In this document: positions 1 through 64,000 of the stretch, in pieces | Layout: every line of letters starts with the position of its first letter | How positions within the stretch are numbered: position 1 is the first letter of the stretch | From: a virus | Virus record (IMG/VR): IMGVR_UViG_3300024999_000030 | Span: 124,001-188,000 of that record | Length of the DNA: 64,000 bases | Reading direction: 5' to 3' (one strand) | Notes under the pieces: model-generated | Told to the model about the DNA's origin: nothing | What the model saw: the letters and a program-made list of their open reading frames with translations, nothing else | The model's database searches: none | Translations under genes and position numbers: made by a program

Positions 1-647
1 GCACCGCTGCTCTTTTAGGTATTAATAAAGCCGCTAGGGTAACTTGCATTAAACCCAGTGGTACCACAAGTTTAGTGTTTGGTTGTTCATCTGGAATTCA
101 TGAATGGCACGATGAATATTATATTAGAAGAATGCGTATTGGTAAAAATGAAGAATTATACAAATATTTAAGTGAACATTGTCCAGATATTTTAGAAGAT
201 GATTTTTTTAAGCCTACTATTCAAGCGGTAATTAGTATTCCACAAAAGGCCCCAGAGGGAGCTATTTTAAGAAAACATAGTGATCCAATTAAACTTTTAG
301 AGCGCGTAAAAAAGTTTTCTCAAGAATGGGTTGTACCTGGACATAACGACGGTGATAACAGACATAATGTTTCGGTTACAGTTAGCTTAAAGGATGATGA
401 GTATCAAATTACTGGCGAGTGGTTATGGAAAAATAGGGACCATTATACTGGTATTACAGTGCTCCCGCTTGATGATCATTCGTATATGCAAATGCCCTTT
501 GAATCATGTACTGAAGAGGTGTATGATAAAATGTTACGTAAAATTAAAGATATTGATTTGTCTAAGGTTGTTGAGATAGACGACCACACCACGTTAACAG
601 AACAGGCGGCATGTGCTGGGGGAGCCTGCACTATTACCAGAGTATAA
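1..647 (+). CDS. nrdJ: Class II (adenosylcobalamin) ribonucleotide reductase, C-terminal part
   Basis: The reading frame is open from the left edge, so the gene is 5'-truncated by the window. It encodes a large-subunit RNR C-terminus: the K-P-S-G-T-T-S substrate-site motif is followed by a conserved SSGIHEWHDEYYIRR stretch typical of B12-dependent ribonucleoside-triphosphate reductases. The last residues hold a Cys pair, C-x4-C, matching the swinging redox cysteines at the end of the monomeric Lactobacillus-type enzyme. It reduces ribonucleotides to deoxyribonucleotides without needing an NrdB subunit. It fits with the dut, dNMP kinase, thyX and dCMP deaminase genes of this window. Confidence 0.93.
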   Translation, partial: TAALLGINKAARVTCIKPSGTTSLVFGCSSGIHEWHDEYYIRRMRIGKNEELYKYLSEHCPDILEDDFFKPTIQAVISIPQKAPEGAILRKHSDPIKLLERVKKFSQEWVVPGHNDGDNRHNVSVTVSLKDDEYQITGEWLWKNRDHYTGITVLPLDDHSYMQMPFESCTEEVYDKMLRKIKDIDLSKVVEIDDHTTLTEQAACAGGACTITRV

Positions 648-676
648 TTGAAAAAAACCTATTTTAGAGTTATATT
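648..676 (+). promoter_or_regulatory. sigma70-type promoter (TTGAAA-17-TATATT)
   Basis: A -35 TTGAAA and a -10 TATATT are separated by exactly 17 bases, immediately after the RNR stop. It would drive the small genes from 694. Confidence 0.75.
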
Positions 677-693
677 TACATAAGGAGAGCAAA

Positions 694-858
694 ATGACGA
701 GAGATCAGGTAAAATGTTCCCATTGCGGTGGAGACACAAAGTTTGTAAGAAAATATGAAACAGTGTATATATTTCAGTGTATTCTTTGTCGTAGAAAAAC
801 TCAAATTATGACTGAAATGATTAGGGAGCCGGAGAAGAAAAAGAATGAGAGGAAATAA
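694..858 (+). CDS. Small zinc-ribbon protein
   Basis: 54 codons starting after an AAGGAGAG ribosome binding site. Two C-x2-C pairs (C8-x2-C11 and C29-x2-C32) form a zinc-ribbon pattern, followed by a Lys/Glu-rich tail. The end overlaps the next start by 14 bases, suggesting coupling. Function unknown. Confidence 0.7.
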   Translation: MTRDQVKCSHCGGDTKFVRKYETVYIFQCILCRRKTQIMTEMIREPEKKKNERK

Positions 859-1369
859 TTCTAGTTTTATTCGTATTGGTGATGCTATTAAATCTTTCGT
901 GATTGTACCAGATACAGAACGGACTTATGTGTCGCATTATGTTAATATTGATGGTAAAAATCAAAAGCGAAATTGTCATTGTAATGCGACTTGTCCATAT
1001 TGCCTCAATGGAACGAGTACTTTTAAGGGAGTTTATGCTATTGCTTTAGCTGAAGGCGGTCAGCTTGGGTTTATTGATCTTAAACCCGGCTTGATTAAAC
1101 AGCTTAGTATAACCGCTGCAAAGGAAGGTGTTTCATTAGGTGTATTTTTAAATAAGCGTCTTTTGGGAGTTAGCAGAGAAATTAAAAATCATTATACTGA
1201 ATATCAAATCAATAGTACGATTTTAACTGATGCCGATCATGACGCTTTGATGCGCTCTATTTATGAGGGTAAAAATAGCGATACAATGATGAAATTAATG
1301 GAAAAATTAGAAACGTTAGTCGTTCCAGGATCGGAGAGAGAAGATGGCGGATTCGACAATCAAAATTAA
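845..1369 (+). CDS. Hypothetical protein with Cys/His cluster
   Basis: 174 residues, family not recognised. Residues near 44-54 hold a C-H-C-x3-C-x2-C cluster that could bind zinc. The rest looks like a mixed alpha/beta globular protein with no membrane segment. It sits between two small overlapping ORFs in the promoter-648 unit. Confidence 0.7.
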   Translation: MRGNNSSFIRIGDAIKSFVIVPDTERTYVSHYVNIDGKNQKRNCHCNATCPYCLNGTSTFKGVYAIALAEGGQLGFIDLKPGLIKQLSITAAKEGVSLGVFLNKRLLGVSREIKNHYTEYQINSTILTDADHDALMRSIYEGKNSDTMMKLMEKLETLVVPGSEREDGGFDNQN

Positions 1370-1523
1370 TTCAAAGGATATTGAAACATTATATAATATT
1401 ATGATTAAGTATCAAGATTTTTTTATAGATTTAGCTAAAATCGGCGGCACAGAGCATGTACATGACTTCAACACGGTAGCTAAAATTATAAATGATATGT
1501 TGGAGCAGGTAGACAGTCATTAA
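1344..1523 (+). CDS. Small hypothetical protein
   Basis: 59 residues, starting inside the end of the 845 gene after a GGAGAGAGAAG ribosome binding site. Predicted largely helical and acidic. It is the last gene before a hairpin terminator. Function unknown. Confidence 0.6.
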   Translation: MADSTIKINSKDIETLYNIMIKYQDFFIDLAKIGGTEHVHDFNTVAKIINDMLEQVDSH

Positions 1524-1543
1524 AAATAATGTTATATTTCTAA

Positions 1544-1572
1544 AGCTGTTCAGAAATGAACAGCTCTTTTCC
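1544..1572 (+). terminator. Rho-independent terminator
   Basis: Stem AGCTGTTC / GAACAGCT (8 bp) with a 6-base loop, followed by CTTTTCC. It closes the 694-1523 unit. Confidence 0.75.
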
Positions 1573-1605
1573 TATTAATAATTGTTAATTTAGCGGAGGT
1601 GTCCT

Positions 1606-1893
1606 ATGGCGTGTGGCGGCTGTGGCGGTTATCGTAAAATTGAAAAACCGGCAGTTCAACAACCGGCGATTTCATCTGTTCCCCAACCTCTTCCACCCCC
1701 ACCCCCTCCTCCAATTTCGGTAACTTCTGTTCCTGGTACACCTACCCCTCCACCAAAACCCAAAACTGTGGTATTGGCTGTTTCATCCACTCCATCTAAA
1801 CCAGTGGACGCACAAGAGGCAGTAACAGACTTGATTAAAAAGAAAAGAGAAGCTCTTTTGGCTCTTAGGCGTAGTCAACAAAGACAATACTAA
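1606..1893 (+). CDS. Proline-rich small protein with Cys-Gly N-terminus
   Basis: 95 residues behind a GGAGGTG ribosome binding site. It begins with two closely spaced Cys in a Gly context, continues with a long proline-rich disordered stretch (about residues 25-58) and ends in a basic helix. Low complexity suggests a flexible linker or virion accessory protein, but no function can be assigned. Confidence 0.65.
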   Translation: MACGGCGGYRKIEKPAVQQPAISSVPQPLPPPPPPPISVTSVPGTPTPPPKPKTVVLAVSSTPSKPVDAQEAVTDLIKKKREALLALRRSQQRQY

Positions 1894-1902
1894 GGAGAAA
1901 AA

Positions 1903-2172
1903 ATGCCAAGTTGTTGTTCTACAGGTTGCTCTTCAGGTTGTAATTCTAATACTTCTGAGTTACTCAAGGTCCCATTTGATGTTTTTGCCTTGACCCCAGA
2001 ATACTTTCAACCTAAACTCTATAATCAAAAACAATTTAATATGTTAAGTGAAACGGGAAAAAAACTATACATAGATAATATTGTGACTTTTAATTCTCTA
2101 TGTCGGGATGCGGAGCGTTTGGATTTATTAATTAATGAAAACGCCCCATGGTCGAATGACACGCAAAGCTGA
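1903..2172 (+). CDS. Small Cys-rich N-terminus protein
   Basis: 89 residues, preceded by AAGGAG. The first 15 residues hold four Cys (CC...C...C) in a Ser/Gly context, echoing the Cys-Gly start of the gene just upstream. The remainder is helical. The two adjacent genes with Cys-rich starts may share a modification or metal-binding role (inference). Confidence 0.6.
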   Translation: MPSCCSTGCSSGCNSNTSELLKVPFDVFALTPEYFQPKLYNQKQFNMLSETGKKLYIDNIVTFNSLCRDAERLDLLINENAPWSNDTQS

Positions 2173-2470
2173 GTTGTTATCAACTCTACAGTTAAGCGGC
2201 GGGAATACCATAGATGTCATTCGTAAGTCTCTCCCCAACTATAAAGTAGGGCAAATTGACCCAGGTGATGCTTCAGAATATAAGATATTTGTCTCATATG
2301 GTCAATCCCCAAAGGAACAGGCTATTACTACAATTCATGAATTAATTCATATCGTGGAATGTATGGTACAAGACGGAACACATTTACACGATCCAAACGA
2401 TTATGATTTGCTCGCTTATTTTATATATAATACCGTAGCTTCAGTGGAGAGCGCGGGAAAGGAGAATTGA
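2135..2470 (+). CDS. Small HExxH-type metalloprotease-like protein
   Basis: About 111 residues. A helix around residues 69-75 contains H-E-L-I-H, the zinc-metallopeptidase signature, followed by an acidic region with H-L-H-D that could supply a third ligand. The size and motif resemble small phage/ImmA-type metallopeptidases, but no substrate is suggested. It overlaps the previous ORF. An ATG at 2156 is an alternative start with less overlap; neither start has a strong ribosome binding site. Confidence 0.6.
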   Translation: MKTPHGRMTRKAELLSTLQLSGGNTIDVIRKSLPNYKVGQIDPGDASEYKIFVSYGQSPKEQAITTIHELIHIVECMVQDGTHLHDPNDYDLLAYFIYNTVASVESAGKEN

Positions 2471-2472
2471 GA

Positions 2473-2724
2473 ATGAAACCTGCCGAAAGAAATTATGTAG
2501 TAAGATTATTTTTCAACAATGGATCTCATGAGCAGGTTAAATATGAGAACCAAACTGAAGCGACGACAGCTTATAATGCCATTACAGCTGCCGTGGAAAA
2601 TAGAAGTTATGTGGGCGAACTTACACTACATGATGGAACTAAATGTAGTTTTAGAGTGGGTCGTTTGGTTTACTGGAAAGTATTTCGTTACACAGAACCT
2701 TCTAAAGAAGAACGCGGAAGATAA
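2473..2724 (+). CDS. Small hypothetical protein
   Basis: 83 residues from the ATG at 2473, preferred over the TTG at 2467 because AAAGGAG lies upstream at good spacing. Predicted beta-rich with a basic end. Last gene before a terminator. Confidence 0.65.
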   Translation: MKPAERNYVVRLFFNNGSHEQVKYENQTEATTAYNAITAAVENRSYVGELTLHDGTKCSFRVGRLVYWKVFRYTEPSKEERGR

Positions 2725-2747
2725 TTAATTTTTATAATTATAGTTCA

Positions 2748-2782
2748 AGAGCCCAGAATCTTTTCTGGGCTTTCTTGATTTT
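2748..2782 (+). terminator. Rho-independent terminator
   Basis: Stem GCCCAGAA / TTCTGGGC with a TCTT loop, followed by TTTCTTGATTTTT. The U-rich tail overlaps the -35 of the next promoter. Confidence 0.85.
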
Positions 2783-2803
2783 TATCAACAATAGTGTTAT
2801 ATT
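2775..2803 (+). promoter_or_regulatory. sigma70-type promoter (TTGATT-17-TATATT)
   Basis: -35 TTGATT at 2775 and -10 TATATT at 2798, 17-base spacer. It starts the 2823 transcript directly behind the terminator. Confidence 0.75.
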
Positions 2804-2822
2804 AATTTTGATTGGGGATGGA

Positions 2823-3119
2823 ATGATTATAAAAGCTTATATTAAAGATGAGCCCTCATATATGAGATATGAGGCTTCGTATAGAATCCCAAGAAAACTA
2901 GTATATGCTTCCAATGTAATTATACTATTTTTGAGAGATGGCGCGTCTAAAATTATAAAATCCAGATTTAAACAACCCGAAGAAAAATTTGTTCCAAACT
3001 CCATTCAAAGAAGATGGTATTTACAGTCTTTGAAAATCAAAGATAGTGATTTAAAGTATCGTATAAATTCTATTTCATTTGGTATATCACAAAAAGATAT
3101 TGACTTTTTTGTGTTTTAA
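2823..3119 (+). CDS. Hypothetical basic protein
   Basis: 98 residues from the ATG at 2823 (GGGGATGGA ribosome binding site); the longer frame starts inside the promoter and is rejected. Rich in Lys, Arg and Ile. No recognised domain. Confidence 0.6.
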   Translation: MIIKAYIKDEPSYMRYEASYRIPRKLVYASNVIILFLRDGASKIIKSRFKQPEEKFVPNSIQRRWYLQSLKIKDSDLKYRINSISFGISQKDIDFFVF

Positions 3120-3128
3120 GATTATATT
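3100..3128 (+). promoter_or_regulatory. sigma70-type promoter (TTGACT-17-TATATT)
   Basis: -35 at 3100-3105 and -10 at 3123-3128, spacer 17. It lies over the end of the 2823 gene and drives the 3169 gene. Confidence 0.75.
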
Positions 3129-3168
3129 AATAATGAGCACAATATGTGCAGATAGGAAGGAGAGAAGG

Positions 3169-3552
3169 ATGAATAAGAGTAAAAATAAGACTAAAACTAG
3201 CTCTACGCCGCCCCATAAGCTGACAGTAAAACAGGATTCTTTGTCGCGTCAGATTGAGAATATTTTGACGTCCAATGTCGGCTGCCGTAGCAATGACGTG
3301 CTGCTTTACACTACTCTACTTAACCGATATTTTGGAGTAGAAATTGCAGATGATCGCCTTATGCTTGATCTCAATGTAGCTAAGGTAGGCGGCTATCCTC
3401 CCCTGGAATCTGTGTCCCGCATTCGTCGGGCCTTCCAGGCTAAGGGCTGGTTCCACTCCACTACTCGCCGCGAGCAGTTTGTTCGGGCAACCAAAGTACG
3501 AAAGGGCTCGATTTCTAAGGTCGCTCTCAAGCGCCTCAGTAAGTCGAAGTAA
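3169..3552 (+). CDS. Small basic phage protein with Arg-rich helix
   Basis: 127 residues from the ATG at 3169, which has AAGGAGAGAAGG upstream. A Lys/Ser-rich disordered N-terminus is followed by a helical domain. The segment around P-L-E-S-V-S-R-I-R-R resembles a recurrent motif of small phage DNA-associated proteins. Codon use is more GC-rich than its neighbours, which suggests high expression or a different origin. Confidence 0.6.
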   Translation: MNKSKNKTKTSSTPPHKLTVKQDSLSRQIENILTSNVGCRSNDVLLYTTLLNRYFGVEIADDRLMLDLNVAKVGGYPPLESVSRIRRAFQAKGWFHSTTRREQFVRATKVRKGSISKVALKRLSKSK

Positions 3553-3566
3553 TGGGAGGTGATATT

Positions 3567-3821
3567 ATGAGCGCTGACGTCAAGGTTGCGGAGATTCGGG
3601 GCCTTAAGGTTAAGAAGGTTCTGACCTCAAAGAAAAAGTTGGAAATTACGTTTGAAGGCAAGGTGGACGAAGTAAGTGCAGTGGGAAAGACAATCGACGA
3701 GGCCGTAAGAGAGGCCAACAAGGCGTCTATGATGGAGCTTTGTACATCTATCAGTGTCTCGGTTATGCCAGATTCTGGAGAGACTGACGAAGAGAACGAT
3801 GGCGGAAAGAAAAGCAAGTAA
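3567..3821 (+). CDS. Small hypothetical protein
   Basis: 84 residues from the ATG at 3567 with GGGAGGTGA seven bases upstream; the in-frame ATG at 3552 overlaps the previous stop and lies before the ribosome binding site. Beta/alpha core with a charged Glu/Lys tail. Shares the GC-rich codon use of 3169. Confidence 0.65.
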   Translation: MSADVKVAEIRGLKVKKVLTSKKKLEITFEGKVDEVSAVGKTIDEAVREANKASMMELCTSISVSVMPDSGETDEENDGGKKSK

Positions 3822-3841
3822 AGCCACGTAGGTTGTCTAAG

Positions 3842-3875
3842 CCGCCCTCTCCTCCCCGGGGAGGGCGGTATTTTT
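3842..3875 (+). terminator. Rho-independent terminator
   Basis: GC-rich stem CCGCCCTC / GAGGGCGG followed by TATTTTTAT. It ends the 3169-3821 unit. Confidence 0.85.
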
Positions 3876-3889
3876 ATTATGGAGGATTC

Positions 3890-4435
3890 ATGAAACTTAA
3901 TTATGTACAATGCCGTCCCTATGACGGTTATTTTGATGTGGGTAAACCTAAAGGCGATGCGGCGGTAGACCTAAGAGCTTTAGAGGTTCAAGCCTTAGAT
4001 ATGCGAGGTTGTTTGCCAATTATAAGTAAAATGGGGGTCCAAACTGGTGATTGGGGGCAACTAGATACAGAATATATTTTTGGACATGAAGATTATGGGC
4101 ATGTGTGGGAGCTTCGCCCCCATACCATGCATAAAATTTATACTGGCGTAAGGATTCACTTGGGAGATGGATATGAAGGTAAAATTTGTTTACGTTCTTC
4201 TAGTGGACTGCTTGGGCTTGTGATGCCTAATGCCCCTGCTTTAATTGATAGTCACTATGTTGGGGAACTTATTGTCCCAATATTAAACCCAATGTCATAT
4301 AGTATTTATATTGCTCCTGGTTCAAGATTTGCTCAATTGAGTGCATTGACTTTTGAACCAACGGAACCTATATTGGTTATGGAACTAGCAGAAACAGAGC
4401 GAGGCAGTAAGGGCTTTGGTTCTACAGGCGCTTAG
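3890..4435 (+). CDS. dut: dUTPase
   Basis: 181 residues from the ATG at 3890 (GGAGG upstream), after the terminator. All five trimeric dUTPase motifs can be seen: motif 1 around D-A-A-V-D-L-R-A (23-30), motif 2 RSSSG (102-106), motif 3 around L-I-D-S-H-Y-V-G-E (118-126), motif 4 GSRFAQL (144-150) and motif 5 RGSKGFGSTG (171-180). The spacing between motifs 1 and 2 is longer than in cellular enzymes. It hydrolyses dUTP to dUMP, the ThyX substrate, and keeps uracil out of DNA. Confidence 0.92.
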   Translation: MKLNYVQCRPYDGYFDVGKPKGDAAVDLRALEVQALDMRGCLPIISKMGVQTGDWGQLDTEYIFGHEDYGHVWELRPHTMHKIYTGVRIHLGDGYEGKICLRSSSGLLGLVMPNAPALIDSHYVGELIVPILNPMSYSIYIAPGSRFAQLSALTFEPTEPILVMELAETERGSKGFGSTGA

Positions 4436-4451
4436 AAAGAGAAGGTGATGA

Positions 4452-5771
4452 GTGGCAACAATCAACGTGATTAAGCTAAAAAATAAGCCAGTAGTAATTC
4501 ATTATCGAGCATTTGAAAAATGTTTTAGGATGCAATATGTTTTACCTTACGCTGGAGCTGCTCATGAAAAAATTCCCGGGCTTGCCCATGCAACTGAACA
4601 TATGTTGGTTTTCAATAAACTAGGAAATCATAATATAGCCAATGAAGCCGCAGCTACATTTGGAGTCAACATCAATGCCTTCACCGGTTTTGCAATGGCT
4701 GGTTTAGACGCATCTGGTGTCGTTTCCACTAAAGCTTTAGACGAAGTGGCTAGACAATGGTCCGCTCAACTTGTTAGTGAAAATTATACACAAGAAAATT
4801 GGAATTGTGAAAAAGAAATTATTAGAGCCGAAGCTCTTGATGCTGATAACACTGCGGCTTTTATTGATGTTTTTATGAGGGCTGTTACCCGAACCTCTCC
4901 AAGATACAAACAAGGTGTTATGATTGGTACTGATTTTTTGGATGGTATTTCAGTAGCCGATCTTCGTAAGGCTCATCAAAATTGGAACACCTGGGGAGAC
5001 CAAAGTTTCGTTCTTATTGTTGGCGATTTGTGTCCAGAGGATATTAATCGCTTTATGACGAAAATGGATTTTGGTAATTATAATGCCTCCCTTAAAGTTA
5101 AATTAGATAAAAGCAGACCCAAAGCTTACGATCAAAAAATGTCTACATGGTCATTAGCTAATTATACCTTATCTGGTATAGAGGCAAGACGATATCACTT
5201 TATGGAGGCCTCTGGTCCTTTGCTTGGGACGCAAGCGTGGTACGATATGTTGGCCATCGGTGGTCTCTTTTTCACTGGTGGTAATTCCAAAGCTCATAAG
5301 GTACTACGTGGAGACCATGGTATTTGTTATGACTGTGGTGGTTTAATTTCTCGGGTAGATGGTGGGGTAGTATTGGGTATTGAATATGCCATGGAAAAAA
5401 AGCTTACCACTGGCCCCAAAGATCATGAGTTGTTATCGAAAATTGTAAAACAAGCCGCTTCGGATGTAACTCCAGAAGCAGTAAAAATGATAGCCATGAA
5501 TATGAAAACTAATTATTGTTTAATTCACAATAGTATTGAAGATTTAGTTGACGCGTTGGGAGATGAATTAACTATCATGTCCTATGAAACAACCCTAGCT
5601 GAATTTCAAAAAAATGCAAAACTTTTGACGCTTGATAATAGATTAGCAATGTTGGATAATCTTAATGTTGGTAGGTTACAACACCTTGCTAATAGATTTT
5701 CTAAGAGTAAATATACTGTGCATTATTTTACAGAAAAATGTGAGCACATTAAGAAGGGAAAAAAGAAATGA
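4452..5771 (+). CDS. M16-family zinc metallopeptidase
   Basis: 439 residues with a GTG start behind AGAAGGTGA. It shows the inverted zinc motif H46-x2-E49-H50 followed by exactly 76 residues and Glu127 (R-A-E), which is the M16 (pitrilysin/insulinase/processing peptidase) signature H-x-x-E-H-x76-E. Its length fits one two-domain half of the clamshell, so an active enzyme would probably dimerise, as MPP/PqqF-like half-enzymes do. Its end overlaps the dNMP kinase start (ATGA). Substrate unknown; proteolysis of a host or virion protein is possible (inference). Confidence 0.88.
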   Translation: MATINVIKLKNKPVVIHYRAFEKCFRMQYVLPYAGAAHEKIPGLAHATEHMLVFNKLGNHNIANEAAATFGVNINAFTGFAMAGLDASGVVSTKALDEVARQWSAQLVSENYTQENWNCEKEIIRAEALDADNTAAFIDVFMRAVTRTSPRYKQGVMIGTDFLDGISVADLRKAHQNWNTWGDQSFVLIVGDLCPEDINRFMTKMDFGNYNASLKVKLDKSRPKAYDQKMSTWSLANYTLSGIEARRYHFMEASGPLLGTQAWYDMLAIGGLFFTGGNSKAHKVLRGDHGICYDCGGLISRVDGGVVLGIEYAMEKKLTTGPKDHELLSKIVKQAASDVTPEAVKMIAMNMKTNYCLIHNSIEDLVDALGDELTIMSYETTLAEFQKNAKLLTLDNRLAMLDNLNVGRLQHLANRFSKSKYTVHYFTEKCEHIKKGKKK

Positions 5772-6412
5772 AAATTATAGGAATTTCTGGAAAGGCAAGA
5801 AGCGGTAAAGACACTACTGCTAATTTTTTGAGAGATAAATATGGTTTTTCAGTGATTCATTTTGCTGACATTCTTTATGCGGAAACACAGGAAATTTATA
5901 AATATTGCACATTAGTGGTTGGCGACAATGCCGAATATACTGGTGTTAAATTAGAAAATGGAATTGTCGTACCGTTACCCTCATCTTTCCCGCCCTCTCT
6001 TTTAAGAGATGGAATGAAGGAAAAAAATGGTAATTTTTTACAATGGTGGGGAACTATTCGACGTAATTATTTTAAAAAAGACTATTGGGTTGAACGTGTT
6101 GAAGATACTTTAGCTAATTTTGAAGCCAATGGAATAAAAAATGTTGTTGTAGCTGATGTGAGACTTCTGAATGAAGCTAATTTTATTAAGGGTGTCAGGG
6201 GAAAATTATTGAGAACGATAAGGTATAATGCAGACGGAAGTCCATTTATTGATCCCAATCGTGATCCTAAACATGAATCAGAAATTGAATTAGATGATTA
6301 TCCTGATTTTGATGCTATTCTAATTAACTTACATGATATTCAATTTCTCTGCGATAGTGCCGAGGAATTGTTATTTAAAATTTTTCCAGATATAACATGT
6401 AACTTATCCTAA
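5768..6412 (+). CDS. Deoxynucleoside monophosphate kinase-like P-loop protein
   Basis: 214 residues. A Walker A loop, GKARSGKDT, sits at about residues 8-16 in an N-terminal beta-loop-helix. The layout and length resemble phage dNMP kinases (T4 gp1 type), which phosphorylate dNMPs to dNDPs. A later V-V-A-D-V-R strand fits the NMP-kinase core. Translationally coupled to the M16 gene by an ATGA overlap. Confidence 0.8.
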   Translation: MKIIGISGKARSGKDTTANFLRDKYGFSVIHFADILYAETQEIYKYCTLVVGDNAEYTGVKLENGIVVPLPSSFPPSLLRDGMKEKNGNFLQWWGTIRRNYFKKDYWVERVEDTLANFEANGIKNVVVADVRLLNEANFIKGVRGKLLRTIRYNADGSPFIDPNRDPKHESEIELDDYPDFDAILINLHDIQFLCDSAEELLFKIFPDITCNLS

Positions 6413-6421
6413 GGAGAAAAT

Positions 6422-8083
6422 ATGAGTACGCCCAAGAAAGTATATCTTAAAGAAGAAGCTCAGCGACTTTTAAGTAAAGGGGTAAATACAATTACAGATG
6501 TGGTGGCCTGCACTTTAGGTGCTCAAGGCCGAGTTGTAACTATTGACCGTGGCCGTTATGGTACTACCGTTACAAAAGATGGGGTCACTGTCGCCAATGA
6601 AACTATTTTGGAAGATCCAGCTGAAAATATCGGCGCCGACATGATAAGAACCGCCGCTAATACAACAAATGACACCGCTGGAGACGGGACCACCACCGCA
6701 GCAGTCTTAACTAGAGAAATCTATAATGAGGGTCGAAGGGCCATGGCAGTAGGTGTAAACATTGCCGAATTAAGACGTGGCATTAACGCCAGTAAGGATG
6801 TTGCTGTTTCAGAATTAAAACGTTTAGCTACTTCCGTGAAAGATGGTGATATTCAAAAAATTGCCACTATTTCTGCTAACAATGACGATATCACTGGGGC
6901 TATTATTGCAGAAGCAATTAACAGGGTTAATAACGGTGTAGTAACGGTTGAGTTATCTCAGACAGCTGAGACTTATTATTCTTTAACAGAGGGCTTCCAA
7001 TTTGACAAAGGATTACCAACACCATATTTTGTAACTGATCAAATTAGAAATATTACTGAGTTTGAAGATGCATATATTCTCATTACTATGCATAAATTGA
7101 TGGCCGCTGAACCATTGGTCAATTTATTGAATGAAGTTAGTAAATCTAAAAAACCTCTTTTAATTATTGCCGATGGCTTTAGTAATGAAGTTCTTCAAAC
7201 GCTTGTCTATAATAAAATGAAGGGCGCCGTACAAGTTGCCGCTGTAAGCACCCCAGGCTATGGTGAGGCTAAAATTCAACTTTGTGAAGATATGGCAGCT
7301 TTAACTGGAGCACAATTTGTAGACCCAGAGGTAACTAATATTAATGATGTTTCTTTGGCATATTGTGGTCAAGCTAAAAAAATCATTTGTACTAAATTTA
7401 GCACCACGATTATGGGTGGGGGCGGAAACAAAGAAGTAGTGGATCAACGTATGGATAGAATTAAATATGCGTTGGCTCAAGAGCATTTGGCTCCCTTTGA
7501 AATTGATCAACTTAGAGATAGATTAAGTAGATTGCAGGGCGCCGTTGCGGTTATTCATGTTGGTGGTCTTAACGAAGAAGAAGCGAATGAAGCTAAAGAT
7601 AGAGTGGAAGATGCTGTTCATGCCACTCAATCTGCTATGGAAGAGGGTATCCTTCCAGGTGGTGGTCTTGCTTTCCTATATGCTTCCAAGGCAGTGGAAA
7701 CGGCAATGGAAAATCAAGCACATAAAGATGCTAAAATTGGATTTGATATTATTCGGAAGGCTTTAAAGGCCCCATCGCGTCAAATTGCAGCAAATGCTGG
7801 CTTAGACCCAGCGACAGAAGCGGTCACTAAAGCACTAGAGGCTTATCCCCAGCAATATGGTTATGGTTTTAATGCTGCTACGGAACAATATTCTAATTTA
7901 ATAGATGATGGGGTAATTGACCCAGCAAAAGTGAGTAGAGCAGCTCTAGAAAATGCCGTATCTGTTGCCCTGCTTATGCTTACCACGGACGCTCTCCTTG
8001 TAGAAACTGCATTTAGAGAAGACGATCCTAGAGTGGATAAAGTGGCTCGCCCAAGGGTTATGATGCAAAAACACAATCAATAA
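6422..8083 (+). CDS. groL: GroEL-type chaperonin (phage-encoded)
   Basis: 553 residues, full length, with AAGGAGAAA upstream. Diagnostic group I elements are present: the N-terminal DGVTVA segment, the ATP-site loop GDGTTTAAVLTR, and the late GGGLAFLYA segment equivalent to the GGG nucleotide-contact motif. The usual Gly-Met-rich C-terminal tail is absent; the protein ends in a short basic stretch. No GroES-like partner was found in this window, so it either works alone or borrows the host co-chaperonin. Likely folds phage proteins. Confidence 0.95.
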   Translation: MSTPKKVYLKEEAQRLLSKGVNTITDVVACTLGAQGRVVTIDRGRYGTTVTKDGVTVANETILEDPAENIGADMIRTAANTTNDTAGDGTTTAAVLTREIYNEGRRAMAVGVNIAELRRGINASKDVAVSELKRLATSVKDGDIQKIATISANNDDITGAIIAEAINRVNNGVVTVELSQTAETYYSLTEGFQFDKGLPTPYFVTDQIRNITEFEDAYILITMHKLMAAEPLVNLLNEVSKSKKPLLIIADGFSNEVLQTLVYNKMKGAVQVAAVSTPGYGEAKIQLCEDMAALTGAQFVDPEVTNINDVSLAYCGQAKKIICTKFSTTIMGGGGNKEVVDQRMDRIKYALAQEHLAPFEIDQLRDRLSRLQGAVAVIHVGGLNEEEANEAKDRVEDAVHATQSAMEEGILPGGGLAFLYASKAVETAMENQAHKDAKIGFDIIRKALKAPSRQIAANAGLDPATEAVTKALEAYPQQYGYGFNAATEQYSNLIDDGVIDPAKVSRAALENAVSVALLMLTTDALLVETAFREDDPRVDKVARPRVMMQKHNQ

Positions 8084-8143
8084 TTGGGCACACCTATTAA
8101 TAAAACAAATTTAAAGTAGCATTTTAAAAAGAGAGGTACGCCC

Positions 8144-9541
8144 TTGAGTGCACGTAAAAATAGCTATGCATCTTATGACGATTTTTTACTAGATATTGGT
8201 GAATATTTTATAAGTTTAAACGCTGCGTTGTTTATGGAAACAGTACCTCCAACTGAAACAGCTAAAGCCTCTAAGAGAATAAAAACTTTAACGGGTTTAG
8301 TTGTTACGGCAACTACAGTTTCTACCTCAGCTAAAAAATTAAGAGTAATTGCGGAAAGGGAATATATAAAAATTGCAACAAAAATGAAAAGATCTTCAAA
8401 TCTTCCCACCACACAACTGATGTGTGATTTTCAATTATCAGAATTAGAAATGCTTATTCTTTTATATTTGTCATGGCAGGAAGTTGGGACTGACAATATT
8501 TTTATGTATATTAAAAATATCAGTCCAGTCCTTAAATTCTTTTCTAATAATGAAAAAGATGTAGTGTCTCGTTTAAAACTATTTAGTAATGATGCTAAAA
8601 TGATTAATGGCGGATTGTTGCATATCCAACAAAGTGAAAGTGCGCCTCTTGGGGCTTCTGATTTAATGGTGTTGGAGCCACTTAGAGAAATGTTAGCGGG
8701 GATGACGGATTATGATTTAGCGGTATTGCAACAAAAAAAGAAATGCAAAGACACATGTCAAACCGCTGGAACCATTACTCTTATAGCAAAAGAAGCTACT
8801 ATGGAACAGCTTCATATGACGGAAGCATATTTAAAACACTATAAAAAGATTTTTGTGGATTGGGCACTTGGGGAATCCATTCCATATGGAAGTGGTATGG
8901 TTATTTTATTTCATGGCCCCCCTGGCACAGGGAAAACCCTCGCCGCCCGTTATTTAGCCCAACGTTGCAAAAAAGAATTAATTGTAGTGGATTATGCTGA
9001 TTTACTTAATAAATATGTTGGTGAAACAGAAAAGAAAATTAAAGAAATGTTCAAACGCGCTGCAAAATCTGGAGCCGTGCTCCTAATTGATGAAGCTGAT
9101 AGTGTGATGCACGCTAGAGGCGATGATTCAAAGAGTTGGGAAATTTCACAGGTCAACGTATTGCTTCAGTGTGTGGAAGCTCATGATGGTGTGGTGATTT
9201 TAACTACCAATCGTGAGGAATTATTAGATAAAGCGTTAATGCGTCGTGTTATTCTTAAAGTAGCATTTGAAATGCCAGATGCTAGTCAACGCGCCAAAAT
9301 ATGGCAAACGATGCTTAAAGAGCAAGCAATTGATAAGGCGGTTGATTTTAAAATTTTAGGTGAAGAATTTATATATGCCGGTGGTAATATTAAAAATGCT
9401 GTGTTATTGGCGGCTATTCTTGCTGCCAACAAAGGTAAAGAGAAGATTGGTATGGATGATTTACGTGAAGCCGCTATGTTAGAAAAGAAAAAAGTTACAC
9501 CGAAGGGTTCTAAAATTGGCTTCATGGGCGAATCAAAATGA
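8144..9541 (+). CDS. AAA+ ATPase
   Basis: 465 residues from a TTG start with GAGAGG upstream. The N-terminal 230 residues are helical and unassigned. The C-terminal AAA+ module has Walker A GPPGTGKT (about residue 257), Walker B LLIDEAD (about 313), a sensor-1 TTN and an R-R arginine-finger pair. It is most like FtsH/p97/spastin-class AAA modules with one ATPase domain. The stop overlaps the next ATG. Role unknown: unfoldase, or remodelling of a nucleoprotein complex. Confidence 0.85.
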   Translation: MSARKNSYASYDDFLLDIGEYFISLNAALFMETVPPTETAKASKRIKTLTGLVVTATTVSTSAKKLRVIAEREYIKIATKMKRSSNLPTTQLMCDFQLSELEMLILLYLSWQEVGTDNIFMYIKNISPVLKFFSNNEKDVVSRLKLFSNDAKMINGGLLHIQQSESAPLGASDLMVLEPLREMLAGMTDYDLAVLQQKKKCKDTCQTAGTITLIAKEATMEQLHMTEAYLKHYKKIFVDWALGESIPYGSGMVILFHGPPGTGKTLAARYLAQRCKKELIVVDYADLLNKYVGETEKKIKEMFKRAAKSGAVLLIDEADSVMHARGDDSKSWEISQVNVLLQCVEAHDGVVILTTNREELLDKALMRRVILKVAFEMPDASQRAKIWQTMLKEQAIDKAVDFKILGEEFIYAGGNIKNAVLLAAILAANKGKEKIGMDDLREAAMLEKKKVTPKGSKIGFMGESK

Positions 9542-9768
9542 AAAACTATGGCATGTATATATCCTGTCCCGCTTGTAAAGGTGACAGATTTTGGATTGCT
9601 TCTATTACAGATTTAAGTAAATGTAGCAAAGACCTTGATTTTATTAATAAAATAGCTTATATTGTAGATGGAACTTGTGAACAGTGTAATCATTTAGTTG
9701 CAGATATAAATGAACTAGAGGCTCTGTTAATCGGTTCCGAAGGAACGGGGAATGATAGAAAAGATTGA
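9538..9768 (+). CDS. Small zinc-ribbon protein
   Basis: 76 residues with C-x2-C near the N-terminus and a second C-x2-C about 40 residues later, a plausible single zinc site. Overlaps both neighbours. Function unknown. Confidence 0.65.
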   Translation: MKNYGMYISCPACKGDRFWIASITDLSKCSKDLDFINKIAYIVDGTCEQCNHLVADINELEALLIGSEGTGNDRKD

Positions 9769-10384
9769 TAAATTAATTTTTATAGACACCGAAACTACAG
9801 GTCTTAGTCCAACAACACATGAAATTATTGAAATTGGTATAGTGCAGGTGGACCCAATTACGCTTAACGATTTTGATCAAGCGGAATACAAAGTCTTACC
9901 TCAGAGCATTGCCACGGCTGATGAGCGAGCCTTAGCCATGAATCATTATTCGTTTATGTCTTGGCGAGGAGCAAAACCCTTTCAAGATGAGGTTGGCCCA
10001 TATCTTTCTAAATTAAGCACTCCTAAATCTATTATATGTGGACATAATATAAAATTTGATATAGCTTTTTTAGAATCAATGTACAGTAAATATTCGCCAG
10101 AGTTATCTTTTTCATATGGTGGAACTCTTGATACTCAGTCTCTGGCCAAACACTTAGCCGTTGCTACTCCATCGTATAGATTAGGAGTTTTGTGTCAGAA
10201 ATTTGGTGTTGAAATTGAAACCAGTAAACAACACAGTGCATTATATGATATTTTAGCTAATGTGGCGCTTTTTAAATCTATGTTTCGTAATTATAGTATT
10301 CCATTGTCCGAGGCCATCGTGTTGGGGCCCTGCGGAAAGAAAAATCAAAAGAAAATCATTACAGCCACAAAAACAGTGAGCTAA
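9752..10384 (+). CDS. DnaQ-like 3'-5' exonuclease (DEDD)
   Basis: 210 residues. Exo I DTETTG near residue 11, Exo II N-x-x-F-D in a HNIKFDIAFL strand, and Exo III H-S-A-L-Y-D give the DEDDh set. This is the stand-alone proofreading fold of DNA polymerase III epsilon and of many phage exonucleases, acting on DNA 3' ends. It lies immediately upstream of the topoisomerase gene. Confidence 0.88.
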   Translation: MIEKIDKLIFIDTETTGLSPTTHEIIEIGIVQVDPITLNDFDQAEYKVLPQSIATADERALAMNHYSFMSWRGAKPFQDEVGPYLSKLSTPKSIICGHNIKFDIAFLESMYSKYSPELSFSYGGTLDTQSLAKHLAVATPSYRLGVLCQKFGVEIETSKQHSALYDILANVALFKSMFRNYSIPLSEAIVLGPCGKKNQKKIITATKTVS

Positions 10385-10398
10385 GAAAGGAAGACATC

Positions 10399-13300
10399 GT
10401 GGGATATAATAGTAAGGATATTAAGGTCCTTAAGGGCCTGGATCCTGTTCGTCAACGCCCTGGTATGTATATTGGAAACACGGATGACGAGACAGGAACT
10501 CATCAAACTGCATTTGAAATTATAGACAACGCAATAGACGAGGCCATGAACGGCTATGCCGATTTGGTCGCTGTCACCGTTCATGCGGATGGAAGTCTTT
10601 CTGTGCGCGATAATGGTCGGGGCGTGCCTGTGCAGATGCATCCTACCGAGAAAAAATATGGTGTTGATCTTGTTTTTACAGTACTTCATGCTGGCGGAAA
10701 ATTTGACGAACAGGCATATAAAACATCTGGTGGTCTTCACGGCGTGGGAGCCTCAGTGGTCAACGCTCTTTCTGAATGGCTTAAAGTTGAAGTAAAAAGA
10801 GATGGCAGGAAATATTTTAGAGAATATGCTAATGGTAATCCTATTGGCGAACTTCAGGATCTCGGTCCAAGTAAGAAAACCGGCACTATCGTTACATTTA
10901 AACCGAGCGTTAAGGTGTTTAGAAAGCCGGAATTTAGCTTTGAAATATTAAAAAATAGATTAGAAGAATTAGGCTTTCTCAATGAAGGCGTTGCTATTAA
11001 ATTAACCGATGAGCGCACCAATGAGGAATTTGAAGTTGGTCATAATGACGGTTTGAAACGTTTTGTGGAGAGAATTGAACCGAAGGCTCAAATTCTCACT
11101 CCTCTTATCCAAGTGTCTAGCGCCAAAGGCGAAAAAGTACGAGTGCGTTGTGCATTGCAGTGGAAGTTAGATTTTGATGGAGATAGGCTTCTCGCTTTTA
11201 CTAATAATATTCGTAATGGTGACGGCGGTACTCATGTAGTTGGTTTTAAAAATGTTTTAACACGATGTCTCACTAAAGCCCTAACGGGCAAAAAGGGAGC
11301 TAGCCTCGTTACTGGGGATGATGTTCGTGAGGGCCTTGTTGCTATTATTGATGTTAAAATGAGTGACCCTAAGTTTTCGTCTCAGGTTAAGTCAAAACTC
11401 GTTTCCGAAGAAGCTCGTACGGCATTGGAGAATATGTCTGGGGCCTTTGAAGATTATTTTGAAAAAAATCCAGCTCATTTAAATCGCGTAATGCAAAATG
11501 CCGTGAGAGCTGCGGAATCTAGGGAGGCAGCTCGTAAAGCAAGAGATTTATCTCGAAAGAAAAACGCAATGGATATCGGAGTTCTTCCTGGTAAATTAGC
11601 GGATTGTCAAAGTAAAGATCCAGCCATTAATGAATTATTCTTAGTTGAAGGAGATTCAGCCGGTGGAACAAGTAGACAGGGTAGGGATAGAAAATTTCAA
11701 GCGATTCTTCCATTGCGTGGTAAGGTAATCAACGCAGAAAAAGCGACCCTACATAAACTATTGGCAAATGAAGAAATTAAATCACTCATTGCTGCAATTG
11801 GAACTGGTATTGGAGAAAATTTCGATATTGAGCGTTTAAGATATCATAAGATTTGTATTATGACTGACGCCGATAGTGTTACTGGAGACACCCCCTTAAT
11901 GGTTTTTAATAAGGAAACCAAAGAAATGAAACTATATCGCACAGACGATTTTATTGATAATGTTTGTACGGATATTTCTAAATATCAGATAGTGGCATGT
12001 GATTTGAAACACAAGTCTTTTGGTTTTAGAAACTTACAACAAGTGTATAAGCATCCAAGTAAAAAGCAATTATTTAGAATTACAGATGACAATGGACATC
12101 ATGTAGATGTAACATCAGATCATAGTGTTTTTGTGTATCGGAAAGAAACAAGGTCATTTGAAGCCGTATCTACAGTGCGTCTTTCTGTCGAGGACCAACT
12201 CGTTTCATCTAGAGCTATACCAGATATTACAACAACAGAAATGAAAATTAATCCATATTTGCTTGGTTTATTTATTGGTCATGGGCAAGTAGATAGTCAA
12301 GGTCATTTCAAATTACTGCGTAGTACGAGATTTAAACAACGGGCTGTGGATTTCAACAGCTTACCAGCAGTAAAAATTACCACTACAGATAGAGTAGCTC
12401 AAACAGAAACGTTGGAATTTACCAATAAACGTATTTCAACAATGATATCCAGTTTTAATATTACTAAATCTGAATTACCAAATTGTTTGTATACGGCACC
12501 AACGGCCCAAAAATTAGCTTTTCTGCGTGGTTTATTGGAGTCATGCGCAGCGGTGATGGTTCACCAGGGTATATCTATTTGTGCTGAAGATTCATTGGCT
12601 ACTGGGTTGATCTATCTACTGAGACAATTTGGAGTGTCTCCAGCTATTCTTAGAGGTGGGGCCAAGGCATTAATCAATATTAAAATTAAAGATATGGCAT
12701 TCATTGCTGGGGCCTGGGATCATCATAAAGCAGTTAAAGATTTTGGTGATCTTGTTGCTCCATCCAAAGAATATGAATTGGTAAAAATTAAATCAATTGT
12801 GGAGCTTCCTCAACAACCATATGTTTACGATTTGTCTGTGGATGTGGATCAGAATTTTGTGGCAGGAACGGGAGCAACTCTCTTACACAACACCGATGGG
12901 GCCCACATTAAAACGCTATTGTTGACTTTCTTTTATCGACATATGCCAGAGTTAGTGAAAAAGGGACATATTTATATCGCTCAGCCGCCACTATATCGTT
13001 GTGTTATTCGTGGTAAGGTGCATTACATTTTGAACGATGGGGAATTAAGATTGTTTAAGGTAAAAGAAAAATATGGATTACTTAGAACTTATAAAAAGGG
13101 TAAAAAATATGCTTTTCCACAAGAACAAATTTTTGATATGCCAAAGGGAACTCTTTTATATTCAGATAAACTACTATTTGATGTTCCCATAGAAGATATT
13201 ATGAAACTAGTTACAGAACCAAGAGAAGATCTTAAGCTTCAGCGGTTCAAAGGGTTGGGAGAGATGGCAGCAGAACAATTAGCTGAAACCACTCTAAACC

Positions 13301-13443
13301 CATCTAGCAGAAGAATGTTACAAATTAAAATAGAATCAACAGAAGCTGCAGATAACATGATTACAACTTTGATGGGTGATGACGCAGAGGCTCGTCGCAC
13401 CTTTATTATGGAAAATTGCCAATTCGCTACTCCAGACGTGTGA
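10399..13443 (+). CDS. gyrB: Type II topoisomerase subunit B (GyrB/ParE type) with intein
   Basis: 1014 residues from a GTG start with AAGGAAG upstream; removing the 339-residue intein leaves a 675-residue GyrB/ParE-like protein. Seen in order: GHKL ATPase motifs (D-N-A-I-D-E-A, NGRGVP, GGLHGVGASVVNALS), transducer domain, TOPRIM E-G-D-S-A-G-G, and the MTDAD/TDGAHIKTLL metal-binding site split by the intein. The normal VDGAHI is TDGAHI here because Thr is the +1 splice nucleophile. No gyrA/parC gene is in the window. It gives ATP-dependent strand passage for phage DNA topology. Confidence 0.93.
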   Translation: MGYNSKDIKVLKGLDPVRQRPGMYIGNTDDETGTHQTAFEIIDNAIDEAMNGYADLVAVTVHADGSLSVRDNGRGVPVQMHPTEKKYGVDLVFTVLHAGGKFDEQAYKTSGGLHGVGASVVNALSEWLKVEVKRDGRKYFREYANGNPIGELQDLGPSKKTGTIVTFKPSVKVFRKPEFSFEILKNRLEELGFLNEGVAIKLTDERTNEEFEVGHNDGLKRFVERIEPKAQILTPLIQVSSAKGEKVRVRCALQWKLDFDGDRLLAFTNNIRNGDGGTHVVGFKNVLTRCLTKALTGKKGASLVTGDDVREGLVAIIDVKMSDPKFSSQVKSKLVSEEARTALENMSGAFEDYFEKNPAHLNRVMQNAVRAAESREAARKARDLSRKKNAMDIGVLPGKLADCQSKDPAINELFLVEGDSAGGTSRQGRDRKFQAILPLRGKVINAEKATLHKLLANEEIKSLIAAIGTGIGENFDIERLRYHKICIMTDADSVTGDTPLMVFNKETKEMKLYRTDDFIDNVCTDISKYQIVACDLKHKSFGFRNLQQVYKHPSKKQLFRITDDNGHHVDVTSDHSVFVYRKETRSFEAVSTVRLSVEDQLVSSRAIPDITTTEMKINPYLLGLFIGHGQVDSQGHFKLLRSTRFKQRAVDFNSLPAVKITTTDRVAQTETLEFTNKRISTMISSFNITKSELPNCLYTAPTAQKLAFLRGLLESCAAVMVHQGISICAEDSLATGLIYLLRQFGVSPAILRGGAKALINIKIKDMAFIAGAWDHHKAVKDFGDLVAPSKEYELVKIKSIVELPQQPYVYDLSVDVDQNFVAGTGATLLHNTDGAHIKTLLLTFFYRHMPELVKKGHIYIAQPPLYRCVIRGKVHYILNDGELRLFKVKEKYGLLRTYKKGKKYAFPQEQIFDMPKGTLLYSDKLLFDVPIEDIMKLVTEPREDLKLQRFKGLGEMAAEQLAETTLNPSSRRMLQIKIESTEAADNMITTLMGDDAEARRTFIMENCQFATPDV
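11875..12891 (+). other. Intein in the TOPRIM MTDAD site of GyrB
   Basis: 339 codons interrupt MTDAD/TDGAHI. Splice blocks: Ser1 start (SVTGDTPL, block A), T-S-D-H (block B), YVYDLSVDVDQNFVAG (block F), and a terminal His-Asn before Thr+1 (block G). A LAGLIDADG-type homing endonuclease lies in the centre, but both motifs are degenerate: LLGLFIGHG has His where catalytic Asp is expected, and LRGLLESCA lacks the second acidic DG. It is therefore probably splicing-competent but nuclease-dead. Confidence 0.9.
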
Positions 13444-13450
13444 GGATAAA

Positions 13451-14500
13451 ATGTCGACTATCAATAAAATTATAGGTAAAGGACTAACATTTGATGATGT
13501 CTTGTTAGTGCCCGGTTATTCTGAAATATCTTCCCGTAATGATATTACGGTTAAAGCTCAGCTCCATCCCAATCTCTGTTTAACTGTGCCGGTTATTTCA
13601 GCTAACATGGACACAGTAACGGGTGAGGAGATGTGCCGGATTATGCATAAACATGGGGGATTGGGAATTCTACATAGGTTTGCTCCAGAAGCAGAATTAA
13701 TTTCAATTGTGGAGACCCTACAAGAAGATAAGGTTAGATTTGGTGTTTCCGTAGGGGTAAACCTAGATGATGAAAAGCTTTTTAATTTATATTTATCTCG
13801 TGGTATAAATATTTTTTGTGTAGACGTAGCCCACGCTCATCATCAAAAGGTTAGATATCGTTTGAGACACATTAGAAATGCTAAAAAAGATGCTATTATT
13901 ATTGCTGGAAATGTAGCCACTCTCGATGGAGCTAATTTTCTTGCAGAAAATGGAGCCGATATCATTAAAGTCGGGATTGGCCCAGGTTCGCTGTGCTCAA
14001 CCCGCATTATGACGGGTTGCGGAGTTCCCCAGCTCACCGCTATTATTGATTGCGACGTTATTAAACAGAACCATCCTCATGTTAAAATTTTAGCTGATGG
14101 TGGAATTCGTTATCCAGGTGACATCACTAAGGCAATCGCGGCAGGGGCTGATGCGGTTATGATTGGTGGTATGTTAGCTGGCACAGAACAAACTCCAGGT
14201 TTAATCATTAAGAAGGGCACACCATCTAGGCCATTACTATATAAACGCTATCGCGGTTCTGCTTCCATGGAAGCTAAATCGTCTTCTGGTCGAGATATTA
14301 AATTTATAGAAGGGGTTTCAACAGATATTCCATATAGAGGGGACGCTTCCCTCGTTATTGATGAGATTATAGATGGATTAAAATCTGGGTGTTCTTATGT
14401 TGGAGCTAGTAGTTTATTGGAATTACAGGCTAAGGGCAGATTTGTAGAGGTTACACATGCAAGTTATGTTGAGGGAACTCCCCACGGTTCAGGCTATTAA
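13451..14500 (+). CDS. GMP reductase / IMP dehydrogenase family enzyme
   Basis: 349 residues from the ATG at 13451 (GAGGATAAA upstream). TIM-barrel IMPDH/GMPR signatures: [19 protein letters not shown], catalytic Cys182 in GPGSLCSTR, and phosphate loops [10 protein letters not shown] and MIGG. The length and lack of CBS domains, together with TG after the Cys loop and VPYRGD-like and YVGA elements late in the protein, favour GMP reductase (GMP to IMP) over IMPDH. The substrate direction remains uncertain. It could rebalance purine pools for DNA synthesis. Confidence 0.82.
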
Positions 14501-14541
14501 TAATAGAATATTGTTTTACGGATGAAAGCTGGAGGGATACC

Positions 14542-15258
14542 ATGTCAGACAATGAAGTAGCAGGTATTGTGACTCAATTAGAAAGTCTACATACTAAACA
14601 TAAGGTAAGTAGCTACATCGGGCTTGGATTAGTGTTGTTAATATTGTTTTTTGCTGGTGTTGGAGCTTATATGCTTATGGGTCAACTTAAGGATCAAGCT
14701 GCAACAAATCAACAACTCGCCGCAACGCAGCAGCAAATTACTGATAAATTACAAACAATAGATACAAATAATCAAATTATTTTTGACCTTAAAAAGGAAA
14801 TTCAAGATATTAAAACTCAACAACAAATTACCACTGCTAAATATGATGTTTTATTAACACAAGCTGGTAGACAACTTCCCCAGCCACAACAAGATGCCTT
14901 TTTCACCTCTCGTGGTTTTATTCCCTCTTATTATCAAACAGATGGTGGTAGATTGTTTGGATCACAGGCTACAGTTAAGCTTCAAACGGCAATTGTGGAA
15001 GGTGAGAAGTGTGAAGAGTTGTCTGCTCAAAAGGATATCGAAATTGTTAAAAAAGATAATCTTATCGATACATATCAGAAACAAGTAATTGAATATCAGG
15101 GTGTTGATGGATTAAGGCAAGAAGAATTTAAAATTGTTGATAATGAACTTAAAAAAACACAAAAAGAATTGCGACGTGAAAAAATTAAAAAGTGGTTATG
15201 GACGTGCGCTAGTATTTCCGCTGCGGGATATGTCGGGTATCAAGTCGGCCATAACTAA
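14542..15258 (+). CDS. Membrane-anchored coiled-coil protein
   Basis: 238 residues. One strong transmembrane helix (about residues 24-46), then Gln-rich coiled coil, a Pro/Tyr-containing middle, a second charged coiled coil and a possible C-terminal membrane helix ending in GYVGYQVGHN. A tail, spanin-like or membrane-remodelling role is possible, but no family is recognised. Confidence 0.7.
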   Translation: MSDNEVAGIVTQLESLHTKHKVSSYIGLGLVLLILFFAGVGAYMLMGQLKDQAATNQQLAATQQQITDKLQTIDTNNQIIFDLKKEIQDIKTQQQITTAKYDVLLTQAGRQLPQPQQDAFFTSRGFIPSYYQTDGGRLFGSQATVKLQTAIVEGEKCEELSAQKDIEIVKKDNLIDTYQKQVIEYQGVDGLRQEEFKIVDNELKKTQKELRREKIKKWLWTCASISAAGYVGYQVGHN

Positions 15259-15271
15259 TGGGAGTTAACAA

Positions 15272-15727
15272 ATGGAAGGTTTAATTTTAAACATGTTAAG
15301 GGTTTCTGAATTCTTACATACCAATGAGAGGTTGGTGCTTGCTGGGACCATAGACAATGTTTTGGCCACCATTTTAAAATTTGCAGACATAGCTTTTGCC
15401 GAAAAAACCTTTTTTAAGAAATTAAAGGATATTATTTCCCACTATGGTCTTTCTTTCGATCAGGTTTTTTCCCAATTGGAAGCGTGGAAGACACAATTGG
15501 TACATATTGAATATGATTGGCGCATTGGTCTCCCTGAAGAAGAAATTGCTCGGGAAAAACCAGACTTTATGAAACGAGTTATTTTAGCAACAGATGAAAT
15601 TTATAATATTGCTAAGCCTTTTCATGGTGCAGTAGGAATGGAAAGTAAAAAATGGGGAGATATTATGCAATCCCCCGTTGAGACTTGGATGAAAAAATAT
15701 AAAGACTCTTTACAGAACAATGTCTAA
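15272..15727 (+). CDS. Hypothetical helical protein
   Basis: 151 residues with GGGAG upstream, mainly alpha-helical, rich in aromatic residues and Lys. Its end overlaps the next start by eight bases. No recognised domain. Confidence 0.65.
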   Translation: MEGLILNMLRVSEFLHTNERLVLAGTIDNVLATILKFADIAFAEKTFFKKLKDIISHYGLSFDQVFSQLEAWKTQLVHIEYDWRIGLPEEEIAREKPDFMKRVILATDEIYNIAKPFHGAVGMESKKWGDIMQSPVETWMKKYKDSLQNNV

Positions 15728-16169
15728 AAAATATTTAGTTGCTAAAAACAGATTTACTCCTGGAACTCCTGGGTTAACCATTCAGGGTTTTCCAGGCTGC
15801 GATGTCCTAGCTGATTTTAAAAACTCAACCGGCGACAGTGTTTTAAAGGTAATGTCTAATGGGGAATTAGTATGGAAGGGAACTTCACAAATTTCAACTG
15901 ATTATTTTAAACATTTAAATATTTTTACACAAACATGCCTAGATACAATTCAAATTTTCATTGACAACCCCAATAATATTAATCATTGTAGGGTCGCTGA
16001 TATGGGGACTAATGGTGGTCATTGTGGTATGGAATTTCGCACTATGTGTTCATTTTTTGAACGACTACACGGCAAAGAAATGAAAATTATTGGAGAATTA
16101 TCTCAAGATCTTTTAACTTGTATTGAATTTGTAGCAGCATTTCAAACCGCCCAAGAAACCCCCCAATAG
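15720..16169 (+). CDS. Hypothetical protein
   Basis: 149 residues. A beta-rich N-terminal half (VLKVMSNGELVWKG) is followed by a helical half containing several His and Cys. Part of the 14542-16421 run of overlapping or closely spaced genes. Function unknown. Confidence 0.65.
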   Translation: MSKKYLVAKNRFTPGTPGLTIQGFPGCDVLADFKNSTGDSVLKVMSNGELVWKGTSQISTDYFKHLNIFTQTCLDTIQIFIDNPNNINHCRVADMGTNGGHCGMEFRTMCSFFERLHGKEMKIIGELSQDLLTCIEFVAAFQTAQETPQ

Positions 16170-16178
16170 GACAATATA

Positions 16179-16421
16179 ATGATTGGAGAATTCATTGCTT
16201 TTGGCGTTGGGGGGCTTACTTTATTAGGTGCTTTTTTAAATGTTAAAAAGGTTCGTTTTTCATTTATAATATTCTCAATATGTAATATTTACTGGGCTGG
16301 TTATGATTTTTATTTGGGGGCAACGGCTCAAGGTTTTCTTATGTTAGCATTTTTAATAACGTCCATATATGGTTATTTTTCTTGGACAAAAGAACCAGAT
16401 GACAAAGACAATTTGATTTAA
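16179..16421 (+). CDS. Small three-helix membrane protein
   Basis: 80 residues with three predicted transmembrane helices and a short acidic tail. The topology recalls half-transporters of the PnuC/YgjV kind, but this is only a fold-level guess. Last gene before a terminator. Confidence 0.65.
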   Translation: MIGEFIAFGVGGLTLLGAFLNVKKVRFSFIIFSICNIYWAGYDFYLGATAQGFLMLAFLITSIYGYFSWTKEPDDKDNLI

Positions 16422-16426
16422 ATATT

Positions 16427-16456
16427 AACCGGGGTTGAGTCCCGGTTTTTTCATAT
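16427..16456 (+). terminator. Rho-independent terminator
   Basis: Stem AACCGGG / CCCGGTT with a GTTGAGT loop, followed by TTTTTC. Confidence 0.88.
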
Positions 16457-16500
16457 ATTAATAAGTTCCGTTGGAAGTAAACGTTTCTAGGAGATAAATC

Positions 16501-17358
16501 ATGTCTGATTATAAAGCTATCATTGTTAAATTAATTGATAAGGGCGCCCCTGCCGGCACACTTCTAGCCGCTTTGGAAACCAATAATCTTTTGGAAGTTG
16601 TTAATATCGCTATGGTGCACGACGTCACCGAAGAGGTTTTAGCGCTTAAAGAGGCTAAAGAAAGGGGACCACTCAATGAACCTAAATTACATAAAGAGGT
16701 TCCACTGCGTCCCATGGACCCCGAGGAATTAGCACGTAAGCAGCAACATAAAAAACATGTTTTTAATTTGGGACTCAAAAGGCTAACAACACCTAAAGAT
16801 ATAACAGAAGAAGAGGTAGAAAAAGAGAAATGTGATGATTTGCCCGTTAAAGCTAGTTCATATGAAATTTCAGATTTAATAATTACTGCCGATGTTCCTC
16901 CATTTTTACGTAATCTTTCTCCTGATGAACGTATCAAACGACTTAAAGAATTACAACGAGGATTGTCTCCCGAAGAGCTTCGAAAAAAAGAAGAAGAGGA
17001 AGCAGCTCACGCTCAAAAAGTGAAAGAAGAAGTTGAAAAAGAAAATACACCAAAAATAGAAGAGGAACCTAGACAACAGAGGCTTCCCATGGAGGCCTCT
17101 GAGCGTGTTCATTTAGTATTAGCAAAAGCTAAATCTAACCTTAAAGGACTAACTAAACACTGGAAAGAACACTTTAAAGGGCGCCCGAAAGGTAGTTTTA
17201 CCAAAGCAGTTAAAAAGCTTAAGGCACACGGTGTTGATAAACCTGAAGCTCTAGCCGCATATTGGGAACATAAGTCTACTGGTAAATGGCCAGCCGAAAA
17301 GGGTAAGAAAAAGAAAGCCACTATTACCTATCGCAAGAAAGAAGCTGGAATTAAATAA
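16501..17358 (+). CDS. Highly charged hypothetical protein
   Basis: 285 residues behind a TAGGAGAT ribosome binding site. Long Glu/Lys-rich coiled-coil stretch (about residues 130-200), then a basic C-terminal domain (H-W-K-E-H, K-A-V-K-K-L, A-A-Y-W-E-H) and a Lys-rich tail. It may bind nucleic acid through the C-terminus (inference). Confidence 0.65.
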   Translation: MSDYKAIIVKLIDKGAPAGTLLAALETNNLLEVVNIAMVHDVTEEVLALKEAKERGPLNEPKLHKEVPLRPMDPEELARKQQHKKHVFNLGLKRLTTPKDITEEEVEKEKCDDLPVKASSYEISDLIITADVPPFLRNLSPDERIKRLKELQRGLSPEELRKKEEEEAAHAQKVKEEVEKENTPKIEEEPRQQRLPMEASERVHLVLAKAKSNLKGLTKHWKEHFKGRPKGSFTKAVKKLKAHGVDKPEALAAYWEHKSTGKWPAEKGKKKKATITYRKKEAGIK

Positions 17359-17359
17359 A

Positions 17360-17842
17360 ATGTGTCAAGCAAGTGTTGATATAGCATTAACGGTAATGGA
17401 GCGTTTGGAAAAATCCGCTTCAAAGTTATATAAGTTATTGTATTATACTTTTGATACTAAAGATGATGAAGCGGCTTTTTTATTTTATCGTATGCATTTA
17501 GAAGAAAAAACACACTGGCTTCTTGTCCAATATCTAAGGCGTATGGCTGATTCAATAGAAACTGAAATTGCCCCACAAGATACGAAAATATGTGTACAAA
17601 CACTTAAGCGTTATGCTGATAAAATAGACACCATTATTAGTGAAATTAAAAATCCATCAGTTGGAAATGCACTTACTTTAGCCCTACAGCTAGAAGAGGG
17701 TTATGCAATTTTATATAAAGAGACGATACAGGAATACTTTAAGCACCCGATAATGACCGATTTAGTTAATTCTCTTATCGAAGGCGACCACATTGAACAT
17801 CTTAAAAATTTTATTGATAATAGAAGTAATAGGTGGCGTTAA
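17360..17842 (+). CDS. Ferritin-like (rubrerythrin-type) protein
   Basis: 160 residues forming four long helices. Metal-ligand spacing of the ferritin-like superfamily is visible: a Glu-bearing first helix, E-E-K-T-H in helix 2, L-E-E-G-Y in helix 3 and E-G-D-H-I-E-H in helix 4, i.e. two E-x-x-H-type motifs. Such proteins bind a di-iron centre; iron handling or oxidative protection is possible. It starts two bases after the previous stop. Confidence 0.6.
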   Translation: MCQASVDIALTVMERLEKSASKLYKLLYYTFDTKDDEAAFLFYRMHLEEKTHWLLVQYLRRMADSIETEIAPQDTKICVQTLKRYADKIDTIISEIKNPSVGNALTLALQLEEGYAILYKETIQEYFKHPIMTDLVNSLIEGDHIEHLKNFIDNRSNRWR

Positions 17843-17873
17843 TAATTTATTTAAAAATAAATTCCTACTGCGC

Positions 17874-17902
17874 TTGGACGAAAGAAAGTTCGGTAAGATA
17901 TT
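17874..17902 (+). promoter_or_regulatory. Possible weak promoter (TTGGAC-17-GATATT)
   Basis: Spacing matches the other phage promoters but both boxes deviate by one or two bases. It lies before the 17920 membrane gene. Confidence 0.35.
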
Positions 17903-17919
17903 AGATGTAGGGGGAGTAT

Positions 17920-18255
17920 ATGGATATGATGGCGAAAATTACTTCCAGCTCTAAAGCCGTAATGGTGGCCACAAAAAACACAGCCAAAAGTACTTTTGTT
18001 CCCAAAAGGGGAGATAGAAAAACTCGTATGACCGTTCTCACTATGTTATTATTTCTAGCAATTAATGTATGGGCCATGACGAAGTATCAGGTTGATGTTG
18101 TGGAGGTTTTAAAGTTGAATGCAGATTTTATGTGGAAAGTGTTAACGGTTTTTGTTGCTGGTAACGGTGTATCGGCAATCGCCGATGGATTTGGTGGTAA
18201 ATCTAATAAGCCCCCAAGCCCAGCTTTTGATGCGGATGATCTTAAGGGAGATTAA
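17920..18255 (+). CDS. Small two-helix membrane protein, holin-like size
   Basis: 111 residues. A basic N-terminus is followed by one hydrophobic helix (about 38-55), a second (about 70-92) and a charged tail. The size and topology would suit a holin, but no endolysin is adjacent, so this is a guess. Confidence 0.6.
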   Translation: MDMMAKITSSSKAVMVATKNTAKSTFVPKRGDRKTRMTVLTMLLFLAINVWAMTKYQVDVVEVLKLNADFMWKVLTVFVAGNGVSAIADGFGGKSNKPPSPAFDADDLKGD

Positions 18256-18258
18256 CCA

Positions 18259-18723
18259 ATGGGACGTTTAGGACTTAAGGGCGGCGTTGGAGATAAACTT
18301 CAACCCGAAGATGTAGATAAAAAACAATTAGAAATGGGAATCAAGGTAGAGCAAGAGCACGTAAAACATAGTAAGTCTCTATCTAAGAAGGAAAAAGACG
18401 ACCTCGCTCGTGATATAGCTATGGATCACCTTGCTGAAATTTCCGACTATTATACAAGATTAAAAAAAATGGAAGAAGAGGCAAAAAAAGATAAAAATGT
18501 AGATGTAAAAGAAGATGAGGAACTGGAGAAAGAAGCTATTTTTGCTCCATGGCACACAACTGAACATCCATCTCAAATTCCCAAGGATGCACCAGTGTCA
18601 CCCATGCCTCAAATGCATCACAGGTATCCCGCCGATCAAGCAACTTGGCCCAAAGCTAAAGAAGAAATGATTAAAAGAGAAAAGCTTAAGGTAAAAGCCA
18701 GGAGAAAGAAGGAGTCGACGTGA
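18259..18723 (+). CDS. Charged hypothetical protein
   Basis: 154 residues, Lys/Glu-rich helical protein with a His/Pro/Met-rich insert (about 95-130). Overlaps the next gene by four bases. Function unknown. Confidence 0.65.
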   Translation: MGRLGLKGGVGDKLQPEDVDKKQLEMGIKVEQEHVKHSKSLSKKEKDDLARDIAMDHLAEISDYYTRLKKMEEEAKKDKNVDVKEDEELEKEAIFAPWHTTEHPSQIPKDAPVSPMPQMHHRYPADQATWPKAKEEMIKREKLKVKARRKKEST

Positions 18724-19013
18724 CAAAAGATGAAGTTTTAGCCTTTTTACCAGAAATGAGTATAGAAGAGTTATCTACCATTAAACATGAAATAAATAAG
18801 CTCATGTATGAACATAATAAAACTGGCTTAGATGAGATTCTAGCTAATCCGCCAAAAGCCTTAAAGAATCTAGAAACATTACAACTCCCCAGAGAAATTA
18901 AAGACGCCATGGAAATGAATAAAGAAGCAATTATGGCAGCCTATGGTGTGATGAGAAGTTTAGGATTAATTACGGAGATTGAAAATGACCCCTCCCACAA
19001 GCCGAAAGACTGA
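18720..19013 (+). CDS. Small helical protein
   Basis: 97 residues with a GTG start inside the previous stop (GTGA overlap) and GAAGGAG upstream. Acidic and helical. Function unknown. Confidence 0.65.
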   Translation: MTKDEVLAFLPEMSIEELSTIKHEINKLMYEHNKTGLDEILANPPKALKNLETLQLPREIKDAMEMNKEAIMAAYGVMRSLGLITEIENDPSHKPKD

Positions 19014-19536
19014 AGAAACTAAACATACATTCAAAACTTTAGCTAAAAAAATGGGCTTGGACGAAGTATCTATTCCGTTTCAATGGATGTGGAAAATTGT
19101 AGCTGTGGTGTTTGCGGGTGGGATGGCTTGGGCTACTCTCTATGGTAGTGTATCTGGTTTAAAGCAAAAAAATTCCAATTTGGAATCTATTCAACAATCT
19201 CAAGCAATCCAAGTATATGCCATGCACGATGATTTGGTCACTATGAAAGGGCAGATGGACTTGTTGCAATTTAAAATGGATGAAATGTTAAAGCGCACCA
19301 ATCGGTCTGCAAGATTTACCTCCGCTGCAGAGTTAATGAGCTTACCCTCCCCAGAGGAAGCCCCTATAAAACACAAAACAACACAGTATGAAGTTGAAGA
19401 CGGGGAATCTCTTTGGGACGTGGCTAAGAAATTAAATGTATCTCCCGATAGTCTTATTAAAAGCAATCCAGATTTATTACAACCTGGAGCTAAATTTGGC
19501 AAAGGGTTGATTTTAAAATATGAGAAACAAACTTGA
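18985..19536 (+). CDS. Membrane-anchored LysM protein
   Basis: 183 residues from the ATG at 18985 (CGGAGATT upstream). Layout: short basic N-terminus, transmembrane helix (about 33-55), coiled coil, linker, and a C-terminal LysM domain (DGESLWDVAKKLNVSPDSL, then P-D-L-L-Q-P-G). LysM binds peptidoglycan, so the protein probably links the inner membrane to the cell wall, or is part of a lysis or injection apparatus. Confidence 0.82.
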   Translation: MTPPTSRKTEETKHTFKTLAKKMGLDEVSIPFQWMWKIVAVVFAGGMAWATLYGSVSGLKQKNSNLESIQQSQAIQVYAMHDDLVTMKGQMDLLQFKMDEMLKRTNRSARFTSAAELMSLPSPEEAPIKHKTTQYEVEDGESLWDVAKKLNVSPDSLIKSNPDLLQPGAKFGKGLILKYEKQT

Positions 19537-19561
19537 CAATAACTGATTTAAAAGTTATATT
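19533..19561 (+). promoter_or_regulatory. sigma70-type promoter (TTGACA-17-TATATT)
   Basis: Perfect -35 at the end of the LysM gene, -10 at 19556, spacer 17. It drives the 19575 unit. Confidence 0.82.
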
Positions 19562-19574
19562 TATTTGAGGAAAG

Positions 19575-19964
19575 ATGAACAAAATTCAAATATACAGAGA
19601 AAAAGTGCTTATTGAATACTTACGTTCTTTACGTGAAATTGAGCAAGCTTTACTTGATAGCCCAAAAAAGATTTCTTTAGAACTTATAGATAAAATGAGT
19701 AATTTATTATATATGGACGCTACACCAGTTTGCGATGTGTGTTCCTATTCATGTCGGCAGGATGACACCTTACAACCTCACTGTTATATGGCAAGCTTAG
19801 CGACCACGAGCGTGAGGCATTTTTTGCATTTATATTCTATTACTTATGATCAGAAAACTGCTAGAAAACAAATATTGGAACAAATTCCCAAAGTGATTGT
19901 TGGGCTTATGGAAGTTCAAGCCCAAGTTATGGCACAATTTGGAGTTGAAAATGAGACTGTTTAA
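19575..19964 (+). CDS. Cys-cluster small protein, likely paralog family member
   Basis: 129 residues. Helical N-terminus, then C-D-V-C-x3-C and a further Cys about ten residues on, then a C-terminal helix ending L-M-E-V-Q-A. This arrangement (N-helix, C-x2-C core, single Cys, long terminal helix) recurs in the genes at 28.1, 30-31, 32.6, 43.9 and 50.9-53.9 kb. Probably one zinc site; role unknown. Confidence 0.65.
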   Translation: MNKIQIYREKVLIEYLRSLREIEQALLDSPKKISLELIDKMSNLLYMDATPVCDVCSYSCRQDDTLQPHCYMASLATTSVRHFLHLYSITYDQKTARKQILEQIPKVIVGLMEVQAQVMAQFGVENETV

Positions 19965-20268
19965 AATAGCTAGAGATGTTCTCACCCTTAGTCAAACATT
20001 TAATCCGAATGCCATTAGTAAAATGTTTCCTCCAGGACATCCCAATAAAAGCGAGGCTCAGAAATATAGAGAAGCAATAACTTTTTATTATACTGTATCC
20101 ACTCAAGTTCGTGGGGTCGACCAAGCCGCTAAGGCTAATTTATTTAATGAATGCGGTCAACTTCTTTCAAATATCCAAGCTGAACCATTAGATTCCTTTA
20201 TGGCTCATTTAAATGCTAAAATAGCAGAAATTAAGAGCGCCAAACTCACAGTGCGCCCTTTGATATGA
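19951..20268 (+). CDS. Hypothetical helical protein
   Basis: 105 residues from the ATG at 19951, overlapping the previous gene by 14 bases. No recognised domain. Confidence 0.65.
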   Translation: MRLFKIARDVLTLSQTFNPNAISKMFPPGHPNKSEAQKYREAITFYYTVSTQVRGVDQAAKANLFNECGQLLSNIQAEPLDSFMAHLNAKIAEIKSAKLTVRPLI

Positions 20269-20281
20269 TAGGAGGAAATAA

Positions 20282-20935
20282 ATGTCAAATAATGCACCAA
20301 TTGGAGATTATTCTTTAAATCAACCGGGGTATTACACAATAAAATCATATAATAATTGCATAGACAATCAAGATAGTTGTAATATTACCGCTTCAAGCGA
20401 CAATACGGAATGGCAAATGACGACATCCACAACCACAACCATCCCATACGCCACAACTAGCCTACCGTACACCGCTGCCACAGCCACCTATGGCCCGATT
20501 ATTCCCACAACTGGTAGTTGGAGTAGCAATGTAATATCTCTTAATGCGGAGGCAATGGTGGACGTTATAGACGGCTATGATATGCTTCCTATTTTCTTTG
20601 GAGATCAGTCGGCTTCAGCAAAAGCATTAGAAAGGCTTATTAGGCTTCATTATAAAAATAAAGATGAAATTGGTGAAAAAGTAAAGGAAGCAATTATCAA
20701 TAAAACTAATGCAGCATTAACATTACCCTGGTTGTTAGCATATCTTTTCTCTAAAAGATCAGAGCATGAAGCCTGTGCAGAGTATATAGAAGATATCTGT
20801 AGGGCTAATTTTATTAAAAGCAATGTCTTAACATTAGTAGGTTCCCATGGGAGCGTTTGGGAGGTTTTTACTAGCTATGAGGGAGACTTGACGCAGCTTG
20901 CATTAGAATTCTCTGCGTATTGTCAGACTATTTAA
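20282..20935 (+). CDS. Hypothetical protein with Thr-rich segment
   Basis: 217 residues behind AGGAGG. Residues about 40-80 are an extended Thr/Pro/Tyr-rich stretch; the C-terminal half is helical. The mix resembles a structural or surface-exposed protein, but no family is evident. Confidence 0.65.
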   Translation: MSNNAPIGDYSLNQPGYYTIKSYNNCIDNQDSCNITASSDNTEWQMTTSTTTTIPYATTSLPYTAATATYGPIIPTTGSWSSNVISLNAEAMVDVIDGYDMLPIFFGDQSASAKALERLIRLHYKNKDEIGEKVKEAIINKTNAALTLPWLLAYLFSKRSEHEACAEYIEDICRANFIKSNVLTLVGSHGSVWEVFTSYEGDLTQLALEFSAYCQTI

Positions 20936-20940
20936 ATTTT

Positions 20941-21129
20941 ATGAAAATTTCTCTTAATATAGACATTAATGATAAACAATTAGCCCAATTGAAAGACGAG
21001 GCCCAAAAGAGCTTTAATAATTGGAGCGATACTTTTGTAGATTCTCGTCATGAAGACAATGGGTATTGGCCAACTCCATTAGAGCTTTTTGCCATACGGC
21101 TTTTATTGTTTGAATTAACAAAAGAATAA
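20941..21129 (+). CDS. Small hypothetical protein
   Basis: 62 residues from the ATG at 20941; an in-frame TTG at 20920 is an alternative that would overlap the previous gene. Acidic and helical, before a terminator. Confidence 0.6.
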   Translation: MKISLNIDINDKQLAQLKDEAQKSFNNWSDTFVDSRHEDNGYWPTPLELFAIRLLLFELTKE

Positions 21130-21139
21130 AGATATCAAC

Positions 21140-21182
21140 ATAGCCGTCATAAAGTTATTATGTATTTATGGCGGCTATTTTG
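21140..21182 (+). terminator. Rho-independent terminator
   Basis: Long stem ATAGCCGtCATAAA / TTTATGgCGGCTAT with one mismatch and a short T run. Ends the unit begun at promoter 19533. Confidence 0.75.
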
Positions 21183-21196
21183 CGTCTAAATTACGG

Positions 21197-21225
21197 TTGA
21201 CAATTTTATCAATAAGGGTTATATT
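21197..21225 (+). promoter_or_regulatory. sigma70-type promoter (TTGACA-17-TATATT)
   Basis: Perfect -35 and family -10 with a 17-base spacer. It starts the long unit 21244-26832 that includes dnaJ and thyX. Confidence 0.85.
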
Positions 21226-21243
21226 ATTTAAGATGGAGGAAGT

Positions 21244-21633
21244 ATGCGACGGCCAAATAGCAATAAGTATGTGACAGTGGAAGCAATTAAAGCTTGGTTC
21301 TATTGGCATGAATGCGACATGTGCGGGGTGCGTTTTAAATTTGAACCTGGATATGATGTTTTTACACATTTAAAACTTACCCAACCAACTGAGAAAGAAA
21401 GAGAGTCGGGTATTCGTTGGAGATATGAATATCCCATTAAACAATGTGTTTGTGATAGTTGTGGAAAACGTCTTTTTGGAGTTAATCCATTTATGATTAC
21501 TCATCAAGATTTTCAGGATAGATTATTTAGAATTCACGATGGTCCGAAAATTGAAGAACAAATTCATGTTGAAAAAACTATGACAAATGCTCAACCTGGA
21601 TTAGTAGAAAGGGCTGCTTACAGCAGTAAATAA
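21244..21633 (+). CDS. Zinc-finger-like protein
   Basis: 129 residues with GATGGAGGAAG upstream. Two C-x2-C pairs, C-D-M-C-G and C-D-S-C-G, about 45 residues apart, suggest a zinc ribbon or treble clef. Directly precedes dnaJ. Confidence 0.65.
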
Positions 21634-21635
21634 CA

Positions 21636-22652
21636 ATGAGTTATTATGAAGCTTTAGGTGTTACTAAAGAGGCAACGGCGGAAGAAATTAAAAAGGCATA
21701 TAGGGAAGCCGCTCTTAAGTATCATCCCGATAGAAATCCTGGTAACCAAGAAGCTGAAGATAAGTTTAAAGTTGTTTCTGAAGCGTATTCTATTTTATCT
21801 GATGTTGAAAAACGCAGACAATATGATATGGGTGGCCAGAGCTATGATTTAAATGATCATGAAATGTGGGACGCTTTTTTTCCAGGTTTCCGCCCTAATT
21901 ATGGAGCGCCCGGCTCTCATAGAAGAAATTGGCCAGCAAGAGATGTGGAAACTGTTCTAAATATTACTTTAGAAGAGGCTTTTAGTGGAGTTGATAAAGA
22001 AATTTCATATCGAGCGGACATACCATGCTCGACTTGTAATGGGACCGGAGATTCCTCTGGGTCTAGAGCACAATGCTCTCATTGTCGAGGAACTGGAATG
22101 GAAAGCTCAAGACGAGGCAATTTTGTTGTACAGCGTGCCTGCCCCATATGTGGTGGAGATGGAAATTCTATCACTAATAAATGTGGTAAATGTAATGGGA
22201 GAGGCAGTATTAAAGAAGATAAAATTGTATCTGTAACTATTCCCGCCGGAATTCCAAATAGGGCTCAAATGAGAGTTCCAAACCACGGTGGAACTGGTGG
22301 CTTCCCAGGTCATGAAACTGTGACTGGAGATTTATATGTAAATATTATCATTCAACCACATCCAGAATTTATAAGGCAGGGAGAAGATATTAATTATCAA
22401 TTAAATATCTCTCCAGCTAAAGCTACTCTTGGTGGTACTGTAGATTTAAGTAATTTTATGTTTCATGGAACTGTGAAAATTCCGCCAGGAACCGCCAGTG
22501 GAACTAAATTTGCCGTTCGAGGAAAGGGAATGCCAAAATTTCAAAATAAAGGTCGGGGAGACTTTTATTATGAAGTAATAATTGTTCCCAAGACCCAGTT
22601 AACTGACAAGGAAACTGAACTATATCGACAGTTATTGGAGATGGAACAATGA
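21636..22652 (+). CDS. dnaJ: DnaJ (Hsp40) co-chaperone
   Basis: 338 residues. J domain with H-P-D (about residues 32-34), short G/F region, and four C-x2-C-x-G-x-G zinc modules (C-S-T-C, C-S-H-C, C-P-I-C, C-G-K-C), followed by two substrate-binding beta domains. This is a complete class A DnaJ, slightly shorter than the bacterial one. It stimulates DnaK ATPase; no DnaK or GrpE is in the window, so the host DnaK is the likely partner. Confidence 0.95.
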
Positions 22653-23026
22653 AGGAATGGAGAATTTATAAGGCAGATTTTAGTATAGATCCTAATCTTG
22701 GGGTACTTGTTTCCTGTTCTTATTTTGTTACTCAAGATGTAAGAGATATTCTGAAAAGTTTAAATTCCTTTTTTCTACAACAACTTAGGAATTTGGAGGC
22801 AACGGAAGATATTGGTCATTTTGTTTTGGTAAAATTATCTGATTCTGAAAGTAGTTTAATAAACAACGTATTTCCTATTTATGAAATTAAAACAATTGAA
22901 AATGACACGCCAGTAGTTTATTTTACTAATCATTTAGGTTGGGTAAAAGATTTGAACGTACAAGAAATTAGTTCCATTAAGTTAAAATATTCTGATGTCC
23001 ATATTATATATGAAGGAAAGGAGTAA
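22649..23026 (+). CDS. Hypothetical protein
   Basis: 125 residues, coupled to dnaJ by an ATGA overlap. Beta/alpha mixture, no recognised domain. Confidence 0.65.
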
Positions 23027-23028
23027 TC

Positions 23029-23814
23029 ATGATGGGATCTATGAGTGCGGCTTATGAAAACAGACCACCGTCCAACAATACTGAATCTTTATCTGATCAA
23101 ATTAGTCGAAATTTAGATATGATAACGAGTAAAACCTTTAGTAGCGTAGTCGATTTATCTAATGAAGAGTTTGAATTAATGCAACGTAGTTTTATGTCAA
23201 CTTTAGGTGATGTTGAGCAATCTACTAACGCATTGTTGCATTATTTTAATGATATGGATTTTTATGAAGATTGGGCTGCCGCATTGTTAGCTGCAACTGA
23301 TACTGGATTAGAATGTGGTAGTAGTAACGTCCCAACTGAATTTATGCAAATCAAACATGCCTTATCTGGTGTTTTAATGTCTATTCAACTTTTTCATATT
23401 ATTGCTGATAAGGCTTCCAATTCAACTTTAATTAAAGACACATTAGATGCTCGTTCTCGTTCAGAATTGATTTCAGAGGCCAGAGATCGAGTGGCTGCTT
23501 TGCATAATGGCAATAAATATAATGGGTTGTTGAAAACGGCAAATTATGAATCTGAAAAAGTCAATATTTCTAAAATTTATCTCGAAAGAATGAATTTTAT
23601 TAGTCCAATCATTCTATTTTTTCCAGCATGGTCCGTTACAGCTAATCACAGTTTAAATTCTCAATTGAGGAACCTAATTGCTTCAGCTAATGCTAAGGGA
23701 ACCGTATCAATGATGCCTGACGCCCAAAGACTTATACAATTTATTAGTTTGGCTTCTAGAGTTAATTTTGACATATCTAATGTATCTCTTCAGCTTATAC
23801 GCTGGACAAAATAA
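23029..23814 (+). CDS. Hypothetical helical protein
   Basis: 261 residues with AAAGGAG upstream; ATG at 23029 or 23032. Mostly alpha-helical, Asn/Ser/Leu-rich, no membrane segment. The only GATACTGG octamer seen in the left arm lies here. Function unknown. Confidence 0.7.
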   Translation: MMGSMSAAYENRPPSNNTESLSDQISRNLDMITSKTFSSVVDLSNEEFELMQRSFMSTLGDVEQSTNALLHYFNDMDFYEDWAAALLAATDTGLECGSSNVPTEFMQIKHALSGVLMSIQLFHIIADKASNSTLIKDTLDARSRSELISEARDRVAALHNGNKYNGLLKTANYESEKVNISKIYLERMNFISPIILFFPAWSVTANHSLNSQLRNLIASANAKGTVSMMPDAQRLIQFISLASRVNFDISNVSLQLIRWTK

Positions 23815-23831
23815 AATAAGGAGAAAGAAAA

Positions 23832-24068
23832 ATGGAAGAAAGTTTAGGTATTAAACAAGCTATTGCAGCGGTAGATGAGGCTATTAATGATACTAAATAT
23901 ATTGTATTAAATCCACCTCCGAAGCCAAAGGTAACTATGGCCCATGCTCTAACCCGTCGCCTTAATCGCGCTTTAGAACTACAGCGTAGAAATAAAGTGG
24001 CCTTTGCTAAACGTAGGGCTAAGAATAAAGTAGCCCGTATTAGTCGTAGGATGAATAGGAGTAAATAA
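23832..24068 (+). CDS. Small basic protein
   Basis: 78 residues with AAGGAGAAAG upstream. The last 40 residues are strongly Arg/Lys-rich, suggesting nucleic-acid binding. Confidence 0.65.
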   Translation: MEESLGIKQAIAAVDEAINDTKYIVLNPPPKPKVTMAHALTRRLNRALELQRRNKVAFAKRRAKNKVARISRRMNRSK

Positions 24069-24070
24069 TT

Positions 24071-24262
24071 ATGGGTATTCCACGTAAGATTAAACTTGGA
24101 AAGGTTCGCATACGCATTCCCCTCCCAAAGCGTTCTGGGAAAACTATGCTAACTAAATTAGATAAAAAGAATCGAGAACGTAAGAGCGGTTCTGAGTACC
24201 TTCAAGAAAGCCAAGAAGAGTGGGAAGTAGGTGAGGAAGAAGATGGAACTGAATCCGAGTGA
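24071..24262 (+). CDS. Small basic/acidic protein
   Basis: 63 residues: basic first half, Glu-rich second half. Two bases after the preceding stop. Function unknown. Confidence 0.55.
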   Translation: MGIPRKIKLGKVRIRIPLPKRSGKTMLTKLDKKNRERKSGSEYLQESQEEWEVGEEEDGTESE

Positions 24263-24521
24263 TAAAATGAAACTTGACTCTTTAATGAAAGAGAGAATGA
24301 AGCTTTTTAGTATGCTTTCTCAAGCCAAAGAAATGGCTTTAGATCCAGTTTTTGTTCGGCTTGCTAAGTTAGGTATGCCAGAACAAAGCACATTGGTAAG
24401 CGCTTATCAACAACCCTTATCTAATACCAAACTATATCCCATCGTTGAAATTATTCCTGAAATTGAACGGAGATTAATAGAGAATGAGCAGCTCATCAAC
24501 GCACTTGTGCCCGCTGTGTAA
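24243..24521 (+). CDS. Small helical protein
   Basis: 92 residues from the ATG at 24243 (GAGGAAGAAG upstream), overlapping the previous gene by 20 bases. Helical hairpin with Met-rich helices. Function unknown. Confidence 0.6.
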   Translation: MELNPSDKMKLDSLMKERMKLFSMLSQAKEMALDPVFVRLAKLGMPEQSTLVSAYQQPLSNTKLYPIVEIIPEIERRLIENEQLINALVPAV

Positions 24522-24687
24522 ATCACAATGCTATATTTCAACTATAGTTGAAAGTAAATGTGTTTTATGTGACGAAGACTTAATTTATAATGGCAAACCT
24601 TTACAACTTTGTCATAAATGCGCAGTCAAATTTCAACGCTGCGCTTTATGTTCTGTGAAATTAATTGAAATTGAACAGGATAAATAA
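24484..24687 (+). CDS. Cys-rich zinc protein
   Basis: 67 residues with four Cys pairs (C-P-L-C, C-V-L-C, C-H-K-C, C-A-L-C) giving a two-zinc treble-clef/RING-like spacing. Overlaps the previous gene. Could be a nucleic-acid or protein adaptor. Confidence 0.7.
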   Translation: MSSSSTHLCPLCKSQCYISTIVESKCVLCDEDLIYNGKPLQLCHKCAVKFQRCALCSVKLIEIEQDK

Positions 24688-24819
24688 GTGGAGAATAAGG
24701 AGCGAAAATGTATTGGATGCTCCCGGCTCCTACCTGTAGATTTCTTATTTTCACTTTGTGATGATTGTTTTATATATTATTTAGATTTTATTAAAAAGGG
24801 GCGTAACAATGGGGCATAG
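24688..24819 (+). CDS. Tiny zinc-finger protein
   Basis: 43 residues from a GTG directly after the preceding stop. C-I-G-C and C-D-D-C pairs form one likely zinc site. Overlaps thyX by 11 bases. Confidence 0.6.
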   Translation: MENKERKCIGCSRLLPVDFLFSLCDDCFIYYLDFIKKGRNNGA

Positions 24820-25579
24820 TATAGTGCCAGAAGCTGAAGCAATTTTAGATCAATCGTTTCCCGTGTTAGATAAGGGGTTTATACGTTTAGTTGATTATAA
24901 TGGTAGCGATAGTCGTATTGTTCAGGCTGCTAGAGTCTCATATGGAAATGGTACTAAAACCATGCGTGAAGACGCTAAGCTTATTGATTATTTATTGAAA
25001 CATGAGCACATGTCGCCATTTGAGATGGTTAATTTTACATTCCACCTTAAGTTGCCAATTTTTGTTTTCAGGCAAATGGTTAGGCATCGAACAGCGCGAT
25101 TAAATGAGATTTCTGGTCGATATTCTGTACTGGAAGATGAGTTTTATGTCCCCAATCCAGGTGATATAAGATCACAAGATACTGTAAATAAACAAGGAAG
25201 ATCTGAAGAAATGCTGCCAGATGCACTTTTTCAATGTGCTGATTTTCATGATGAACAGATTAGGGACTATGCAGAATATAAACAGCGTGTAGACGCCGGA
25301 ATGGCCAGAGAATTAGCTCGTATCAACCTACCGGTTTCATTGTACACACAACTGTATTGGAACATTGATTTACGAAATCTGTTTAATTTTCTCAAATTAA
25401 GGCTGGATGTTCATGCTCAATATGAAATACGTGAATATGCAAGAGTTCTTATGGATTTAGTACAAAAGGTATCACCTATGGCCTTTGCTTCGTTTGAGGA
25501 ACATATTCTATATGCTATTAAGTTAAGTAGGTCAGAGGTGTTAGCTGTGGAAGGAAATTTTAAAATTGAAGAAAAATAA
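24809..25579 (+). CDS. thyX: Flavin-dependent thymidylate synthase
   Basis: 256 residues. The ThyX motif R92-H-R ... S106 (RHRTARLNEISGRYS) and the upstream HEHMSPFE flavin/dUMP segment are both intact. It converts dUMP to dTMP with methylene-THF, FAD and NADPH, downstream of the phage dUTPase and dCMP deaminase. AAAGGGG precedes the ATG. Confidence 0.95.
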   Translation: MGHSIVPEAEAILDQSFPVLDKGFIRLVDYNGSDSRIVQAARVSYGNGTKTMREDAKLIDYLLKHEHMSPFEMVNFTFHLKLPIFVFRQMVRHRTARLNEISGRYSVLEDEFYVPNPGDIRSQDTVNKQGRSEEMLPDALFQCADFHDEQIRDYAEYKQRVDAGMARELARINLPVSLYTQLYWNIDLRNLFNFLKLRLDVHAQYEIREYARVLMDLVQKVSPMAFASFEEHILYAIKLSRSEVLAVEGNFKIEEK

Positions 25580-25739
25580 TTTTAATATTTATGAAACTTG
25601 GTATGGTCGACGATTTAACGGCGCTGTAAGAAACATGAGAAGACAAATAGAAGCAGAAGAAGATAGAAAGATTATGGAGCTTTTGGATGCAGAAGTAATG
25701 GGTCTCAAAAAAGATGAAAGTAAGGATGGAGATGTATAA
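25566..25739 (+). CDS. Small charged protein (TTG start)
   Basis: 57 residues from a TTG overlapping the end of thyX; its TAA shares a base with the next ATG. N-terminal I-Y-E-T-W-Y-G-R-R-F resembles motif B of the Trp microprotein family; the rest is Glu/Arg-rich helix. Confidence 0.55.
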   Translation: MKKNNFNIYETWYGRRFNGAVRNMRRQIEAEEDRKIMELLDAEVMGLKKDESKDGDV

Positions 25740-26020
25740 TGAGAGTCCATATGATTATTTCTCATGTTAAATTAATTAAAGACGCAATTCCTAAAGACAA
25801 CGATAATTTTGCAGATATGGAAGTAAAGAGAAAGCTATGGGATAAATGGTCTAGAACAATAGACGTGGATGCTAGTATAGTTCCCCGTGCTGGAGATGCT
25901 GTTTATAATATATTTGATAATGGTGTGAGTTATATGGTTGCTACTGTTTCATGGGACTATCAATCGGAAACCCCCACAATTCGCGTTTTATTAGCGGATA
26001 TTCAAATTGAATTAAAATGA
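25739..26020 (+). CDS. Small hypothetical protein
   Basis: 93 residues, mixed alpha/beta, tightly packed with overlapping starts and stops on both sides. No domain recognised. Confidence 0.65.
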   Translation: MRVHMIISHVKLIKDAIPKDNDNFADMEVKRKLWDKWSRTIDVDASIVPRAGDAVYNIFDNGVSYMVATVSWDYQSETPTIRVLLADIQIELK

Positions 26021-26241
26021 AAAAATTGAACGTTAAATATACATGGAAAATAAATAATCCACACAGGAAATATAGTGGCTCTACTCTTTTTGGGGTACAT
26101 TATTGCATTTTAAAACATAAACCAGTACACCCAAAAGAGGGTGATGCTTTAATTGATGTCGAAAAGTGGGAAATAGAAATATTCTTATTTGAAGAATGGC
26201 GCCCACTTGATTTTAATTTATTAGGAGGGCCTCCACTATGA
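26017..26241 (+). CDS. Small hypothetical protein
   Basis: 74 residues, beta-rich with several Trp and His, ATGA-coupled to both neighbours. Function unknown. Confidence 0.6.
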   Translation: MKKLNVKYTWKINNPHRKYSGSTLFGVHYCILKHKPVHPKEGDALIDVEKWEIEIFLFEEWRPLDFNLLGGPPL

Positions 26242-26492
26242 CAAGAGAACCATCTTCTTCTGAAGTTTTAGCTCTTAGAGAGCGTTCAGGCGCTGGTATT
26301 ATGATTTGCAAGAAAGCCTTGGAGGTTTGTAATGGTGATTTTCTTTTAGCGGAGGGATATATCAAGTATTATGGTTGTGCCATCAACGTTCGCCCTAAAG
26401 AGGGGGAAATTGCTTCTGAGGCTTACGATAAATGGGTAATGGAAAAGGCTCAAGAGTGGAAAGATCTTAAATTAAAGAAGACTGTAAAGTGA
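26238..26492 (+). CDS. EF-Ts N-terminal (UBA-like) domain protein
   Basis: 84 residues. Residues 8-47 match the three-helix N-terminal domain of elongation factor Ts: L-R-E-R-S-G-A-G-I-M-I-C-K-K-A-L-E, then C-N-G-D and A-E-G-Y-I-K-Y-Y-G. This is the part that docks on EF-Tu; the EF-Ts core and dimerisation domains are missing. A phage stand-alone copy could bind host EF-Tu and alter translation or recruit it (inference). GGAGGGCC lies upstream. Confidence 0.85.
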   Translation: MTREPSSSEVLALRERSGAGIMICKKALEVCNGDFLLAEGYIKYYGCAINVRPKEGEIASEAYDKWVMEKAQEWKDLKLKKTVK

Positions 26493-26596
26493 TTGCACCT
26501 ATTATTGTGGTAATAATTGTGCTCATAATTGGCTTCTTTGTTGACAAACTAGATAAACCAAACTCTCCTATTATTCTTACTTGGGCTTGGTTTTAA
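26489..26596 (+). CDS. Single-helix membrane microprotein
   Basis: 35 residues from a GTG overlapping the previous stop (GTGA). One transmembrane helix (about 3-18), ending in L-T-W-A-W-F. Confidence 0.45.
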   Translation: MIAPIIVVIIVLIIGFFVDKLDKPNSPIILTWAWF

Positions 26597-26646
26597 GGGG
26601 CAAGGATATCGTAAAAGCTTTCCAGTTCAAAAATAAGGAACACAAA

Positions 26647-26832
26647 ATGGCAATTAAAGAATCATCAGATTCATCTTTTAGGAGTGTGTATCGTACTTGG
26701 CGTCGGCATGGTTTCAAACAGGTTATAGAATCGTATATTATACAACGTCCCAATATTTTAGTTAATTCGGTCTTTTCTACTTGGCAATCTTATATAATTA
26801 AAGAAATCACATATTACAAATTACAAAAATAA
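26647..26832 (+). CDS. Trp microprotein with two copies of the T-W motif
   Basis: 61 residues from the ATG at 26647 (AAGGAACA upstream). Two repeats, S-V-Y-R-T-W-R-R-H and S-V-F-S-T-W-Q-S-Y, match motif B of the 33-44 kb microprotein family, here duplicated within one + strand protein. Before a strong terminator. Confidence 0.6.
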   Translation: MAIKESSDSSFRSVYRTWRRHGFKQVIESYIIQRPNILVNSVFSTWQSYIIKEITYYKLQK

Positions 26833-26833
26833 A

Positions 26834-26860
26834 GAAGGCCGCCACTTGGCGGCCTTCAGG
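26834..26860. terminator. Bidirectional terminator
   Basis: Stem GAAGGCCGCC / GGCGGCCTTC with an ACTT loop, between convergent genes 26832 and 26894. Confidence 0.8.
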
Positions 26861-26893
26861 CTATGTCGTAACATAGTCGGGGATATTTGTTGT

Positions 26894-27874
26894 TTATTGC
26901 TGACTTAATTCATCTCTTAATCTAATTAAAACAGATAAAGCTAAATCTAATTTAGTTGCCTCTGTTCTTTTTCCATTTTCATCTAAGGTACCAGCTGTCA
27001 CATATAATAAATTAAATGCTCTTTGATTAAATTTAGTTGTCCAACTTGGGTATCTCACATCAATATCATCAGTAATCGGAACAACAGGCGTAGGCTTCTT
27101 TTTTACTCTTTCAATTTCCACATCATCTGTAGGTTCACTGATTGCTTTATCTAAAATTTGCCACGCTAACATTAAATCCGCTTGATTTTCTTCTGGTTCA
27201 TCTTCGCTAAAAATAGCGCTTTCTAAGTCTGATATTTGAAATGGAGAAAGGGTTAAAAGGAAATCTTTTAATTTTTTCGTGTTGGTCGAGCCCAATTCTC
27301 TCACTGCGGTTAACACTAAATCTACAACATTAATATCATTATCTATTTTATCTGCTTGAACTAATATTTTCACGGCAGCATCTAGTGTATTGGCTTTTTC
27401 ATATTCCCCACACTTATCTAAAGAATTAGATAAATTAATTAACCATCCGGCGATATTCACATTCTTCTCCTTTAGCAAGTCTTTGTTTTTCATCAAATCT
27501 ATGGTGCTTATAAGCGAAGAAAGTCTGTTTATTTCATTCTGAGTCATATATTTAAGTTTTTCATTTAGATGTTTCATGCTCTGGGCTCGCAGAAAACTAA
27601 GATATTTGAGTTGATATCTCCGCTTACCATCCCGTAGGACGTCTTTAACGGCCTCAGGATCGGCGTTAGAGATGATTTTCACATTCCCCACCGCCTCCAT
27701 TAGTTCCTCTTGGCTGAGGACCGCTGAATGGTCCCCCCTATGTAAAAGATTATAGGTCAACTTCTCCCTAATTACCTCTAGTGTGCCCGCCAATTGGAAA
27801 ATAGCCTCTTCTAAATCAGTATCGTGCATGCCGGGGAGAGTAGGTTGAGTGGGAGAAGTTAAAGATGACTTCAT
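26894..27874 (-). CDS. Hypothetical helical protein
   Basis: 326 residues on the minus strand, isolated between + strand units. Entirely helical. The N-terminal and C-terminal parts share a repeated theme (L-D-x-A-x-x-I-L with D-E-N-G-K/E-Y-E-K-A-N-T-L-D), suggesting two related helical repeats. No family recognised; no clear family promoter upstream. Confidence 0.7.
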   Translation of the reverse strand: MKSSLTSPTQPTLPGMHDTDLEEAIFQLAGTLEVIREKLTYNLLHRGDHSAVLSQEELMEAVGNVKIISNADPEAVKDVLRDGKRRYQLKYLSFLRAQSMKHLNEKLKYMTQNEINRLSSLISTIDLMKNKDLLKEKNVNIAGWLINLSNSLDKCGEYEKANTLDAAVKILVQADKIDNDINVVDLVLTAVRELGSTNTKKLKDFLLTLSPFQISDLESAIFSEDEPEENQADLMLAWQILDKAISEPTDDVEIERVKKKPTPVVPITDDIDVRYPSWTTKFNQRAFNLLYVTAGTLDENGKRTEATKLDLALSVLIRLRDELSQQ

Positions 27875-27907
27875 AATATTAAGCTAAGACTATTAATAGG
27901 CGTAAAC

Positions 27908-27936
27908 TTGACTTTTATTATATATGGTGCTATATT
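27908..27936 (+). promoter_or_regulatory. sigma70-type promoter (TTGACT-17-TATATT)
   Basis: -35 at 27908, -10 at 27931, spacer 17. Drives 27952-28507. Confidence 0.82.
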
Positions 27937-27951
27937 ACTATGGAGGGAAAA

Positions 27952-28134
27952 ATGGATTTTTTTAATTTTAAACCAACAACTATTAAAGAAGTTTGGAATA
28001 ATTGGAAATTTAAAGCAATCGGGCAAGCGATGCTTAATCCTATTCGTCGCCAAATAGACTATGAGGGCCTATCTCGTAGAATTTTCAAGGTGGAGCCCTT
28101 ACCCGCAAAAAAGGATGATCCAGATGGAACTTGA
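27952..28134 (+). CDS. Trp microprotein family-like
   Basis: 60 residues from the ATG at 27952 with GGAGGG upstream. T-T-I-K-E-V-W-N-N-W-K-F-K matches motif B; the C-terminus is basic then acidic. A + strand outlier of the 33-44 kb family. Confidence 0.6.
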   Translation: MDFFNFKPTTIKEVWNNWKFKAIGQAMLNPIRRQIDYEGLSRRIFKVEPLPAKKDDPDGT

Positions 28135-28507
28135 TTTCATACGATATCTAATTGTCAATAAACGTGAATTATCAATCCCACAGCGGGACGGCTTGGCTAA
28201 GTTTTTGAAAAATTTAGATATGGCATTGGATTTATATTTAGAAAAACCGGATCAAGACTCTATTAAAGTGGTTCTCACTGCCCTAGCGGGTCCACGACGG
28301 AGTTTTGACGATATGAAGTATCCTAATTGTAATTTGACTATGTTATTTCGTTCATGTCGTGGTTGTCCATGTGTAACTGGACAACATCCCTATGAAGTGT
28401 GTAGTGCAATTATGGGTTGGTCTCAAATGCTACGTGGTGGCGACTGCTCTCCAGAACTTTTTCTTCACTTTATGCAACTCAAAGCCCAATTGGAAATAAT
28501 AAAATAA
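28124..28507 (+). CDS. Cys-cluster small protein, paralog family
   Basis: 127 residues from the ATG at 28124 (AAGGATGATCC upstream). N-terminal helices, then C-R-G-C-P-C, a further Cys, and a final helix (F-L-H-F-M-Q-L-K-A-Q-L-E). Same plan as the genes at 30-31 kb and 51-54 kb. Confidence 0.68.
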   Translation: MELDFIRYLIVNKRELSIPQRDGLAKFLKNLDMALDLYLEKPDQDSIKVVLTALAGPRRSFDDMKYPNCNLTMLFRSCRGCPCVTGQHPYEVCSAIMGWSQMLRGGDCSPELFLHFMQLKAQLEIIK

Positions 28508-28535
28508 GACCCGGTTTTTCAACCGGGTCTTTATG
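28507..28535. terminator. Bidirectional terminator
   Basis: Stem AGACCCGGTT / AACCGGGTCT with a TTTC loop; T-rich on both sides. Confidence 0.85.
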
Positions 28536-28582
28536 TCACCATTGCTGGGAGCTGGCGACTGCCCCCAGAAGGATGACTCTTT

Positions 28583-28804
28583 TTAAAGCTCGTTCGCAGC
28601 GTTTTCAATGCGACCGAGGGCGGTAACCAAACCAATCTTCTTAGCACGAGCATACTGAAGCACGTCATGTAGAATCTTATGGTTGGTGTTCTCGATGCGA
28701 CCAATAGCCGTATACCAGCCAATCTTACGGGAGCGGGCATAGTTACGAATGGCCTTAGCGAGATCGTGGCGAGAGGGAACCGTGTTCTTAAGCTTATTAG
28801 ACAT
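28583..28804 (-). CDS. Small protein made of two tandem repeats
   Basis: 73 residues from the ATG at 28804 (AGGAGG upstream). The sequence is an internal duplication: A-R-S-R-K-I-G-W-Y-T-A-I-G-R-I-E-N and A-R-A-K-K-I-G-L-V-T-A-L-G-R-I-E-N, about 32 residues apart, each preceded by a helix. GC-rich codons and a close promoter suggest high expression. Basic; nucleic-acid binding is possible. Confidence 0.72.
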   Translation of the reverse strand: MSNKLKNTVPSRHDLAKAIRNYARSRKIGWYTAIGRIENTNHKILHDVLQYARAKKIGLVTALGRIENAANEL

Positions 28805-28826
28805 TGTCTTTCCTCCTTTCATAGAT

Positions 28827-28855
28827 AATATAACTCTTATAATTAAAAAAGTCAA
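28827..28855 (-). promoter_or_regulatory. sigma70-type promoter, minus strand (TTGACT-17-TATATT)
   Basis: Reads leftward into 28804; spacer 17. It overlaps the end of the 28852 gene. Confidence 0.82.
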
Positions 28856-29052
28856 GTTTTTGATGGAATATGATTTTCATCTTCTGAATTTTTATCACCT
28901 AACGTTATATATCTATTGAAATATCTTTCGGCCCTATCTTTGTTCATAGATTCATATTCTTTTTTCCAAGTTTTTATCCATAAAAACTTAATTAATCTAT
29001 AAACTATATAGTTATCATTAAATCTATCATACACAAGTTTAAGCCTAGACAT
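28852..29052 (-). CDS. Small basic protein with T-W motif
   Basis: 66 residues from the ATG at 29052 (AAGGGAG upstream). W-I-K-T-W-K-K-E-Y-E-S resembles motif B of the Trp microproteins; charged tail. Confidence 0.55.
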   Translation of the reverse strand: MSRLKLVYDRFNDNYIVYRLIKFLWIKTWKKEYESMNKDRAERYFNRYITLGDKNSEDENHIPSKT

Positions 29053-29062
29053 TGCAGCTCCC

Positions 29063-29263
29063 TTAATCTCCAAAGGCTTCCATTTGAGTGTCGTCAAATA
29101 CCATCACTTCATTTCCCATGGTATTTCCTGTGGGCTGTAATATATATCTTATAGCTGGTTTATCATTTAAGAAATGTTCTAACATAACAACTTTAACTTC
29201 CATAAGTTGATCATGCCAAAACACCAAGTCTCCTGGGCTGAACTTAACTAAATAATTTTGCAT
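29063..29263 (-). CDS. Small hypothetical protein
   Basis: 66 residues from the ATG at 29263; an upstream in-frame extension overlaps other genes and is less likely. Beta-rich. Function unknown. Confidence 0.5.
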   Translation of the reverse strand: MQNYLVKFSPGDLVFWHDQLMEVKVVMLEHFLNDKPAIRYILQPTGNTMGNEVMVFDDTQMEAFGD

Positions 29264-29399
29264 TTTTAGACTTCTTTTCTGTAGTAATAGTCGCATTACT
29301 AAGACAACTACTACGATTACGATATGATAATTCACCAATTAACTCTATGGCCCCACCCAAAAGGCCAATTGCTAAAATAATTAATAGTGCAATGTTCAT
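29244..29399 (-). CDS. Membrane microprotein
   Basis: 51 residues with one N-terminal transmembrane helix (about 2-20). ATGA overlap with the gene above it. Function unknown. Confidence 0.5.
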   Translation of the reverse strand: MNIALLIILAIGLLGGAIELIGELSYRNRSSCLSNATITTEKKSKNAKLFS

Positions 29400-29506
29400 A
29401 TTCTAAATCCACTTGAGATGGCTAAGATAGCTTTTAACGCCTCTTTAATTTTTTGTGCCCCCAAGTAGTGAAGCCATCTCCATTTAATATTTTTGTTCGG
29501 TGTCAT
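29396..29506 (-). CDS. Trp microprotein
   Basis: 36 residues: N-I-K-W-R-W-L-H-Y-L-G then a helix. Motif B variant; first gene after the 29532 promoter and ATGA-coupled to 29399. Confidence 0.55.
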   Translation of the reverse strand: MTPNKNIKWRWLHYLGAQKIKEALKAILAISSGFRI

Positions 29507-29531
29507 TTATGTCTCCATGTTTATCTATAAC

Positions 29532-29560
29532 AATATAATTCAAAACAGAAAAGAAGTCAA
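29532..29560 (-). promoter_or_regulatory. sigma70-type promoter, minus strand (TTGACT-17-TATATT)
   Basis: Spacer 17. Back to back with the + promoter at 29600. Confidence 0.8.
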
Positions 29561-29599
29561 TATTCATTAATATTATTTAATTTTATTGATTAGTTGTAT

Positions 29600-29628
29600 T
29601 TGACAATTAATCATTTGATAGTTATATT
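29600..29628 (+). promoter_or_regulatory. sigma70-type promoter (TTGACA-17-TATATT)
   Basis: Perfect -35, -10 at 29623, spacer 17. Drives 29645-31000. Confidence 0.85.
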
Positions 29629-29644
29629 TTATGTGGAGATGACT

Positions 29645-29953
29645 ATGTTTCCTATTTGGTTTAAACGAGCTATGCATCTAGAAAAAGAAGGTAAAGTTTC
29701 ACAAGCTTTAAACCTCATCTACGGTAATATGGATTGGTTACTTGAAAAAGATAGATTTGAAGATTGTAATCTTCTCCTAATAGAGAGCATGAAACATAAA
29801 CTTTCCGTACATATAGTTTTAGCTCTTTTAACAACTACCCTCCCTGCAGCTCATTTACTTTCTTCTCGCGCTTTGTTTTATAAGGAAAGTACAAAAAAGC
29901 TTATTGAGGATGGAGAAATAACGTTCGGTCTATTAGATGGTTTAGAATCATAA
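29645..29953 (+). CDS. Small helical protein
   Basis: 102 residues from the ATG at 29645 (TGGAGATGACT upstream). Helical and leucine-rich; no Cys cluster. Heads an operon of Cys-cluster proteins. Confidence 0.65.
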   Translation: MFPIWFKRAMHLEKEGKVSQALNLIYGNMDWLLEKDRFEDCNLLLIESMKHKLSVHIVLALLTTTLPAAHLLSSRALFYKESTKKLIEDGEITFGLLDGLES

Positions 29954-29954
29954 T

Positions 29955-30266
29955 ATGAATAAACGTAATATGTCACGTCTTATTAAACAGTTGGAATTAG
30001 TCGCTCTAGATAGTGGAGAAATAGCAAAAAAACTAATTAAATGGGAGAATGGAAATCCAGCATGTGTATTATGGGAGACGTATAGTGATGTTTTTATGGA
30101 ACAATCTCGTTTTTGTCGAAGGTGCCCCGCTAAGTTAGAAGCTGGTAGGTCAAAATGTCAACTGCAACGGTACATTGAAGGTGAAATTAATGAAGGTTCA
30201 TTTTTATTATTAGTTATAGAAATGATTGCATATTTGAAAGTGAGAAGTGATGACAAAATATCTTAA
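29955..30266 (+). CDS. Cys-cluster small protein, paralog family
   Basis: 103 residues. Core F-C-R-R-C-P-A, a Cys about 13 residues later, then E-G-S-F-L-L-L-V-I-E-M-I-A terminal helix. Overlaps the next gene. Confidence 0.68.
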   Translation: MNKRNMSRLIKQLELVALDSGEIAKKLIKWENGNPACVLWETYSDVFMEQSRFCRRCPAKLEAGRSKCQLQRYIEGEINEGSFLLLVIEMIAYLKVRSDDKIS

Positions 30267-30591
30267 AAAATTAATTGAACTTAAAAACTCTCATAATTTT
30301 AATGTAGAGTCTTTTAATGAGATTTATACTCAAGCCTCTGAAGAAGATAATAAAAAAATACCCTTTGCCATAGCCTTTATCGGATGTGATCAGATATGTA
30401 GTGCTTGCGTGTTTATGTCCCCAGACGAAATGAAACGCACTCCATGTATAATTGGTGAATTAGCTTTTTCTTTAAAAGAAATGAAAAATTGTGATGATAA
30501 TCAATATGAGGCCTTTAGGCTTTTAAAGCTAATACAATTTCAAGCCGCTTTGGAGATATATGAATCCAATCATTCGTTCGGGCGAATCTGA
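30250..30591 (+). CDS. Cys-cluster small protein, paralog family
   Basis: 113 residues from the ATG at 30250. Core C-D-Q-I-C-S-A-C-V, later T-P-C, and terminal helix L-L-K-L-I-Q-F-Q-A-A-L-E. Overlaps its neighbours by 17 and 32 bases. Confidence 0.66.
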   Translation: MTKYLKKLIELKNSHNFNVESFNEIYTQASEEDNKKIPFAIAFIGCDQICSACVFMSPDEMKRTPCIIGELAFSLKEMKNCDDNQYEAFRLLKLIQFQAALEIYESNHSFGRI

Positions 30592-31000
30592 AACAACTCA
30601 GGATAGAATAACTCGACTTAAGGATAAAGCGTTGGCAAAAGAAGCTGTGCTTGTTTCTTATAAAATAATTGAAGCATTTAAAATGGATCCAACTTTAGAA
30701 AATGCCATTCGGATTACATATGCATTATATCCAAATGATAGTTTAGGTCCTGAAAATAGATCAGGAATATTTATTAATGGATGTGCTCTTCTACGTGCTC
30801 ACGGTGGTGAAAATTGGAGTTGTAATAAGTGTTGTTGGCAACATGAAAAACTATGTGATTTGTTATCTTTAATTAATCCAAACATATCCCTCATAGAAAA
30901 AGAAGAAATGCTTGGTAGAGTTCTGATGGCGGCAATTGAAATGCAGGTAACGCTTAGGGTTCATCCAGCTTTTTGTTGGGTGTTTATGGGTATGCCTTGA
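30560..31000 (+). CDS. Cys-cluster small protein, paralog family
   Basis: 146 residues. Extended helical N-terminus, core W-S-C-N-K-C-C-W-x4-C, and a terminal helix. Third consecutive family member in this operon. Confidence 0.66.
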   Translation: MNPIIRSGESETTQDRITRLKDKALAKEAVLVSYKIIEAFKMDPTLENAIRITYALYPNDSLGPENRSGIFINGCALLRAHGGENWSCNKCCWQHEKLCDLLSLINPNISLIEKEEMLGRVLMAAIEMQVTLRVHPAFCWVFMGMP

Positions 31001-31025
31001 TTTTTTATTAATTGTGTCTTATATT
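30997..31025 (+). promoter_or_regulatory. sigma70-type promoter (TTGATT-17-TATATT)
   Basis: -35 overlaps the stop of the preceding gene, -10 at 31020, spacer 17. No ORF follows; it points into the 31032 RNA. Confidence 0.8.
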
Positions 31026-31031
31026 GTTGTC

Positions 31032-31232
31032 TGGGAGATTATGGTTTTAATCAATAGTATATTCTACCAATCAATGTACTATTGATATTAATAAGATTGG
31101 GTATTTGAACGAGGCCCCAGGCACTGCTTAAATATATGGCAATTCGCCAAGGCAAAAAATAATAATTATATATATTTAATGTTTATCTCCCAGATAACAA
31201 AAAGAGGGCCGTTTCCGGCCCTCTTATTTTTT
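31032..31232 (+). ncRNA. Candidate small structured RNA, about 200 nt
   Basis: A promoter and a terminator bracket about 200 gene-free bases. The predicted 5' end (CTGGGAGATTA, 31031-31041) pairs with TTATCTCCCAG at 31183-31193, closing the whole molecule just before the terminator. Inside, a perfect 10-bp stem ATCAATAGTA / TACTATTGAT (31050-31059 with 31077-31086) is visible. The overall size and closing stem recall 6S-like or antisense regulator RNAs, but no known class was identified. Confidence 0.65.
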
Positions 31233-31233
31233 G
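31202..31233. terminator. Bidirectional terminator
   Basis: Stem AAGAGGGCCG / CGGCCCTCTT with a TTTC loop then ATTTTTT; serves the RNA on + and hsp20 on the minus strand. Confidence 0.9.
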
Positions 31234-31246
31234 TTAATGCATTTAG

Positions 31247-31864
31247 TTATTTACCTAGAATATTTACTCGTTGTTTCTTTTTCAATACAGGCACAATGAT
31301 TTCTAACATACCATTGTCTTTAAACTCAGCTGTACTGCTCTCCACATCGAATGGTCCATTTAAACCAATTTCAACTCTGTTTTTACCTTTGGGAATTTCA
31401 TTTAAAACGATGAATTTAATGTCATTTTGCGCGTCTTCTTGGGTAACTGGCTCAGGTTTGATTTCAATTGTAATTTTAGCTCCCTCCATAAAAACACTTA
31501 CATCTTCTTTGGGTACACCTGGCACAGCCGCCAGGATATGGAGTTTTTCTAAAATTCTATCTTCATTGGCCTCTCTGATGATTCGTAATTTTGGATATGT
31601 GCCATGTACCCAAATGTTTCCATCGTTGTTATTAATTTCCCTGTAATTGGAGTTAAGTCCTGTTTTGTTAGTCGGTAAATCTAGGTTTGAATTGGTTGGA
31701 TTTGGAATCATTTTATTCCCACGAAAAGGTTCCCAGTAAACTGGGGCGAAGTCTGTGCCAAACTGCCTGTCGATTGCGGTCAGCATGTCTAAGATATCGT
31801 TGTTAAAAACAGCATTAAATAATGGGGGGCGTTCAAGAAAACGGGTGTTATTTTTGGTGCTCAT
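31247..31864 (-). CDS. Small heat-shock protein (Hsp20 / alpha-crystallin)
   Basis: 205 residues with AGGAGGT before the ATG. The N-terminal 95 residues are variable and rich in Asn; an alpha-crystallin domain follows (A-A-V-P-G-V-P-K-E-D-V beta strands, the late G-M-L-E-I-I-V-P strand) and an I-L-G tail. The domain contains a longer loop than bacterial Hsp20s. It would hold unfolding proteins for the DnaJ/GroEL systems. Confidence 0.88.
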   Translation of the reverse strand: MSTKNNTRFLERPPLFNAVFNNDILDMLTAIDRQFGTDFAPVYWEPFRGNKMIPNPTNSNLDLPTNKTGLNSNYREINNNDGNIWVHGTYPKLRIIREANEDRILEKLHILAAVPGVPKEDVSVFMEGAKITIEIKPEPVTQEDAQNDIKFIVLNEIPKGKNRVEIGLNGPFDVESSTAEFKDNGMLEIIVPVLKKKQRVNILGK

Positions 31865-31867
31865 TTT

Positions 31868-31960
31868 AATACCTCCTACCTTCAGTAAGGTTTTGCGTCC
31901 CCGCTAAGGTAACGCCGTTATCTGCCTTTGGCTAGATAACGTTTGCACGTGCAAGATATT
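31868..31960 (-). promoter_or_regulatory. Structured leader and palindrome upstream of hsp20
   Basis: Between hsp20 and the divergent 32052 gene lie a stem GTTATCT-GCC-TTT-GGC-T-AGATAAC (31917-31940), a hairpin ACCTT-ACTG-AAGGT abutting the AGGAGG ribosome binding site, and a perfect 12-base palindrome TTGCACGTGCAA (31943-31954). The hairpin next to the binding site could act as a thermosensor and the palindrome as an operator (inference). No TTGAC-17-TATATT promoter is seen for hsp20. Confidence 0.45.
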
Positions 31961-32007
31961 AAAATTTTATTAATAGGCGTTATAAATCTATATAGTTAAG
32001 CCTTAAG

Positions 32008-32036
32008 TTGATTTTACATGAGTTAGGAATTATATT
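32008..32036 (+). promoter_or_regulatory. sigma70-type promoter (TTGATT-17-TATATT)
   Basis: -10 at 32031, spacer 17. Drives the DNA glycosylase gene. Confidence 0.8.
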
Positions 32037-32051
32037 GTTACTGAGGATGTA

Positions 32052-32624
32052 ATGATAGATCCAACTAATATTACAAAATACGATAGAACCGACGAGGAGT
32101 TAGAAGAGTTTATCGTTTTCTCTATTTTAGTGGCTGGGCACAATGCAAAGAACACTGCTATGGGCTTAGAACGCTTTCTAGGGGCCTTTAGGGACGCGAA
32201 ACCATTCCGAGTGATAGACGGACACGTAAAAGCAGGAACTCTTGTCCTGGCGCTCAAGAACGCGGGAATAGGCTGTCAAACAATAAGGGCTAAATCTCTT
32301 CAATCTCTTCTAGAAAGCCATTTAGACTTAAGAACCTGCACGGTAGATCAATTAGAACAAATTTCTGGTGTGGGCCCCAAGACATCTCGATTCTTCATTT
32401 TACACTCCAGGCTCAATGCGAGAGTAGCAGCTTTAGATGTTCATATCCTTAGATATCTTAAATCTTTGGGATATAATGTGCCCACCGTGACTCCAACTGG
32501 AAAGAATTATCGTAAGATTGAAGAAATATTTTTACAAGAAGCAGATAAAAGTGGAATGACCGTTGCGGATTTCGATTTATTTATTTGGAATATGAGTACG
32601 GCCAAGAAAATAAAAAATGTGTAA
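32052..32624 (+). CDS. HhH-GPD DNA glycosylase (Nth/OGG-like)
   Basis: 190 residues. Helix-hairpin-helix I-S-G-V-G-P-K-T-S with Lys110 at the position of the Schiff-base lysine, then Asp129 in A-L-D-V-H-I-L-R, the catalytic aspartate, 19 residues on as in endonuclease III. The iron-sulfur Cys cluster of Nth is missing, as in thermostable 8-oxoguanine glycosylases. It excises a damaged base and may nick the strand. Confidence 0.87.
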   Translation: MIDPTNITKYDRTDEELEEFIVFSILVAGHNAKNTAMGLERFLGAFRDAKPFRVIDGHVKAGTLVLALKNAGIGCQTIRAKSLQSLLESHLDLRTCTVDQLEQISGVGPKTSRFFILHSRLNARVAALDVHILRYLKSLGYNVPTVTPTGKNYRKIEEIFLQEADKSGMTVADFDLFIWNMSTAKKIKNV

Positions 32625-32829
32625 AATATTAAATGAAATAATAGAACATCCTGAAATATTAGACAATAACAATTATAGATCAAGGGAATTCTGTGTACAT
32701 TCCTGTGATGGTTGTTGTTTAGTTATAAATTGGGAATTAGGTATAGTCGACTTAACTGAGGCTCAATTTTTATTAAGATGTATTGAAAAAAGAGCTGAGT
32801 TAGAAATTAGTCCTTCGGTTTCTCAATAG
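32617..32829 (+). CDS. Short Cys-cluster protein, paralog family
   Basis: 70 residues. F-C-V-H-S-C-D-G-C-C-L core and terminal helix Q-F-L-L-R-C-I-E-K-R-A-E-L-E; the shortest family member. Overlaps the glycosylase gene by eight bases. Confidence 0.6.
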   Translation: MCKILNEIIEHPEILDNNNYRSREFCVHSCDGCCLVINWELGIVDLTEAQFLLRCIEKRAELEISPSVSQ

Positions 32830-32935
32830 TAAAATTAATTTCAAAAAACTCAACGGGCACCGTTAATTGTATGTTAACGGTGACCGTTCTTTCTTTGTTA
32901 TATATATAATTTGCCCACGTTCGTGAGGTGGTCAT
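32807..32935 (-). CDS. Trp microprotein
   Basis: 42 residues; T-S-R-T-W-A-N-Y-I-Y matches motif B. ATGA overlap with the gene upstream and 23-base antisense overlap with the end of 32617-32829. Its codons span a hairpin (CACCGTTAA / TTAACGGTG, 32858-32882) that may also terminate + transcription. Confidence 0.55.
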   Translation of the reverse strand: MTTSRTWANYIYNKERTVTVNIQLTVPVEFFEINFTIEKPKD

Positions 32936-33195
32936 TCTGAATTATTGCCCTCCCACGTAACGATTTCCCATGGCTCAATTTTATGTTGAAGTTTAATCTT
33001 TTTTAAGATCATTCGAACATCTTCTAGTGAGCGCCAGGTATCGTTTTCGAAATATGACACCCTTTCCCATTTTTCTTCTATTTTCCAGAAAAGAAATTTA
33101 TGAGCCGGAACAAATTTTTGAATTTGATATATGTAATCACCATTGTCATCGTTGTACTGTCGTTGTCTTTGAATTCTATAAATGAAATCTTCCAT
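32932..33195 (-). CDS. Small hypothetical protein
   Basis: 87 residues with AGAGGAATAAA upstream. Aromatic-rich; includes N-D-T-W-R-S-L. Function unknown. Confidence 0.6.
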   Translation of the reverse strand: MEDFIYRIQRQRQYNDDNGDYIYQIQKFVPAHKFLFWKIEEKWERVSYFENDTWRSLEDVRMILKKIKLQHKIEPWEIVTWEGNNSE

Positions 33196-33199
33196 TGTT

Positions 33200-33400
33200 T
33201 TATTCCTCTATAATAATATTGTCGATGTTATTAAGTGGAAAGATAAATTGAGATTTATCTTTATATACAATAAAACATCCGTTCAAGTAAGCATATGGTA
33301 CGGCGCTTTTAACTACGGTAATAACCGTATCTTCGTGATCTGAAAACATATATTGATGAGCCGCTCCGATATTCGTGTGAACAACAATTCTCTTTACCAT
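33200..33400 (-). CDS. Small hypothetical protein
   Basis: 66 residues from the ATG at 33400, with AGGAGAAATAAA upstream and a promoter just before. Beta-rich. Function unknown. Confidence 0.6.
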   Translation of the reverse strand: MVKRIVVHTNIGAAHQYMFSDHEDTVITVVKSAVPYAYLNGCFIVYKDKSQFIFPLNNIDNIIIEE

Positions 33401-33431
33401 TTTATTTCTCCTTTTTATTTCATCCTTAATC

Positions 33432-33460
33432 AATATAATTATAAATCATGAAATAGTCAA
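33432..33460 (-). promoter_or_regulatory. sigma70-type promoter, minus strand (TTGACT-17-TATATT)
   Basis: Spacer 17; reads leftward into 33400. Confidence 0.82.
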
Positions 33461-33465
33461 TGTAT

Positions 33466-33612
33466 TTATTTAGATTCATTAAACGCTTCCATCACACCTT
33501 TCCACCAAGTATTTGGGCTGTTCCATTCCCACCACATATTTTGTCTCATCCAAAAACTCCAAATCTGGCGCACACTGAATGATGTCTTATTGGGCATGTG
33601 AGAGGGTTTCAT
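33466..33612 (-). CDS. Trp microprotein, Trp-richest member
   Basis: 48 residues with eight Trp: Q-I-W-S-F-W, W-W-E-W and N-T-W-W-K-G. Last gene before the internal promoter at 33432. Confidence 0.6.
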   Translation of the reverse strand: MKPSHMPNKTSFSVRQIWSFWMRQNMWWEWNSPNTWWKGVMEAFNESK

Positions 33613-33615
33613 TGT

Positions 33616-33909
33616 TTAAAACCCATCAAATAATGTTTGTAGGGAGATGGGATCTGAAGTTTCAAATGAAGCACATTCTTCTGCGGAATAGCGTGGGCTC
33701 ATCCATCCAATAACTTTAAAAAATTTAGTAGTGATTCCGTCTGTAATAAGAACTTTAATTGTCGCTCCCCTATTTCCAACCGGACGATCACCGATCCCTA
33801 AGTCATAATAACTACCTGCTTTCTCGGCTGCGGATTCAAAACTATCCGCTTCAAAGTCAATATAAAATGAAGAATTATCTGAATTAACAATTATAGCTTT
33901 AATTTTCAA
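33616..33909 (-). CDS. Small hypothetical protein
   Basis: 97 residues with GGAGGAAA upstream. Starts with beta strands (K-I-K-A-I-I-V-N), acidic overall. Not a microprotein family member. Confidence 0.65.
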   Translation of the reverse strand: MKIKAIIVNSDNSSFYIDFEADSFESAAEKAGSYYDLGIGDRPVGNRGATIKVLITDGITTKFFKVIGWMSPRYSAEECASFETSDPISLQTLFDGF

Positions 33910-33917
33910 ATTTCCTC

Positions 33918-34064
33918 CTATCTACTTGGTGTTGGTGATTTTGCTTCCCGTCTCATTTTATAGAGATGCCAATTAATATAGATGGAGGCATCTCTATCTC
34001 TATGGTGAGACAAATCCAATTGATCACTAAGCCACTCAACAACAGAGGTCTTATTTTTACTCAT
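33918..34064 (-). CDS. Trp microprotein
   Basis: 48 residues with both motifs: S-V-V-E-W-L (A) and I-N-W-H-L-Y (B). ATGA overlap with 34061-34258. Confidence 0.65.
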   Translation of the reverse strand: MSKNKTSVVEWLSDQLDLSHHRDRDASIYINWHLYKMRREAKSPTPSR

Positions 34065-34258
34065 TTTTCTTCTGTTTTTATGTCTTTTAATTTTTTAAAT
34101 AAGTCATGTGTTTTAGCCGCAGCTATTTTAAACGAGCAACCTAATTCTTGATTCTTTAATATGGAATTTACAAGAGCTTCTCTAAATTTCTTGTCACGCT
34201 CATATGCAATCCATTTCCACCAAGTTTTATTTATCGTTCGTTTAATAATCGTTGCCAT
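34061..34258 (-). CDS. Trp microprotein with long helix
   Basis: 65 residues: N-K-T-W-W-K-W-I-A-Y-E-R, then a basic helix. ATGA-coupled to the next gene down. Confidence 0.65.
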   Translation of the reverse strand: MATIIKRTINKTWWKWIAYERDKKFREALVNSILKNQELGCSFKIAAAKTHDLFKKLKDIKTEEK

Positions 34259-34433
34259 CTTGTGCCTTCTTCAAGACTTCCATCACTTCATTTGCGTACC
34301 TCTTAGCAGCGTCTAAGTCCTCTTGAGTCCATATTTTTTGCTTTTTACGACAAGCAATGTCACGTTTTCTATCTAACTCTTCGGTGCTTTGTTTATCAAT
34401 TAATTTAGAGTGTAATTCTGTATTTTCGCTCAT
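34242..34433 (-). CDS. Small charged protein
   Basis: 63 residues from the ATG at 34433, which overlaps the upstream stop (ATGA). Lys/Glu/As-rich helix; Q-K-I-W-T-Q-E-D is a weak match to motif B. Confidence 0.5.
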   Translation of the reverse strand: MSENTELHSKLIDKQSTEELDRKRDIACRKKQKIWTQEDLDAAKRYANEVMEVLKKAQDGNDY

Positions 34434-34702
34434 ATTTTCTCCGTAAGTGAACATTTCCATATAGTATTTAAATCATATGGCTCTTCATCGGTTTGAAATT
34501 TAGCACCACACTCACAAACGATAGTGCAATTTATCTCTTTTGATAATTCGTAATAAATATTAGTTGCCGCTTGTTTAATATTACAAATTGGACAATCTAT
34601 ATGATTATGCACTACTTCTTTACAATCACAACAACAAAGCTCACGTGTAATTGTTAATCTTCCGCTCCAAGAGTATTTCCATGTGTCTTGGGTGCTAGTC
34701 AT
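34430..34702 (-). CDS. Zinc-binding protein with T-W start
   Basis: 90 residues. C-C-C-D-C, H-N-H, C-P-I-C and C-E-C-G groups suggest two zinc sites; the N-terminus D-T-W-K-Y-S-W resembles motif B, so this may be a family domain fused to a zinc module. Confidence 0.6.
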   Translation of the reverse strand: MTSTQDTWKYSWSGRLTITRELCCCDCKEVVHNHIDCPICNIKQAATNIYYELSKEINCTIVCECGAKFQTDEEPYDLNTIWKCSLTEKI

Positions 34703-34880
34703 CGCTCTTTTTACATGACCTGGTAATTAAATCATATTTCATATTTATTATATCTGAAATACTAATTGTAATATGAGATGTTATGGTAAATACAGGCATC
34801 TTTACATATTTATTGGAAAACTTATACCATGTATTTTTAATAGTGGGGGGCTTTATTTCTTTAGCAGTAGGCATTTTCAT
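34695..34880 (-). CDS. Trp microprotein
   Basis: 61 residues: T-I-K-N-T-W-Y-K-F-S-N-K-Y (motif B), then a beta-rich end. Overlaps the next gene by eight bases. Confidence 0.6.
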   Translation of the reverse strand: MKMPTAKEIKPPTIKNTWYKFSNKYVKMPVFTITSHITISISDIINMKYDLITRSCKKSDD

Positions 34881-34882
34881 TG

Positions 34883-34975
34883 TTACCAGAGCCCCTTAAG
34901 TCGCATTGCCGCTTCCATAGATTTTTTCAAATCTATATAATACAACCACCTTTTCCATGTTTGTGCAATTCTCAT
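34883..34975 (-). CDS. Trp microprotein
   Basis: 30 residues from the ATG at 34975, chosen because GAAGGATAAG and a complete promoter (34994-35022) lie directly upstream; the longer frame begins before the promoter. I-A-Q-T-W-K-R-W-L-Y-Y. Confidence 0.6.
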   Translation of the reverse strand: MRIAQTWKRWLYYIDLKKSMEAAMRLKGLW

Positions 34976-34993
34976 AAACTTATCCTTCGTAAT

Positions 34994-35022
34994 AATATAA
35001 GATTTATCACTATAATAGTCAA
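34994..35022 (-). promoter_or_regulatory. sigma70-type promoter, minus strand (TTGACT-17-TATATT)
   Basis: Spacer 17; internal to the array, overlapping the end of 35019-35201. Confidence 0.78.
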
Positions 35023-35201
35023 GGTGAGATGAAATAATGCCGAATGGAACGTTCATATTCAAACTGTTTTCGTAATTGCCACGTAGCGCTAATTGTAAGT
35101 ACAATATATTCTGTTTTTAATTTTCCATCAGTGGTTATTTCACAAACAGTATATGGCCAACCAACTCTACTAATCCATTCTGTAAATTCTTTATCGATCA
35201 T
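35019..35201 (-). CDS. Trp microprotein, both motifs
   Basis: 60 residues with AGGAGAAG upstream: E-F-T-E-W-I (A) and S-A-T-W-Q-L-R-K-Q-F (B), separated by a beta-like V-C-E-I-T-T-D-G segment. Confidence 0.65.
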   Translation of the reverse strand: MIDKEFTEWISRVGWPYTVCEITTDGKLKTEYIVLTISATWQLRKQFEYERSIRHYFISP

Positions 35202-35289
35202 AACGTTGAAATTCTTCTCCTGTAAAAGTTTTGACTATTACATATATAAACCAGGTGTCTTTAATATTACGACTTAATATTTTTTTCAT
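35191..35289 (-). CDS. Trp microprotein, short
   Basis: 32 residues: N-I-K-D-T-W-F-I-Y-V. Its coding sequence contains the ribosome binding site of the next gene. Confidence 0.5.
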   Translation of the reverse strand: MKKILSRNIKDTWFIYVIVKTFTGEEFQRYDR

Positions 35290-35312
35290 TATATTATTGT
35301 TTTAATTTAATT

Positions 35313-35456
35313 TTATAAATACATATTACTTATTTTAATACAATATTGTCCAGTTTTCTTTCTAATGTGATCTGCTTTATATTTCCACCAAACACTAGCT
35401 ATGCTTGGATTTTTATCTTTAAATATTTTTGCTATAATTTTCATTATTTGTCTCAT
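35313..35456 (-). CDS. Trp microprotein
   Basis: About 47 residues (ATG at 35456 or 35444), overlapping the end of the membrane protein upstream. S-I-A-S-V-W-W-K-Y. Confidence 0.5.
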   Translation of the reverse strand: MRQIMKIIAKIFKDKNPSIASVWWKYKADHIRKKTGQYCIKISNMYL

Positions 35457-35679
35457 TAGGGTTTTTTCCCAACGCCGCGTCTTTTCGTTGCCATGGCACG
35501 GGCTCGACCATGATTTCGCCATACAATACTATCAGTGGGAATATCATGAAATATACAATATTTATACCAATTACAATCGATGTTATGGCGTGTTCTTTTT
35601 TTATCTTGAAACGATTGATATAAGCTTCCACAAATGCGTAAAAAGAGGCAACTGCTATAGCTAAACATAAGAGGTCCAT
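35419..35679 (-). CDS. Small membrane protein
   Basis: 86 residues, two to three hydrophobic helices then a charged tail. GAGGAATAAA upstream; start adjoins the previous stop. Function unknown. Confidence 0.6.
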   Translation of the reverse strand: MDLLCLAIAVASFYAFVEAYINRFKIKKEHAITSIVIGINIVYFMIFPLIVLYGEIMVEPVPWQRKDAALGKNPNETNNENYSKNI

Positions 35680-35853
35680 TTATTTATTCCTCTTTAGTTT
35701 CCAAAGATGATGAATTGGTGTAGTTGGATCCATGCGAATATCATTATACTGTTTCCAATATCTCCAATTAAATTTAGTATTTATATATAAAGTAACACCC
35801 TTAATAGTACTTGCGGGCATTTGAATTTTAATCCAAGAAGAGAAGGACATCAT
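35680..35853 (-). CDS. Trp microprotein, both motifs
   Basis: 57 residues with AAGGAGATAG upstream: F-S-S-W-I (A), F-N-W-R-Y-W-K-Q-Y (B), and a further H-H-L-W-K-L. Confidence 0.65.
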   Translation of the reverse strand: MMSFSSWIKIQMPASTIKGVTLYINTKFNWRYWKQYNDIRMDPTTPIHHLWKLKRNK

Positions 35854-35869
35854 GACACTATCTCCTTAG

Positions 35870-36019
35870 TCAACTTTCGATAATAAAGCCAAAGGCACCA
35901 CGTCCTTTTGGCGTATCTGAATGAATATATATGAGAAGGTGATCCTTTGGCCATCCGCCAAGATGTCTATCTCCCCCAGCTACTTCAAGCGCAGAAATCC
36001 ATTGGGAAAAAGATATCAT
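35870..36019 (-). CDS. Trp microprotein, motif A type
   Basis: 49 residues: S-F-S-Q-W-I at the N-terminus, G-G-W-P in the middle, and a Gly-rich end; a clear motif B is missing. Confidence 0.55.
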   Translation of the reverse strand: MISFSQWISALEVAGGDRHLGGWPKDHLLIYIHSDTPKGRGAFGFIIES

Positions 36020-36167
36020 TCTTCTCTCTTTTTTTAAAATCTTTTTCTATTTGCCATAAAATCCAATTATCATAAATATTAATAATTAGATCTGTGTCTA
36101 AATTTACTGATTCTATTTGTCGACGAATCCAGTCAGAATATTTTTGTCTTAATTTTACATCAACCAC
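35985..36167 (-). CDS. Trp microprotein, both motifs
   Basis: 60 residues: Y-S-D-W-I-R (A) and Y-D-N-W-I-L-W-Q-I (B). Overlaps 35870-36019 by 35 bases. Confidence 0.62.
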   Translation of the reverse strand: MVDVKLRQKYSDWIRRQIESVNLDTDLIINIYDNWILWQIEKDFKKREKNDIFFPMDFCA

Positions 36168-36183
36168 GATGGCCCACTCTCCC

Positions 36184-36312
36184 TTAGGATTTTTTACTTA
36201 TCCACCGCCAAAGCCAAGTGTTAAAGATACAAATATTTAAATTTTGGTGTGGCCAATTTAACTTTTGATTAATTAATTTAACATATTTAAGATCTAATTC
36301 TTTTTCGTTCAT
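36184..36312 (-). CDS. Trp microprotein
   Basis: 42 residues from the ATG at 36312; I-F-N-T-W-L-W-R-W-I close to the C-terminus. Confidence 0.6.
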   Translation of the reverse strand: MNEKELDLKYVKLINQKLNWPHQNLNICIFNTWLWRWISKKS

Positions 36313-36463
36313 TTGTCGTCTTTATGGCTTCGTTTATGGCTTCGTGGCTTGTATAATAATTTCGAAGTCTCCAGGTTGACTCTGGTGTGTCGTCATGCGC
36401 ATAATCAAAACGTCCACCAGAATCAACCGACATTATCCATTTTTTCCATTCCTTAAATGTCAT
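36287..36463 (-). CDS. Trp microprotein, both motifs
   Basis: 58 residues from the ATG at 36463: M-T-F-K-E-W-K-K-W (A), then D-T-P-E-S-T-W-R-L-R-N-Y-Y (B). GGTGGAAG upstream; ATGA overlap with 36460. Confidence 0.68.
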   Translation of the reverse strand: MTFKEWKKWIMSVDSGGRFDYAHDDTPESTWRLRNYYTSHEAINEAIKTTNERKRIRS

Positions 36464-36921
36464 CTTTTTACTTCCACCCATTTATCACTTGGACTGGGGT
36501 GTTCGGTTAACTCTCTCTTAATCCACGACTCAGCCGCCCACAATCCCCCAAAATATATAGTCTTGTCTTCGGCTCCAGTTACATCTACCCAATCGTAGCT
36601 GGCGTATGGCGATGGAGTGAGATTTAATCGTGGGGTCCATTTCCATTCTTGAATCTTATATCTTTCTCCATTTGTAACAATCCTGAATCTAGTACCAATT
36701 GGCCTAACATATGGATGTTCTGGAATTTCTGGAATATTTATTTCTGATGGAATTGATTGATTAGCTTGAAATCTTCCTTGAGTAATATTGGAATTAGAGT
36801 GCCCCTTAATGGTATATGTGGTCTTACCCAAGTCAGTTTTTCCAAAACAATAAATAATCGTTATAACTAAACCTATAAAAAACATAATCATTGCAATATT
36901 AGTAGCTTGAGCTTTATTCAT
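36460..36921 (-). CDS. Single-pass membrane protein
   Basis: 153 residues from the ATG at 36921: short N-terminus, one transmembrane helix (about 8-28), then an outer beta-rich, Pro-rich domain ending S-D-K-W-V-E-V. Not a family member; function unknown. Confidence 0.65.
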   Translation of the reverse strand: MNKAQATNIAMIMFFIGLVITIIYCFGKTDLGKTTYTIKGHSNSNITQGRFQANQSIPSEINIPEIPEHPYVRPIGTRFRIVTNGERYKIQEWKWTPRLNLTPSPYASYDWVDVTGAEDKTIYFGGLWAAESWIKRELTEHPSPSDKWVEVKR

Positions 36922-36922
36922 A

Positions 36923-37111
36923 TTATTTATCTTTCTTTTGTGTGGAACAAATAACGGTTGCCCCATATATGGTGGCTATGTGTCCAGATTGAATCATTTC
37001 TCTTTTTATTGCAGCAATTTTATTACGAGTTTCCCACTGTTTCCATGTGTTGAAAATATTAGGTTTCGTCTTTTTATATTTAAGGGAGTGCCAATCTTTC
37101 CAGTCTTTCAT
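36923..37111 (-). CDS. Trp microprotein
   Basis: 62 residues: D-W-K-D-W-H-S-L (A-like), N-I-F-N-T-W-K-Q-W-E-T (B), then G-H-I-A-T-I-Y. ATGA overlap with 37108. Confidence 0.65.
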   Translation of the reverse strand: MKDWKDWHSLKYKKTKPNIFNTWKQWETRNKIAAIKREMIQSGHIATIYGATVICSTQKKDK

Positions 37112-37284
37112 GCTACCACTCTATATATTTTAAATTCTTGATTAATGTCCATCACACTACATATAATTGTTCCAATATTATATTTTCCATTTGCGTTACT
37201 CAGCGCCCGCTTTCGGGTGGCCACATGATAAATCATCCAAGCATAAAGAATTGAATTATAACGAATGTTAATAAACTTATTCAT
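37108..37284 (-). CDS. Trp microprotein
   Basis: 58 residues: S-I-L-Y-A-W-M-I-Y-H and a beta-rich tail ending Y-R-V-V-A. ATGA-coupled on both sides. Confidence 0.6.
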   Translation of the reverse strand: MNKFINIRYNSILYAWMIYHVATRKRALSNANGKYNIGTIICSVMDINQEFKIYRVVA

Positions 37285-37415
37285 ATTACCACCCTATAAA
37301 TTATGCATTTATTATTATTGCGAATTGTTAACATTGAACCTGGAAATAAATCATATTTATTTGAACAGCTAAGCCAAGTGTGTATAACAGAACCGAATGA
37401 TATAAATTTTGTCAT
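37281..37415 (-). CDS. Trp microprotein
   Basis: 44 residues: S-V-I-H-T-W-L-S and the same I-I-Y-R-V-V ending as 37108-37284, so the two are close paralogs. Confidence 0.6.
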   Translation of the reverse strand: MTKFISFGSVIHTWLSCSNKYDLFPGSMLTIRNNNKCIIYRVVI

Positions 37416-37416
37416 T

Positions 37417-37632
37417 TTATTCGGTTTCTCTTAATTTTTCAAGTCTTTTGGCGTGTTCAATCATCCAAGGTTCAATATCAATCTTACGAGTGAAGGCTGC
37501 GGCATATAAAGCTCCGAGACTGTCTTTAGGTGCTCCCTCTTTAACACATATTTCAATTATTTTAATTAGCAAGTCAGTTTGCCTTGCGGTTAAACTTTCA
37601 GATAATTCGCTTACAACTTCTACGTCAGTCAT
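37417..37632 (-). CDS. Small helical protein
   Basis: 71 residues with AAGGAAAT upstream, acidic helical bundle. Not in the Trp family (one Trp). Function unknown. Confidence 0.62.
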   Translation of the reverse strand: MTDVEVVSELSESLTARQTDLLIKIIEICVKEGAPKDSLGALYAAAFTRKIDIEPWMIEHAKRLEKLRETE

Positions 37633-37680
37633 TTTATTTCCTTATATCATTAGATTAAATTATTTCTCTTTTTATTGTGG

Positions 37681-37863
37681 CTATTTTAATGGAAATTTTC
37701 CATTAAAATAAAACCTAATAAACCAATAATGTTTCCAGGTACTCTTAATTGTTGGGGCCCACGTTTTACAATTAGTATCTAAAATTTTAATATCCGAATT
37801 ATAATTGATATCTAAAATTTTAATATCCGAATTAAACGCCGTACCTAAATCAATAATCGTCAA
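37681..37863 (-). CDS. Trp microprotein with tandem repeat
   Basis: 60 residues from a TTG that overlaps the dCMP deaminase stop (TTGA). A perfect ten-residue repeat N-S-D-I-K-I-L-D occurs twice, then S-T-W-K-H-Y-W. The repeat is visible in DNA as a roughly 30-base tandem duplication. Confidence 0.5.
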   Translation of the reverse strand: MTIIDLGTAFNSDIKILDINYNSDIKILDTNCKTWAPTIKSTWKHYWFIRFYFNGKFPLK

Positions 37864-38369
37864 AATTCTTTTCCATCACAATAACGATGAATGTTAATCA
37901 ATTCTATATCAACTGAGCGGACAAGAACATCGGCTTCTTCAAGCATAATTACAGATCGTTCATGCGAGGCTTTCCAATTTTCCCATTTACCGAGTTCTTT
38001 CATGTGTTTTTCCCAGCCTGAATCAATAATAATCTCTTTGATACCAACCTGAATAATAGCCCTGGCACAATCAGCGCAGGGAAAAGCACTAATATAGATT
38101 CGGCATCCTTTTAAAGATACACCCTCACGAGCCGCAGAATAAATGGCATTGCGTTCGGCGTGTTCCATCCAAAAGTATTTTTCTCCATTTTCACGAGATT
38201 GTCTTTCAGAAACATCATCTTTAATACCACGAGGAAATGAATTATATCCGGTGGCCTTTACTATATTATCTCTATTTACAACTATTGCACCGATATGGGT
38301 GTTTTGATCTTTACTTCTCGTGGAAAGTAAGTGTACAAAATTTAGAAAGTAATTATCCCAGTCATTCAT
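37860..38369 (-). CDS. Deoxycytidylate (dCMP) deaminase
   Basis: 169 residues. Zinc site H70-A-E72 with C98-x2-C101 (PCADC); the N-terminal R-S-K-D and G-A-I-V segments fit the ComEB/dCMP deaminase family. It turns dCMP into dUMP for ThyX. First gene after the 38389 promoter and the only metabolic enzyme inside the microprotein array. Confidence 0.92.
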   Translation of the reverse strand: MNDWDNYFLNFVHLLSTRSKDQNTHIGAIVVNRDNIVKATGYNSFPRGIKDDVSERQSRENGEKYFWMEHAERNAIYSAAREGVSLKGCRIYISAFPCADCARAIIQVGIKEIIIDSGWEKHMKELGKWENWKASHERSVIMLEEADVLVRSVDIELINIHRYCDGKEF

Positions 38370-38388
38370 TTAATAACCTCTCAGTTTA

Positions 38389-38417
38389 AATATAATCCCT
38401 GGCTATCAGAATGTCAA
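38389..38417 (-). promoter_or_regulatory. sigma70-type promoter, minus strand (TTGACA-17-TATATT)
   Basis: Perfect -35, spacer 17; reads into the dCMP deaminase gene. Confidence 0.85.
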
Positions 38418-38435
38418 TACTGGGTGGCATAAATA

Positions 38436-38458
38436 ACACAAAAGCTCCCAAAGGGAGC
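38436..38458 (-). terminator. Terminator (minus strand)
   Basis: Stem GCTCCC / GGGAGC followed, on the minus strand, by TTTTGTG. It ends the upstream part of the array just before the 38389 promoter. Confidence 0.7.
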
Positions 38459-38485
38459 CCGCCCGGCCCAATACCCTTTTTCTTG

Positions 38486-38659
38486 CTACTCCTTTGAGTG
38501 TCGAACCCAACTACCCTTCAATAACTCATTGTACATATATTCAGTTTTTTGGCCCTCGAAATATAATTTAAACCTAATCCATTTAAGCCAATTATTTCGA
38601 ATTGACGCCTGTTGTTTATTATATTTAGTATATTTGGCCCAAGCCGAAAATTCTGACAT
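38486..38659 (-). CDS. Trp microprotein, both motifs
   Basis: 57 residues with GACGAGGAATA upstream: E-F-S-A-W-A (A), N-N-W-L-K-W-I-R-F (B), and K-G-S-W-V. Confidence 0.65.
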   Translation of the reverse strand: MSEFSAWAKYTKYNKQQASIRNNWLKWIRFKLYFEGQKTEYMYNELLKGSWVRHSKE

Positions 38660-38660
38660 A

Positions 38661-38777
38661 TTATTCCTCGTCCCTTAATCTTAAGCTTAATCGCCATCTT
38701 ATAATCATTATTTTAAAAACATATCCCTTCCACATTTGAATTATTGAATTAGATTTTATTTCATTAATATCTATCAT
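38661..38777 (-). CDS. Trp microprotein
   Basis: 38 residues: S-I-I-Q-M-W-K-G-Y-V and a basic Arg-rich end. Confidence 0.55.
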   Translation of the reverse strand: MIDINEIKSNSIIQMWKGYVFKIMIIRWRLSLRLRDEE

Positions 38778-38780
38778 GAA

Positions 38781-38915
38781 TTAAAATTCATTCCTTATAA
38801 ACCTATCAAAGTATTGCCATAATCTCCAATTTTGAGAAATGGTAATTTTACCCAAGATCTCCTTCGCAGCCTGGGGCTGCCAGCTATTAGCCCATTTACC
38901 AAAAGACTTGATCAT
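38781..38915 (-). CDS. Trp microprotein, both motifs
   Basis: 44 residues: S-F-G-K-W-A (A), then S-Q-N-W-R-L-W-Q-Y-F-D-R-F-I-R (B). Close paralog of 38927-39049. Confidence 0.65.
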   Translation of the reverse strand: MIKSFGKWANSWQPQAAKEILGKITISQNWRLWQYFDRFIRNEF

Positions 38916-38926
38916 CTATTTGTTTC

Positions 38927-39049
38927 CTATCTTATAAATCTATTGAAATATCTCCACATTCTCCAATTTTGAATAATAGTGATATTATTTTTTGGTGTTT
39001 TGCTTTTAGTCAACCAATGACCAGCGGACCAAATACTGAAAGACGTCAT
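38927..39049 (-). CDS. Trp microprotein, both motifs
   Basis: 40 residues: S-F-S-I-W-S (A) and I-Q-N-W-R-M-W-R-Y-F-N-R-F-I-R (B), nearly the same ending as its neighbour: a recent duplication. Confidence 0.66.
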   Translation of the reverse strand: MTSFSIWSAGHWLTKSKTPKNNITIIQNWRMWRYFNRFIR

Positions 39050-39255
39050 CTTGTCCATTCGTCTCCATACATGTTATAGTTTTTCCATAAATACCAAATC
39101 TTCCATGTTGGCATATTACCGTTACATAAAAAAGCAACCCAATCGTTGTAAGAAAAGGTAAGAAGCCATTTATCATTATATAATAAAAGTGGTTGAGGAA
39201 ACATGTACCCTCCATGAATATTCTCAATCCATATTTTAAAACTTGGCTCTTTCAT
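39046..39255 (-). CDS. Trp microprotein, both motifs
   Basis: 69 residues: S-F-K-I-W-I (A), Y-N-D-W-V-A-F, and P-T-W-K-I-W-Y-L-W (B). ATGA overlaps at both ends. Confidence 0.66.
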   Translation of the reverse strand: MKEPSFKIWIENIHGGYMFPQPLLLYNDKWLLTFSYNDWVAFLCNGNMPTWKIWYLWKNYNMYGDEWTR

Positions 39256-39383
39256 CTATTCCTTCCTAAGTAAGCCCGCTCGCCTATATTATACCATTCC
39301 CACTCTTCCCAAGTCCGAGATATGTTTAATATTTCAGTAATACCAGCAATTTGCAACCATTCCTGAAAGGTTCTATTAATCAA
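39252..39383 (-). CDS. Trp microprotein, both motifs
   Basis: 43 residues from a TTG with AAGGAATT upstream: T-F-Q-E-W-L (A), S-R-T-W-E-E-W-E-W-Y (B). Paralog of 39400-39540. Confidence 0.65.
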   Translation of the reverse strand: MINRTFQEWLQIAGITEILNISRTWEEWEWYNIGERAYLGRNR

Positions 39384-39399
39384 ATTAAATTCCTTTATG

Positions 39400-39540
39400 T
39401 TAATGGTCTCTAGTATAATTAAGGCCGCTGTACCATTTCCACTCTTCCCAAGTCCGAAATGTATTTAACGCTTCAATAGTGTTAATAACCTGTAACCATT
39501 CCTGAAAGGTTATCTTTTCTTGAAAGGTTGTTTTAGTCAA
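39400..39540 (-). CDS. Trp microprotein, both motifs
   Basis: 46 residues from a TTG with AAGGAAG upstream; motif A start partly duplicated (T-F-Q-E-K-I-T-F-Q-E-W-L), then F-R-T-W-E-E-W-K-W-Y. First gene after the 39559 promoter. Confidence 0.66.
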   Translation of the reverse strand: MTKTTFQEKITFQEWLQVINTIEALNTFRTWEEWKWYSGLNYTRDH

Positions 39541-39558
39541 ATTAACTTCCTTAAAAAC

Positions 39559-39587
39559 AATATAACTTATAAATAATAATTTGTCAA
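39559..39587 (-). promoter_or_regulatory. sigma70-type promoter, minus strand (TTGACA-17-TATATT)
   Basis: Spacer 17; reads into 39540. Confidence 0.82.
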
Positions 39588-39640
39588 TTCCCTAAAGTAG
39601 AGCGCCAAAGATAAAAAATCCAAACATAACGAATACTCAT
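39584..39640 (-). CDS. Very short Trp microprotein
   Basis: 18 residues: S-I-R-Y-V-W-I-F-Y-L-W. ATGA overlap with 39637. Could be a remnant. Confidence 0.4.
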   Translation of the reverse strand: MSIRYVWIFYLWRSTLGN

Positions 39641-39732
39641 TTTCGTATTAAACTTATATCAAAAAAACTAATACCATGAATAATTCTATAGCGATCATAA
39701 TAAAACTTCGTCCAAGTTTTATGAATGCTCAT
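39637..39732 (-). CDS. Short Trp microprotein
   Basis: 31 residues: S-I-H-K-T-W-T-K-F-Y-Y. Overlaps the membrane gene upstream by 14 bases. Confidence 0.5.
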   Translation of the reverse strand: MSIHKTWTKFYYDRYRIIHGISFFDISLIRK

Positions 39733-39928
39733 TCTTTTTTGATCTCCGTGATGCAATCACCATTGCAATTGGCCAAAATGAAAAATTAAGACAATATACT
39801 AAAAATAACGCAGGAAGAGAACTATTGTTAGGGTATTCTTCTCGCTGTCTTTTTACTGCATAACCACCCCAAAACACACCCGTTACTATATAACTCCATG
39901 TTAAATAATGTAGTAATGTCCAAATCAT
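39719..39928 (-). CDS. Small membrane protein
   Basis: 69 residues from the ATG at 39928 (AAAGGAGAA upstream). Two hydrophobic helices and a basic Ser/Lys tail. Function unknown. Confidence 0.6.
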   Translation of the reverse strand: MIWTLLHYLTWSYIVTGVFWGGYAVKRQREEYPNNSSLPALFLVYCLNFSFWPIAMVIASRRSKKNEHS

Positions 39929-39942
39929 TTTAAATTCTCCTT

Positions 39943-40188
39943 TTAAATTATTATTTTTCCACTTGTATTGTTTCTTCGCCTTGTATTGTTTCTTCGCCAA
40001 GGCGGATTATATGTCGTATTTATATAAATATGTTGACTTGCCCTCCATCTTAAATTTGATATATAATTTTGCCAAGTTTGAAAAATGTAACGTTTAGGCT
40101 TATCAGTACGATAAGTCCTATAAAATATAATTATTATAGCTAAAATAATAAAACCTTCCGTTATTGCCCAAAATGCAAGTGGGTTCAT
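39943..40188 (-). CDS. Membrane-anchored Trp microprotein
   Basis: 81 residues: N-terminal transmembrane helix (about 6-24), then Y-I-F-Q-T-W-Q-N-Y-I (B) and an Arg/Asn-rich tail encoded by a tandem 18-base repeat. Confidence 0.6.
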   Translation of the reverse strand: MNPLAFWAITEGFIILAIIIIFYRTYRTDKPKRYIFQTWQNYISNLRWRASQHIYINTTYNPPWRRNNTRRRNNTSGKIII

Positions 40189-40256
40189 TTAAACTCCAAA
40201 AGATAGGCATTTTGATTTCTTCTTTTAAAGAATGAGTAATATAACATTGATTCCAT
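40185..40256 (-). CDS. Tiny ORF preceding the anchored microprotein
   Basis: 23 residues with AAAGGAGAAA upstream and an ATGA overlap with 40188. Aromatic start M-L-Y-Y-S-F-F. Possibly a leader. Confidence 0.4.
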   Translation of the reverse strand: MESMLYYSFFKRRNQNAYLLEFK

Positions 40257-40304
40257 TAATTTTCTCCTTTAACCTGGTATTTCTTCTTTTAGCATAAAAA
40301 GGGT

Positions 40305-40601
40305 TTAGGGAATAATATTTATCAATATACCAGATGCGTCTTGTTGGTTCTGTGCAACATATACTTTATAATCTTCGTAATGTATAAGATCAGCTTGAAT
40401 AAGCCAATTCAATGTAAATAATATTTCTTCTCGTAGGCGCTGATGAAGCTCATGATCATTTTTGAAACATCTATACTTCTTTGATAAAAAATTAATAAGA
40501 TCTTGTTCCACGTCTCCATCTTCGTCTGGAGAACTGAAATAAAATAAGGAAGGATCTTGAAGCATCCATGCCCCTTTAGTGCTAAATATTTCTGGTTTCA
40601 T
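40305..40601 (-). CDS. Small acidic protein
   Basis: 98 residues from the ATG at 40601 (GAGGATGAC upstream, ATGA overlap). Helical, acidic, not in the Trp family. Function unknown. Confidence 0.6.
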   Translation of the reverse strand: MKPEIFSTKGAWMLQDPSLFYFSSPDEDGDVEQDLINFLSKKYRCFKNDHELHQRLREEILFTLNWLIQADLIHYEDYKVYVAQNQQDASGILINIIP

Positions 40602-40771
40602 TTTGTCATCCTCATTACCCTTTTCCCACCTACCCAATGTATTATTTGACCATAGCGTATAAACCATGACCAATGAGACCAAATAGTGGCAATAGTGAAG
40701 GGCTGTAGATAGGGGCAGCTCAATCTCATCCATTCTGAAAAAGTAACTTTTTGTAACTCTGAACGTTTCAT
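40598..40771 (-). CDS. Trp microprotein, both motifs
   Basis: 57 residues: V-T-F-S-E-W-M (A), A-T-I-W-S-H-W-S-W-F-I (B), I-H-W-V-G. ATGA-coupled on both sides. Confidence 0.66.
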   Translation of the reverse strand: MKRSELQKVTFSEWMRLSCPYLQPFTIATIWSHWSWFIRYGQIIHWVGGKRVMRMTK

Positions 40772-40911
40772 CTATTATATTTTTCCGTTTCTCTTTTTGT
40801 GTGTATAAATTCTAAATAAGCTTGCCAATTTTTATAAACGGTTGGAGTAAGATATAAGTCTTTATTCTTTAGAAACATTATAAGATCTGCAAAAATAAAA
40901 TCATTTGCCAT
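40768..40911 (-). CDS. Trp microprotein
   Basis: 47 residues: V-Y-K-N-W-Q-A-Y-L-E-F (B) after a helical start. The frame stays open upstream without a start codon (F-I-G-P-G-Y-G-I-V-W), so the ancestral gene may have been longer. Confidence 0.58.
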   Translation of the reverse strand: MANDFIFADLIMFLKNKDLYLTPTVYKNWQAYLEFIHTKRETEKYNR

Positions 40912-40993
40912 GAGTCCAAGTCTCCGTCTCCAGGAAATCACTTCCCATACAATACCATATCCAGGTCCAATAAATGCTAGATCCCCTACGCAT
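40901..40993 (-). CDS. Short Trp microprotein
   Basis: 30 residues: S-I-Y-W-T-W-I-W-Y and a final E-T-W-T-H. Overlaps in a different frame the open upstream extension of 40768-40911, so one of the two readings may be spurious. Confidence 0.38.
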   Translation of the reverse strand: MRRGSSIYWTWIWYCMGSDFLETETWTHGK

Positions 40994-41117
40994 GACTCTT
41001 CACATAGTGCTTCGCGTTATATGATACCCAAACCCACTTAATCGTTCCCCGTTTAATTAAGATGAGGGCCCTTTTAAAGGAAGTCTCAATAATCTGATTA
41101 GTCTGATTTAAATTCAT
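40986..41117 (-). CDS. Trp microprotein
   Basis: 43 residues from the ATG at 41117: basic helix then T-I-K-W-V-W-V-S-Y. Overlaps both neighbours. Confidence 0.5.
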   Translation of the reverse strand: MNLNQTNQIIETSFKRALILIKRGTIKWVWVSYNAKHYVKSHA

Positions 41118-41295
41118 ACTTCCATGGTTGAACATAATCTGAAAGTTTATCAGGGGACATATACCACATACTTTGTTGATATACTTTCCAATAAAACCAA
41201 GTTTGAGACGGATTATCCCCAAGAACAATTCCTGGTTGATATCTACATTGTTTAGCCAACCACTCATTAAAGGTTAATTTTTCAAAAAAACCCAT
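41098..41295 (-). CDS. Trp microprotein, both motifs
   Basis: 65 residues: L-T-F-N-E-W-L (A), D-N-P-S-Q-T-W-F-Y-W-K-V-Y (B), V-Q-P-W-K-Y. Confidence 0.68.
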   Translation of the reverse strand: MGFFEKLTFNEWLAKQCRYQPGIVLGDNPSQTWFYWKVYQQSMWYMSPDKLSDYVQPWKYEFKSD

Positions 41296-41297
41296 AT

Positions 41298-41459
41298 TTA
41301 GCTCCGTGAAAATTTATATGTCTGATATACCTTCCAAATCATCCAAGTTCCTCCTGGAGTGTCGAACTTCCCCCAGGTTCCTCTCCATCGCCATCTCTTA
41401 ACCCATTCATTAAAGGTTAACTTAGTAGAAGGATTCAAGTTCCACCTCTCTATTAACAT
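41298..41459 (-). CDS. Trp microprotein, both motifs
   Basis: 53 residues: L-T-F-N-E-W-V (A), D-T-P-G-G-T-W-M-I-W-K-V-Y (B). Confidence 0.68.
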   Translation of the reverse strand: MLIERWNLNPSTKLTFNEWVKRWRWRGTWGKFDTPGGTWMIWKVYQTYKFSRS

Positions 41460-41565
41460 GAGTATTAAAATATACCCAGAGCGCCCAAGTTTGATCTGGG
41501 GTGTCCGTTATCACATAGTTCTTTGTTTCAGAAATACAAGCCTCCAGCCATTCACCAAACGTCAT
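41422..41565 (-). CDS. Trp microprotein, canonical
   Basis: 47 residues: M-T-F-G-E-W-L (A), D-T-P-D-Q-T-W-A-L-W-V-Y-F (B). Overlaps the next gene by 38 bases and is ATGA-coupled upstream. Confidence 0.7.
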   Translation of the reverse strand: MTFGEWLEACISETKNYVITDTPDQTWALWVYFNTHVNREVELESFY

Positions 41566-41681
41566 TTAAGATTACTCTTGAAAATATAATGAAAATATAT
41601 CCAGAGTGACCAAGTTTGATGTGGGGTGTCTATGTAATTCGTTCTTGAGACATAATTTTCTAACCATTGATTAAATGTCAT
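41562..41681 (-). CDS. Trp microprotein, canonical
   Basis: 39 residues: M-T-F-N-Q-W-L (A), D-T-P-H-Q-T-W-S-L-W-I-Y-F (B). Close paralog of 41422-41565. Confidence 0.7.
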   Translation of the reverse strand: MTFNQWLENYVSRTNYIDTPHQTWSLWIYFHYIFKSNLK

Positions 41682-41684
41682 ATT

Positions 41685-41834
41685 CTATTTCCGCCCCACA
41701 TTAAATCCCTCATATAGGGTCCAAAGCTTCCAGGTTCCACATATGGTTTTTCTAGCTAAATCAAAATTTATATTATTCCATTCACCATACCATTTATTTT
41801 CGCCAACTACTGTAATCCATTGATTAAATGTCAT
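41685..41834 (-). CDS. Trp microprotein, canonical
   Basis: 49 residues: M-T-F-N-Q-W-I (A), W-Y-G-E-W, C-G-T-W-K-L-W-T-L-Y (B). Confidence 0.7.
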   Translation of the reverse strand: MTFNQWITVVGENKWYGEWNNINFDLARKTICGTWKLWTLYEGFNVGRK

Positions 41835-41838
41835 AAGC

Positions 41839-41976
41839 TCACTTTTTAACGAGTTTATTAAGAATGATATAATTATACCAGGTCCAAGAAACAGGGATGC
41901 TGGATTTAATTACAACATACTTATCATATAAAGACTCACAATAAAGAAATAAGAAAAATAAGAGTAAAATTATCAT
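41839..41976 (-). CDS. Trp microprotein with signal/membrane helix
   Basis: 45 residues: hydrophobic N-terminal helix (2-12) followed by P-V-S-W-T-W-Y-N-Y (B). Suggests that some family members act in or across the membrane. Confidence 0.58.
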   Translation of the reverse strand: MIILLLFFLFLYCESLYDKYVVIKSSIPVSWTWYNYIILNKLVKK

Positions 41977-41981
41977 CAGTC

Positions 41982-42290
41982 TTAAAGTACCTTTACTGCT
42001 TCTATAAGTTTCTGTTTAATTTGTAGAAATTCCTCTTCATTGCTTTGATATTTAGAATTCATATAGCAAAGTAAATCAGAGGGGGAACCTAAATTATACT
42101 CGATGTTCCATTCCCAATCTTTACTGTCTGCCTTTAAGGTCAATTGAATTGCCGTATGCTGATGTTCCTCAATTTTACCATAAATTACTGAATCATCATC
42201 TAACATTAGATTATGCTTATAATAATAAGGAAGCTCAATATCTATTTCCTTTTGAATTGTGGTTTTCTCAGGTACTATAAATCTAGCCAT
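41982..42290 (-). CDS. Small acidic protein
   Basis: 102 residues from the ATG at 42290 (AAAGGAGAG upstream). Beta-rich then helical; contains D-W-E-W-N but no clear family motif. Confidence 0.62.
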   Translation of the reverse strand: MARFIVPEKTTIQKEIDIELPYYYKHNLMLDDDSVIYGKIEEHQHTAIQLTLKADSKDWEWNIEYNLGSPSDLLCYMNSKYQSNEEEFLQIKQKLIEAVKVL

Positions 42291-42303
42291 TTTTATCTCT
42301 CCT

Positions 42304-42459
42304 TTATCTTTCTGATCTATATTCTTCTGGCTCATCACTATCGTTTTTCTCTATAGATATATAATAGCCAGCCCGACAAAATATCTTATGAATGCAATTT
42401 TCACATGCCTGTTTATTATTGATAAGTTTAGTACAAATAGCATAAGTAATGTCTTTCAT
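42304..42459 (-). CDS. Tiny Cys-cluster protein
   Basis: 51 residues with C-x9-C-x2-C-x5-C, a probable single zinc site, and an acidic tail. It resembles a minimal version of the Cys-cluster family core. First gene after promoter 42467. Confidence 0.55.
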   Translation of the reverse strand: MKDITYAICTKLINNKQACENCIHKIFCRAGYYISIEKNDSDEPEEYRSER

Positions 42460-42466
42460 AGGTAAT

Positions 42467-42495
42467 AATATAAGATATAATCAATCAAAAATCAA
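42467..42495 (-). promoter_or_regulatory. sigma70-type promoter, minus strand (TTGATT-17-TATATT)
   Basis: Spacer 17; reads into 42459. Confidence 0.78.
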
Positions 42496-42503
42496 GGCAT
42501 AAT

Positions 42504-42650
42504 CTAAAATCTTGTCCTATGCCCGACTGACACAAGATATAATTGATATATGTTCCAATTCCATGTGATATTGATTTTCTCGGGTCTAATAACTAATTCG
42601 AGCCAATCATGAAAAGATATATCATAAAAGGATATTGTAGAGTTATTCAT
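42504..42650 (-). CDS. Trp microprotein, both motifs
   Basis: 48 residues: S-F-H-D-W-L (A), I-T-W-N-W-N-I-Y-Q-L-Y (B). Confidence 0.65.
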   Translation of the reverse strand: MNNSTISFYDISFHDWLELVIRPEKINITWNWNIYQLYLVSVGHRTRF

Positions 42651-42662
42651 TCTTTTGCCTCT

Positions 42663-42746
42663 TTAATAGAAGTTGACAAGATACCATTTAAATATATGCC
42701 AAGTTCTAAAAATACTGACTCCATTTTTATGTGTAGTATTCTTCAT
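42663..42746 (-). CDS. Short Trp microprotein
   Basis: 27 residues: S-I-F-R-T-W-H-I-F-K-W-Y. Confidence 0.5.
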   Translation of the reverse strand: MKNTTHKNGVSIFRTWHIFKWYLVNFY

Positions 42747-42760
42747 ATTAATCAACTATA

Positions 42761-42853
42761 TCATACCACATATGCATCCCAAGTCCATTTAATATTAAGA
42801 CTATCCCGTTTATTATGTTTCATAATTATATCACACCATTCTTTTATATGTTC
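42761..42853 (-). pseudogene. Trp microprotein lacking a start codon
   Basis: A 30-codon open frame with H-I-K-E-W-C (A) and I-K-W-T-W-D-A-Y (B) but no ATG/GTG/TTG before motif A; the frame is closed by a TGA just upstream. An internal ATG at 42823 would give 20 residues. Degenerate, or reached by frameshift from 42844-42972. Confidence 0.5.
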
Positions 42854-42972
42854 TCATGTTTTCTAATTGATATTTTATACCATTGAAACATATTCCAATT
42901 CCATTCAATATTTCTATTAGAGGGTGCTGTTAAAATTACTTTAAGCCATTCATTGAAAGAAGGGATTTTCAT
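42844..42972 (-). CDS. Trp microprotein, both motifs
   Basis: 42 residues: S-F-N-E-W-L (A), I-E-W-N-W-N-M-F-Q-W-Y (B). ATGA overlap with 42969. Confidence 0.66.
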   Translation of the reverse strand: MKIPSFNEWLKVILTAPSNRNIEWNWNMFQWYKISIRKHENI

Positions 42973-43094
42973 ATCAAGTTTTCTCCAATTATATAAGACT
43001 TATAGGTTCTATATAACGACCAAGTCCATTTTATAGGAATAATACCCCTATAAGAATCAACTCCGTTTACATTAAGCCATGTCTTATATGTCAT
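42969..43094 (-). CDS. Trp microprotein, both motifs
   Basis: 41 residues: M-T-Y-K-T-W-L (A), I-K-W-T-W-S-L-Y-R-T-Y (B). Confidence 0.65.
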   Translation of the reverse strand: MTYKTWLNVNGVDSYRGIIPIKWTWSLYRTYKSYIIGENLI

Positions 43095-43281
43095 CTTCTG
43101 AAATATAGACACCAGTACCTCCACAAACGGCACAATCCTCATTTAAGTAATCTTTACCAGTACCAGTGCAATTATCGCATTCTTTGGTAGTCCAGGTTCG
43201 CGTATCTGCACTAGTTTTCCAGTAATAATAAAAGCCCCATGTATCAGCTATTGCAGTGGCTATGATAAGAGTACCAATCCT
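43084..43281 (-). pseudogene. DnaJ-type zinc module fused to T-W motifs, no start codon
   Basis: A 65-codon open frame with A-D-T-W-G-F-Y, D-T-R-T-W-T, then two C-x2-C-x-G-T-G zinc modules (C-D-N-C and C-A-V-C) like those of DnaJ. It lacks a start codon and lies in the -1 frame relative to the end of the 43260-43418 gene, so it may be reached by slippage at AAA or be a remnant. Confidence 0.5.
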
Positions 43282-43418
43282 TTATGTCTATATTGTCGCC
43301 ATACATTTATAATATAGTAATTTTGTTTATCCATATAATATGATGAATAAGGTATGCCAATCATAAGTAATAATACACACAATAAAAGGAAATATTCTAA
43401 ACCATTCATCCAGCCCAT
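43260..43418 (-). CDS. Membrane-anchored Trp microprotein
   Basis: 52 residues from the ATG at 43418 (GGAGCGGCA upstream): hydrophobic helix (about 9-22), then Y-I-I-N-V-W-R-Q-Y-R. Confidence 0.55.
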   Translation of the reverse strand: MGWMNGLEYFLLLCVLLLMIGIPYSSYYMDKQNYYIINVWRQYRHKGLVLLS

Positions 43419-43437
43419 TGCCGCTCCATTAAATCCA

Positions 43438-43575
43438 TTAAAAATGAATCCATGTATATAGGCTCCACATTCTACGAATAGAGATAACTTGATATTTAGG
43501 AAGCCTATCAGTACCAAAATTCAATTGATACCACTTAGTTCTCTTATACTGTTCTAAATTTATCTTAGCCTTCAT
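43438..43575 (-). CDS. Trp microprotein
   Basis: 45 residues: K-W-Y-Q-L-N-F (A-like), S-I-R-R-M-W-S-L-Y-T-W (B). Confidence 0.6.
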   Translation of the reverse strand: MKAKINLEQYKRTKWYQLNFGTDRLPKYQVISIRRMWSLYTWIHF

Positions 43576-43583
43576 ATTACCTC

Positions 43584-43691
43584 TCATAGATAAAGCCATA
43601 CATAAAAAGCCCATACCTTACGAATGGATGTTTTTTCTGTAGGTTTATTATCACATAGCCATAGATTCAATAATTGTTTAAAGGTAACCAT
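43584..43691 (-). CDS. Trp microprotein
   Basis: 35 residues: T-F-K-Q-L-L-N-L-W-L (A-like), S-I-R-K-V-W-A-F-Y-V-W (B). AAGGAGATA upstream. Confidence 0.6.
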   Translation of the reverse strand: MVTFKQLLNLWLCDNKPTEKTSIRKVWAFYVWLYL

Positions 43692-43702
43692 GATATATCT
43701 CC

Positions 43703-43756
43703 TTATCCAAAAATTCTAAGCCATATGTATATACGCCATCTTCTATGAATAGACAT
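43703..43756 (-). CDS. Very short Trp microprotein
   Basis: 17 residues: S-I-H-R-R-W-R-I-Y-I-W-L. Motif B alone, with AGGAAAT upstream. Confidence 0.4.
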   Translation of the reverse strand: MSIHRRWRIYIWLRIFG

Positions 43757-43760
43757 AAAT

Positions 43761-43902
43761 TTATTTCCTAAAATAGGACACTCCATCTGTATGAAATCTT
43801 TGCCACATATACCATCCATATGTATCCCATGTCCAAGAGATAGAAATAGCTTTATTGCAAAGGGCGAATACACATACTAAGGAATTCTTTAAAAGTTAGC
43901 AT
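43761..43902 (-). pseudogene. Frameshifted Trp microprotein
   Basis: ATG at 43902 begins L-T-F-K-E-F-L (A), but this frame stops after 16 codons. The +1 frame continues without interruption through I-S-I-S-W-T-W-D-T-Y-G-W-Y (B) to a stop at 43761. A single-base indel or a programmed shift near 43865 would join them. Confidence 0.55.
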
Positions 43903-43903
43903 T

Positions 43904-44374
43904 CTATCTCTTCATCTCTAAAAGAGCGGCTAGTTCCAAGAAAGTAAGGATACTGGTTTCATTCATATTAGTATTCATCATAATATCACAATCTATAAGG
44001 ATATAAGTTCCCCGAGAAGCATCAGTATATAGATTAGTATTAGGAATGGCATCTTTTAGTATTCTAGTTTTACTCCATGGGCACTCAGAACAATTTAATA
44101 TATTATTATCCGTAAGTATACAAGTCGGATTCTTTATATCATTATGCCGAGTAATACTTCCACGTGCAGCTCTCCATTTATGATCTGGATTAACTATTTC
44201 TTCTGCTTGTTTAAAGTGTTTAATATACTGTCTATTGATGTTATTAAGAGAATTACACCACTCTTCCCCTTTGTTTTCTTCAGTTACACATGATTCAAAG
44301 TCGCGTATGTATGAATGTATACGGTAGAGGGTTGAGTCGATAATGTAAGATTTATGTGTTGACTGTTCGCTCAT
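43904..44374 (-). CDS. Cys-cluster protein, paralog family
   Basis: 156 residues, first gene of the minus-strand array. Core N-C-S-E-C-P-W, another Cys later, and terminal helix T-F-L-E-L-A-A-L-L-E. Longer N-terminus than its relatives. Confidence 0.65.
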   Translation of the reverse strand: MSEQSTHKSYIIDSTLYRIHSYIRDFESCVTEENKGEEWCNSLNNINRQYIKHFKQAEEIVNPDHKWRAARGSITRHNDIKNPTCILTDNNILNCSECPWSKTRILKDAIPNTNLYTDASRGTYILIDCDIMMNTNMNETSILTFLELAALLEMKR

Positions 44375-44389
44375 TATGGCCTCACTATC

Positions 44390-44418
44390 AATATAATTTG
44401 AACGTTGTTAATTGTCAA
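44390..44418 (-). promoter_or_regulatory. sigma70-type promoter, minus strand (TTGACA-17-TATATT)
   Basis: Perfect -35, spacer 17. Right-most promoter of this class in the window; it launches the minus-strand array. Confidence 0.85.
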
Positions 44419-44574
44419 GTAAGAGTCGATGATAATTAAATAAGGATAATAATGGGGCCGCCGTTAAGAGGATACTGTATAGGATTGATATGGGTATTGT
44501 ATGGATATTGGGTATTTAAACAGGAGGTTATAAAGAGATCGGTGTAATAATGTAAAGGCTTATGAATACTGAAT

Positions 44575-44889
44575 AAGTGAGTCATTTATGACACAGTATA
44601 ATAATAAGATAAGTGAAATAATATAGAGAGGAGTTAGGAGAGAGTTAGGAGAGAGATACTGAGTTGTGTCTACAAAAATGACACATGTGACTTAAATGAC
44701 ACACTGGCGTATAATAGATAAGTGAAATTTATAATGAAATGACATTAAGATAACTATTAGATACTGGTAAAAGTGAGTCATTTATGACACACTTTACTAA
44801 TAGTATGAGCGGTTAAGTGCGATAATATGAGATAATATGAAGAATATATACTGATAATCAACATGTGACAAAAATGACTCACTTTCACT
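44575..44889. repeat. Iterated palindromic TGTCAT/ATGACA repeats (possible origin or control region)
   Basis: Four units about 95 bases apart at 44575, 44664, 44771 and 44861 each carry AGTGAGTCATTTATGACACA or a close variant (TGACAAAAATGACTCACTTT). The core is an inverted repeat, TGTCAT...ATGACA. The 44419-45032 stretch has no credible gene and separates divergent arms, a setting typical of iteron origins or a regulator-bound switch. Confidence 0.6.
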
Positions 44890-45032
44890 TAAGTTGTGAA
44901 AATACTACCCCCCAGACAATAAGAGTCTGAGGTAATATCAGTATCTCCCCGCCCTAAGTCTAAGCCAAGCATCAAGCGACTTACACTTGTAAAGAGTTTG
45001 GCCAGTATCAAAGTATAGCGTGACGCTGTGTC

Positions 45033-45086
45033 ATGCTAGATACTGGCGCGAGTGTAAGAGACTTAGATACTGGCCAAAGGAGTTAA
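45033..45086 (+). CDS. Possible leader peptide
   Basis: 17 codons ending three bases before the 45089 start, encoding two D-T-G units from two GATACTGG octamers. It could couple translation to the next gene, or be incidental. Confidence 0.3.
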   Translation: MLDTGASVRDLDTGQRS

Positions 45087-45088
45087 AG

Positions 45089-45481
45089 ATGGCTAACATC
45101 TTGAGCATGAAGGGCTTGGGCGTCAAGGTTACCGTCAAGGTAATCAAGAAGCACAAGTTCGTGGACGGTTCTCCCGAGCTGTCCCACAAGGGCGAGTACA
45201 CTCTCACCCTGTCGGCGGGGTCCAAGTCCGTCTCTACTAAGTGCGTGGGGACGGGCGAGTTGTTCGCCAAGTGCTACGCCATGATGAGCGTGCACTTCCC
45301 CAAGAGCTATGCTAAGTTCCAGGCCATCAGCAAGGTGGAGAAGGCCGCGAACAAGGCGAAGGCGAAGGCGAACCACAAGGCGAAGAAGGCGGCGGCCAGC
45401 GGCGTGGACTTGAAGAGCCTCGCCGCACTCCTCAACCGGGCGAAGAAGGGCAACGGTAAGATGCTGGCCCTGTTCCTCTAA
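45089..45481 (+). CDS. Basic protein with Lys/Ala tail (paralog of 56703)
   Basis: 130 residues from the ATG at 45089 (AAAGGAG upstream). The N-terminal 85 residues form a beta/alpha domain (K-G-L-G-V-K, G-S-P-E, G-T-G-E-L-F-A-K). The C-terminus is Lys/Ala-rich like a histone H1 tail and ends in L-A-L-F-L. GC-rich, strongly biased codons suggest high expression. A DNA-binding or condensing role is plausible but unproven. Confidence 0.72.
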   Translation: MANILSMKGLGVKVTVKVIKKHKFVDGSPELSHKGEYTLTLSAGSKSVSTKCVGTGELFAKCYAMMSVHFPKSYAKFQAISKVEKAANKAKAKANHKAKKAAASGVDLKSLAALLNRAKKGNGKMLALFL

Positions 45482-45482
45482 G

Positions 45483-45570
45483 CCAGTATCTCATCATCTT
45501 TCCAGTATCTTATTATAGATACTGACACAATCTAAAGTAACTCATGGGTGGGTTAGTATAATACTAACCC
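45483..45570 (+). promoter_or_regulatory. Hairpin cluster after the basic-protein gene
   Basis: Two CCAGTATCT octamers face a downstream AGATACTG, and a perfect palindrome GGGTTAGTAT-A-ATACTAACCC lies at 45550-45570. No T tract follows, so these are hairpins or processing/operator sites rather than standard terminators. Confidence 0.4.
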
Positions 45571-45659
45571 TCTCTGGTCAGTATTCTCCCACCTGCGCGT
45601 GGTACTGACTGCTGATAGATACTGGTCTATCACAACGGGAGAAGATAAGGAGGAGTAAG

Positions 45660-45830
45660 ATGGGACAAGCTAGACAAAGGGGAACCCGGGAACAGCGTGT
45701 CGAACAAGCCCAAGGCCGCAAAGTCGGGGTGCCGGTTAACCTCACGGCACAGCTCCAGCGTAACTTCAGTAACAAAAGGAGTTTCCGTGAGTCGTTGTTC
45801 ACTCGGCTCACTCGTCTCTTTCGCTCTTAA
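45660..45830 (+). CDS. Small basic protein (RGTREQR type)
   Basis: 56 residues with AAGGAGGAG upstream. Begins M-G-Q-A-R-Q-R-G-T-R-E-Q-R, a pattern found in small phage/bacterial proteins of unknown role, and ends in an Arg-rich helix. Confidence 0.6.
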   Translation: MGQARQRGTREQRVEQAQGRKVGVPVNLTAQLQRNFSNKRSFRESLFTRLTRLFRS

Positions 45831-46006
45831 GGGGCAGCATCTCAATCATCTGCCTTGACCTCAGTACGTTGAAGTGCTCTGAGGCTAAGTAGGACTAGGA
45901 CTCTCTTATAGTAGAGCCAGCCTACCCCCAAATATAGCCAGTATCCAGAGCTGGTCGATCAGTATCTTAATTACTTAGATATTGGTCGGCCATAATGTGG
46001 GTACTG

Positions 46007-46240
46007 TATATAGTGGTGTGTGTTTGAACCATACCACATATAGACAGAAAGATGGGTTTTGAGAAAAATGAGATCTAATACCTATAGTTAGTTAGTATCT
46101 CATTGTATAATACTGGCGCTATAATTAAGTATGTCTATATGTAGTGGTGTTAGTAAAGACCATACCACATATAGACAGAAAGATGGGTTTTGAGAAAAAA
46201 CAGTTGTGGTGTGTTATAAAGACACTACCACATATAGTAG
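46007..46240 (+). repeat. Three copies of a hairpin-plus-tail repeat
   Basis: CATACCACATATAGACAGAA and the next 18 bases occur almost exactly at 46030-46067 and 46161-46199, each preceded by TAGTGGTGT that pairs with ACCACATA. A third, tailless copy is at 46203-46237. The gene-free 45831-46317 stretch holds these and several GATACTGG-like sites; nothing else is seen. Confidence 0.65.
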
Positions 46241-46317
46241 TGTAACATAACAGCGCCAGTAATAAAGATACTAGCTAAACCATATGATACTGGATAAACC
46301 AACGGAGGGAAACCACA

Positions 46318-46716
46318 ATGGCTTATCATAAGTCTCAACGCCGCAATCTCAAACCTACAACCATCAGACAGTATCATTATGCTGTAAGCCGGCTTCTCAA
46401 TGCTTGCCCTCCCAATCTTCTCATACAAGTTATGAAAATGATTCGGGCAGGAGCAAAGACTTACCCAGTGTCTAAGATTCAATCTTTCATGGCCGGTAGT
46501 GGATTCTACATGTATTCACGAGAGATTAACAAAGCCATCAACGCTATGCAATGGGGATTATGCCCGCCTCAATATCGCATCTCCAAGAATAATCGCTGGT
46601 ATTTGGATACATTCCCTCAAGAGCCTGGACCGGTTGCTTATGCTGCCATGGAAACGGTCAGTATCAATCATCCAATTACTGCCCCCACACTTCAACCTGC
46701 CATGAACATTGTGTAA
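46318..46716 (+). CDS. Hypothetical basic protein
   Basis: 132 residues with GGAGGGAAA upstream. Basic helical first half, aromatic/Pro-rich second half. Isolated between repeat-rich gaps. Confidence 0.6.
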   Translation: MAYHKSQRRNLKPTTIRQYHYAVSRLLNACPPNLLIQVMKMIRAGAKTYPVSKIQSFMAGSGFYMYSREINKAINAMQWGLCPPQYRISKNNRWYLDTFPQEPGPVAYAAMETVSINHPITAPTLQPAMNIV

Positions 46717-46972
46717 ATAAAGATACTGGTCTGTAATTCTACCAGTATCTTACCTTCGCCGCCTAGTTACTTTGCATAGTGCAGGGAAACTTCGGCGCGA
46801 TCATAGGCTAATACAAGGAGGACAATATGGATTACGGGTAGCTAAGCTCAAACCTTAATTCAGTGTCTAGAGATGGCGGTCAGTATCGTCCAGTACAAAT
46901 GATTATAAACACTGGGATACTGGCCGTCACACTGTAGATACTGGACAAAACTTTCAATAGGAGGAGGCTACA

Positions 46973-47179
46973 ATGGCCTACACACTATATAATCCACCGA
47001 CTAAGTGGTGGAAAAGGCAACACAGTATCACAATAACTATCTGGCCTAAGTGGTTAGCTCAGAAGCTTTGCAATCACTCTGCACCTAAACCTTCATGGAT
47101 TACTTCAAACACTTGCTACTCTTGCCCGGACTGTTACACTCTTATGATTCCTCCAGGAGCAGTCACCACGAAGGAATAG
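46973..47179 (+). CDS. Small Trp/His-rich protein
   Basis: 68 residues with AGGAGGAGG upstream. K-W-W-K-R and P-K-W-L near the N-terminus; C-Y-S-C-P-D-C near the C-terminus suggests a zinc knuckle. Between 46717 and 46972 there are only octamer repeats and a four-codon ORF. Confidence 0.58.
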   Translation: MAYTLYNPPTKWWKRQHSITITIWPKWLAQKLCNHSAPKPSWITSNTCYSCPDCYTLMIPPGAVTTKE

Positions 47180-47194
47180 GGAGCGAGGTGAACG

Positions 47195-47719
47195 ATGAAC
47201 GAGCAACCCAATAGTTCCATCTCAATCGTCCGTTACTCCAGAGATGGCTTCGTGGCTAAACGGCAGTCCAAACATATGTATAATGTTTGGCATGAGCTGT
47301 TTAAGTTTAATAGCCATGACATGCCAGAACATCTTCGTGGTGTCAGCGTAGAAGCACACCATAAGATCGTCCCTTTCTATCGTGAACACCTCGCTGATTT
47401 TAACTGGGGCATCTGGGTATTCATAGAGGGACACGATAACATGATGTCTCTCAATCATCTGCACGGTCAAGATAGGATGGGGCTTAAGCGTTGGACTGCT
47501 GTAATTCCCAGTAACACAGAGGTTTACGGTGTGGGGTGGGATGTCATTGTCTCTATTAGTGATTTCATTCCACAGATGTTCGGCTGCTTCATACCCAAAC
47601 GAAACATTCCTCTCATCACGGATATCAAGTGTGACGATGAATGTGATGTGGAGTTAGAGCTAGAGAGGTATGACTGGGAGCGTGAAGAAGAGAATCGCAT
47701 GCTCCGTTGTGGGTATTAG
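47195..47719 (+). CDS. Hypothetical protein
   Basis: 174 residues with GGGAGCGAGG upstream. Mixed fold; acidic E-L-E-L-E-R-Y-D-W-E-R-E-E-E-N C-terminal helix. No family recognised. Confidence 0.65.
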   Translation: MNEQPNSSISIVRYSRDGFVAKRQSKHMYNVWHELFKFNSHDMPEHLRGVSVEAHHKIVPFYREHLADFNWGIWVFIEGHDNMMSLNHLHGQDRMGLKRWTAVIPSNTEVYGVGWDVIVSISDFIPQMFGCFIPKRNIPLITDIKCDDECDVELELERYDWEREEENRMLRCGY

Positions 47720-47736
47720 AAAGGAGGTGTCTTAAG

Positions 47737-47946
47737 TTGCCAGTCTTCATCGTTCAACAACTCGAAGGCGTCCACTGGTTTGATTCCGGTGATCATGGGG
47801 CCTGTCTGACGCGAATCCTTTCCAGCCAGAGAGAGGGGCTGGAGTTTGCGAGGGATGTTACCAGACGAACACAATTCGAAACCCGAGTAGTGGAGACAGA
47901 CAAAAACCGAATTGTTTACAACGTCTGGTCTCCGCACGCTCCATAA
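47737..47946 (+). CDS. Small hypothetical protein (TTG start)
   Basis: 69 residues from the TTG at 47737, selected because AAAGGAGGTG lies just upstream. Alpha/beta, no known motif. Confidence 0.55.
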   Translation: MPVFIVQQLEGVHWFDSGDHGACLTRILSSQREGLEFARDVTRRTQFETRVVETDKNRIVYNVWSPHAP

Positions 47947-47962
47947 CAATCCGTTCTTCACA

Positions 47963-47988
47963 GAGTACTCCTGTTAAAGGGAGTACTC
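47963..47988 (+). terminator. Hairpin, probable terminator
   Basis: Perfect stem GAGTACTCC / GGAGTACTC with a TGTTAAAG loop; no clear T tract, so termination is uncertain. Confidence 0.45.
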
Positions 47989-48081
47989 AATCCCGTCAAT
48001 GTATACTAGCTGGTGGGACGGGGTAAGAGCACAATATATAGTAGTGCTCAGGCTAGTATGCCACAACATATAGGAGAACAC

Positions 48082-48132
48082 ATGAACATCAGTCGGCGTA
48101 AGAGGGGTTACATAAATCAGAGAGGAGGATAA
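48082..48132 (+). CDS. Possible leader microprotein
   Basis: 16 residues, strongly basic, with AGGAGAACAC upstream; its last codons form the ribosome binding site for 48135. Confidence 0.35.
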   Translation: MNISRRKRGYINQRGG

Positions 48133-48134
48133 CA

Positions 48135-48344
48135 ATGAATAGGGCTGATGTCCTCTTGATACTGGACGAAAAGTTTGCCAAGAAGGTGACGGATGAATAC
48201 AAGAAACGCACTGGATACAGTAATGTAATCGGTAGCGTTTCTAGCAATATGAAAGTCTTTATCCCCATCATTAAAGATATTCTTGATGATGGGCTTCGTG
48301 TACAAGAAGAAAACGAAAGAGAGGTGCGACATGATAAAAGTTGA
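48135..48344 (+). CDS. Small hypothetical protein
   Basis: 69 residues with AGGAGGATAA upstream; charged, helical. Overlaps the next gene by 14 bases. Confidence 0.6.
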   Translation: MNRADVLLILDEKFAKKVTDEYKKRTGYSNVIGSVSSNMKVFIPIIKDILDDGLRVQEENEREVRHDKS

Positions 48345-48534
48345 ACCGATGGAACCGCTGGACACAGAAAACTACGCCGTGCCCTTGAATCCTTTTCATC
48401 AAGACATATACAGTATGGGGACGACGCTGGGGACAAACGTGACGGTGATGTACGGAAATCATACTCACACTCATCAACCTTACATCATCGTTGTTAACCT
48501 GGATACTGGCGAACGAATCAAGATCGCTTTCTGA
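48331..48534 (+). CDS. Small hypothetical protein
   Basis: 67 residues from the ATG at 48331 (GAGAGGTGCG upstream). Contains H-T-H-T-H and a beta-rich end. Confidence 0.58.
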   Translation: MIKVEPMEPLDTENYAVPLNPFHQDIYSMGTTLGTNVTVMYGNHTHTHQPYIIVVNLDTGERIKIAF

Positions 48535-48548
48535 AAGGGAGGTGTGTC

Positions 48549-48725
48549 ATGAACGAAAAGGAAAAGAACAGGATGCGACGATTATTGGAAATGGCTTATT
48601 TGTTTGCATGGGGTCCAGATGGTACGGCTGACCGCAGAGATGAATGGTGGGAACTTAAAGCTTTACTTCCCAACGTAGGAACGATGTGTTATGGTGGTAA
48701 TGGTAAATTCCGATGGGACGAATGA
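48549..48725 (+). CDS. Small helical protein
   Basis: 58 residues with GGGAGGTGTG upstream. Helix-rich, E-W-W-E-L in the middle. Function unknown. Confidence 0.55.
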   Translation: MNEKEKNRMRRLLEMAYLFAWGPDGTADRRDEWWELKALLPNVGTMCYGGNGKFRWDE

Positions 48726-48764
48726 GCCAAATAGGTTCAGTTCTTTTTCATAAGGAGGCGTGCC

Positions 48765-48950
48765 ATGGAACCGATCTTTGTTAACAATTGGGGCGAAATA
48801 CGAGGCGGTATCTCAGTGGATGAAGTCTTGAAGGGGGATGGTAAGCTAGCTGGCTTTACTGTCTCTGGCAAGAATCAAGATGGTAAGGAGTTCTGCATTG
48901 ACTTCTTCGTTCATGTTGGTGCCAAAAACATCACCATCACTTGCAGCTAA
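48765..48950 (+). CDS. Small hypothetical protein
   Basis: 61 residues with AAGGAGGCG upstream; beta-rich. Part of a run of tiny closely spaced genes, each with its own strong ribosome binding site. Confidence 0.58.
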   Translation: MEPIFVNNWGEIRGGISVDEVLKGDGKLAGFTVSGKNQDGKEFCIDFFVHVGAKNITITCS

Positions 48951-48965
48951 GGGAGGAGGAACTAC

Positions 48966-49103
48966 ATGGAATGGAAAGTCGTTGATACTGGCGATGAAAT
49001 CACCATCGTTCCTGAAACCCGCAATCTCCCCGGCAAAGTTCTTTTCGTCGGAACCTCAGTGGATTGCGATGAATATCTATATGAACTGAGCAACGACGAA
49101 TAA
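48966..49103 (+). CDS. Small acidic protein
   Basis: 45 residues with GGGAGGAGGA upstream; beta-rich, acidic C-terminus. Function unknown. Confidence 0.55.
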   Translation: MEWKVVDTGDEITIVPETRNLPGKVLFVGTSVDCDEYLYELSNDE

Positions 49104-49127
49104 CCTAACCCCATAAGGAGGCTCAAC

Positions 49128-49451
49128 ATGGAATGCGGATATCTAATTGCGTGGGTCGGTCCTTGTAAAAGCCAACCATCGGACGACAGTTCGTGCCGAT
49201 GTGACAAACACAAGGACAAAGTCTGTGCATCTTGTGGTGCTCCAGCCACTCAGGAATGCGATACGACGGGACAGTTCGTTTGTGGTGCTCCTCTCTGCAA
49301 CGATTGCGAGCACACCATCGCAGAAGACGGAACCAATGGTGGGGTTGGTTTCGTTCAACTCTCTCCCCTCCCACCGGGCTACAAGCCACACTGCAAGAAA
49401 ACGGAACAGAAATTCACCCCCTGGTTCATGAGGCCACTTTCGGAGAGCTAA
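49128..49451 (+). CDS. Zinc-finger protein (B-box/ZNF-like)
   Basis: 107 residues with AAGGAGGCTC upstream. C-x-C, C-A-S-C-G, C-D-T-T-G-x3-C-G and C-N-D-C spacing resembles a cross-brace zinc finger that reads C-x2-C...C-x7-C...C-x2-C. Likely protein-binding adaptor; target unknown. Confidence 0.62.
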   Translation: MECGYLIAWVGPCKSQPSDDSSCRCDKHKDKVCASCGAPATQECDTTGQFVCGAPLCNDCEHTIAEDGTNGGVGFVQLSPLPPGYKPHCKKTEQKFTPWFMRPLSES

Positions 49452-49462
49452 GGAGGCTCGAC

Positions 49463-49627
49463 ATGCCACTAAAACCTGGCGATCGTTTACCCCGTGCTAA
49501 GGTAGATATCATGGACCTTAGCGAAGTGATGGATGAGGATATGAGGGGTAAGTTGGACACCCTTCGCACCCTCACTCCTCCTAAGCCCAACCTGTTTCAA
49601 CTGGAAGGAGGACCGGCGGATGGATAG
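49463..49627 (+). CDS. Small acidic protein
   Basis: 54 residues from the ATG at 49463 (AAGGAGGCTCG upstream). Pro-rich C-terminus. Overlaps 49620. Confidence 0.55.
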   Translation: MPLKPGDRLPRAKVDIMDLSEVMDEDMRGKLDTLRTLTPPKPNLFQLEGGPADG

Positions 49628-49904
49628 AAAAGATCGAATCATCCAGCGCCAGAACAATGAAATACTGCTAATGGAGCTTCGTCTAGAGGAACTGGAAAGG
49701 ACCCTCGGTGAAGCGGTTAATCTCATCCAAGAAATCCACACAGAGATGATGACCGAGCTTCATACCTGTGCTCTGTTCGATGATAAGGTCTGGGTCATCG
49801 ATCAAGAATTGGCAATGGCCCACGCTGCCTTTGAGGAGGATATGGCAAAGGGCCTTGAGACACTTCAAGACGATGAAAGGTCAGATGGCGTACTGGATTC
49901 ATGA
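49620..49904 (+). CDS. Small coiled-coil protein
   Basis: 94 residues with GAAGGAGGACC upstream; acidic leucine-repeat helix for most of its length. Confidence 0.6.
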   Translation: MDRKDRIIQRQNNEILLMELRLEELERTLGEAVNLIQEIHTEMMTELHTCALFDDKVWVIDQELAMAHAAFEEDMAKGLETLQDDERSDGVLDS

Positions 49905-50004
49905 AGCAGAGCAGGGAGAGGCATCTGGATATCTTGGTCCCGATAAGAGTGAAGAGTTTCTCAGTAGGATCCTTAACAAGCTGGATGTGCCTCCAGAGGA
50001 TTAA
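49885..50004 (+). CDS. Small hypothetical protein
   Basis: 39 residues from the ATG at 49885, overlapping the previous gene by 20 bases (AAAGG upstream). Helical, acidic. Last gene before the large RNA region. Confidence 0.5.
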   Translation: MAYWIHEAEQGEASGYLGPDKSEEFLSRILNKLDVPPED

Positions 50005-50006
50005 AC

Positions 50007-50034
50007 CAGTATCTCTATAGTCTTAAAGATACTG
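50007..50034 (+). other. CCAGTATCT/AGATACTGG hairpin
   Basis: The octamer pair forms a 9-bp stem with a 10-base loop directly after the 50004 stop. Same hairpin type at 54014-54054. Confidence 0.5.
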
Positions 50035-50049
50035 GCGAAGTAATAGATA

Positions 50050-50930
50050 CTGAGCATGGATGACACGTGACTCAGTTCTATAGGTAAGCCTAGCATATAG
50101 CATGTAGCGTCTCCTATAAGAGGCACGTGACTATATGTTGTCGGATGGTGGCTAGGCATGTCGGGTAGCAGGCGGGTGGCTAATCCGATACTTCAGTTTC
50201 AATCATCGCACGTCACCTACTAAATAAGTGGTACGGCGGTAGTTGATTAGAGCCCATTTTAATCGCGTGACGATGATTCAGGGTAGGTCCAGTGACTCCT
50301 GCAATACACTTACCTCTGACGGGCTGATAACCCCTCATGCGAGTAATGTGACGGGAGACCATAGCACATGAATGCCCTTATCCCTATAGGGGACGGAACG
50401 TATGTGACTATGAGAATCGTCCAGAGTAAGAGCCTGGATGATAGGAGAGACGCGTAAGCGACTCTAAAGACTGGACGAATTAGACGGCAGGTGGGTGGCC
50501 AGTCTAATGGGTTTGCAAAACTATTCTACTGCATGGAGGGACGGCAAAAGCCCTTCCCAGTTTCCGTTAAGCGGTGCTGACCGTGACGGTGGAATAGTTT
50601 AAAGGGTAGGCTTAGAAATATACCACATGGAGAAGACACCCCAATCGAGTGGAGTCAGTCATATAGATGGCCTGTGATGGTATAGGGGCTTATGGAGAGT
50701 AAGCCAGGCTAAGCGGTTAGGGTGAGCAGGTGAGTGGCTTCCTAACACTTAAGTTAAACTGGTGTCTATCATATAGGTAGCGTCCGGTAGAGTCCGGTGT
50801 GTATGATGGGCCAGGAAAGGTAAGCGAGGAGATGGCATCGTAGATGTGGGAGTTTTCTTCCTATGGTGCAGATTAGGCGGTCCTCGCGTGGCGTCAGCAG
50901 GTGGGTGGCAGGCGCTCTCGGAATAATATG
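50050..50930 (+). ncRNA. Large structured RNA with four repeated modules
   Basis: About 880 bases without a credible gene. GCAGGYGRGTGGC recurs at 50168, 50487, 50726 and 50897. Each copy sits in the loop of a hairpin whose stem differs but still pairs: TCGG/CCGA, TTAGAC/GTCTAA, GTTAGG/CCTAAC and GCGTC/GGCGC. Upstream in each module, a GTAAG element lies in or next to a second stem in three of four: CCTAGC/GCTAGG (50089/50151), GTCCAG/CTGGAC (50419/50471), GCGAGG/CCTCGC (50824/50882). Compensatory changes imply a functional RNA. Its size and phage context recall ornate RNAs such as GOLLD or ROOL, but identity is unproven. Confidence 0.75.
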
Positions 50931-50943
50931 AAAGGAGGCGGCT

Positions 50944-51294
50944 ATGACTTCAAGAGAAAATCTTCAAAGAATTAATGAAGCAATCAAAGCCGCTAAACAT
51001 TTAATTAAACACCCCCATAGTAAATCGGCATGGGGGAGTTTAGATTATAACACTCTGCCAATAGGCAATTATTCATCAAAAGGATTTACTTGTCCAATAA
51101 GTTGTGATAATTGTCCACTGGCATTGGGAATAACTCCGTTGAATCTTCCTGAGTTTATTTGTGAGGGTAATGCCCATGACATTATAATGGAAAAACAAAT
51201 CATGGGAGAGGTTATATTACTTCTCATTCAATTTGTGGCCACTATGGAAGTAGTCCAGGAGGATATTAAAAGGGGCCAAGGAGGTACAACATGA
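50944..51294 (+). CDS. Cys-cluster small protein, paralog family
   Basis: 116 residues with AAAGGAGGCGG upstream. K-A-A-K-H-L-I-K-H-P-H-S-K N-helix, core C-P-I-S-C-D-N-C-P-L, single Cys, then G-E-V-I-L-L-L-I-Q-F-V-A terminal helix. AT-rich codons unlike the surrounding arm. Close paralog of 51959. Confidence 0.7.
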   Translation: MTSRENLQRINEAIKAAKHLIKHPHSKSAWGSLDYNTLPIGNYSSKGFTCPISCDNCPLALGITPLNLPEFICEGNAHDIIMEKQIMGEVILLLIQFVATMEVVQEDIKRGQGGTT

Positions 51295-51593
51295 GAAAAT
51301 TAAATAATAAAGAAAGACGAGCACAGATAGAAGCAGTAAAACAATTATTAGATGACGTTAAAGATATTTATCTTTGGAGATAATTACATTCTGTTACTGG
51401 ATTCTTTAATTCAATAGATTTCTGTCCGGACCTTCCTGGTCAAATTTTAAGGTGTCTGCATTGTCCCTTAAGATTGAACTCAGCAACTCATTTATGTCGA
51501 TATAGACATCAGAATTATAAGGAAGTCATAATATCGGATGGTGAAATAACCATTAGGCTTCTGGAGTTTCTAGCCTATATACAAATAACCTAA
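51291..51593 (+). pseudogene. Cys-cluster family member with in-frame TAA
   Basis: An otherwise intact 100-codon frame with ATGA coupling, C-L-H-C-P-L core and G-E-I-T-I-R-L-L-E-F-L-A-Y-I-Q end is interrupted by one TAA at codon 31 (51381-51383), where relatives have a charged residue before L-x-x-V/I-T-G. A point nonsense mutation (AAA or GAA to TAA) explains it. Confidence 0.7.
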
Positions 51594-51609
51594 CGAAAGG
51601 AGGCTTCAG

Positions 51610-52023
51610 GTGAGAAAATGTAATGGATGTAAGCAGACCAAAGATGAATATTACATGCTTAAACCTGAAGTCTGGATACAGGCATGTATGAAGCCCGTTA
51701 AAAACATCCCAGTAATATCTGTCCTACGCATGCTTTGTGTATCATGTGTAGAAAAGAGACTGGGAAGGGAACTTAACTGGCGGGACTTTGCTCTTTGCCG
51801 ACTTAACTTGGACCCATCTGAACCGAGAACGGCTATACTTCAAGATCGAATGAGTGGTATAACCAATCGCCTTCCACAGTGGTTCTTCAATAGATACGGT
51901 GAAGATCAATGGGATGTGTCGGCCTTAGCTTATGGATGGCCACTGAGAGGAGGATGCAATGAAAAACACACCGATAGAAAAAGCAAAGCGGGCGGCGGAG
52001 TATCTAATCAAGCATCCTCATAG
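51610..52023 (+). CDS. Zinc-binding hypothetical protein
   Basis: 137 residues with AAAGGAGGCTTC upstream. N-terminal C-N-G-C, then C-V-S-C about 37 residues on; the C-terminus is basic and overlaps the next gene by 65 bases in another frame. Not the same family as its neighbours. Confidence 0.6.
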   Translation: MRKCNGCKQTKDEYYMLKPEVWIQACMKPVKNIPVISVLRMLCVSCVEKRLGRELNWRDFALCRLNLDPSEPRTAILQDRMSGITNRLPQWFFNRYGEDQWDVSALAYGWPLRGGCNEKHTDRKSKAGGGVSNQASS

Positions 52024-52267
52024 TAGAATCGCTTGGGCTATGTTAAGCGATAATACTTCTCCTTCGTGGGGCAATAAACTAATTCGGTGTCCATTTGATT
52101 GTTATAACTGCCCATTAAGAACTGGCGCAAATGAATTAGGTCTTCAGACATATATATGTGGTAAGTCTGATTTTGAATCCAAGAGTGGTAATTTATTCGG
52201 AGAGGTTATATTGTACCTCATCCAATTTGTTGCTTTTGTGGAAGCGTTTCAAGGGGCAAAGCCATGA
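51959..52267 (+). CDS. Cys-cluster small protein, paralog family
   Basis: 102 residues with GAGAGGAGG upstream. A-E-Y-L-I-K-H-P-H-S-R, core C-P-F-D-C-Y-N-C-P-L, Y-I-C-G, G-E-V-I-L-Y-L-I-Q-F-V-A. Nearest paralog is 50944. Confidence 0.7.
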   Translation: MKNTPIEKAKRAAEYLIKHPHSRIAWAMLSDNTSPSWGNKLIRCPFDCYNCPLRTGANELGLQTYICGKSDFESKSGNLFGEVILYLIQFVAFVEAFQGAKP

Positions 52268-52343
52268 TAATCACATTTAAAAGTGTCATCAACATGCCTG
52301 ATTAGATTCATTGCCTTTGCTCAGGTGGAAGTGGAGGATTCCC

Positions 52344-52664
52344 ATGAAAGTCCCAGATAAAGAGGATAGGCAATTACAACTCACGACGATTTACGACCTG
52401 ATAAATAACTTGGATGATCCCAAGTATTGGAGAAGACTTTGGAACGTTACTGGGGGGCACTATGAGGAGCCAAAAGCAGAATGGAAAGATTTTTGTCCAT
52501 CTATTGATGGTTCGCTCCGGTGCTATAATTGCCCCCTTCGAGTGTTGGGTGAACATTATCAAGTCAACTATCTCTGTCGCCATAGTGGTTCTAACAAACC
52601 TGATCCAGCTAATGGAGAAGTCCTTCGTAGGTTATTGGAGTTTCTAGCCTACTCACAATTATAA
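52344..52664 (+). CDS. Cys-cluster small protein, paralog family
   Basis: 106 residues from the ATG at 52344 (GGAGGATTCC upstream). D-D-P-K-Y-W-R-R-L-W-N-V-T-G, core F-C-P-S..C-Y-N-C-P-L, Y-L-C-R, G-E-V-L-R-R-L-L-E-F-L-A-Y. Confidence 0.7.
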   Translation: MKVPDKEDRQLQLTTIYDLINNLDDPKYWRRLWNVTGGHYEEPKAEWKDFCPSIDGSLRCYNCPLRVLGEHYQVNYLCRHSGSNKPDPANGEVLRRLLEFLAYSQL

Positions 52665-52680
52665 GGAGGGTCCAAATGAA

Positions 52681-53064
52681 ATGAGAGGATATGAAATAAG
52701 GACCCAGGAACAAATGGAACATCAAATAAAAGTAGCCCAAGCATTACTTAACGACTTAAGTAATGTGAATCTATGGAAGGAACTGTCTCGTATAACTGGA
52801 CTACAACCAGTCGTAGTAAGTAAAACTAGATTAACTAAGACTGATTACTGTCCAGGTTTATCCGTCTCAACTCCCTCACGGTGTAAAATCTGTCCTCTTT
52901 GTCTCCCTAGAGCCCAAGTACCTGGACAAACTTCAAAATGGGATTACTATCTCTGCCGAAGGTATATGTCTCATGAAAAATTGTGTCCAGAGATAGAAGA
53001 TGGGGAAGCGACTCGTAGGCTATTGGAATTCATAGCCTTCATACAAATACAACCCGACTCATAG
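52681..53064 (+). CDS. Cys-cluster small protein, paralog family
   Basis: 127 residues with AAGGAGGGTCC upstream. L-W-K-E-L-S-R-I-T-G, core Y-C-P-G..C-K-I-C-P-L-C, Y-L-C-R-R, G-E-A-T-R-R-L-L-E-F-I-A. Confidence 0.7.
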   Translation: MRGYEIRTQEQMEHQIKVAQALLNDLSNVNLWKELSRITGLQPVVVSKTRLTKTDYCPGLSVSTPSRCKICPLCLPRAQVPGQTSKWDYYLCRRYMSHEKLCPEIEDGEATRRLLEFIAFIQIQPDS

Positions 53065-53073
53065 GAGGTGACG

Positions 53074-53169
53074 ATGAAAATCTCTCGCGTTCCATCACAG
53101 TTCGCCCCTGGTCGCTACAACGATGAATTCGTTTATAGGGAGGTGATCATGAAGCATGGTGTTACATGA
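53074..53169 (+). CDS. Tiny ORF between family members
   Basis: 31 residues with AGGAGGTGACG upstream, ATGA overlap with the next gene. GC-rich codons; unrelated to its neighbours. Confidence 0.45.
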   Translation: MKISRVPSQFAPGRYNDEFVYREVIMKHGVT

Positions 53170-53528
53170 CCAACTCAAATAGTACAACCCCCATCAAAAT
53201 CATCAAAGAAATCCCTGAAGAACAAATCAAAGCAGCCCAGTATCTAATCAATCACATTGATGATCCTGAAGGCTGGAAACGCTTGCAGGAAGTAACTGGT
53301 GATACTGGGATCTTTGAATCCACAATCGATCACTGTGGCGACAATGCATACTCTGGAAGGCTGCCACAGATCACATGTTCAGCGTGTCCCCTCAGGGTAG
53401 AAAGTAGCACATATCTCTGCCGATATAGTCACCCAAATTATCCTCATGTCAATATGGAGGACAGTGCGATAATTCTGAAACTGATAGAGTTTATCGCATA
53501 TGTTCAAACAGTTTTTCCTAAGGCATGA
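53166..53528 (+). CDS. Cys-cluster small protein, paralog family
   Basis: 120 residues. D-D-P-E-G-W-K-R-L-Q-E-V-T-G, core H-C-G...C-S-A-C-P-L, Y-L-C-R-Y, then I-L-K-L-I-E-F-I-A-Y-V-Q. Confidence 0.7.
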   Translation: MTNSNSTTPIKIIKEIPEEQIKAAQYLINHIDDPEGWKRLQEVTGDTGIFESTIDHCGDNAYSGRLPQITCSACPLRVESSTYLCRYSHPNYPHVNMEDSAIILKLIEFIAYVQTVFPKA

Positions 53529-53633
53529 GATATACTTGGAAGGAATGCAGAGAGTTAATTAGCTGCTGCACTTAAAGTAGTAGCTAAGCCACGATCCAAG
53601 AAAGCCTGGAAGGAACTGGGTAAAGTTACTGGT

Positions 53634-53984
53634 GTGAATTATCGCACACCCGACAATAGTCTAGTCGGGAAAGAAGTCGATTTTTGTAAGAAGGCTTGTT
53701 CCAAATGTCCCTTGTATGTAAAGAGAGCGGTATACATTTGCCGCAAGGACATTTGGCCAGAAATGTTGATAGACGTTAGTGAGGGCGAAATCCTTCGTCA
53801 CTTGCTAGAGTTTATCGCTCACATCCAAATACAGGAGGAGCAGGACATGGCAAACGCATCTCAACTCCGTCGGGCCAAAGCGAACAAACTCACCGCCACC
53901 CAGGAACGCAAGCAGTCTCTCAAGGCTAATCGTGTCTTCGGACAGACGAGGACGACGATGCCAAGGAAGTCCAAGAGCCGTTAG
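53634..53984 (+). pseudogene. Cys-cluster family member, broken N-terminus, fused to a basic tail
   Basis: From GTG 53634 the core F-C-K-K-A-C-S-K-C-P-L, Y-I-C-R and G-E-I-L-R-H-L-L-E-F-I-A is intact. Family-like sequence (K-A-W-K-E-L-G-K-V-T-G) continues upstream to about 53567 but has no start and seems frameshifted. Downstream the frame runs on into a Lys/Arg/Thr-rich 45-residue tail that has its own AGGAGGAG and ATG (53847), so the tail may also be made alone. Confidence 0.55.
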
Positions 53985-54013
53985 TCTCCGTTAGTATTCA
54001 GAGCCAGTGGGCC

Positions 54014-54054
54014 AGTATCTTATAATGTAACAATCTCAACAATGAGATACTGGC
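54014..54054 (+). other. CCAGTATCT/AGATACTGG hairpin
   Basis: Octamer pair forming a 9-bp stem around a 22-base AT-rich loop, between 53984 and the PRTase-like gene. Confidence 0.45.
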
Positions 54055-54108
54055 TCATTGTAATGTGGATACTAACTCTGGGGCGAAAGTTTAAATGGGA
54101 GGTGGACA

Positions 54109-54768
54109 ATGGAAAAACTGATATTGCCCCTGATGAAGCCCGACCCGAAACAAATAGCAAAGGAAATGAACATAATGAACATGAAGACGGTCGGAAGCAA
54201 TTATCTTGAGAATCTCTTTCGGCCCCCAGGATATGCAAAGCTTATCATCACTGCCACCATTCAATTCATGAATACTCAATTTCCCAAGGATACTGGGCTG
54301 ATTGTTACTGGACTTAGCGGAAGTTTACTGGGATATGCCATCATGCTCTTGGGTGGTATTCCAGTAGCCTTTGTCCGTAAGGATGATGAACATTCTCATG
54401 GTGAAAGGATTGAAGGTATCCTCGCAAAGAAAGTCGTGTTCTTTGACGACTTCATTGCTAGGGGGACGACCTTTTTAAATATTCAAACGGCCATCCAGAA
54501 ACACAATCACATATTATCCAGCAAGGTTAAATTTGCTGGCTCTTTCTTCTGGTCATATTTCGATGTTATGTGTAAGGAAGAAGTTGCCAAGAACGGTCCC
54601 GTGTTTCGACTTCAGGTTGCCCGTTCTCCTGGGTCAAGTTATATCCAACGCTGGAACGATCATGACTCTAGGTGGAAGCTTCTTGAAAAATACAAGCTAG
54701 GATCCTATGACGATCCTTCTTGGAAACAACCTCCCAAGGAAATCAACTTATCTGGCGATGCTGTGTAA
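54109..54768 (+). CDS. Phosphoribosyltransferase-fold protein
   Basis: 219 residues with GGGAGGTGGAC upstream. A type I PRTase PRPP-loop is visible in V-V-F-F-D-D-F-I-A-R-G-T-T-F (two Asp, G-T-T), preceded by a PPi-loop-like G-L-S-G-S and a flexible R-K-D-D-E-H-S-H-G segment. It could salvage a nucleobase or act as a PRPP sensor; the base is not predictable. Confidence 0.72.
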   Translation: MEKLILPLMKPDPKQIAKEMNIMNMKTVGSNYLENLFRPPGYAKLIITATIQFMNTQFPKDTGLIVTGLSGSLLGYAIMLLGGIPVAFVRKDDEHSHGERIEGILAKKVVFFDDFIARGTTFLNIQTAIQKHNHILSSKVKFAGSFFWSYFDVMCKEEVAKNGPVFRLQVARSPGSSYIQRWNDHDSRWKLLEKYKLGSYDDPSWKQPPKEINLSGDAV

Positions 54769-54793
54769 TTAAACTACAACCAAGGAGGTGGGA

Positions 54794-55036
54794 ATGAACA
54801 TAAGAAAACTGGAAGTCATCCGGCAGGTATATCGTCGGGCATTCCTGGATCAGTCTCATACCTTTAAATTGAAAGACCGGCTCCAACGCATCTCTCAATT
54901 GAACGGCAAGAATGCTGAAGGAACAACAGTCTTCTTCGTTCGGGCATTTAAGACTGGGTGTGGTGGGGGTGTTTACTACGAGATTATCAAGGAAACGGAG
55001 AACAAAGACATCCCCCATATAAACTGTCTTTCCTGA
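54794..55036 (+). CDS. Small hypothetical protein
   Basis: 80 residues with AAGGAGGTGGG upstream. Basic helix then beta strands with a Gly-rich turn. Function unknown. Confidence 0.58.
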   Translation: MNIRKLEVIRQVYRRAFLDQSHTFKLKDRLQRISQLNGKNAEGTTVFFVRAFKTGCGGGVYYEIIKETENKDIPHINCLS

Positions 55037-55048
55037 AGGGATAAGACG

Positions 55049-55258
55049 ATGGTACTGGCAGACTTCAAACCTGGCGACCGGGTTAAGGTCGTGTCGGAAG
55101 AGAACTGGGGCAACCGCAAGAACCTCGTGAATAAGACGGGGGTGGTTGTTAAGACCATGAACGTCCATAAGGATGGCGTGGTGATGGTTAACATGGACGA
55201 CAGAAGGTGGAGACAGCAGACCTTCTATCCGTCCCAACTCAGTATCGTCCAGGACTAG
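55049..55258 (+). CDS. KOW/SH3-like small protein
   Basis: 69 residues. P-G-D-R-V-K-V-V, a K-T-G-V-V-V-K turn and a final W-R-Q-Q-T-F-Y-P-S-Q-L look like one SH3/KOW barrel, related in pattern to the repeats of 61225-62556. Convergent with, and overlapping, the HNH gene by 20 bases. Confidence 0.6.
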   Translation: MVLADFKPGDRVKVVSEENWGNRKNLVNKTGVVVKTMNVHKDGVVMVNMDDRRWRQQTFYPSQLSIVQD

Positions 55259-55748
55259 GAAGAGTTAACAGGTCGTGGTCAAACTCCCAGTGATGGTTTG
55301 GGCATAAGATGTGAGTGTTTTTCGGCCCATTAATTTCCCCTAGAGTCATAGGCACTGGACACTTTGATATGGCTATGATGTGAGCGACTTCAACATGCTT
55401 ACTGTAGCCACACACCTGACATCCCTTGCTTAATCTCTCTCGATTCCAGCGCCTGGCTAATCCCCTAATGCCCGAATACCTATTAGCGGGTAAACCTTTG
55501 CTTGTCTTGTGGCCATTGAGGTGTTCTTCAAGAGTAGATGACTTCAATTTTGCGGCAAGTTTATCTATCTCTTTCCTACATGGCAGGCAAAATGTTCTCC
55601 TGCTGGTACATGGTCCTCCACATTTAGCACATTTATGCTCTGGCTTGCGTTTAGGGTGGCGTAGATTGTTGTAGGTTGCGGCACAAGATTTAGAACAGAA
55701 CTTGTCATTGTCATGGGACTTTAAACACTGGGGACATTGCTTCTGCAT
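55239..55748 (-). CDS. HNH endonuclease (homing type)
   Basis: 169 residues from the ATG at 55748 (AAAGGAGATTAAC upstream). Two N-terminal zinc fingers (C-P-Q-C, C-A-K-C-G), then C-Q-V-C-G...V-A-H...N-T-H-I-L-C-P-N-H-H-W, the HNH beta-beta-alpha nuclease with zinc support. It is the only minus-strand gene of this arm and lies against the tRNA cluster: a mobile free-standing homing endonuclease (inference). Confidence 0.85.
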   Translation of the reverse strand: MQKQCPQCLKSHDNDKFCSKSCAATYNNLRHPKRKPEHKCAKCGGPCTSRRTFCLPCRKEIDKLAAKLKSSTLEEHLNGHKTSKGLPANRYSGIRGLARRWNRERLSKGCQVCGYSKHVEVAHIIAISKCPVPMTLGEINGPKNTHILCPNHHWEFDHDLLTLPSPGRY

Positions 55749-55809
55749 GTTAATCTCCTTTGAACACACTATATACTGTTTTATTAATATAGCGTGTTCA
55801 AATCTTTTT

Positions 55810-55885
55810 GGGTCGTTAGCTTAGCATTGAAAGCCATCGGCTCATAACCGATAGATCACAGGTGAGAATCCTGTACGACCCACCA
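55810..55885 (+). tRNA. tRNA-Met (CAT)
   Basis: Acceptor GGGTCGT / ACGACCC, discriminator A and encoded CCA. Anticodon loop CTCATAA in a CGG/CCG-closed stem, T-loop region CACAGGTGAGAATCCTG. CAT could also be tRNA-Ile2 if lysidine-modified. Confidence 0.92.
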
Positions 55886-55886
55886 T

Positions 55887-55961
55887 GGGCCCGTAACTCA
55901 ATGGTAGAGTATCGCCCTTTTAAGGCGAGAGTTGAGGGTTCGAGTCCCTCCGGGCCCACCA
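55887..55961 (+). tRNA. tRNA-Lys (TTT)
   Basis: Acceptor GGGCCCG / CGGGCCC with encoded CCA, anticodon loop CTTTTAA, T loop GGTTCGAGTCCC. One base after the previous CCA, so co-transcribed. Confidence 0.93.
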
Positions 55962-55999
55962 CTTATCTTATACAGGCGAACGCCAGGAAGGAGGTAACC

Positions 56000-56380
56000 G
56001 TGCCGTGCGATTGCGGTAATTGCCATTTCGGATTCAACTGTTCCAAAGAGTGGCAGACTCTCCACCCCGGAACGACCTGGTACGCCTGCGAGTTCTGCGG
56101 ACTCTATCAGGCTTCAGCTCCCATGTGTAACAAGTGCGAGCTGCAGGAGGAAGAGACCAAGTCCGGTATGAAGAGGTACGAGTTCCAGCGGCGCTCCCCA
56201 TTCTCTGGTAAGATTCACACCATGACCATCCAGATGACGGAGCAGCAGTTCGCGGAACTCTCCCAGCCCAACGGTCGTCACATCCAGGACATCCTCCCCC
56301 ATTGCACCCCCGATGAGAGGGAGTTCATCATGACCGGTATCACTCCCGAGGAATGGGAGCAGACCTTCGGGAAGAAGTAG
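56000..56380 (+). CDS. Zinc-finger hypothetical protein
   Basis: 126 residues from the GTG at 56000 (AAGGAGGTAACC upstream), between two tRNAs. C-D-C-G-N-C, C-E-F-C-G and C-N-K-C make up a zinc-rich N-terminus; the C-terminal C-T-P-D-E-R-E-F-I-M-T-G-I-T-P-E-E-W resembles a tail common in small phage proteins. Confidence 0.62.
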   Translation: MPCDCGNCHFGFNCSKEWQTLHPGTTWYACEFCGLYQASAPMCNKCELQEEETKSGMKRYEFQRRSPFSGKIHTMTIQMTEQQFAELSQPNGRHIQDILPHCTPDEREFIMTGITPEEWEQTFGKK

Positions 56381-56387
56381 TTACTTT

Positions 56388-56473
56388 GCGGCTGTGGTGG
56401 AATGGCATACACTACAGACTTAAAATCTGTCGGTCGTAAGACCTTGCGGGTTCGAATCCCGCCAGCCGCACCA
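56388..56473 (+). tRNA. tRNA-Leu (TAA)
   Basis: Acceptor GCGGCTG / CAGCCGC with encoded CCA, anticodon loop CTTAAAA, long variable arm (GTCGGTCGTAAGACCTT) typical of class II tRNA-Leu, T loop GGTTCGAATCC. Confidence 0.93.
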
Positions 56474-56702
56474 GCCCTTCCCAGTATCTCTTTCGTCCGA
56501 ACCGATAGGATACTGTCTCTGGCATTTCCCAAGGTGGAGATGCTGTATAATCGTAAGACCCACGGTAATGTATAGAGAGGATAAGCCTACTCTATCTATT
56601 GTGGGGACGGAGTAGTACCGCATTCCAGTATTAAAATGAGTCCAGGATACTGGTCTTGCGGAAACTTAAACTGGACCAAAGATCATAGGGGTTTTACAAC
56701 AA

Positions 56703-57104
56703 ATGAATATTCTCAACCAGAAAGGCCTCGGCGTGAAGTTCGTGGTTAAATGCACCAGGAAGGCAGTCTTCATCGAGGGTTCGCCCGAGAAGTCTTCCAA
56801 GGGGCATTACAACCTCACCGTCAGCGCCGGCGCCAAGAAGTTCTCCACGACCTGCATTGGTTCGGGAGAGCTGTTCGCTAAGGCATGGGCGATGTTGGCT
56901 GCCCACTTCCCCGCCGCCTATAAGAAGGCGACGGCCATCTCCAAGCAGCAGCGCGATGAAAACCGCGCCAAGGCAAAGACCACCCGGAAGGCGAAGAAGT
57001 CCGCTGCCTCCGGCGCCGATGTCAAGACGCTGCTTCAGGCTCTTGCTCGTCAGGGTAAGGGCAAGGGTAAGGGCAACGGTAAGCTTGTTGCCCTCTTCCT
57101 GTAG
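56703..57104 (+). CDS. Basic protein with Lys/Ala tail (paralog of 45089)
   Basis: 133 residues. Aligns end to end with 45089-45481: K-G-L-G-V-K, G-S-P-E, S-K-G, G-S-G-E-L-F-A-K, H-F-P, then a Lys/Ala/Arg-rich tail and L-V-A-L-F-L end. The tail is Gly-Lys-richer here (K-G-K-G-K-G-N-G-K). GC-rich codons. Likely the same function; the two copies bracket the octamer-rich module. Confidence 0.72.
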   Translation: MNILNQKGLGVKFVVKCTRKAVFIEGSPEKSSKGHYNLTVSAGAKKFSTTCIGSGELFAKAWAMLAAHFPAAYKKATAISKQQRDENRAKAKTTRKAKKSAASGADVKTLLQALARQGKGKGKGNGKLVALFL

Positions 57105-57148
57105 TCGGAACTTTTAATCCGGCTACCCACAATCTGAATTAACCCCCG

Positions 57149-57172
57149 GAGGGTCCCTGACGGGACCCTTCA
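57149..57172 (+). terminator. Hairpin, probable terminator
   Basis: Stem GGGTCCC / GGGACCC with a TGAC loop, then TTCAAT; T tract weak. Confidence 0.55.
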
Positions 57173-57178
57173 ATCCTG

Positions 57179-57334
57179 CCGGTGTCCCGTCGCTCGTGGG
57201 GCAGGGTAAGCAGACTTTATAGTTTGCAGGCGATGGGAAAGAAGTTCGGTTAGTGTCATTAGACACTAAGAAAGGTAGGTGCCGATGAAGCAGAGTTTTA
57301 AGGCTTAGTCTATTGGTAGACTATAGCCGGCACC
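57179..57334 (+). ncRNA. Possible structured RNA
   Basis: Gene-free. Perfect stems TTAGTGTC / GACACTAA (57250-57270) and TAGTCTA / TAGACTA around TTGG lie near and inside a GGTGCCG / CGGCACC closing pair. GGTAA-GCAGAC/GTTTGC upstream copies the GGTAA-stem element of the 50 kb RNA. Not a canonical tRNA despite ending in CACCA. Confidence 0.4.
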
Positions 57335-57384
57335 ACAGGCGATACTCAACGACTTAGAGTTTTATCTCCACACAGGAGGTTACG

Positions 57385-57648
57385 ATGAGCGAAACCAAAG
57401 GTACTCTCGGTAGCGTTTTGGCAAAAGCCCTTCACAACACCCCCATCGAAGCCCGGCTCAAGGAAGAGAAGTTCAATGCTTCCCAGCGGGAATGGCTCAA
57501 GGACATCCTCATGCGCGACTTGAGGTTGGTGGAACCCAAGGTTCTGGGAGACGCCATTCATGAGGCTTCCGTCCGAATCAACAAGGGTGAAAACGAGTGG
57601 CGACTGCTCCGCGACAAAGCTGTTCGAGCACTCTCTCTTCGCAAGTAA
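57385..57648 (+). CDS. Small helical protein
   Basis: 87 residues with AGGAGGTTACG upstream; charged helices. Function unknown. The 57649-57849 gap after it holds GC-rich inverted repeats only. Confidence 0.6.
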   Translation: MSETKGTLGSVLAKALHNTPIEARLKEEKFNASQREWLKDILMRDLRLVEPKVLGDAIHEASVRINKGENEWRLLRDKAVRALSLRK

Positions 57649-57849
57649 GTTAACCTTCACTTAGTCTACTCCGGATAGGTCGGCCAGGTACATTCGCCGG
57701 GATTATCTTGGAGGTGGGGTAGGCATTGGCATAGAACTATGTGGGTGAGAACGGTCGTAAGGCCCGGAGTGACCACATATCATTAGTTATGTCATGTAAG
57801 CCCTATCCCTTTAAGGCTTTACCAGTATCAACCTTCGTAGGAGACAGAC

Positions 57850-58614
57850 ATGAGAAGGCGCAATCCTAAGGTATTAGTACTGGATGGGGAGGTTGTCGGG
57901 AGGCCCAGCGAAGTAGACTGCATGAACCACAATAGAATCGAGTGTATCAACGAGGAAAGGTTCAATGCTGACACTGACAAGATGAAGCTTCACGTTCTCA
58001 TCTATGACTTCCTTCTCAGGTGTCTCCCCATCTCTTCCAATTTCTCTCCGGTGGCCAGGCTTCTCTCTCTTTGTGGACCGGAACTCGAAGGACACCACAC
58101 CCTGTGGATGGAAGCCATTGAGAGACATAAGATGAGGTGTGTCACGCCCGCATTCATTGAGAGAAGCAGCGAGGTCATCAAAAAGAACCACCTCATCGAT
58201 AAGGCGGTTAAGTGTAAAGCCACTTTGATCGAGGGAAGCGTCGAAGACTACATCGGTTACGGGTTTAACTGCCTCGATCTGGATTACTGTGGGAACTTCA
58301 AGTCTATGGCCAAGTTCCTCTTTTCTTCTCTGAACAGGAACTTGATGCCTCCCTCTCTTACTATTCATGTTACTAGTGGATATAGGGGGAAAGATAAGGA
58401 CGGGGGAAATGGTGTGACCGCTGAGGAACGGGACGACATTATGCACCGTCTCGATAAGCTCATGTACCGCAAGTTTTACACGAAAGGCTCGGCGTGGGAA
58501 GAGCCGACGAAGGAGACGTTGGACGAGGAAAGTGGTAAGAAGGGACAGGCGATGAGATGCTTCTGTCGTTCTTATCACAGAAACTACGCTCGGATTGCTC
58601 GGGAACTTTCTTAA
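57850..58614 (+). CDS. Hypothetical protein, possible methyltransferase-like region
   Basis: 254 residues with TAGGAGACAG upstream. The middle (I-G-Y-G-F-N-C-L-D-L-D-Y-C-G-N-F, then P-S-L-T-I-H-V-T-S-G-Y-R) looks like a Rossmann acidic strand followed by a late strand, as in SAM-dependent methyltransferases, but the Gly-rich SAM loop is not evident. Low certainty on function. Confidence 0.62.
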   Translation: MRRRNPKVLVLDGEVVGRPSEVDCMNHNRIECINEERFNADTDKMKLHVLIYDFLLRCLPISSNFSPVARLLSLCGPELEGHHTLWMEAIERHKMRCVTPAFIERSSEVIKKNHLIDKAVKCKATLIEGSVEDYIGYGFNCLDLDYCGNFKSMAKFLFSSLNRNLMPPSLTIHVTSGYRGKDKDGGNGVTAEERDDIMHRLDKLMYRKFYTKGSAWEEPTKETLDEESGKKGQAMRCFCRSYHRNYARIARELS

Positions 58615-58739
58615 TCACCTATGGCCGGTATGTCCCATGGGTTGTGTCACTTATCTATTGGCAGCGAGATAGTCTATGAGCCGGTATCTTCAACGGTGGA
58701 AACACTCACGAAGACACTGGACATGATGGGGGCAGAATC

Positions 58740-58952
58740 ATGAAATTAAACCACTTCGGTCCTGTAGTTTCCAGAAAGGTCTGGGAAGCGAAGGCCGCTG
58801 GTAAGACGGAAGTCTCTCTCACGATGGAGGAACTGGAAGCCATTAGCGAGAAGATTTCCTCCTTGGACCGTACTGCCGCAACCTACTTCGACCTGCTGAG
58901 CGACGAGGACAAGAAGAAGGTATGCGGCGAGATGTTCAAGGACCCTAACTGA
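58740..58952 (+). CDS. Small helical protein
   Basis: 70 residues, acidic C-terminus; shares a base with the next start. Between 58615 and 58739 no gene is seen. Confidence 0.58.
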   Translation: MKLNHFGPVVSRKVWEAKAAGKTEVSLTMEELEAISEKISSLDRTAATYFDLLSDEDKKKVCGEMFKDPN

Positions 58953-59233
58953 TGGACCTTCATCCCTTTCGGACAATCTCGGCCCTGAAGAAAGAGTTAT
59001 CTGCCGAGCGTAAACTAAGGGAGGAGCGTGAGGTTCTTTACCAGGACGCTCTGAGGAATAACTACTGGCTACACAAGCAGAATGAAGCCATGGGATTGGC
59101 TCATGCTGCTAAGGTCCAGTCTCTTACGGCTGAGATTGTCTGGCTCAGTAATCAGAGTCGGGCCTATTACAAACTCTCTGAAGCATACGGCCAGAGAGTA
59201 CTTATGTTACTGGCTAAGAAGATTAACCAGTAA
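58952..59233 (+). CDS. Small coiled-coil protein
   Basis: 93 residues, Lys/Glu/Leu-rich helix along almost the whole length. Function unknown. Confidence 0.6.
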   Translation: MDLHPFRTISALKKELSAERKLREEREVLYQDALRNNYWLHKQNEAMGLAHAAKVQSLTAEIVWLSNQSRAYYKLSEAYGQRVLMLLAKKINQ

Positions 59234-59240
59234 CTCCATC

Positions 59241-59405
59241 ATGCGGACGATCATGGAAGATACTTGGCGCATGTATTCAGGATTGCCGGTGAAGAATAGG
59301 TTTTATCCTGCGTATTCATATCACAACAAGGATAAGAGCACTCTTCACCGCCGTAAGAAGAACCGACTGGCCCAGGCTTCTCGCAAGGCCAATAGGAGAA
59401 AGTGA
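59241..59405 (+). CDS. Small basic protein
   Basis: 54 residues from the ATG at 59241. Aromatic start and Arg/Lys-rich tail; the stop overlaps the next ATG by one base. Confidence 0.5.
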   Translation: MRTIMEDTWRMYSGLPVKNRFYPAYSYHNKDKSTLHRRKKNRLAQASRKANRRK

Positions 59406-59575
59406 TGGCCGAGTGCAGATATCGCCCGACTGAAAGGGCGGGGCTTTACTTCATGGTCTTCATCATCCTTCTCTACATTCTTGACTTGAGTTGGACGACA
59501 GAGAAGATGGAGAAAGACCTGGCAGCCGTAAAGGCAGCCGTCGTGAAGGCTGAAGCACCCGAAGTTAAGAAGTAA
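59405..59575 (+). CDS. Single-pass membrane microprotein
   Basis: 56 residues: basic start, one transmembrane helix (about 12-30), then a Lys/Ala/Glu helix. Type II topology likely. Confidence 0.6.
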   Translation: MAECRYRPTERAGLYFMVFIILLYILDLSWTTEKMEKDLAAVKAAVVKAEAPEVKK

Positions 59576-59585
59576 CGGATGCAGT

Positions 59586-59873
59586 ATGATTAGCATCCAA
59601 CTTCTCGGGCAGGGAGACACCATTCTCCCAACAGATTGGTGTCGGCCTTTGGACTATTTATACACTGAGTTTGGGGAACTGCACCTTACCAATGCCTACA
59701 GCGGCAAACCCATCAATCATCTTCGGTGGCTCAGGGTAAGTGATGTGCTGGGGGACTGTTGGTTTGGTAAAACGGTTGGGCAGTATCATTCCTTTCCGGG
59801 TGCTGGCTTCTTAGAATTCGTAAGAGGCCACATCCCTCCATCCCACCAGTTTGATACTTGCAGGGGGACATGA
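59586..59873 (+). CDS. Small hypothetical protein
   Basis: 95 residues, beta-rich, several Trp and Cys. ATGA overlap with the next gene. Confidence 0.58.
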   Translation: MISIQLLGQGDTILPTDWCRPLDYLYTEFGELHLTNAYSGKPINHLRWLRVSDVLGDCWFGKTVGQYHSFPGAGFLEFVRGHIPPSHQFDTCRGT

Positions 59874-60010
59874 TGATACTGAATGAAGACGGCCTGAAGA
59901 AACATTGGAAGGCCATTCCGAAACGGCGCAAGAAGATACTCCTGAAGTTGATGGAGGAGTACATCGACTCGAAGAACAAGTGGGCGAAGAAGGCCAGGAA
60001 AGGCCGATAG
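59870..60010 (+). CDS. Small basic protein
   Basis: 46 residues, Lys/Arg-rich amphipathic helix; GGGGG before the ATG. Possibly nucleic-acid or membrane binding. Confidence 0.52.
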   Translation: MMILNEDGLKKHWKAIPKRRKKILLKLMEEYIDSKNKWAKKARKGR

Positions 60011-60016
60011 GAGACG

Positions 60017-60565
60017 ATGGTGAAGTTCCTTCAGACCCTCGCGCTTTTTCTGAAGTATAAGGCTGAGGAACTGTGGAAACCGGTTCTCGGCTTTACGATT
60101 CTAATCCTGTTCTGCTGGGGAGACAAGTGGCTCTTCTGTGACTACCTGAACTTGACGGGAGTCGATGCGGTTGTTATTCCACTTGGCTTGCTGTTCTGGG
60201 TTTTGTGTGCCATCTGGGCCAAGACGGCATGTGTGTATCTTTACCATCGTCTGCGGTCGGATGTGTACAATTACGGTAGTGCGGACGAGTGGATGTTAAT
60301 TACTGGCATCTATGCCGGCTTTATCACCAGTGCTGTTACTTTCCCCTGGGCCGCTGAGATGGCGGATAAGGATACTGCCTTTGCCGGTCCATTTCTCGCT
60401 GGCATTCTAGCCAGTCTGCTTGTTGGTGGTGGCCTTCTACTCCTTAACATCTTCCTGGGTATCGCCGATGGTACTTGGAAGTTTATCCGCTCCAACTGGG
60501 ACCGAGCAAAGTGGGCCGTGGAACATAAGGAATATGTCAAGGAGATGGAAGAGGACGAGAAGTAA
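60017..60565 (+). CDS. Four-helix membrane protein
   Basis: 182 residues with TAGGAGACG upstream; four predicted transmembrane helices (about 23-38, 52-75, 92-108, 120-146) and a charged C-terminus. Function unknown. Confidence 0.65.
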   Translation: MVKFLQTLALFLKYKAEELWKPVLGFTILILFCWGDKWLFCDYLNLTGVDAVVIPLGLLFWVLCAIWAKTACVYLYHRLRSDVYNYGSADEWMLITGIYAGFITSAVTFPWAAEMADKDTAFAGPFLAGILASLLVGGGLLLLNIFLGIADGTWKFIRSNWDRAKWAVEHKEYVKEMEEDEK

Positions 60566-60585
60566 CAACCACAAAGGAGAACCCC

Positions 60586-60696
60586 ATGACTACCAAGGCG
60601 ACGCTCTGTCTCATCTGTGGTCTCCCCATCAAACAGTCGGGCAAGGATAACATCCATCCCAAGTGTCAGCCGAAGCCCGCCAAGTTGAAGAACTAG
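60586..60696 (+). CDS. Tiny zinc-knuckle protein
   Basis: 36 residues with AAAGGAGAACC upstream. C-x2-C-G and a later H-P-K-C give a C-C-H-C knuckle. Confidence 0.52.
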   Translation: MTTKATLCLICGLPIKQSGKDNIHPKCQPKPAKLKN

Positions 60697-60700
60697 TAAC

Positions 60701-60844
60701 ATGAAGCGCCTGTTCAGTTATCTACAGTATCTATTCCGTAGGGAGACACTGGCACGGGAAATCCAAAGGCTTAATTCTCCCTTCATGAAGTATCGTGAAG
60801 CGGTAGACGAAGCCGAGTTTTGGATGTCGTTCTCTAAGGGGTAA
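60701..60844 (+). CDS. Small basic protein
   Basis: 47 residues, Arg/Tyr-rich helical. Function unknown. Confidence 0.5.
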   Translation: MKRLFSYLQYLFRRETLAREIQRLNSPFMKYREAVDEAEFWMSFSKG

Positions 60845-60847
60845 CTC

Positions 60848-60949
60848 ATGGATCCAAACACCGGACAAGTTATCGTTGTATTGGCGGGGTTTGCTTTAAT
60901 TGGTTTTTGCGCATGGTTGGCATACAAAAGACAAAAACTAATTAAGTAG
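60848..60949 (+). CDS. Single-pass membrane microprotein
   Basis: 33 residues: D-P-N-T-G start, transmembrane helix (about 7-25), K-R-Q-K-L-I-K tail. Confidence 0.5.
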   Translation: MDPNTGQVIVVLAGFALIGFCAWLAYKRQKLIK

Positions 60950-60961
60950 CCGGAGGAAAAC

Positions 60962-61225
60962 ATGAGCGGATTTAAATATGTTGTTTTCCAAATGGCAACT
61001 GAAATCGAAGAGATTACTCTCTTTGCAACCACGCTATCACACAGGGAGATGTCGCAAGCCTTCTGTTCCTATTTTCGTGGGGCAAAGCCAATCCGCGCTG
61101 GGTTCTGCGGTGTTGGTGTCGATGGTACAATGGGAGCTTATGGAGACAGTGAGTCACTAAAATTGAAGTCAGACCCCGTAGTGGACTCTAGGATGTTAAA
61201 CAACATTAACTATAGGGGTTTCTGA
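60962..61225 (+). CDS. Small hypothetical protein
   Basis: 87 residues with CCGGAGGAAA upstream. Alpha/beta; a Gly-rich G-F-C-G-V-G-V-D-G turn. One-base overlap with the next gene. Confidence 0.58.
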   Translation: MSGFKYVVFQMATEIEEITLFATTLSHREMSQAFCSYFRGAKPIRAGFCGVGVDGTMGAYGDSESLKLKSDPVVDSRMLNNINYRGF

Positions 61226-62556
61226 TGGAAGAAATCAAAGTAGGGAGTCATGTTCAATTCAGGACTAAACGCCTACATGGCGTGATTGGAAAGGTTCATG
61301 CTATTTTCGATTCTTTAACCAGTGACCCACTCGCTAGAGTAGAATGGGAAGATGGTTTGGGCGGACTTTTCAAGATTAGTTCCCTTATTTTAATTCATGT
61401 AATTCCATCCATTCGTGAAGTCAAATTTAAAGTCGGGGCCAAGATTACTTGTAATGGAAGAGAGGGAACCTGGATCGACGGCCTGAAGAATAAAGTTGGA
61501 AGGGTTGTGGGTGGCGGAATCAATGGAAAAAATAATGTCTTAGTTGATTTCGATGAGATGGGCCGATGGTGGGTAGACTTAGATGGGCTTACCCTAGTCG
61601 AAGATCCACCTGAAGAAACTTACCAATTCAAATGCGGCGACTGCGTTAAACTTAAAGGCGGAAGCCGGATAACTGGAAAGGTTATGGGTCTTAACGACTG
61701 TGGCCCCACCGTCAAATGGCCCAATGGTACAGAAAGTCTGTGCCCATCTAGTCTTTTGACTCTCGTCATCATCTCTAAGTTTAATGTCGGGGATGCCGTT
61801 ATGACCCACAATGGTTATACTGGCAAGGTGGTGAGGGTCTATGTTTCATTTGACAATCACGCTGTCAAATATTTGGTTCGGTGGGATTGGTCTGGTAAGG
61901 AAGGTTGGAGAAACGAAGACACCATTTCTCAATCCAATCGTTTTTCACTTCACTCTATTGTTCCCATCTTTGGGCAAATCGTTCAACATGCCAATGGAAA
62001 ATTTGGGAGAATCAAAAGTCACAGGAGGGTCCCACAGCTGGGATGTGAGAATGGTAAGGTTCAGTATCAAGTATACTGGCCTCGCCTAGCTGAGACCTCC
62101 TGGTGGGATCCTGACGACCTTAAATCAGCTCACGAGTGGAAACACAAAAGGATGTTCATCTTGTGTGACCGAGTTTCGGACTGGCGAGGCAACTTGGGTA
62201 CGATTGTTAGAATTAACAATCCTTCCCAAACCACAACTCAAGATAATTCAGATCAAATTCTTACCGTCTTATGGGACGATGGTACGAAAAATCTTATTGC
62301 CCCCTGGCACATCCAACTCACAAGCCTTCCTTCTAAAGGAGATAACATGAACCCGAAAGATACCGATTCTTCCTCTTCAAATAGTACAACCCCCACCGCC
62401 CATTTAGTTTATGGGAATGGCAAATCCTACTTCTTCTTAACCGAAGCTGCTGCGAGAGTCTTTGCTGAAAAACAAACCGCTGAAACTGGGGTTGATCATC
62501 TTCTCTTTGAGAAAAAAGCCAAGTGTTCTCCCCACAGAAATGTAGCCTGGGAATAG
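61225..62556 (+). CDS. Six-fold SH3/KOW-like repeat protein
   Basis: 443 residues. Six degenerate repeats of about 55-65 residues, each starting with a V-G/C-G-D-x-V type strand, a Gly turn with G-K-V or G-R-V/I, and an aromatic W-D/W-P/W-E strand ending before a hydrophobic L-x-L/V. This is the pattern of SH3/Tudor/KOW barrels. A C-terminal V-Y-G-N-G-K-S-Y-F segment follows. Likely a multivalent binder of nucleic acid, peptide or cell-wall material. Confidence 0.65.
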   Translation: MEEIKVGSHVQFRTKRLHGVIGKVHAIFDSLTSDPLARVEWEDGLGGLFKISSLILIHVIPSIREVKFKVGAKITCNGREGTWIDGLKNKVGRVVGGGINGKNNVLVDFDEMGRWWVDLDGLTLVEDPPEETYQFKCGDCVKLKGGSRITGKVMGLNDCGPTVKWPNGTESLCPSSLLTLVIISKFNVGDAVMTHNGYTGKVVRVYVSFDNHAVKYLVRWDWSGKEGWRNEDTISQSNRFSLHSIVPIFGQIVQHANGKFGRIKSHRRVPQLGCENGKVQYQVYWPRLAETSWWDPDDLKSAHEWKHKRMFILCDRVSDWRGNLGTIVRINNPSQTTTQDNSDQILTVLWDDGTKNLIAPWHIQLTSLPSKGDNMNPKDTDSSSSNSTTPTAHLVYGNGKSYFFLTEAAARVFAEKQTAETGVDHLLFEKKAKCSPHRNVAWE

Positions 62557-62564
62557 AAGACCAT

Positions 62565-62711
62565 ATGGACAGAGAAACGGTTACAGAAATTGGACTTTGG
62601 ACTGTTCGCATCCTTCTTGTTATTGGAGGAATCGTGGGCGGGATCTTAGGTAGTCCAACAGTTATAGGTTTTTGTGTGGTTGGCCTAATGCTCACCATTT
62701 TCTTCTTGTAG
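62565..62711 (+). CDS. Small membrane protein
   Basis: 48 residues from the ATG at 62565, two short hydrophobic helices with a G-G-I-V-G-G-I-L-G hinge. Confidence 0.5.
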   Translation: MDRETVTEIGLWTVRILLVIGGIVGGILGSPTVIGFCVVGLMLTIFFL

Positions 62712-62717
62712 GCAACT

Positions 62718-62804
62718 ATGAAACAAGTCATAGACACCACTAAAGTTTACGGTGCAATTGCCTTACTCTTGTTCTTTTCATTATGGTTATGGGAGCAATG
62801 TTAG
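62718..62804 (+). CDS. Single-helix membrane microprotein
   Basis: 28 residues, transmembrane helix A-I-A-L-L-L-F-F-S-L; overlaps the next gene by 22 bases. Confidence 0.42.
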   Translation: MKQVIDTTKVYGAIALLLFFSLWLWEQC

Positions 62805-63016
62805 CTTCTGTAGCCTGTAGTAATTCTTCCACTCCCCCGGTTATTATCCCAGACACCTGGACGGTGTTCTATATTGGTGACGATGTACTTTGTAGAGGAA
62901 CCCGCATCATTACCTATGAGGGCTGTGAGTATTTGATTACTGGGTTTCATGGTGGGTTTACTCTTTGCCATAAAGGAAACTGTAAAAAACCCCATTCACA
63001 TCTATGCTCCCGTTAA
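62783..63016 (+). CDS. Small Cys-rich, possibly exported protein
   Basis: 77 residues starting with a short hydrophobic stretch ending A-S-V-A-C (a weak lipobox), then a beta-rich part with four Cys and H-S-H-L-C. Export is uncertain. Confidence 0.48.
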   Translation: MVMGAMLASVACSNSSTPPVIIPDTWTVFYIGDDVLCRGTRIITYEGCEYLITGFHGGFTLCHKGNCKKPHSHLCSR

Positions 63017-63037
63017 GAGGGAATCGGTAGGGCCATA

Positions 63038-63262
63038 ATGCCAGCCTATTGCATTTGTATAGATAATGGCGTCAGTTGCAAACACCATGAGGGCTCTGGA
63101 TGTAAATTTCTTTCGGGAGATTGTGTTCCGATTGAAATGCAAGTCCCCAGTCAATCGTCTCGTGTTCTTTTGGTTGTTCCCATAGAAAACTGTCATGCAC
63201 CACAATTAGAACAACATGTGGTATTCTTTCATGGGAATGACTGGCATAAATCCATTTCCTAA
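63038..63262 (+). CDS. Small Cys/His-rich protein
   Basis: 74 residues: C-I-C, C-K-H-H, C-K-F and C-V-P; probably binds zinc. Function unknown. Confidence 0.52.
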   Translation: MPAYCICIDNGVSCKHHEGSGCKFLSGDCVPIEMQVPSQSSRVLLVVPIENCHAPQLEQHVVFFHGNDWHKSIS

Positions 63263-63282
63263 AATCAGGGAGGATAACCACA

Positions 63283-63537
63283 ATGCCCCTATGTAAAAAA
63301 TGCAGGGAATCTAAGGAACATTGCTTTCACACGACAGCCGACGAATGTACAAGGGTGATGAGACTCGCATACGGATATGGTAAGTGCGATAACCCTCAAG
63401 AACATCATGACTTCATTCCAGAGGAAACTTTGGAAGAAGAAGTTGTTAGACTGAAAAAAGAAGCGTGGGAGATAACAAAACAAAACACCGTTATTCATAA
63501 TCGTTTAACCGCGCTGGGGAAAACAGAAAGCACCTGA
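63283..63537 (+). CDS. Small zinc-binding coiled-coil protein
   Basis: 84 residues with GGGAGGATAACC upstream. C-K-K-C, H-C-F-H and C cluster at the N-terminus, then a Glu/Lys coiled coil. Confidence 0.55.
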   Translation: MPLCKKCRESKEHCFHTTADECTRVMRLAYGYGKCDNPQEHHDFIPEETLEEEVVRLKKEAWEITKQNTVIHNRLTALGKTEST

Positions 63538-63668
63538 GAAAAGCTCTTTCGTTTTATGCTGAGGAGTCCAATTGGTTGGAACAGGAAACGGGTATCGGAA
63601 TGATACCCAGTGATGCTGTTTCTGACTCTGGTAAACATGCTCGTATTGCGCTGAGGGAGAAGCCATGA
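63534..63668 (+). CDS. Small phage protein, apparent CTG start
   Basis: 44 residues. K-A-L-S-F-Y-A-E-E-S-N-W ... A-R-I-A-L matches a short family common in phages. No ATG/GTG/TTG exists in frame before the conserved start, so CTG 63534 is used. ATGA overlap with the next gene supports translation. Confidence 0.45.
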   Translation: MRKALSFYAEESNWLEQETGIGMIPSDAVSDSGKHARIALREKP

Positions 63669-63844
63669 CCAAGTGGGAACACAAAGAAGTGACCTTTACG
63701 ACGGGTAACTTAGCAAACACACTGTCTAATTGGGGACGGCAGGGATGGGAATTGGTATCTGTTGTGAGATCAACAACCGCAGATCCCAATAATCGAGCCT
63801 ATCTCAAGAGGCCAGTCCAAGAAACCGATGAGACTAATTCTTAG
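63665..63844 (+). CDS. Small DUF4177-like protein
   Basis: 59 residues with GAGGGAGAAG upstream. Short beta/alpha fold with the G-W-E-L-V-S-V signature of DUF4177-type proteins. Function unknown. Confidence 0.58.
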   Translation: MTKWEHKEVTFTTGNLANTLSNWGRQGWELVSVVRSTTADPNNRAYLKRPVQETDETNS

Positions 63845-64000
63845 TCTTCCCTTCGTCGTGTATCTCTACCGTCAGTATCTCTTTGCCAAAGCTTATTTAC
63901 TTTGGGAGATACTGAATGTCCAGGATCGTTGGTTGCTTGTGTGTCCCTTTGAACAGACAATCAACGATGAGTTCTGTGATATCATGGAGAGACTCGACTT
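63828..64000 (+). CDS. Hypothetical protein, 3' truncated by window edge
   Basis: 57 codons visible from the ATG at 63828, overlapping the previous gene by 17 bases. Hydrophobic N-terminus, aromatic-rich. The reading frame is open at the window end. Confidence 0.5.
   Translation, partial: MRLILSLPFVVYLYRQYLFAKAYLLWEILNVQDRWLLVCPFEQTINDEFCDIMERLD

Follow-up and report, generated by a model that had tools for sequence, protein, structure and literature searches.

The minus strand at 32.8-43.9 kb of the window, which is the whole stretch of 64,000 nucleotides analysed here from a 332.7-kb jumbo-phage contig, carries about 50 tandem ORFs of 17-97 aa with one common core (Table 1). We catalogued 52 minus-strand anchors, 50 of them inside 32807-43902, and two plus-strand members (26.6-28.1 kb); the count of about 45 members in the first-pass annotation was therefore right. 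The relatives that it had placed at 26.6, 28.0, 28.9 and 29.4 kb were all recovered. Its size range of 17-65 residues held at the lower end but not at the upper end, as some members are longer than 65 aa. Three further members were found at 265-268 kb of the genome, so that the family is confined to two loci with a total membership of about 57. The dCMP deaminase gene (37860-38369) is a non-member within the array.

Table 1. Family members and promoters in the window (MCP, major capsid protein)
Position	Strand	Feature	Remark
26647..26832	+	member, two core copies (SVYRTWRRHGF, SVFSTWQSY)	
27952..28134	+	member, core TTIKEVWNNWKF fused to copy of own MCP, residues ~63-93 (AIGQAMLNPIRRQIDYEGLSRRIFKVEPLP)	
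28852..29052	-	divergent member (KTWKKEY)	weak
29396..29506	-	member (NIKWRWLHY)	directly behind promoter 29560-29532
32807..32935	-	member (TTSRTWANYIY)	
33466..33612	-	member (SVRQIWSFW)	start uncertain
33918..34064	-	member, motif 1-like VVEWL + core SIYINWHLY	
34061..34258	-	member (TINKTWWKWIAY)	
34430..34702	-	member (STQDTWKYSW)	weak core; Cys-rich zinc-like tail
34695..34880	-	member, core TIKNTWYKF then probable MCP segment (VKMPVFTITSHITISISDIINMKYDLITRS)	
34883..34975	-	member (RIAQTWKRWLYY)	directly behind promoter 35022-34994
35019..35201	-	member, motif 1 EFTEWI + core TISATWQLRKQF	
35191..35289	-	member (NIKDTWFIY)	
35313..35456	-	member (SIASVWWKY)	
35680..35853	-	member, motif 1 SFSSWI + core NTKFNWRYWKQY	
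35850..35954	-	core YAKRTWCLWLYY	motif 1 (SFSQWI) in other frame at 35870-36019
35985..36167	-	member (YSDWI, NIYDNWILW)	GTG start
36184..36312	-	divergent member (CIFNTWLWRW)	weak
36287..36463	-	member, motif 1 TFKEW + core TPESTWRLRNYY	
36923..37111	-	member, core NIFNTWKQW then probable MCP segment (KREMIQSGHIATIYGATVICS)	
37108..37284	-	member (SILYAWMIY)	
37281..37415	-	divergent member (SVIHTWLSC)	weak
37681..37863	-	member (TIKSTWKHYWF)	33-nt tandem duplication inside
38486..38659	-	member, EFSAWA + core SIRNNWLKWIRF	
38661..38777	-	member (SIIQMWKGY)	
38781..38915	-	canonical member SFGKW...TISQNWRLWQYF	
38927..39058	-	canonical member SFSIW...TIIQNWRMWRYF	
39046..39255	-	canonical member SYNDW...PTWKIWYLWKNY	
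39252..39383	-	canonical member TFQEWL...NISRTWEEWEWY	TTG start
39400..39540	-	canonical member TFQEWL...NTFRTWEEWKWY	TTG start; behind promoter 39587-39559
39584..39640	-	18-aa member, core only (MSIRYVWIFYLW)	
39637..39732	-	31-aa member (MSIHKTWTKFYY)	
39943..40188	-	member (YIFQTWQNY)	N-terminal transmembrane-like segment
40598..40771	-	member TFSEWM...TIATIWSHWSWF	
40768..40911	-	member (TVYKNWQAY)	
40901..40993	-	member (SIYWTWIWY)	other-frame overlap with neighbours
40986..41222	-	member (TIKWVWVSY)	start TTG, or ATG at 41117
41098..41295	-	canonical member TFNEWL...NPSQTWFYWKVY	
41298..41438	-	canonical member TFNEWV...TPGGTWMIWKVY	TTG start
41422..41565	-	canonical member TFGEWL...TPDQTWALWVYF	
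41562..41681	-	canonical member TFNQWL...TPHQTWSLWIYF	
41685..41834	-	canonical member TFNQWI...TICGTWKLWTLY	
41839..41976	-	member (PVSWTWYNY)	hydrophobic N-terminus
42504..42650	-	canonical member SFHDWL...NITWNWNIYQLY	
42663..42746	-	27-aa member (SIFRTWHIFKWY)	
42761..42823	-	20-aa member (NIKWTWDAY)	
42844..42972	-	canonical member SFNEWL...NIEWNWNMFQWY	
42969..43112	-	canonical member TYKTWL...PIKWTWSLYRTY	GTG start
43084..43281	-	core AIADTWGFY + CxxCxGTG zinc module	no ATG/GTG/TTG start
43260..43418	-	member (YIINVWRQY)	transmembrane-like segment
43438..43575	-	member (SIRRMWSLYTW)	
43584..43691	-	member, TFKQLLNLWL + core SIRKVWAFYVW	
43703..43756	-	17-aa member, core only (MSIHRRWRIYIW)	
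43761..43895	-	core SISWTWDTYGWY in ORF	no ATG/GTG/TTG start
27908..27936	+	promoter TTGACT-N17-TATATT	directly before 27952
29560-29532	-	promoter	directly before 29396
33432..33460	-	promoter TTGACT-N17-TATATT	
34994..35022	-	promoter TTGACT-N17-TATATT	directly before 34883
38389..38417	-	promoter TTGACA-N17-TATATT	before dCMP deaminase gene
39559..39587	-	promoter TTGACA-N17-TATATT	directly before 39400
42467..42495	-	promoter TTGATT-N17-TATATT	
44390..44418	-	promoter TTGACA-N17-TATATT	upstream of array

Aligned at the Trp, the core reads [STN]-[I/P/V]-x-x-[TN]-W-x-x-[WYF]-x-x-[YF] and is predicted to be an N-capped helix. The two-part signature proposed at first thus stood for the core, which extends four residues further upstream, but the second element, [TS][FY]x[EQ]W[LIV] (motif 1), which often precedes the core, is present in a minority of members only. 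Within 32807-43902 the minus strand has 23 occurrences of the strict form [TN]W..[WYF]..[YFW] and the plus strand none, compared with 0-2 per strand in stretches of 20-26 kb elsewhere in the genome and a mean of 0.35 (maximum 3) in 200 dinucleotide shuffles of the array. The pattern [TS][FY]..W[LIV] showed the same bias (array minus strand 14, plus strand 0; mean of the shuffles 0.4). The flanking [STN][IVPT], which was left out of the criteria by which sites were selected, was found at 40 of 77 array sites vs 34 of 678 control sites (Fisher p=5e-25). A profile built from 15 members gave 17 matches in the whole 332.7-kb genome (best E 3e-16), all at 35.7-43.9 kb of the window. An AlphaFold model of member 41422 showed a hairpin of H2-12 and H22-45 (mean pLDDT 79, pTM 0.55).

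The claim that selection acts on the protein was borne out. The dN/dS was 0.18-0.48 in the scorable close pairs, and the core residues are conserved among members though synonymous sites are near-saturated. The Ser at -5 is written in both codon classes, TCN (9) and AGY (7), aromatic residues are exchanged at position +3 (TGG/TAT/TTT), and the DNA surrounding the core is not conserved. A search for direct repeats in the array found diverged pairwise ones only (61-91%). A selfish in-frame DNA element, such as the Rickettsia palindromic elements, which are palindromic and conserved at the DNA level, was rejected because of these repeats and of the amino-acid-level conservation with different codons.

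Members also have their own ribosome binding sites, as had been proposed: Shine-Dalgarno (SD) matches of at least 4 nt precede 24 of 52 members vs 5% of control ORFs, and matches of at least 3 nt precede 44 of 52 vs 31%. ATGA coupling was confirmed by nine 4-nt overlaps (42972/42969, 41565/41562, 40771/40768, 39640/39637, 39255/39252, 37863/37860, 37284/37281, 37111/37108 and 34064/34061). Several phage promoters are indeed present, four of them directly before members, but they are not array-specific, as the TTGAC[TA]-N17-TATATT consensus recurs through the genome. Since they are identical to those before other genes, no early timing can be deduced from them. Short ORFs are abundant in AT-rich DNA, and the array could be thought a DNA-level repeat or a set of chance ORFs; this is hardly credible, and unless translation is absent it is refuted by the strand- and frame-specific enrichment, the codon evidence, the SD sites and the unselected flanking conservation. 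Taken together, the data indicate that the ORFs of the array do code for protein and form a genuine family of phage microproteins that has expanded in tandem.

The earlier statement that no such family had been described was supported for the collections searched. The core had no match in Pfam or PHROGs (52 members scanned), in NCBIfam (consensus sequences and ten proteins scanned) or in the phage records searched. The hairpin had no match in a PDB profile search (best E 0.22) or a Foldseek fold search (best E 3.5-4). Family-database matches came from appended parts only, namely the match of 27952 to phrog_2522 (major head protein) and a match to DnaJ_CXXCXGXG. One probable member was found in a congener phage, and no more than one member is present on the contigs compared from those relatives whose capsid proteins are closest, so that the lineage may be able to do without the function of the array. 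The refutation test set beforehand, absence of homologs together with absence of codon-level selection, thus gave a divided outcome: outside the species there are hardly any homologs, but purifying selection is present between close pairs. We know of no described phage in which one short motif underlies dozens of paralogous microproteins encoded in tandem.

The strongest functional clue, absent from the first-pass annotation, is that MCP segments occur in at least one and probably three members. In 27952 the Trp helix is joined to 30 residues that are 60% identical to the phage's own MCP (E~1e-9), and this fusion is certain. Its synonymous sites relative to the MCP are saturated (pS 0.92) but pN is 0.28, and therefore the copied segment appears to be kept under protein-level constraint. 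For members 36923 and 34695 there are probably two further, different MCP segments, which start immediately downstream of the helix; a search with an MCP profile placed these members at ranks 2 and 3 among 9534 short ORFs, with individually weak matches (E 0.03 and 0.5). All three segments correspond to strongly conserved stretches of the MCP. A search of the members for copies of other phage proteins gave nothing clear, and most heads are therefore unexplained.

Very different parts are appended to the one core: besides the MCP segments there are the CxxCxGTG module of 43084 and the transmembrane-like segments of 43260 and 39943; a zinc module and a transmembrane helix had been noted earlier in some members. 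We tentatively favour the view that a common docking helix with variable heads makes up a diversified repertoire of infection-time interaction factors. All members would have one N-capped aromatic helix, which in the fuller members would be preceded by a second N-capped helix to form a hairpin. The aromatic helix may serve all members for docking, either on one shared partner or on one another, and the variable linkers and tails (capsid-protein segments, zinc knuckles, transmembrane segments, basic tails) may be heads that differ in their targets. Such a repertoire could serve host takeover, counter-defence or control of the capsid protein, and could be renewed through tandem duplication. The common partner, the modularity as a function, the timing and the targets are what we infer. 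Members of 17-20 aa are hard to see as head plus handle, which counts against a repertoire. The original reading, by which the array would be a growing set of factors for host interaction or anti-defence, is plausible. If translated, the array would be a ready library for uses of very small phage proteins, and from the shared helix one would expect all members to have the same partner, which a single pull-down could reveal.

Other explanations have to be weighed against this repertoire. The capsid segments could indicate capsid-assembly or virion factors, in which the helix binds capsid or scaffold and the members regulate assembly or belong to the virion as minor peptides. The MCP fragments would then donate a strand or an N-arm, or would be dominant-negative caps directed at co-infecting relatives or satellites. 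The constrained segment of 27952, the two probable ones and the independent presence of the 34695 segment in gp172 of Tunturi_5 agree with this. However, MCP-like parts are in only 3 of ~57 members, the array (157-168 kb of the contig) is distant from the structural genes (MCP at 6.2-7.2 kb) and the MCP structure model is too poor for placing the segments; we consider this explanation rather unlikely. It is unlikely, too, that the family is driven by duplication and has little function, a short helix-coding unit spreading in tandem and being tolerated while many copies decay. The members of only 17 aa, the tandem duplication inside 37681 and the near absence of the family from relatives fit such a process. 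Two motif-bearing ORFs (43084 and 43761) are without a normal start and the two motifs of 35870/35850 lie in different frames, either as a frameshifted pseudogene or by programmed frameshift, and therefore decay may be under way in part of the array. The conserved core, the dN/dS below 0.5, the SD enrichment and the unconserved DNA around the core argue against this process for the family.

A use of the same helix as a universal aromatic handle with mimic tails, own capsid pieces included, as decoys against host sensors or EF-Tu-like partners or for blocking competitors' capsid assembly, seems quite doubtful; here tandem duplication would let the phage add new decoys. Membrane-acting peptides, i.e., cationic Trp/Tyr-rich amphipathic helices that cause superinfection exclusion or membrane disturbance in the host inner membrane, are improbable. 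The mean net charge of +3.3, the Trp content of 6.8%, very short members such as MSIHRRWRIYIWLRIFG and the transmembrane-like segments of two members would suit them. On the other hand, the charge spans -6 to +11, the core barely exceeds shuffles in mean hydrophobic moment (0.295 vs 0.278), the conserved N-cap and fixed W/W/Y spacing resemble a specific protein interface, and the capsid and zinc heads do not fit.

Among known systems, helix A of HAT (half-a-TPR), a eukaryotic tandem repeat within large proteins with the consensus nWikyArFE, shares the W-x-x-Y-x-x-aromatic pattern with the core, but Pfam scans gave no match. We know of no shared motif that would make the SPO1 host takeover module proteins one paralogous family. 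This module of Bacillus phage SPO1 has 26 genes (PMC6873191). Like it, the array is a dense cluster of small-protein genes mostly without recognisable domains, with many small ORFs and several promoters; the SPO1 proteins are proposed to act on host processes. A module of the SPO1 type would be expressed early, with products that inhibit such processes. Unlike the SPO1 module, the array has a promoter type that serves the whole phage genome.

Bacterial immune systems are known to be set off by capsid proteins, and CapRel-SJ46 senses capsid (PMC9712102). The Gol region of the T4 major head protein, 29 residues in the first quarter of gp23 and its most conserved part, activates Lit via EF-Tu (PMC3014915). 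Member 27952 likewise copies a short conserved segment near the capsid-protein start, but Gol is part of the full-length capsid protein and not a separate gene. The best local match of 27952 in gp23 was IGPAVMGMVRRAI (residues 91-103; score 30, not significant), which we take to overlap Gol, and a profile comparison of this phage's MCP and gp23 gave no alignment; the likeness to Gol is therefore a lead rather than evidence of homology. In Tunturiibacter phage Tunturi_5, an unrelated giant phage, the C-terminus of gp172 (97 aa, XOB77615.1) is a copy of part of that phage's major head protein, namely of the segment in member 34695, although gp172 has a different N-terminus with no Trp helix and there is no array. 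The capsid fusion of 27952 and this parallel make capsid-mimic decoys or assembly inhibitors directly testable.

The strict motif [TN]W..[WYF]..[YFW] occurred 23 times on the minus strand and 0 times on the plus strand at 32.8–43.9 kb of the window; elsewhere in the genome, stretches of 20–26 kb held 0–2 per strand, and the shuffled array sequence gave a mean of 0.35. A 15-member profile searched against the whole genome found 17 places, every one at window 35.7–43.9 kb. For the core alignment, 52 minus-strand ORFs showing W..[WYF] were selected visually and anchored at the first Trp. In these ORFs, position −5 was S, T or N in 42, −4 was I, P, V or T in 49, −1 was T or N in 39 and +3 was Y, W or F in 45, with mainly Y or F at +6/+7. 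An unbiased test on all W..[WYF] sites found [STN][IVPT] at −5/−4 in 40 of 77 array sites versus 34 of 678 control sites (p = 5e-25). The first-pass annotation had described a TFxEWL-type motif and T/N-W-x-x-W/Y-x-x-Y/F; this pattern was present, and the core extends beyond that version to the conserved −5/−4 residues. Judged from its residues, the core is the pattern of a predicted helix (helix 2) with an S/T/N N-cap and the hydrophobic face I/P-W-W/Y-Y, and the upstream motif 1, [TS][FY]x[EQ]W[LIV], resembles another capped helix. When member 41422 (members are named by start coordinate) was modelled in AlphaFold with 14 paralogues, exactly two helices resulted, residues 2–12 and 22–45, with a pLDDT of 79. 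Members 43703, 39584 and 42761 are scarcely more than helix 2.

Member pairs with computable dS showed dN/dS of 0.18–0.48, values biased low since the pairs had been aligned as proteins, and synonymous sites were saturated in one pair. Both Ser codon blocks are in use at −5, and the aromatic residue at +3 alternates among TGG, TAT and TTT. A Shine–Dalgarno sequence of at least 4 nt lies upstream of 46% of the members compared with 5% of control ORFs, and 4-nt overlaps were found at at least nine junctions between neighbouring ORFs. A DNA-level repeat or recoded gene was ruled out because the ATGA overlaps put neighbours in different frames and their codons differ. Codon-usage gene calling was uninformative for the members because their Trp/Tyr-rich composition is atypical. 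The genome-wide promoter consensus TTGAC[TA]-N17-TATATT is located directly upstream of members 39400, 34883, 29396 and 27952. The phage-wide form TTGAC[TA]TTT...TTATATT is followed at once by a Shine–Dalgarno sequence and start codon.

A minority of the members look damaged or non-canonical. The Trp motif is present in two ORFs without an ATG, GTG or TTG start; with a non-standard start codon, ORF 43761 could begin SISWTW, resembling the short MSI.. members. In the apparent member 35870/35850, motif 1 (SFSQWI) and motif 2 (RTWCLWLYY) lie in different overlapping frames, which may reflect a frameshifted pseudogene, an assembly error or a programmed frameshift.

In member 27952, the core TTIKEVWNNWKF runs straight into AIGQAMLNPIRRQIDYEGLSRRIFKVEPLP, which duplicates capsid protein residues 63–93 of this same phage at 60% identity (E about 1e-9). 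Between this copy and the capsid gene, pS was 0.92, with synonymous sites saturated, against a pN of 0.28, which suggests that the segment has been kept at the protein level. When 9534 short ORFs from nearly the whole genome were searched with a profile built on 81 related capsid proteins, the top three matches were all array-family members: 27952 (E 7e-9), 36923 (E 0.03) and 34695 (E 0.5). These matches fall on three different capsid stretches, each beginning right after the Trp helix. As members make up about 1% of the residues searched, the chance of ranks 2 and 3 is roughly 1e-4; it is about 2e-3 using the 4% top-hit rate of other queries. The capsid segment is certain in 27952 and probable in 36923 and 34695. 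The 34695 segment also occurs in gp172 of Tunturi_5, an unrelated giant phage of Tunturiibacter, and there it is a copy from the Tunturi_5 capsid protein; the match of 34695 to gp172 scored above every shuffle. At the C-terminus of gp172 (97 aa), 27 residues are copied from the major head protein of the same phage, and gp172 is apparently an independent capsid-segment microprotein. When 276 large ORFs were compared with the short ORFs, general mimicry of phage proteins gave no pattern comparable to the capsid protein, and members were over-represented only slightly, capsid protein aside. The AlphaFold model of the capsid protein (pLDDT 52) was too poor for placing the segments.

The helix 2 profile also found plus-strand members 26647 and 27952, adjoining the array, and a second small cluster that is 100% identical in a same-species contig. 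No same-species contig spanning the array was found; the existing ones cover other genome parts. The search for relatives took in up to 39 related contigs, many of them fragments; phage G, Tunturi_5 and contigs of 316 and 340 kb were among the 39. It gave one credible further member, NIYDCWKNWIEY in a 50-aa ORF, on a contig with a 93% identical capsid protein. The core had no match in Pfam, PHROGs, NCBIfam, PDB sequences, BFVD or PDB folds, and no DNA-level relatives, near or distant, were found among phage records. With the dCMP deaminase gene inside the array as bait, 80 loci were obtained, none with the array. Scanning viral contigs and genomes for degenerate peptides did not find true relatives: an Actinomycetota match (L192) was a chance DTPDGTWTLW inside a larger unrelated protein. 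Matches in G026 and G024 were discarded as the antisense of a large gene and a 30-aa ORF. The protein family is new to all collections searched.

The virus record is 332,730 bases long, and the window is its positions 124001–188000. Gene products near the array include a DnaE-like DNA polymerase, T4-like topoisomerase II, DnaB helicase, GroEL, DnaJ, Hsp20 and a tape-measure-like protein. The major capsid protein shares 54% identity with its counterpart in Bacillus phage G and as much as 93% with those of several IMG/VR contigs. The source is a jumbo phage whose lineage has been sampled poorly. Its topoisomerase II large subunit has 1014 aa against a 661-position profile, and the insertion of ~370 residues resembles an intein or inserted element. 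In a compared locus, L091, translations revealed GIY-YIG-like and HNH-like ORFs immediately downstream of the major capsid gene. A second lineage-specific family comprises ~22 Cys-rich paralogues of ~70–160 aa with the core CxxC(P)...C; one cluster adjoins the Trp array and there are two further clusters.

Coordinates of the features (window positions unless marked; contig, whole virus record)
Feature	Position	Strand
Cys-rich paralogue family	28124-31000	+
Cys-rich paralogue family	43904-44374	-
Cys-rich paralogue family	about 50.9-54.0 kb	+
Cys-rich paralogue family	contig 196.5-198.9 kb	
ORFs with Trp motif, no ATG/GTG/TTG start	43084-43281; 43761-43895	-
Apparent member 35870/35850	35850-36019	-
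Member 27952	27952-28134	+
Second small cluster (helix 2 profile)	contig 265.2-267.8 kb	
Major capsid protein gene	contig 6241-7221	
Topoisomerase II large subunit	10399-13440	+
Phage-borne GroEL, DnaJ, Hsp20, IMP-dehydrogenase-like enzyme, thymidylate synthase, Ogg-HhH-like protein	5768-32600	
Phage-wide promoter form (examples)	648; 19533; 27908; 29600; 38417; 44418	
GIY-YIG-like and HNH-like ORFs	L091 2420-3647	
Tunturi_5 gp172	L190 4431-4724	

Taken together, these findings are consistent with one aromatic docking helix common to the members and heads that can be exchanged. Such a set would most likely serve as a putative repertoire of interaction factors directed against the host, defence or competing capsids, which may be renewed through duplication. 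The capsid-derived pieces hint at decoys or at control of assembly, and an assembly function of the members remains a rival to the interaction repertoire, as do drift and action on membranes.

Bacterial immunity triggered by capsid proteins has been reported for CapRel-SJ46 (PMC9712102). Gol, a 29-residue region of T4 gp23, activates Lit via EF-Tu (PMC3014915). When 27952 was compared with T4 gp23, the best local match was at residues 91–103 and was not significant. These residues presumably overlap Gol. A profile comparison of the phage capsid with the T4 capsid protein gave no alignment, and homology of the capsid segment to Gol was not found by it; the likeness of 27952 to Gol is only a lead.

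To our knowledge, there is no system with dozens of tandem paralogous microproteins that combine one helix motif with chimeric tails. A small-ORF host-takeover cluster is already known as a general idea from SPO1 (PMC6873191). Early expression and host inhibition are the defining traits of such a cluster.

Follow-up and report, generated by a model that had tools for sequence, protein, structure and literature searches.

Seven tandem copies of a four-cysteine gene

We analyzed a window of 64,000 nucleotides (positions 124,001 to 188,000) of the viral record IMGVR_UViG_3300024999_000030, which comprises 332,730 bases. Judging by the portal, which is 36-38% identical between this virus and the phage G lineage, it is a giant (jumbo) phage-G-like bacteriophage and a distant relative of Bacillus phage G. 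Positions 50944-53984 of the window hold seven tandem copies of one small protein, all on the plus strand and called R1-R7 hereafter. All seven carry the same four cysteines, and they form a single blastp cluster at E<=1e-4, so their similarity is not due to chance. They were also compared with a profile built only from family genes at 196-218 kb of the record (the outside-window profile), together with 6x decoys, the best of which scored 0.11.

R1 (50944..51294, 116 aa), an ORF with a strong SD, and R3 (51959..52267, 102 aa) belong to subgroup a, which has the motif IKHPHS in R1, and are 47% identical over residues 6-98 of R3. They match the outside-window profile at E 1.2e-5 and 2.8e-3, respectively. 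The remaining copies belong to subgroup b. R2 (51291..51593), whose start overlaps the stop of R1, is a full-length copy with an in-frame TAA at 51381-51383. The segment 3' of this codon matches the R profile at 4e-27, with R2 itself included in that profile, and the outside-window profile at 0.014. R4 (52344..52664, 106 aa) scores only 0.2 with the outside-window profile and is tied to the family via R2, R5, and R6. The scores are 1.5e-4 for R5 (52681..53064, 127 aa) and 4.4e-7 for R6 (53166..53528, 120 aa), the R gene most strongly tied to the rest of the family. R7 (about 53559..53837, score 3.4e-4) is damaged at its N-terminus, with a TAA just upstream and neither a good start nor an SD, and its ORF continues into another one, at 53847-53984, which has a strong SD of its own.

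All the ORFs named in the first-pass annotation are present where it placed them. It had counted six neighbours at this locus; the tandem cluster is real but has seven copies, the seventh having been overlooked since an in-frame TAA splits it. The possibility that TAA is read as sense, suggested by R2 and R7, was rejected: intact copies, R4 among them, terminate at TAA, as does R2's own end. The ORF at 51610-52023, which separates R2 from R3, does not belong to the family. Scans of the cluster for sigma-70 promoters and terminators gave no excess over shuffles.

A large paralogous family in one phage

An iterated profile search of the record recovered 43 ORF segments, with zero decoys below the cut-off in every iteration. 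The family has around 42-47 genes, in tandem arrays and as dispersed single copies or pairs, between 139.7 and 266 kb of the record, i.e., over a 126-kb stretch. This bears out the earlier idea of an expanded, duplicated, and undescribed phage family, which turns out to be larger than was noted. The R genes and the set from outside the window match each other in profile-profile comparisons (hhalign 96.9%, E 1.8e-10, 87 columns; 96.8% in a second comparison). They are one paralogous family, whose operon-like arrays arose by local tandem duplication. In most of these, neighbouring genes are separated by -32 to +16 bases, and many starts have a strong SD.

The window contains further members in the left arm (in what follows, values of 15.7-43.9 kb are window positions, whereas 139.7-266, 196-218, and 235.3 kb are record positions). 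Three overlapping plus-strand genes at 30.0 kb (29955..30266, 103 aa), 30.3 kb (30247..30591, 114 aa), and 30.6 kb (30560..31000, 146 aa) match the outside-window profile at 2e-4, 3.1e-5, and 5.5e-4. The first of them matches the R-only profile at 1.4e-3 in one search and 0.027 in another. The gene at 28.1 kb (28061..28507, plus strand, 148 aa) scores 0.021 with the outside-window profile and 0.005 with the profile of R plus outside-window genes, for which the best decoy is at 0.021. A gene at 15.7 kb (15720..16169, plus strand) with an N-terminal extension, missing from the first-pass list, is a probable but marginal member: it scores 0.074 with the outside-window profile (best decoy 0.11) and 0.044 with the combined one (best decoy 0.021), and reaches 5e-14 only after iteration. 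Membership also depends on iteration for two possible members, at 19.6 kb (19575..19964, plus strand; single-pass profiles 0.41 and 0.68, 1.8e-10 after inclusion) and at 43.9 kb (43904..44374; 2.4 and 0.48, 1e-9 after inclusion), the latter being the sole minus-strand gene among the members. Finally, the candidate at 32.6 kb (32617..32829, plus strand) encodes a 70-aa cysteine protein with the shared C-terminal helix (E 0.16 after iteration) and overlaps the 3' end of a HhH-GPD glycosylase gene (Ogg-HhH 2.6e-6).

Hence, the proposed link between left-arm and right-arm genes holds, through the outside-window profile, for those at 28.1, 30.0, 30.3, and 30.6 kb, but those at 19.6, 32.6, and 43.9 kb have no independent link. 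The direct match between the left-arm genes and the R profile covers only the C-terminal helix (69%, 18 columns). The suggestion that the right-arm set was transposed from the left arm found no support, as no left-arm gene is sister to the R genes in the tree. There, the R genes form a group (93/98) that includes a single long-branch gene, at 235.3 kb, and most deep branches are poorly supported. The AT-rich codons once ascribed to these genes are partly confirmed: the mean GC3 of the R genes is 0.34, against 0.33-0.85 in other right-arm ORFs, but R4, R6, and R7 (0.40-0.44) overlap their neighbours. Family members elsewhere have a GC3 of 0.25-0.27.

Searches of Pfam, PHROGs, NCBIfam, PADLOC, the PDB, and 50,697 phages, together with contig scans, yielded no homologue, and none of the Pfam, NCBIfam, or PHROGs families matched more than a single member. 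The phages were searched by tblastn with R3, the family consensus, and the gene at 196.8 kb, and plasmids with R6, without any match. Scans of viral contigs with R3, the R-gene alignment, and the 217.8/218.1 pair returned nothing or the phage's own identical contig, and a scan of genome contigs with the R-gene alignment returned none. The family has turned up in a single phage population, its second contig being 100% identical. No copy was found in relatives identified by their portal (52-84% and 34-38% identical), the closest of which are represented by fragments (5-44 kb) of the portal region that are uninformative for the array region. Relatives sought via the topoisomerase, DNA polymerase, GroEL, and ATPase were mostly the same phage again.

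A conserved cysteine plan under birth-and-death turnover

The shared features are limited to four cysteines, a helix at the N-terminus that ends in N/D-P, and a C-terminal I/L-E/Q-x2-A helix; besides the cysteines, members retain two hydrophobic segments, and almost all the rest has diverged. The four-cysteine plan had been described as a C-x2-5-C-x2-C core; the plan stands, but is better written as C-x(2-28)-C-x2-C-[P]-x(6-40)-C. The four cysteine columns of the family alignment contain nothing but cysteine wherever a row has a residue (41-44 of 44 rows), in an alignment step that tends to line cysteines up. Most of the other columns are variable, as are the spacings between cysteines (2-28 and 6-40), and identity between subgroups is mostly 15-30%. 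The N-terminal segment is amphipathic (z 7.8), and the hydrophobic moment of the C-terminal helix, which is mostly hydrophobic, gave no amphipathic signal.

The family undergoes birth-and-death turnover, in which stops or frameshifts have broken several copies. At least 5 or 6 copies are broken: R2 carries a TAA, R7 is damaged, and frameshifted copies lie near 209.6, 218.3, 232.7, and 265.8 kb. ORFs of at least 250 aa stay open despite containing 74 of the genome's 133 homopolymer runs with a length of at least 7. The dN/dS ratio is 0.51 for the least saturated pair (217.8/218.1) and 0.22 for R1/R3, where dS is saturated, which suggests that function is kept in most copies. Being below 1, these values offer no positive evidence for an arms race.

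Proposed role of the family

We interpret these genes as a birth-and-death family of helical, presumably metal-stabilised proteins that may have diversified as host-interaction or regulatory proteins. As a whole, this account, which combines duplication, a Cys4 scaffold, and a diversified panel, has a probability of roughly 45%. Each protein is probably a small helical domain stabilised by a single Cys4 metal site, binding Zn or [4Fe-4S], the conservation of the cysteines being the one observation that points to a metal. Its predicted layout would be an amphipathic helix 1, an N/D-P turn, helix 2, the C...C-x2-C(P)...C segment, and a hydrophobic C-terminal helix. Because the cysteine columns are invariant while most columns and spacings vary, the Cys4/helix core would act as a scaffold and the variable inter-cysteine loops as recognition surfaces. 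The copies might then form an accessory panel binding different proteins of the host or of competing phages, in take-over or counter-defence, a tentative proposal that falls somewhat short of even odds. Selection for new targets would drive copy number, divergence, and the loss of copies. Some neighbours of the arrays are accessory genes (PRTase-like, ankyrin, dual-specificity phosphatase), which are also compatible with a regulatory role.

Such a role is a less likely alternative, in which the proteins would be small regulators (transcription factors) that bind DNA or RNA, each adapted to a site of its own. Small Cys4 domains often bind nucleic acid, 21 of the 44 members have a pI above 7.5, and the related phage G has a similar style of expansion, although the regulatory role is itself a suggestion there. 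Against this, half of the members are acidic, and the 21:21 split between acidic and basic proteins argues against a single shared nucleic-acid role. Furthermore, no HTH, zinc-ribbon, or other DNA-binding family was convincingly matched, and the cysteine plan, with just one C-x2-C knuckle, differs from that of a ribbon. Less probable still, the cysteines may hold a [4Fe-4S] cluster in redox- or oxygen-sensing regulators or electron carriers. The C-x2-C-P-[FLY] motif with outlying cysteines recalls WhiB, MutY/EndoIII, and Cas4/AddB, but the spacings vary far more than in those proteins and no Fe-S family of Pfam, NCBIfam, or PHROGs was matched. A weak match in a relative (domain E 0.4), lying in what appears by eye to be a DinG/XPD-type helicase, is within chance.

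It is very improbable that these are virion or injected structural components: high copy number might suit a decoration role, but the arrays are distant from the portal (326-329 kb) and from the tail-type genes identified at 43-46 and 60-63 kb, and some adjoin accessory genes. That the proteins are unrelated and share C-x2-C-P by chance or convergence, as the low identity between subgroups and the unlinked genes at 19.6, 32.6, and 43.9 kb might suggest, is largely refuted for the core of the family, where independently built sets are joined by decoy-controlled profiles and by the hhalign match given above.

Comparison with known systems

Four cysteines with C-x2-C-P in the middle are also found in WhiB and other Fe-S families, and WhiB, the FCL of MutY/EndoIII, and Cas4/AddB have [4Fe-4S] motifs with C-x2-C-P. 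Unlike these, the present family has variable spacings and no match in Pfam, PHROGs, or NCBIfam.

The closest parallel in style is Bacillus phage G, where a zinc ribbon (e.g., YP_009015343.1) has expanded to about 35 copies, which was termed unprecedented in 2021 and for which a role as transcription-factor-type regulators was put forward as a suggestion (Iyer et al. 2021, PMC7824862). We recovered 33-37 copies of the ribbon in phage G and 21 in a relative, IMGVR_UViG_3300042923_001459. Our literature search on similar expansions in other phages found only the phage G report. In both cases, dozens of small four-cysteine paralogues lie in tandem arrays in related jumbo-phage lineages. The proteins differ: the plan of the zinc ribbon is C-P-I-C-x(~15-20)-C-x3-C, followed by a YWKENDRYLAKIL helix at the C-terminus, and an N-terminal FINNPTxxNW hairpin is lacking. 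The present family does not fit the ribbon pattern C-P-x-C-x(~15-20)-C-x3-C. Homology between the two was rejected (hhalign probability 2.3%, 0.4%, and 0.2%), the zinc-ribbon profile found no copy in the present record, and no convincing copy of the present family was found in phage G. Another phage-G-like virus, IMGVR_UViG_3300039191_000589, also has a lineage-specific tandem expansion, of 33 members of about 100 aa, but these are poor in cysteine (mean 0.8) and do not match the present family by profile.

Hence, the four-cysteine family is previously undescribed, while its style of expansion is already known from the phage G zinc ribbons. The present phage is without the zinc ribbon and has amplified another protein to a still higher copy number, and each of two further relatives has an expansion of its own (21 zinc ribbons in one, 33 cysteine-poor proteins in the other). 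This suggests a recurring strategy rather than the oddity of one genome. It is conceivable, if rather unlikely, that jumbo phages of the phage G type have repeatedly and independently brought unrelated small Cys4 proteins to dozens of copies. The present family would in that case be a new class of phage effector repertoire, in which a metal-pinned scaffold bearing variable loops has diversified like a receptor family against many host or defence targets. With more than 40 natural variants of one small scaffold, the family offers a ready set for asking what the copies bind.

The tandem array and its relatives

The virus record is 332,730 bases long, the window being bases 124001-188000, and since it carries genes for GroEL, topoisomerase II, ThyX, portal, tail proteins, DnaB and DNA polymerase, the virus is a jumbo tailed phage. 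The first-pass annotation had described six neighbouring, related genes for small cysteine proteins at 50944-53984 of the window. They are indeed related, but there are seven: R1 (50944-51294), R2 (51291-51593), R3 (51959-52267), R4 (52344-52664), R5 (52681-53064), R6 (53166-53528) and R7 (~53559-53837). The additional gene is R2, whose ATG overlaps the preceding stop; its frame is interrupted by a TAA at 51381-51383, with the downstream portion undamaged. No sound start is present in R7, the last copy, whose ORF continues into a separate 45-aa basic ORF at 53847 that is preceded by a strong SD. Two subgroups are interleaved in the cluster, one with R1 and R3 and the other with R2 and R4-R7. 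The ORF at 51610-52023, inside the cluster, is unrelated to the family and had no match in a Pfam search.

We searched every six-frame ORF of at least 40 aa in the whole record. In one step, a profile of the seven R genes matched those at 198.6, 218.3, 154.0 (window 30.0 kb), 217.5 and 196.8 kb of the record (E-values 7e-5 to 7e-3). Iteration to convergence gathered 43 ORF segments, and the reversed and shuffled decoys, six times the database in size, all stayed outside the inclusion cut-off in every round. As iterated E-values are self-confirming, we made a separate test with an independent profile, built from the 196-218 kb genes only and containing zero window sequences. With the best decoy at 0.11, it retrieved R6 (4e-7), R1 (1e-5), R5 (1.5e-4), R7 (3e-4), R3 (3e-3) and R2 (0.014), together with the left-arm genes at 30.3 (3e-5), 30.0 (2e-4), 30.6 (6e-4) and 28.1 kb (0.02) of the window; R4 (0.2) and the genes at 19.6 (0.41) and 43.9 kb (2.4) ranked below that decoy. 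Profile-profile comparison linked the 196-218 kb set to the R genes (96.9%, E 1.8e-10, with a similar value in a second comparison) and to the left-arm set (86%, E 5e-6), and the left arm to the R genes (69%, E 4e-5, 18 columns). Judged by these comparisons, the similarity of the R genes is more than chance. The proposed link between left-arm and right-arm genes is thus not refuted for the core genes listed, but is unproven for those at 19.6, 32.6 and 43.9 kb.

Layout, duplication and turnover

The family comprises about 42-47 genes, broken copies included, between 139.7 and 266 kb of the record. Besides the R array (174.9-177.8 kb), there are arrays at 196.5-198.9, 208.7-210.5, 217.5-218.6 and 251.5-254.9 kb; the remaining genes occur as pairs, triplets and singletons. 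Members at 251-254 kb are longer (209-280 aa), with an extra N-terminal part. Within most arrays, genes overlap or are separated by at most 16 bases, an arrangement characteristic of operons with translational coupling. Two wider gaps, 76 and 101 bases long, occur in the R array. In the tree, the R genes form one group (93/98) that includes the long-branch gene at 235.3 kb, and some neighbour pairs are supported (e.g. 217.8/218.1), but most deep forks are not. Local duplication is well supported, whereas the suggested movement from the left to the right arm is not.

Aside from R2 and R7, frameshifted copies lie near 209.6, 218.3, 232.7 and 265.8 kb, the last three at or close to homopolymer runs. 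Sequencing error is the less likely cause, because ORFs of at least 250 aa contain 74 of the 133 runs of at least 7 bases, yet are unbroken, and because a second contig is identical to the record, although it apparently comes from the same population and is hence non-independent. Most copies look maintained, given a dN/dS of ~0.5 for the least saturated pair.

Protein anatomy and possible role

In an alignment of 44 rows, the four cysteines are conserved, as are F-I in helix 1, a W/F/I position, the P of the N/D-P turn after helix 1 (84%), the P after the third Cys (70%) and the I/L-E/Q-x2-A of the last helix (A 77%). A strong amphipathic signal marks helix 1 (z 7.8), and the last helix is mostly hydrophobic. 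The loops between cysteines are highly variable in length, and members are evenly split between acidic and basic pI. The protein looks like a putative metal-pinned scaffold with loops free to change.

As a homologue of known function is absent, the role can only be argued from the pattern. Dozens of fast-diverging copies, copy loss, coupled operons, accessory neighbours (PRTase-like, ankyrin and phosphatase genes) and no common charge would best fit a panel of interaction proteins directed at the host or at competitors, to which we give a probability of roughly 0.4. A panel of nucleic-acid-binding regulators ranks behind it and seems doubtful; Fe-S sensors are more improbable still.

Other features of the genome

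Paralogous phosphoribosyltransferase-like genes follow R7 (window 54109-54768) and precede the 230.2 kb gene (locus L014:3618-4142), each adjoining a family member. A hairpin followed by a GTAATGTGG-like sequence lies upstream of the former (window 54010-54070) and of the 196.5 kb array (L012 ~8910-8980), with a looser version upstream of the 217.5 kb array (L013 ~10900-10966); these are possible promoters or regulatory elements. At window 32052-32829, a 70-aa Cys-rich ORF overlaps an HhH-GPD (Ogg-HhH) glycosylase without a C-terminal cysteine loop; it may be the glycosylase's partner, either split off or derived from the family. On the minus strand at 42972-43876, three adjoining small ORFs each carry W-[ST/R]-[LI]-Y close to their C-terminus and are perhaps another small expanded family.

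At 44 kb of the window, G+C rises from ~0.31-0.34 to 0.43-0.53. Three tRNAs (Met, Lys, Leu) are encoded in this segment (44000-64000), which also has paralogues at 45020 and 56703 and includes stretches with no clear genes, e.g. 50020-50940. A paralogous trio is found at window 61216-62553, L012:4134-5864 and L012:17205-17801, the first and last with a common C-terminal stretch ending in R-N-V-[AV]-W. The topoisomerase II/GyrB-type gene (window 10399-13440) contains an intein (PF14890, E 3e-14, residues 527-831). We suspect another in the portal gene (L019:3053-5875), where an insert from ~residue 388 matches stretches of Staphylococcus phage ribonucleotide reductase genes and has no Pfam match. 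A 1185-aa protein (L017:2238-5792) combines a polyA-polymerase/CCA-type nucleotidyltransferase with a type IB topoisomerase catalytic core.

Comparison with other phage expansions

The portal shares 36-38% identity with its counterpart in Bacillus phage G and 52-84% with fragments of closer relatives. The latter are portal-region fragments only, in which absence of the family is weak evidence, and contig scans for homologues depend on short conserved peptides, of which the family has hardly any. Phage G has its own four-cysteine expansion, a zinc ribbon described by Iyer et al. (PMC7824862), of which a single search found 33 copies and a profile 37, most of them within one array at 353-371 kb. 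Its two knuckles are C-P-x-C and C-x3-C, and its C-terminal helix is unlike that of our family. Membership in that family is ruled out by a profile-comparison probability of 0.2-2.3%; a profile search found no zinc-ribbon copy in our record, and phage G has no convincing copy of our family.

A second phage-G-like genome (IMGVR_UViG_3300042923_001459, G014, portal locus L054) carries a 21-copy zinc-ribbon array at 0.2-19.7 kb, absent from the portions of PMC7824862 drawn on here. Another phage-G-like record (IMGVR_UViG_3300039191_000589, G012, portal locus L052) has a different lineage-specific expansion, a cluster of 33 Cys-poor members of ~100 aa each at 6.7-36.2 kb, unrelated to our family. 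It is suggestive, from few and fragmentary genomes, that each G-like phage amplifies its own small protein. Our family and the phage G zinc ribbon are alike as a phenomenon, not by membership.
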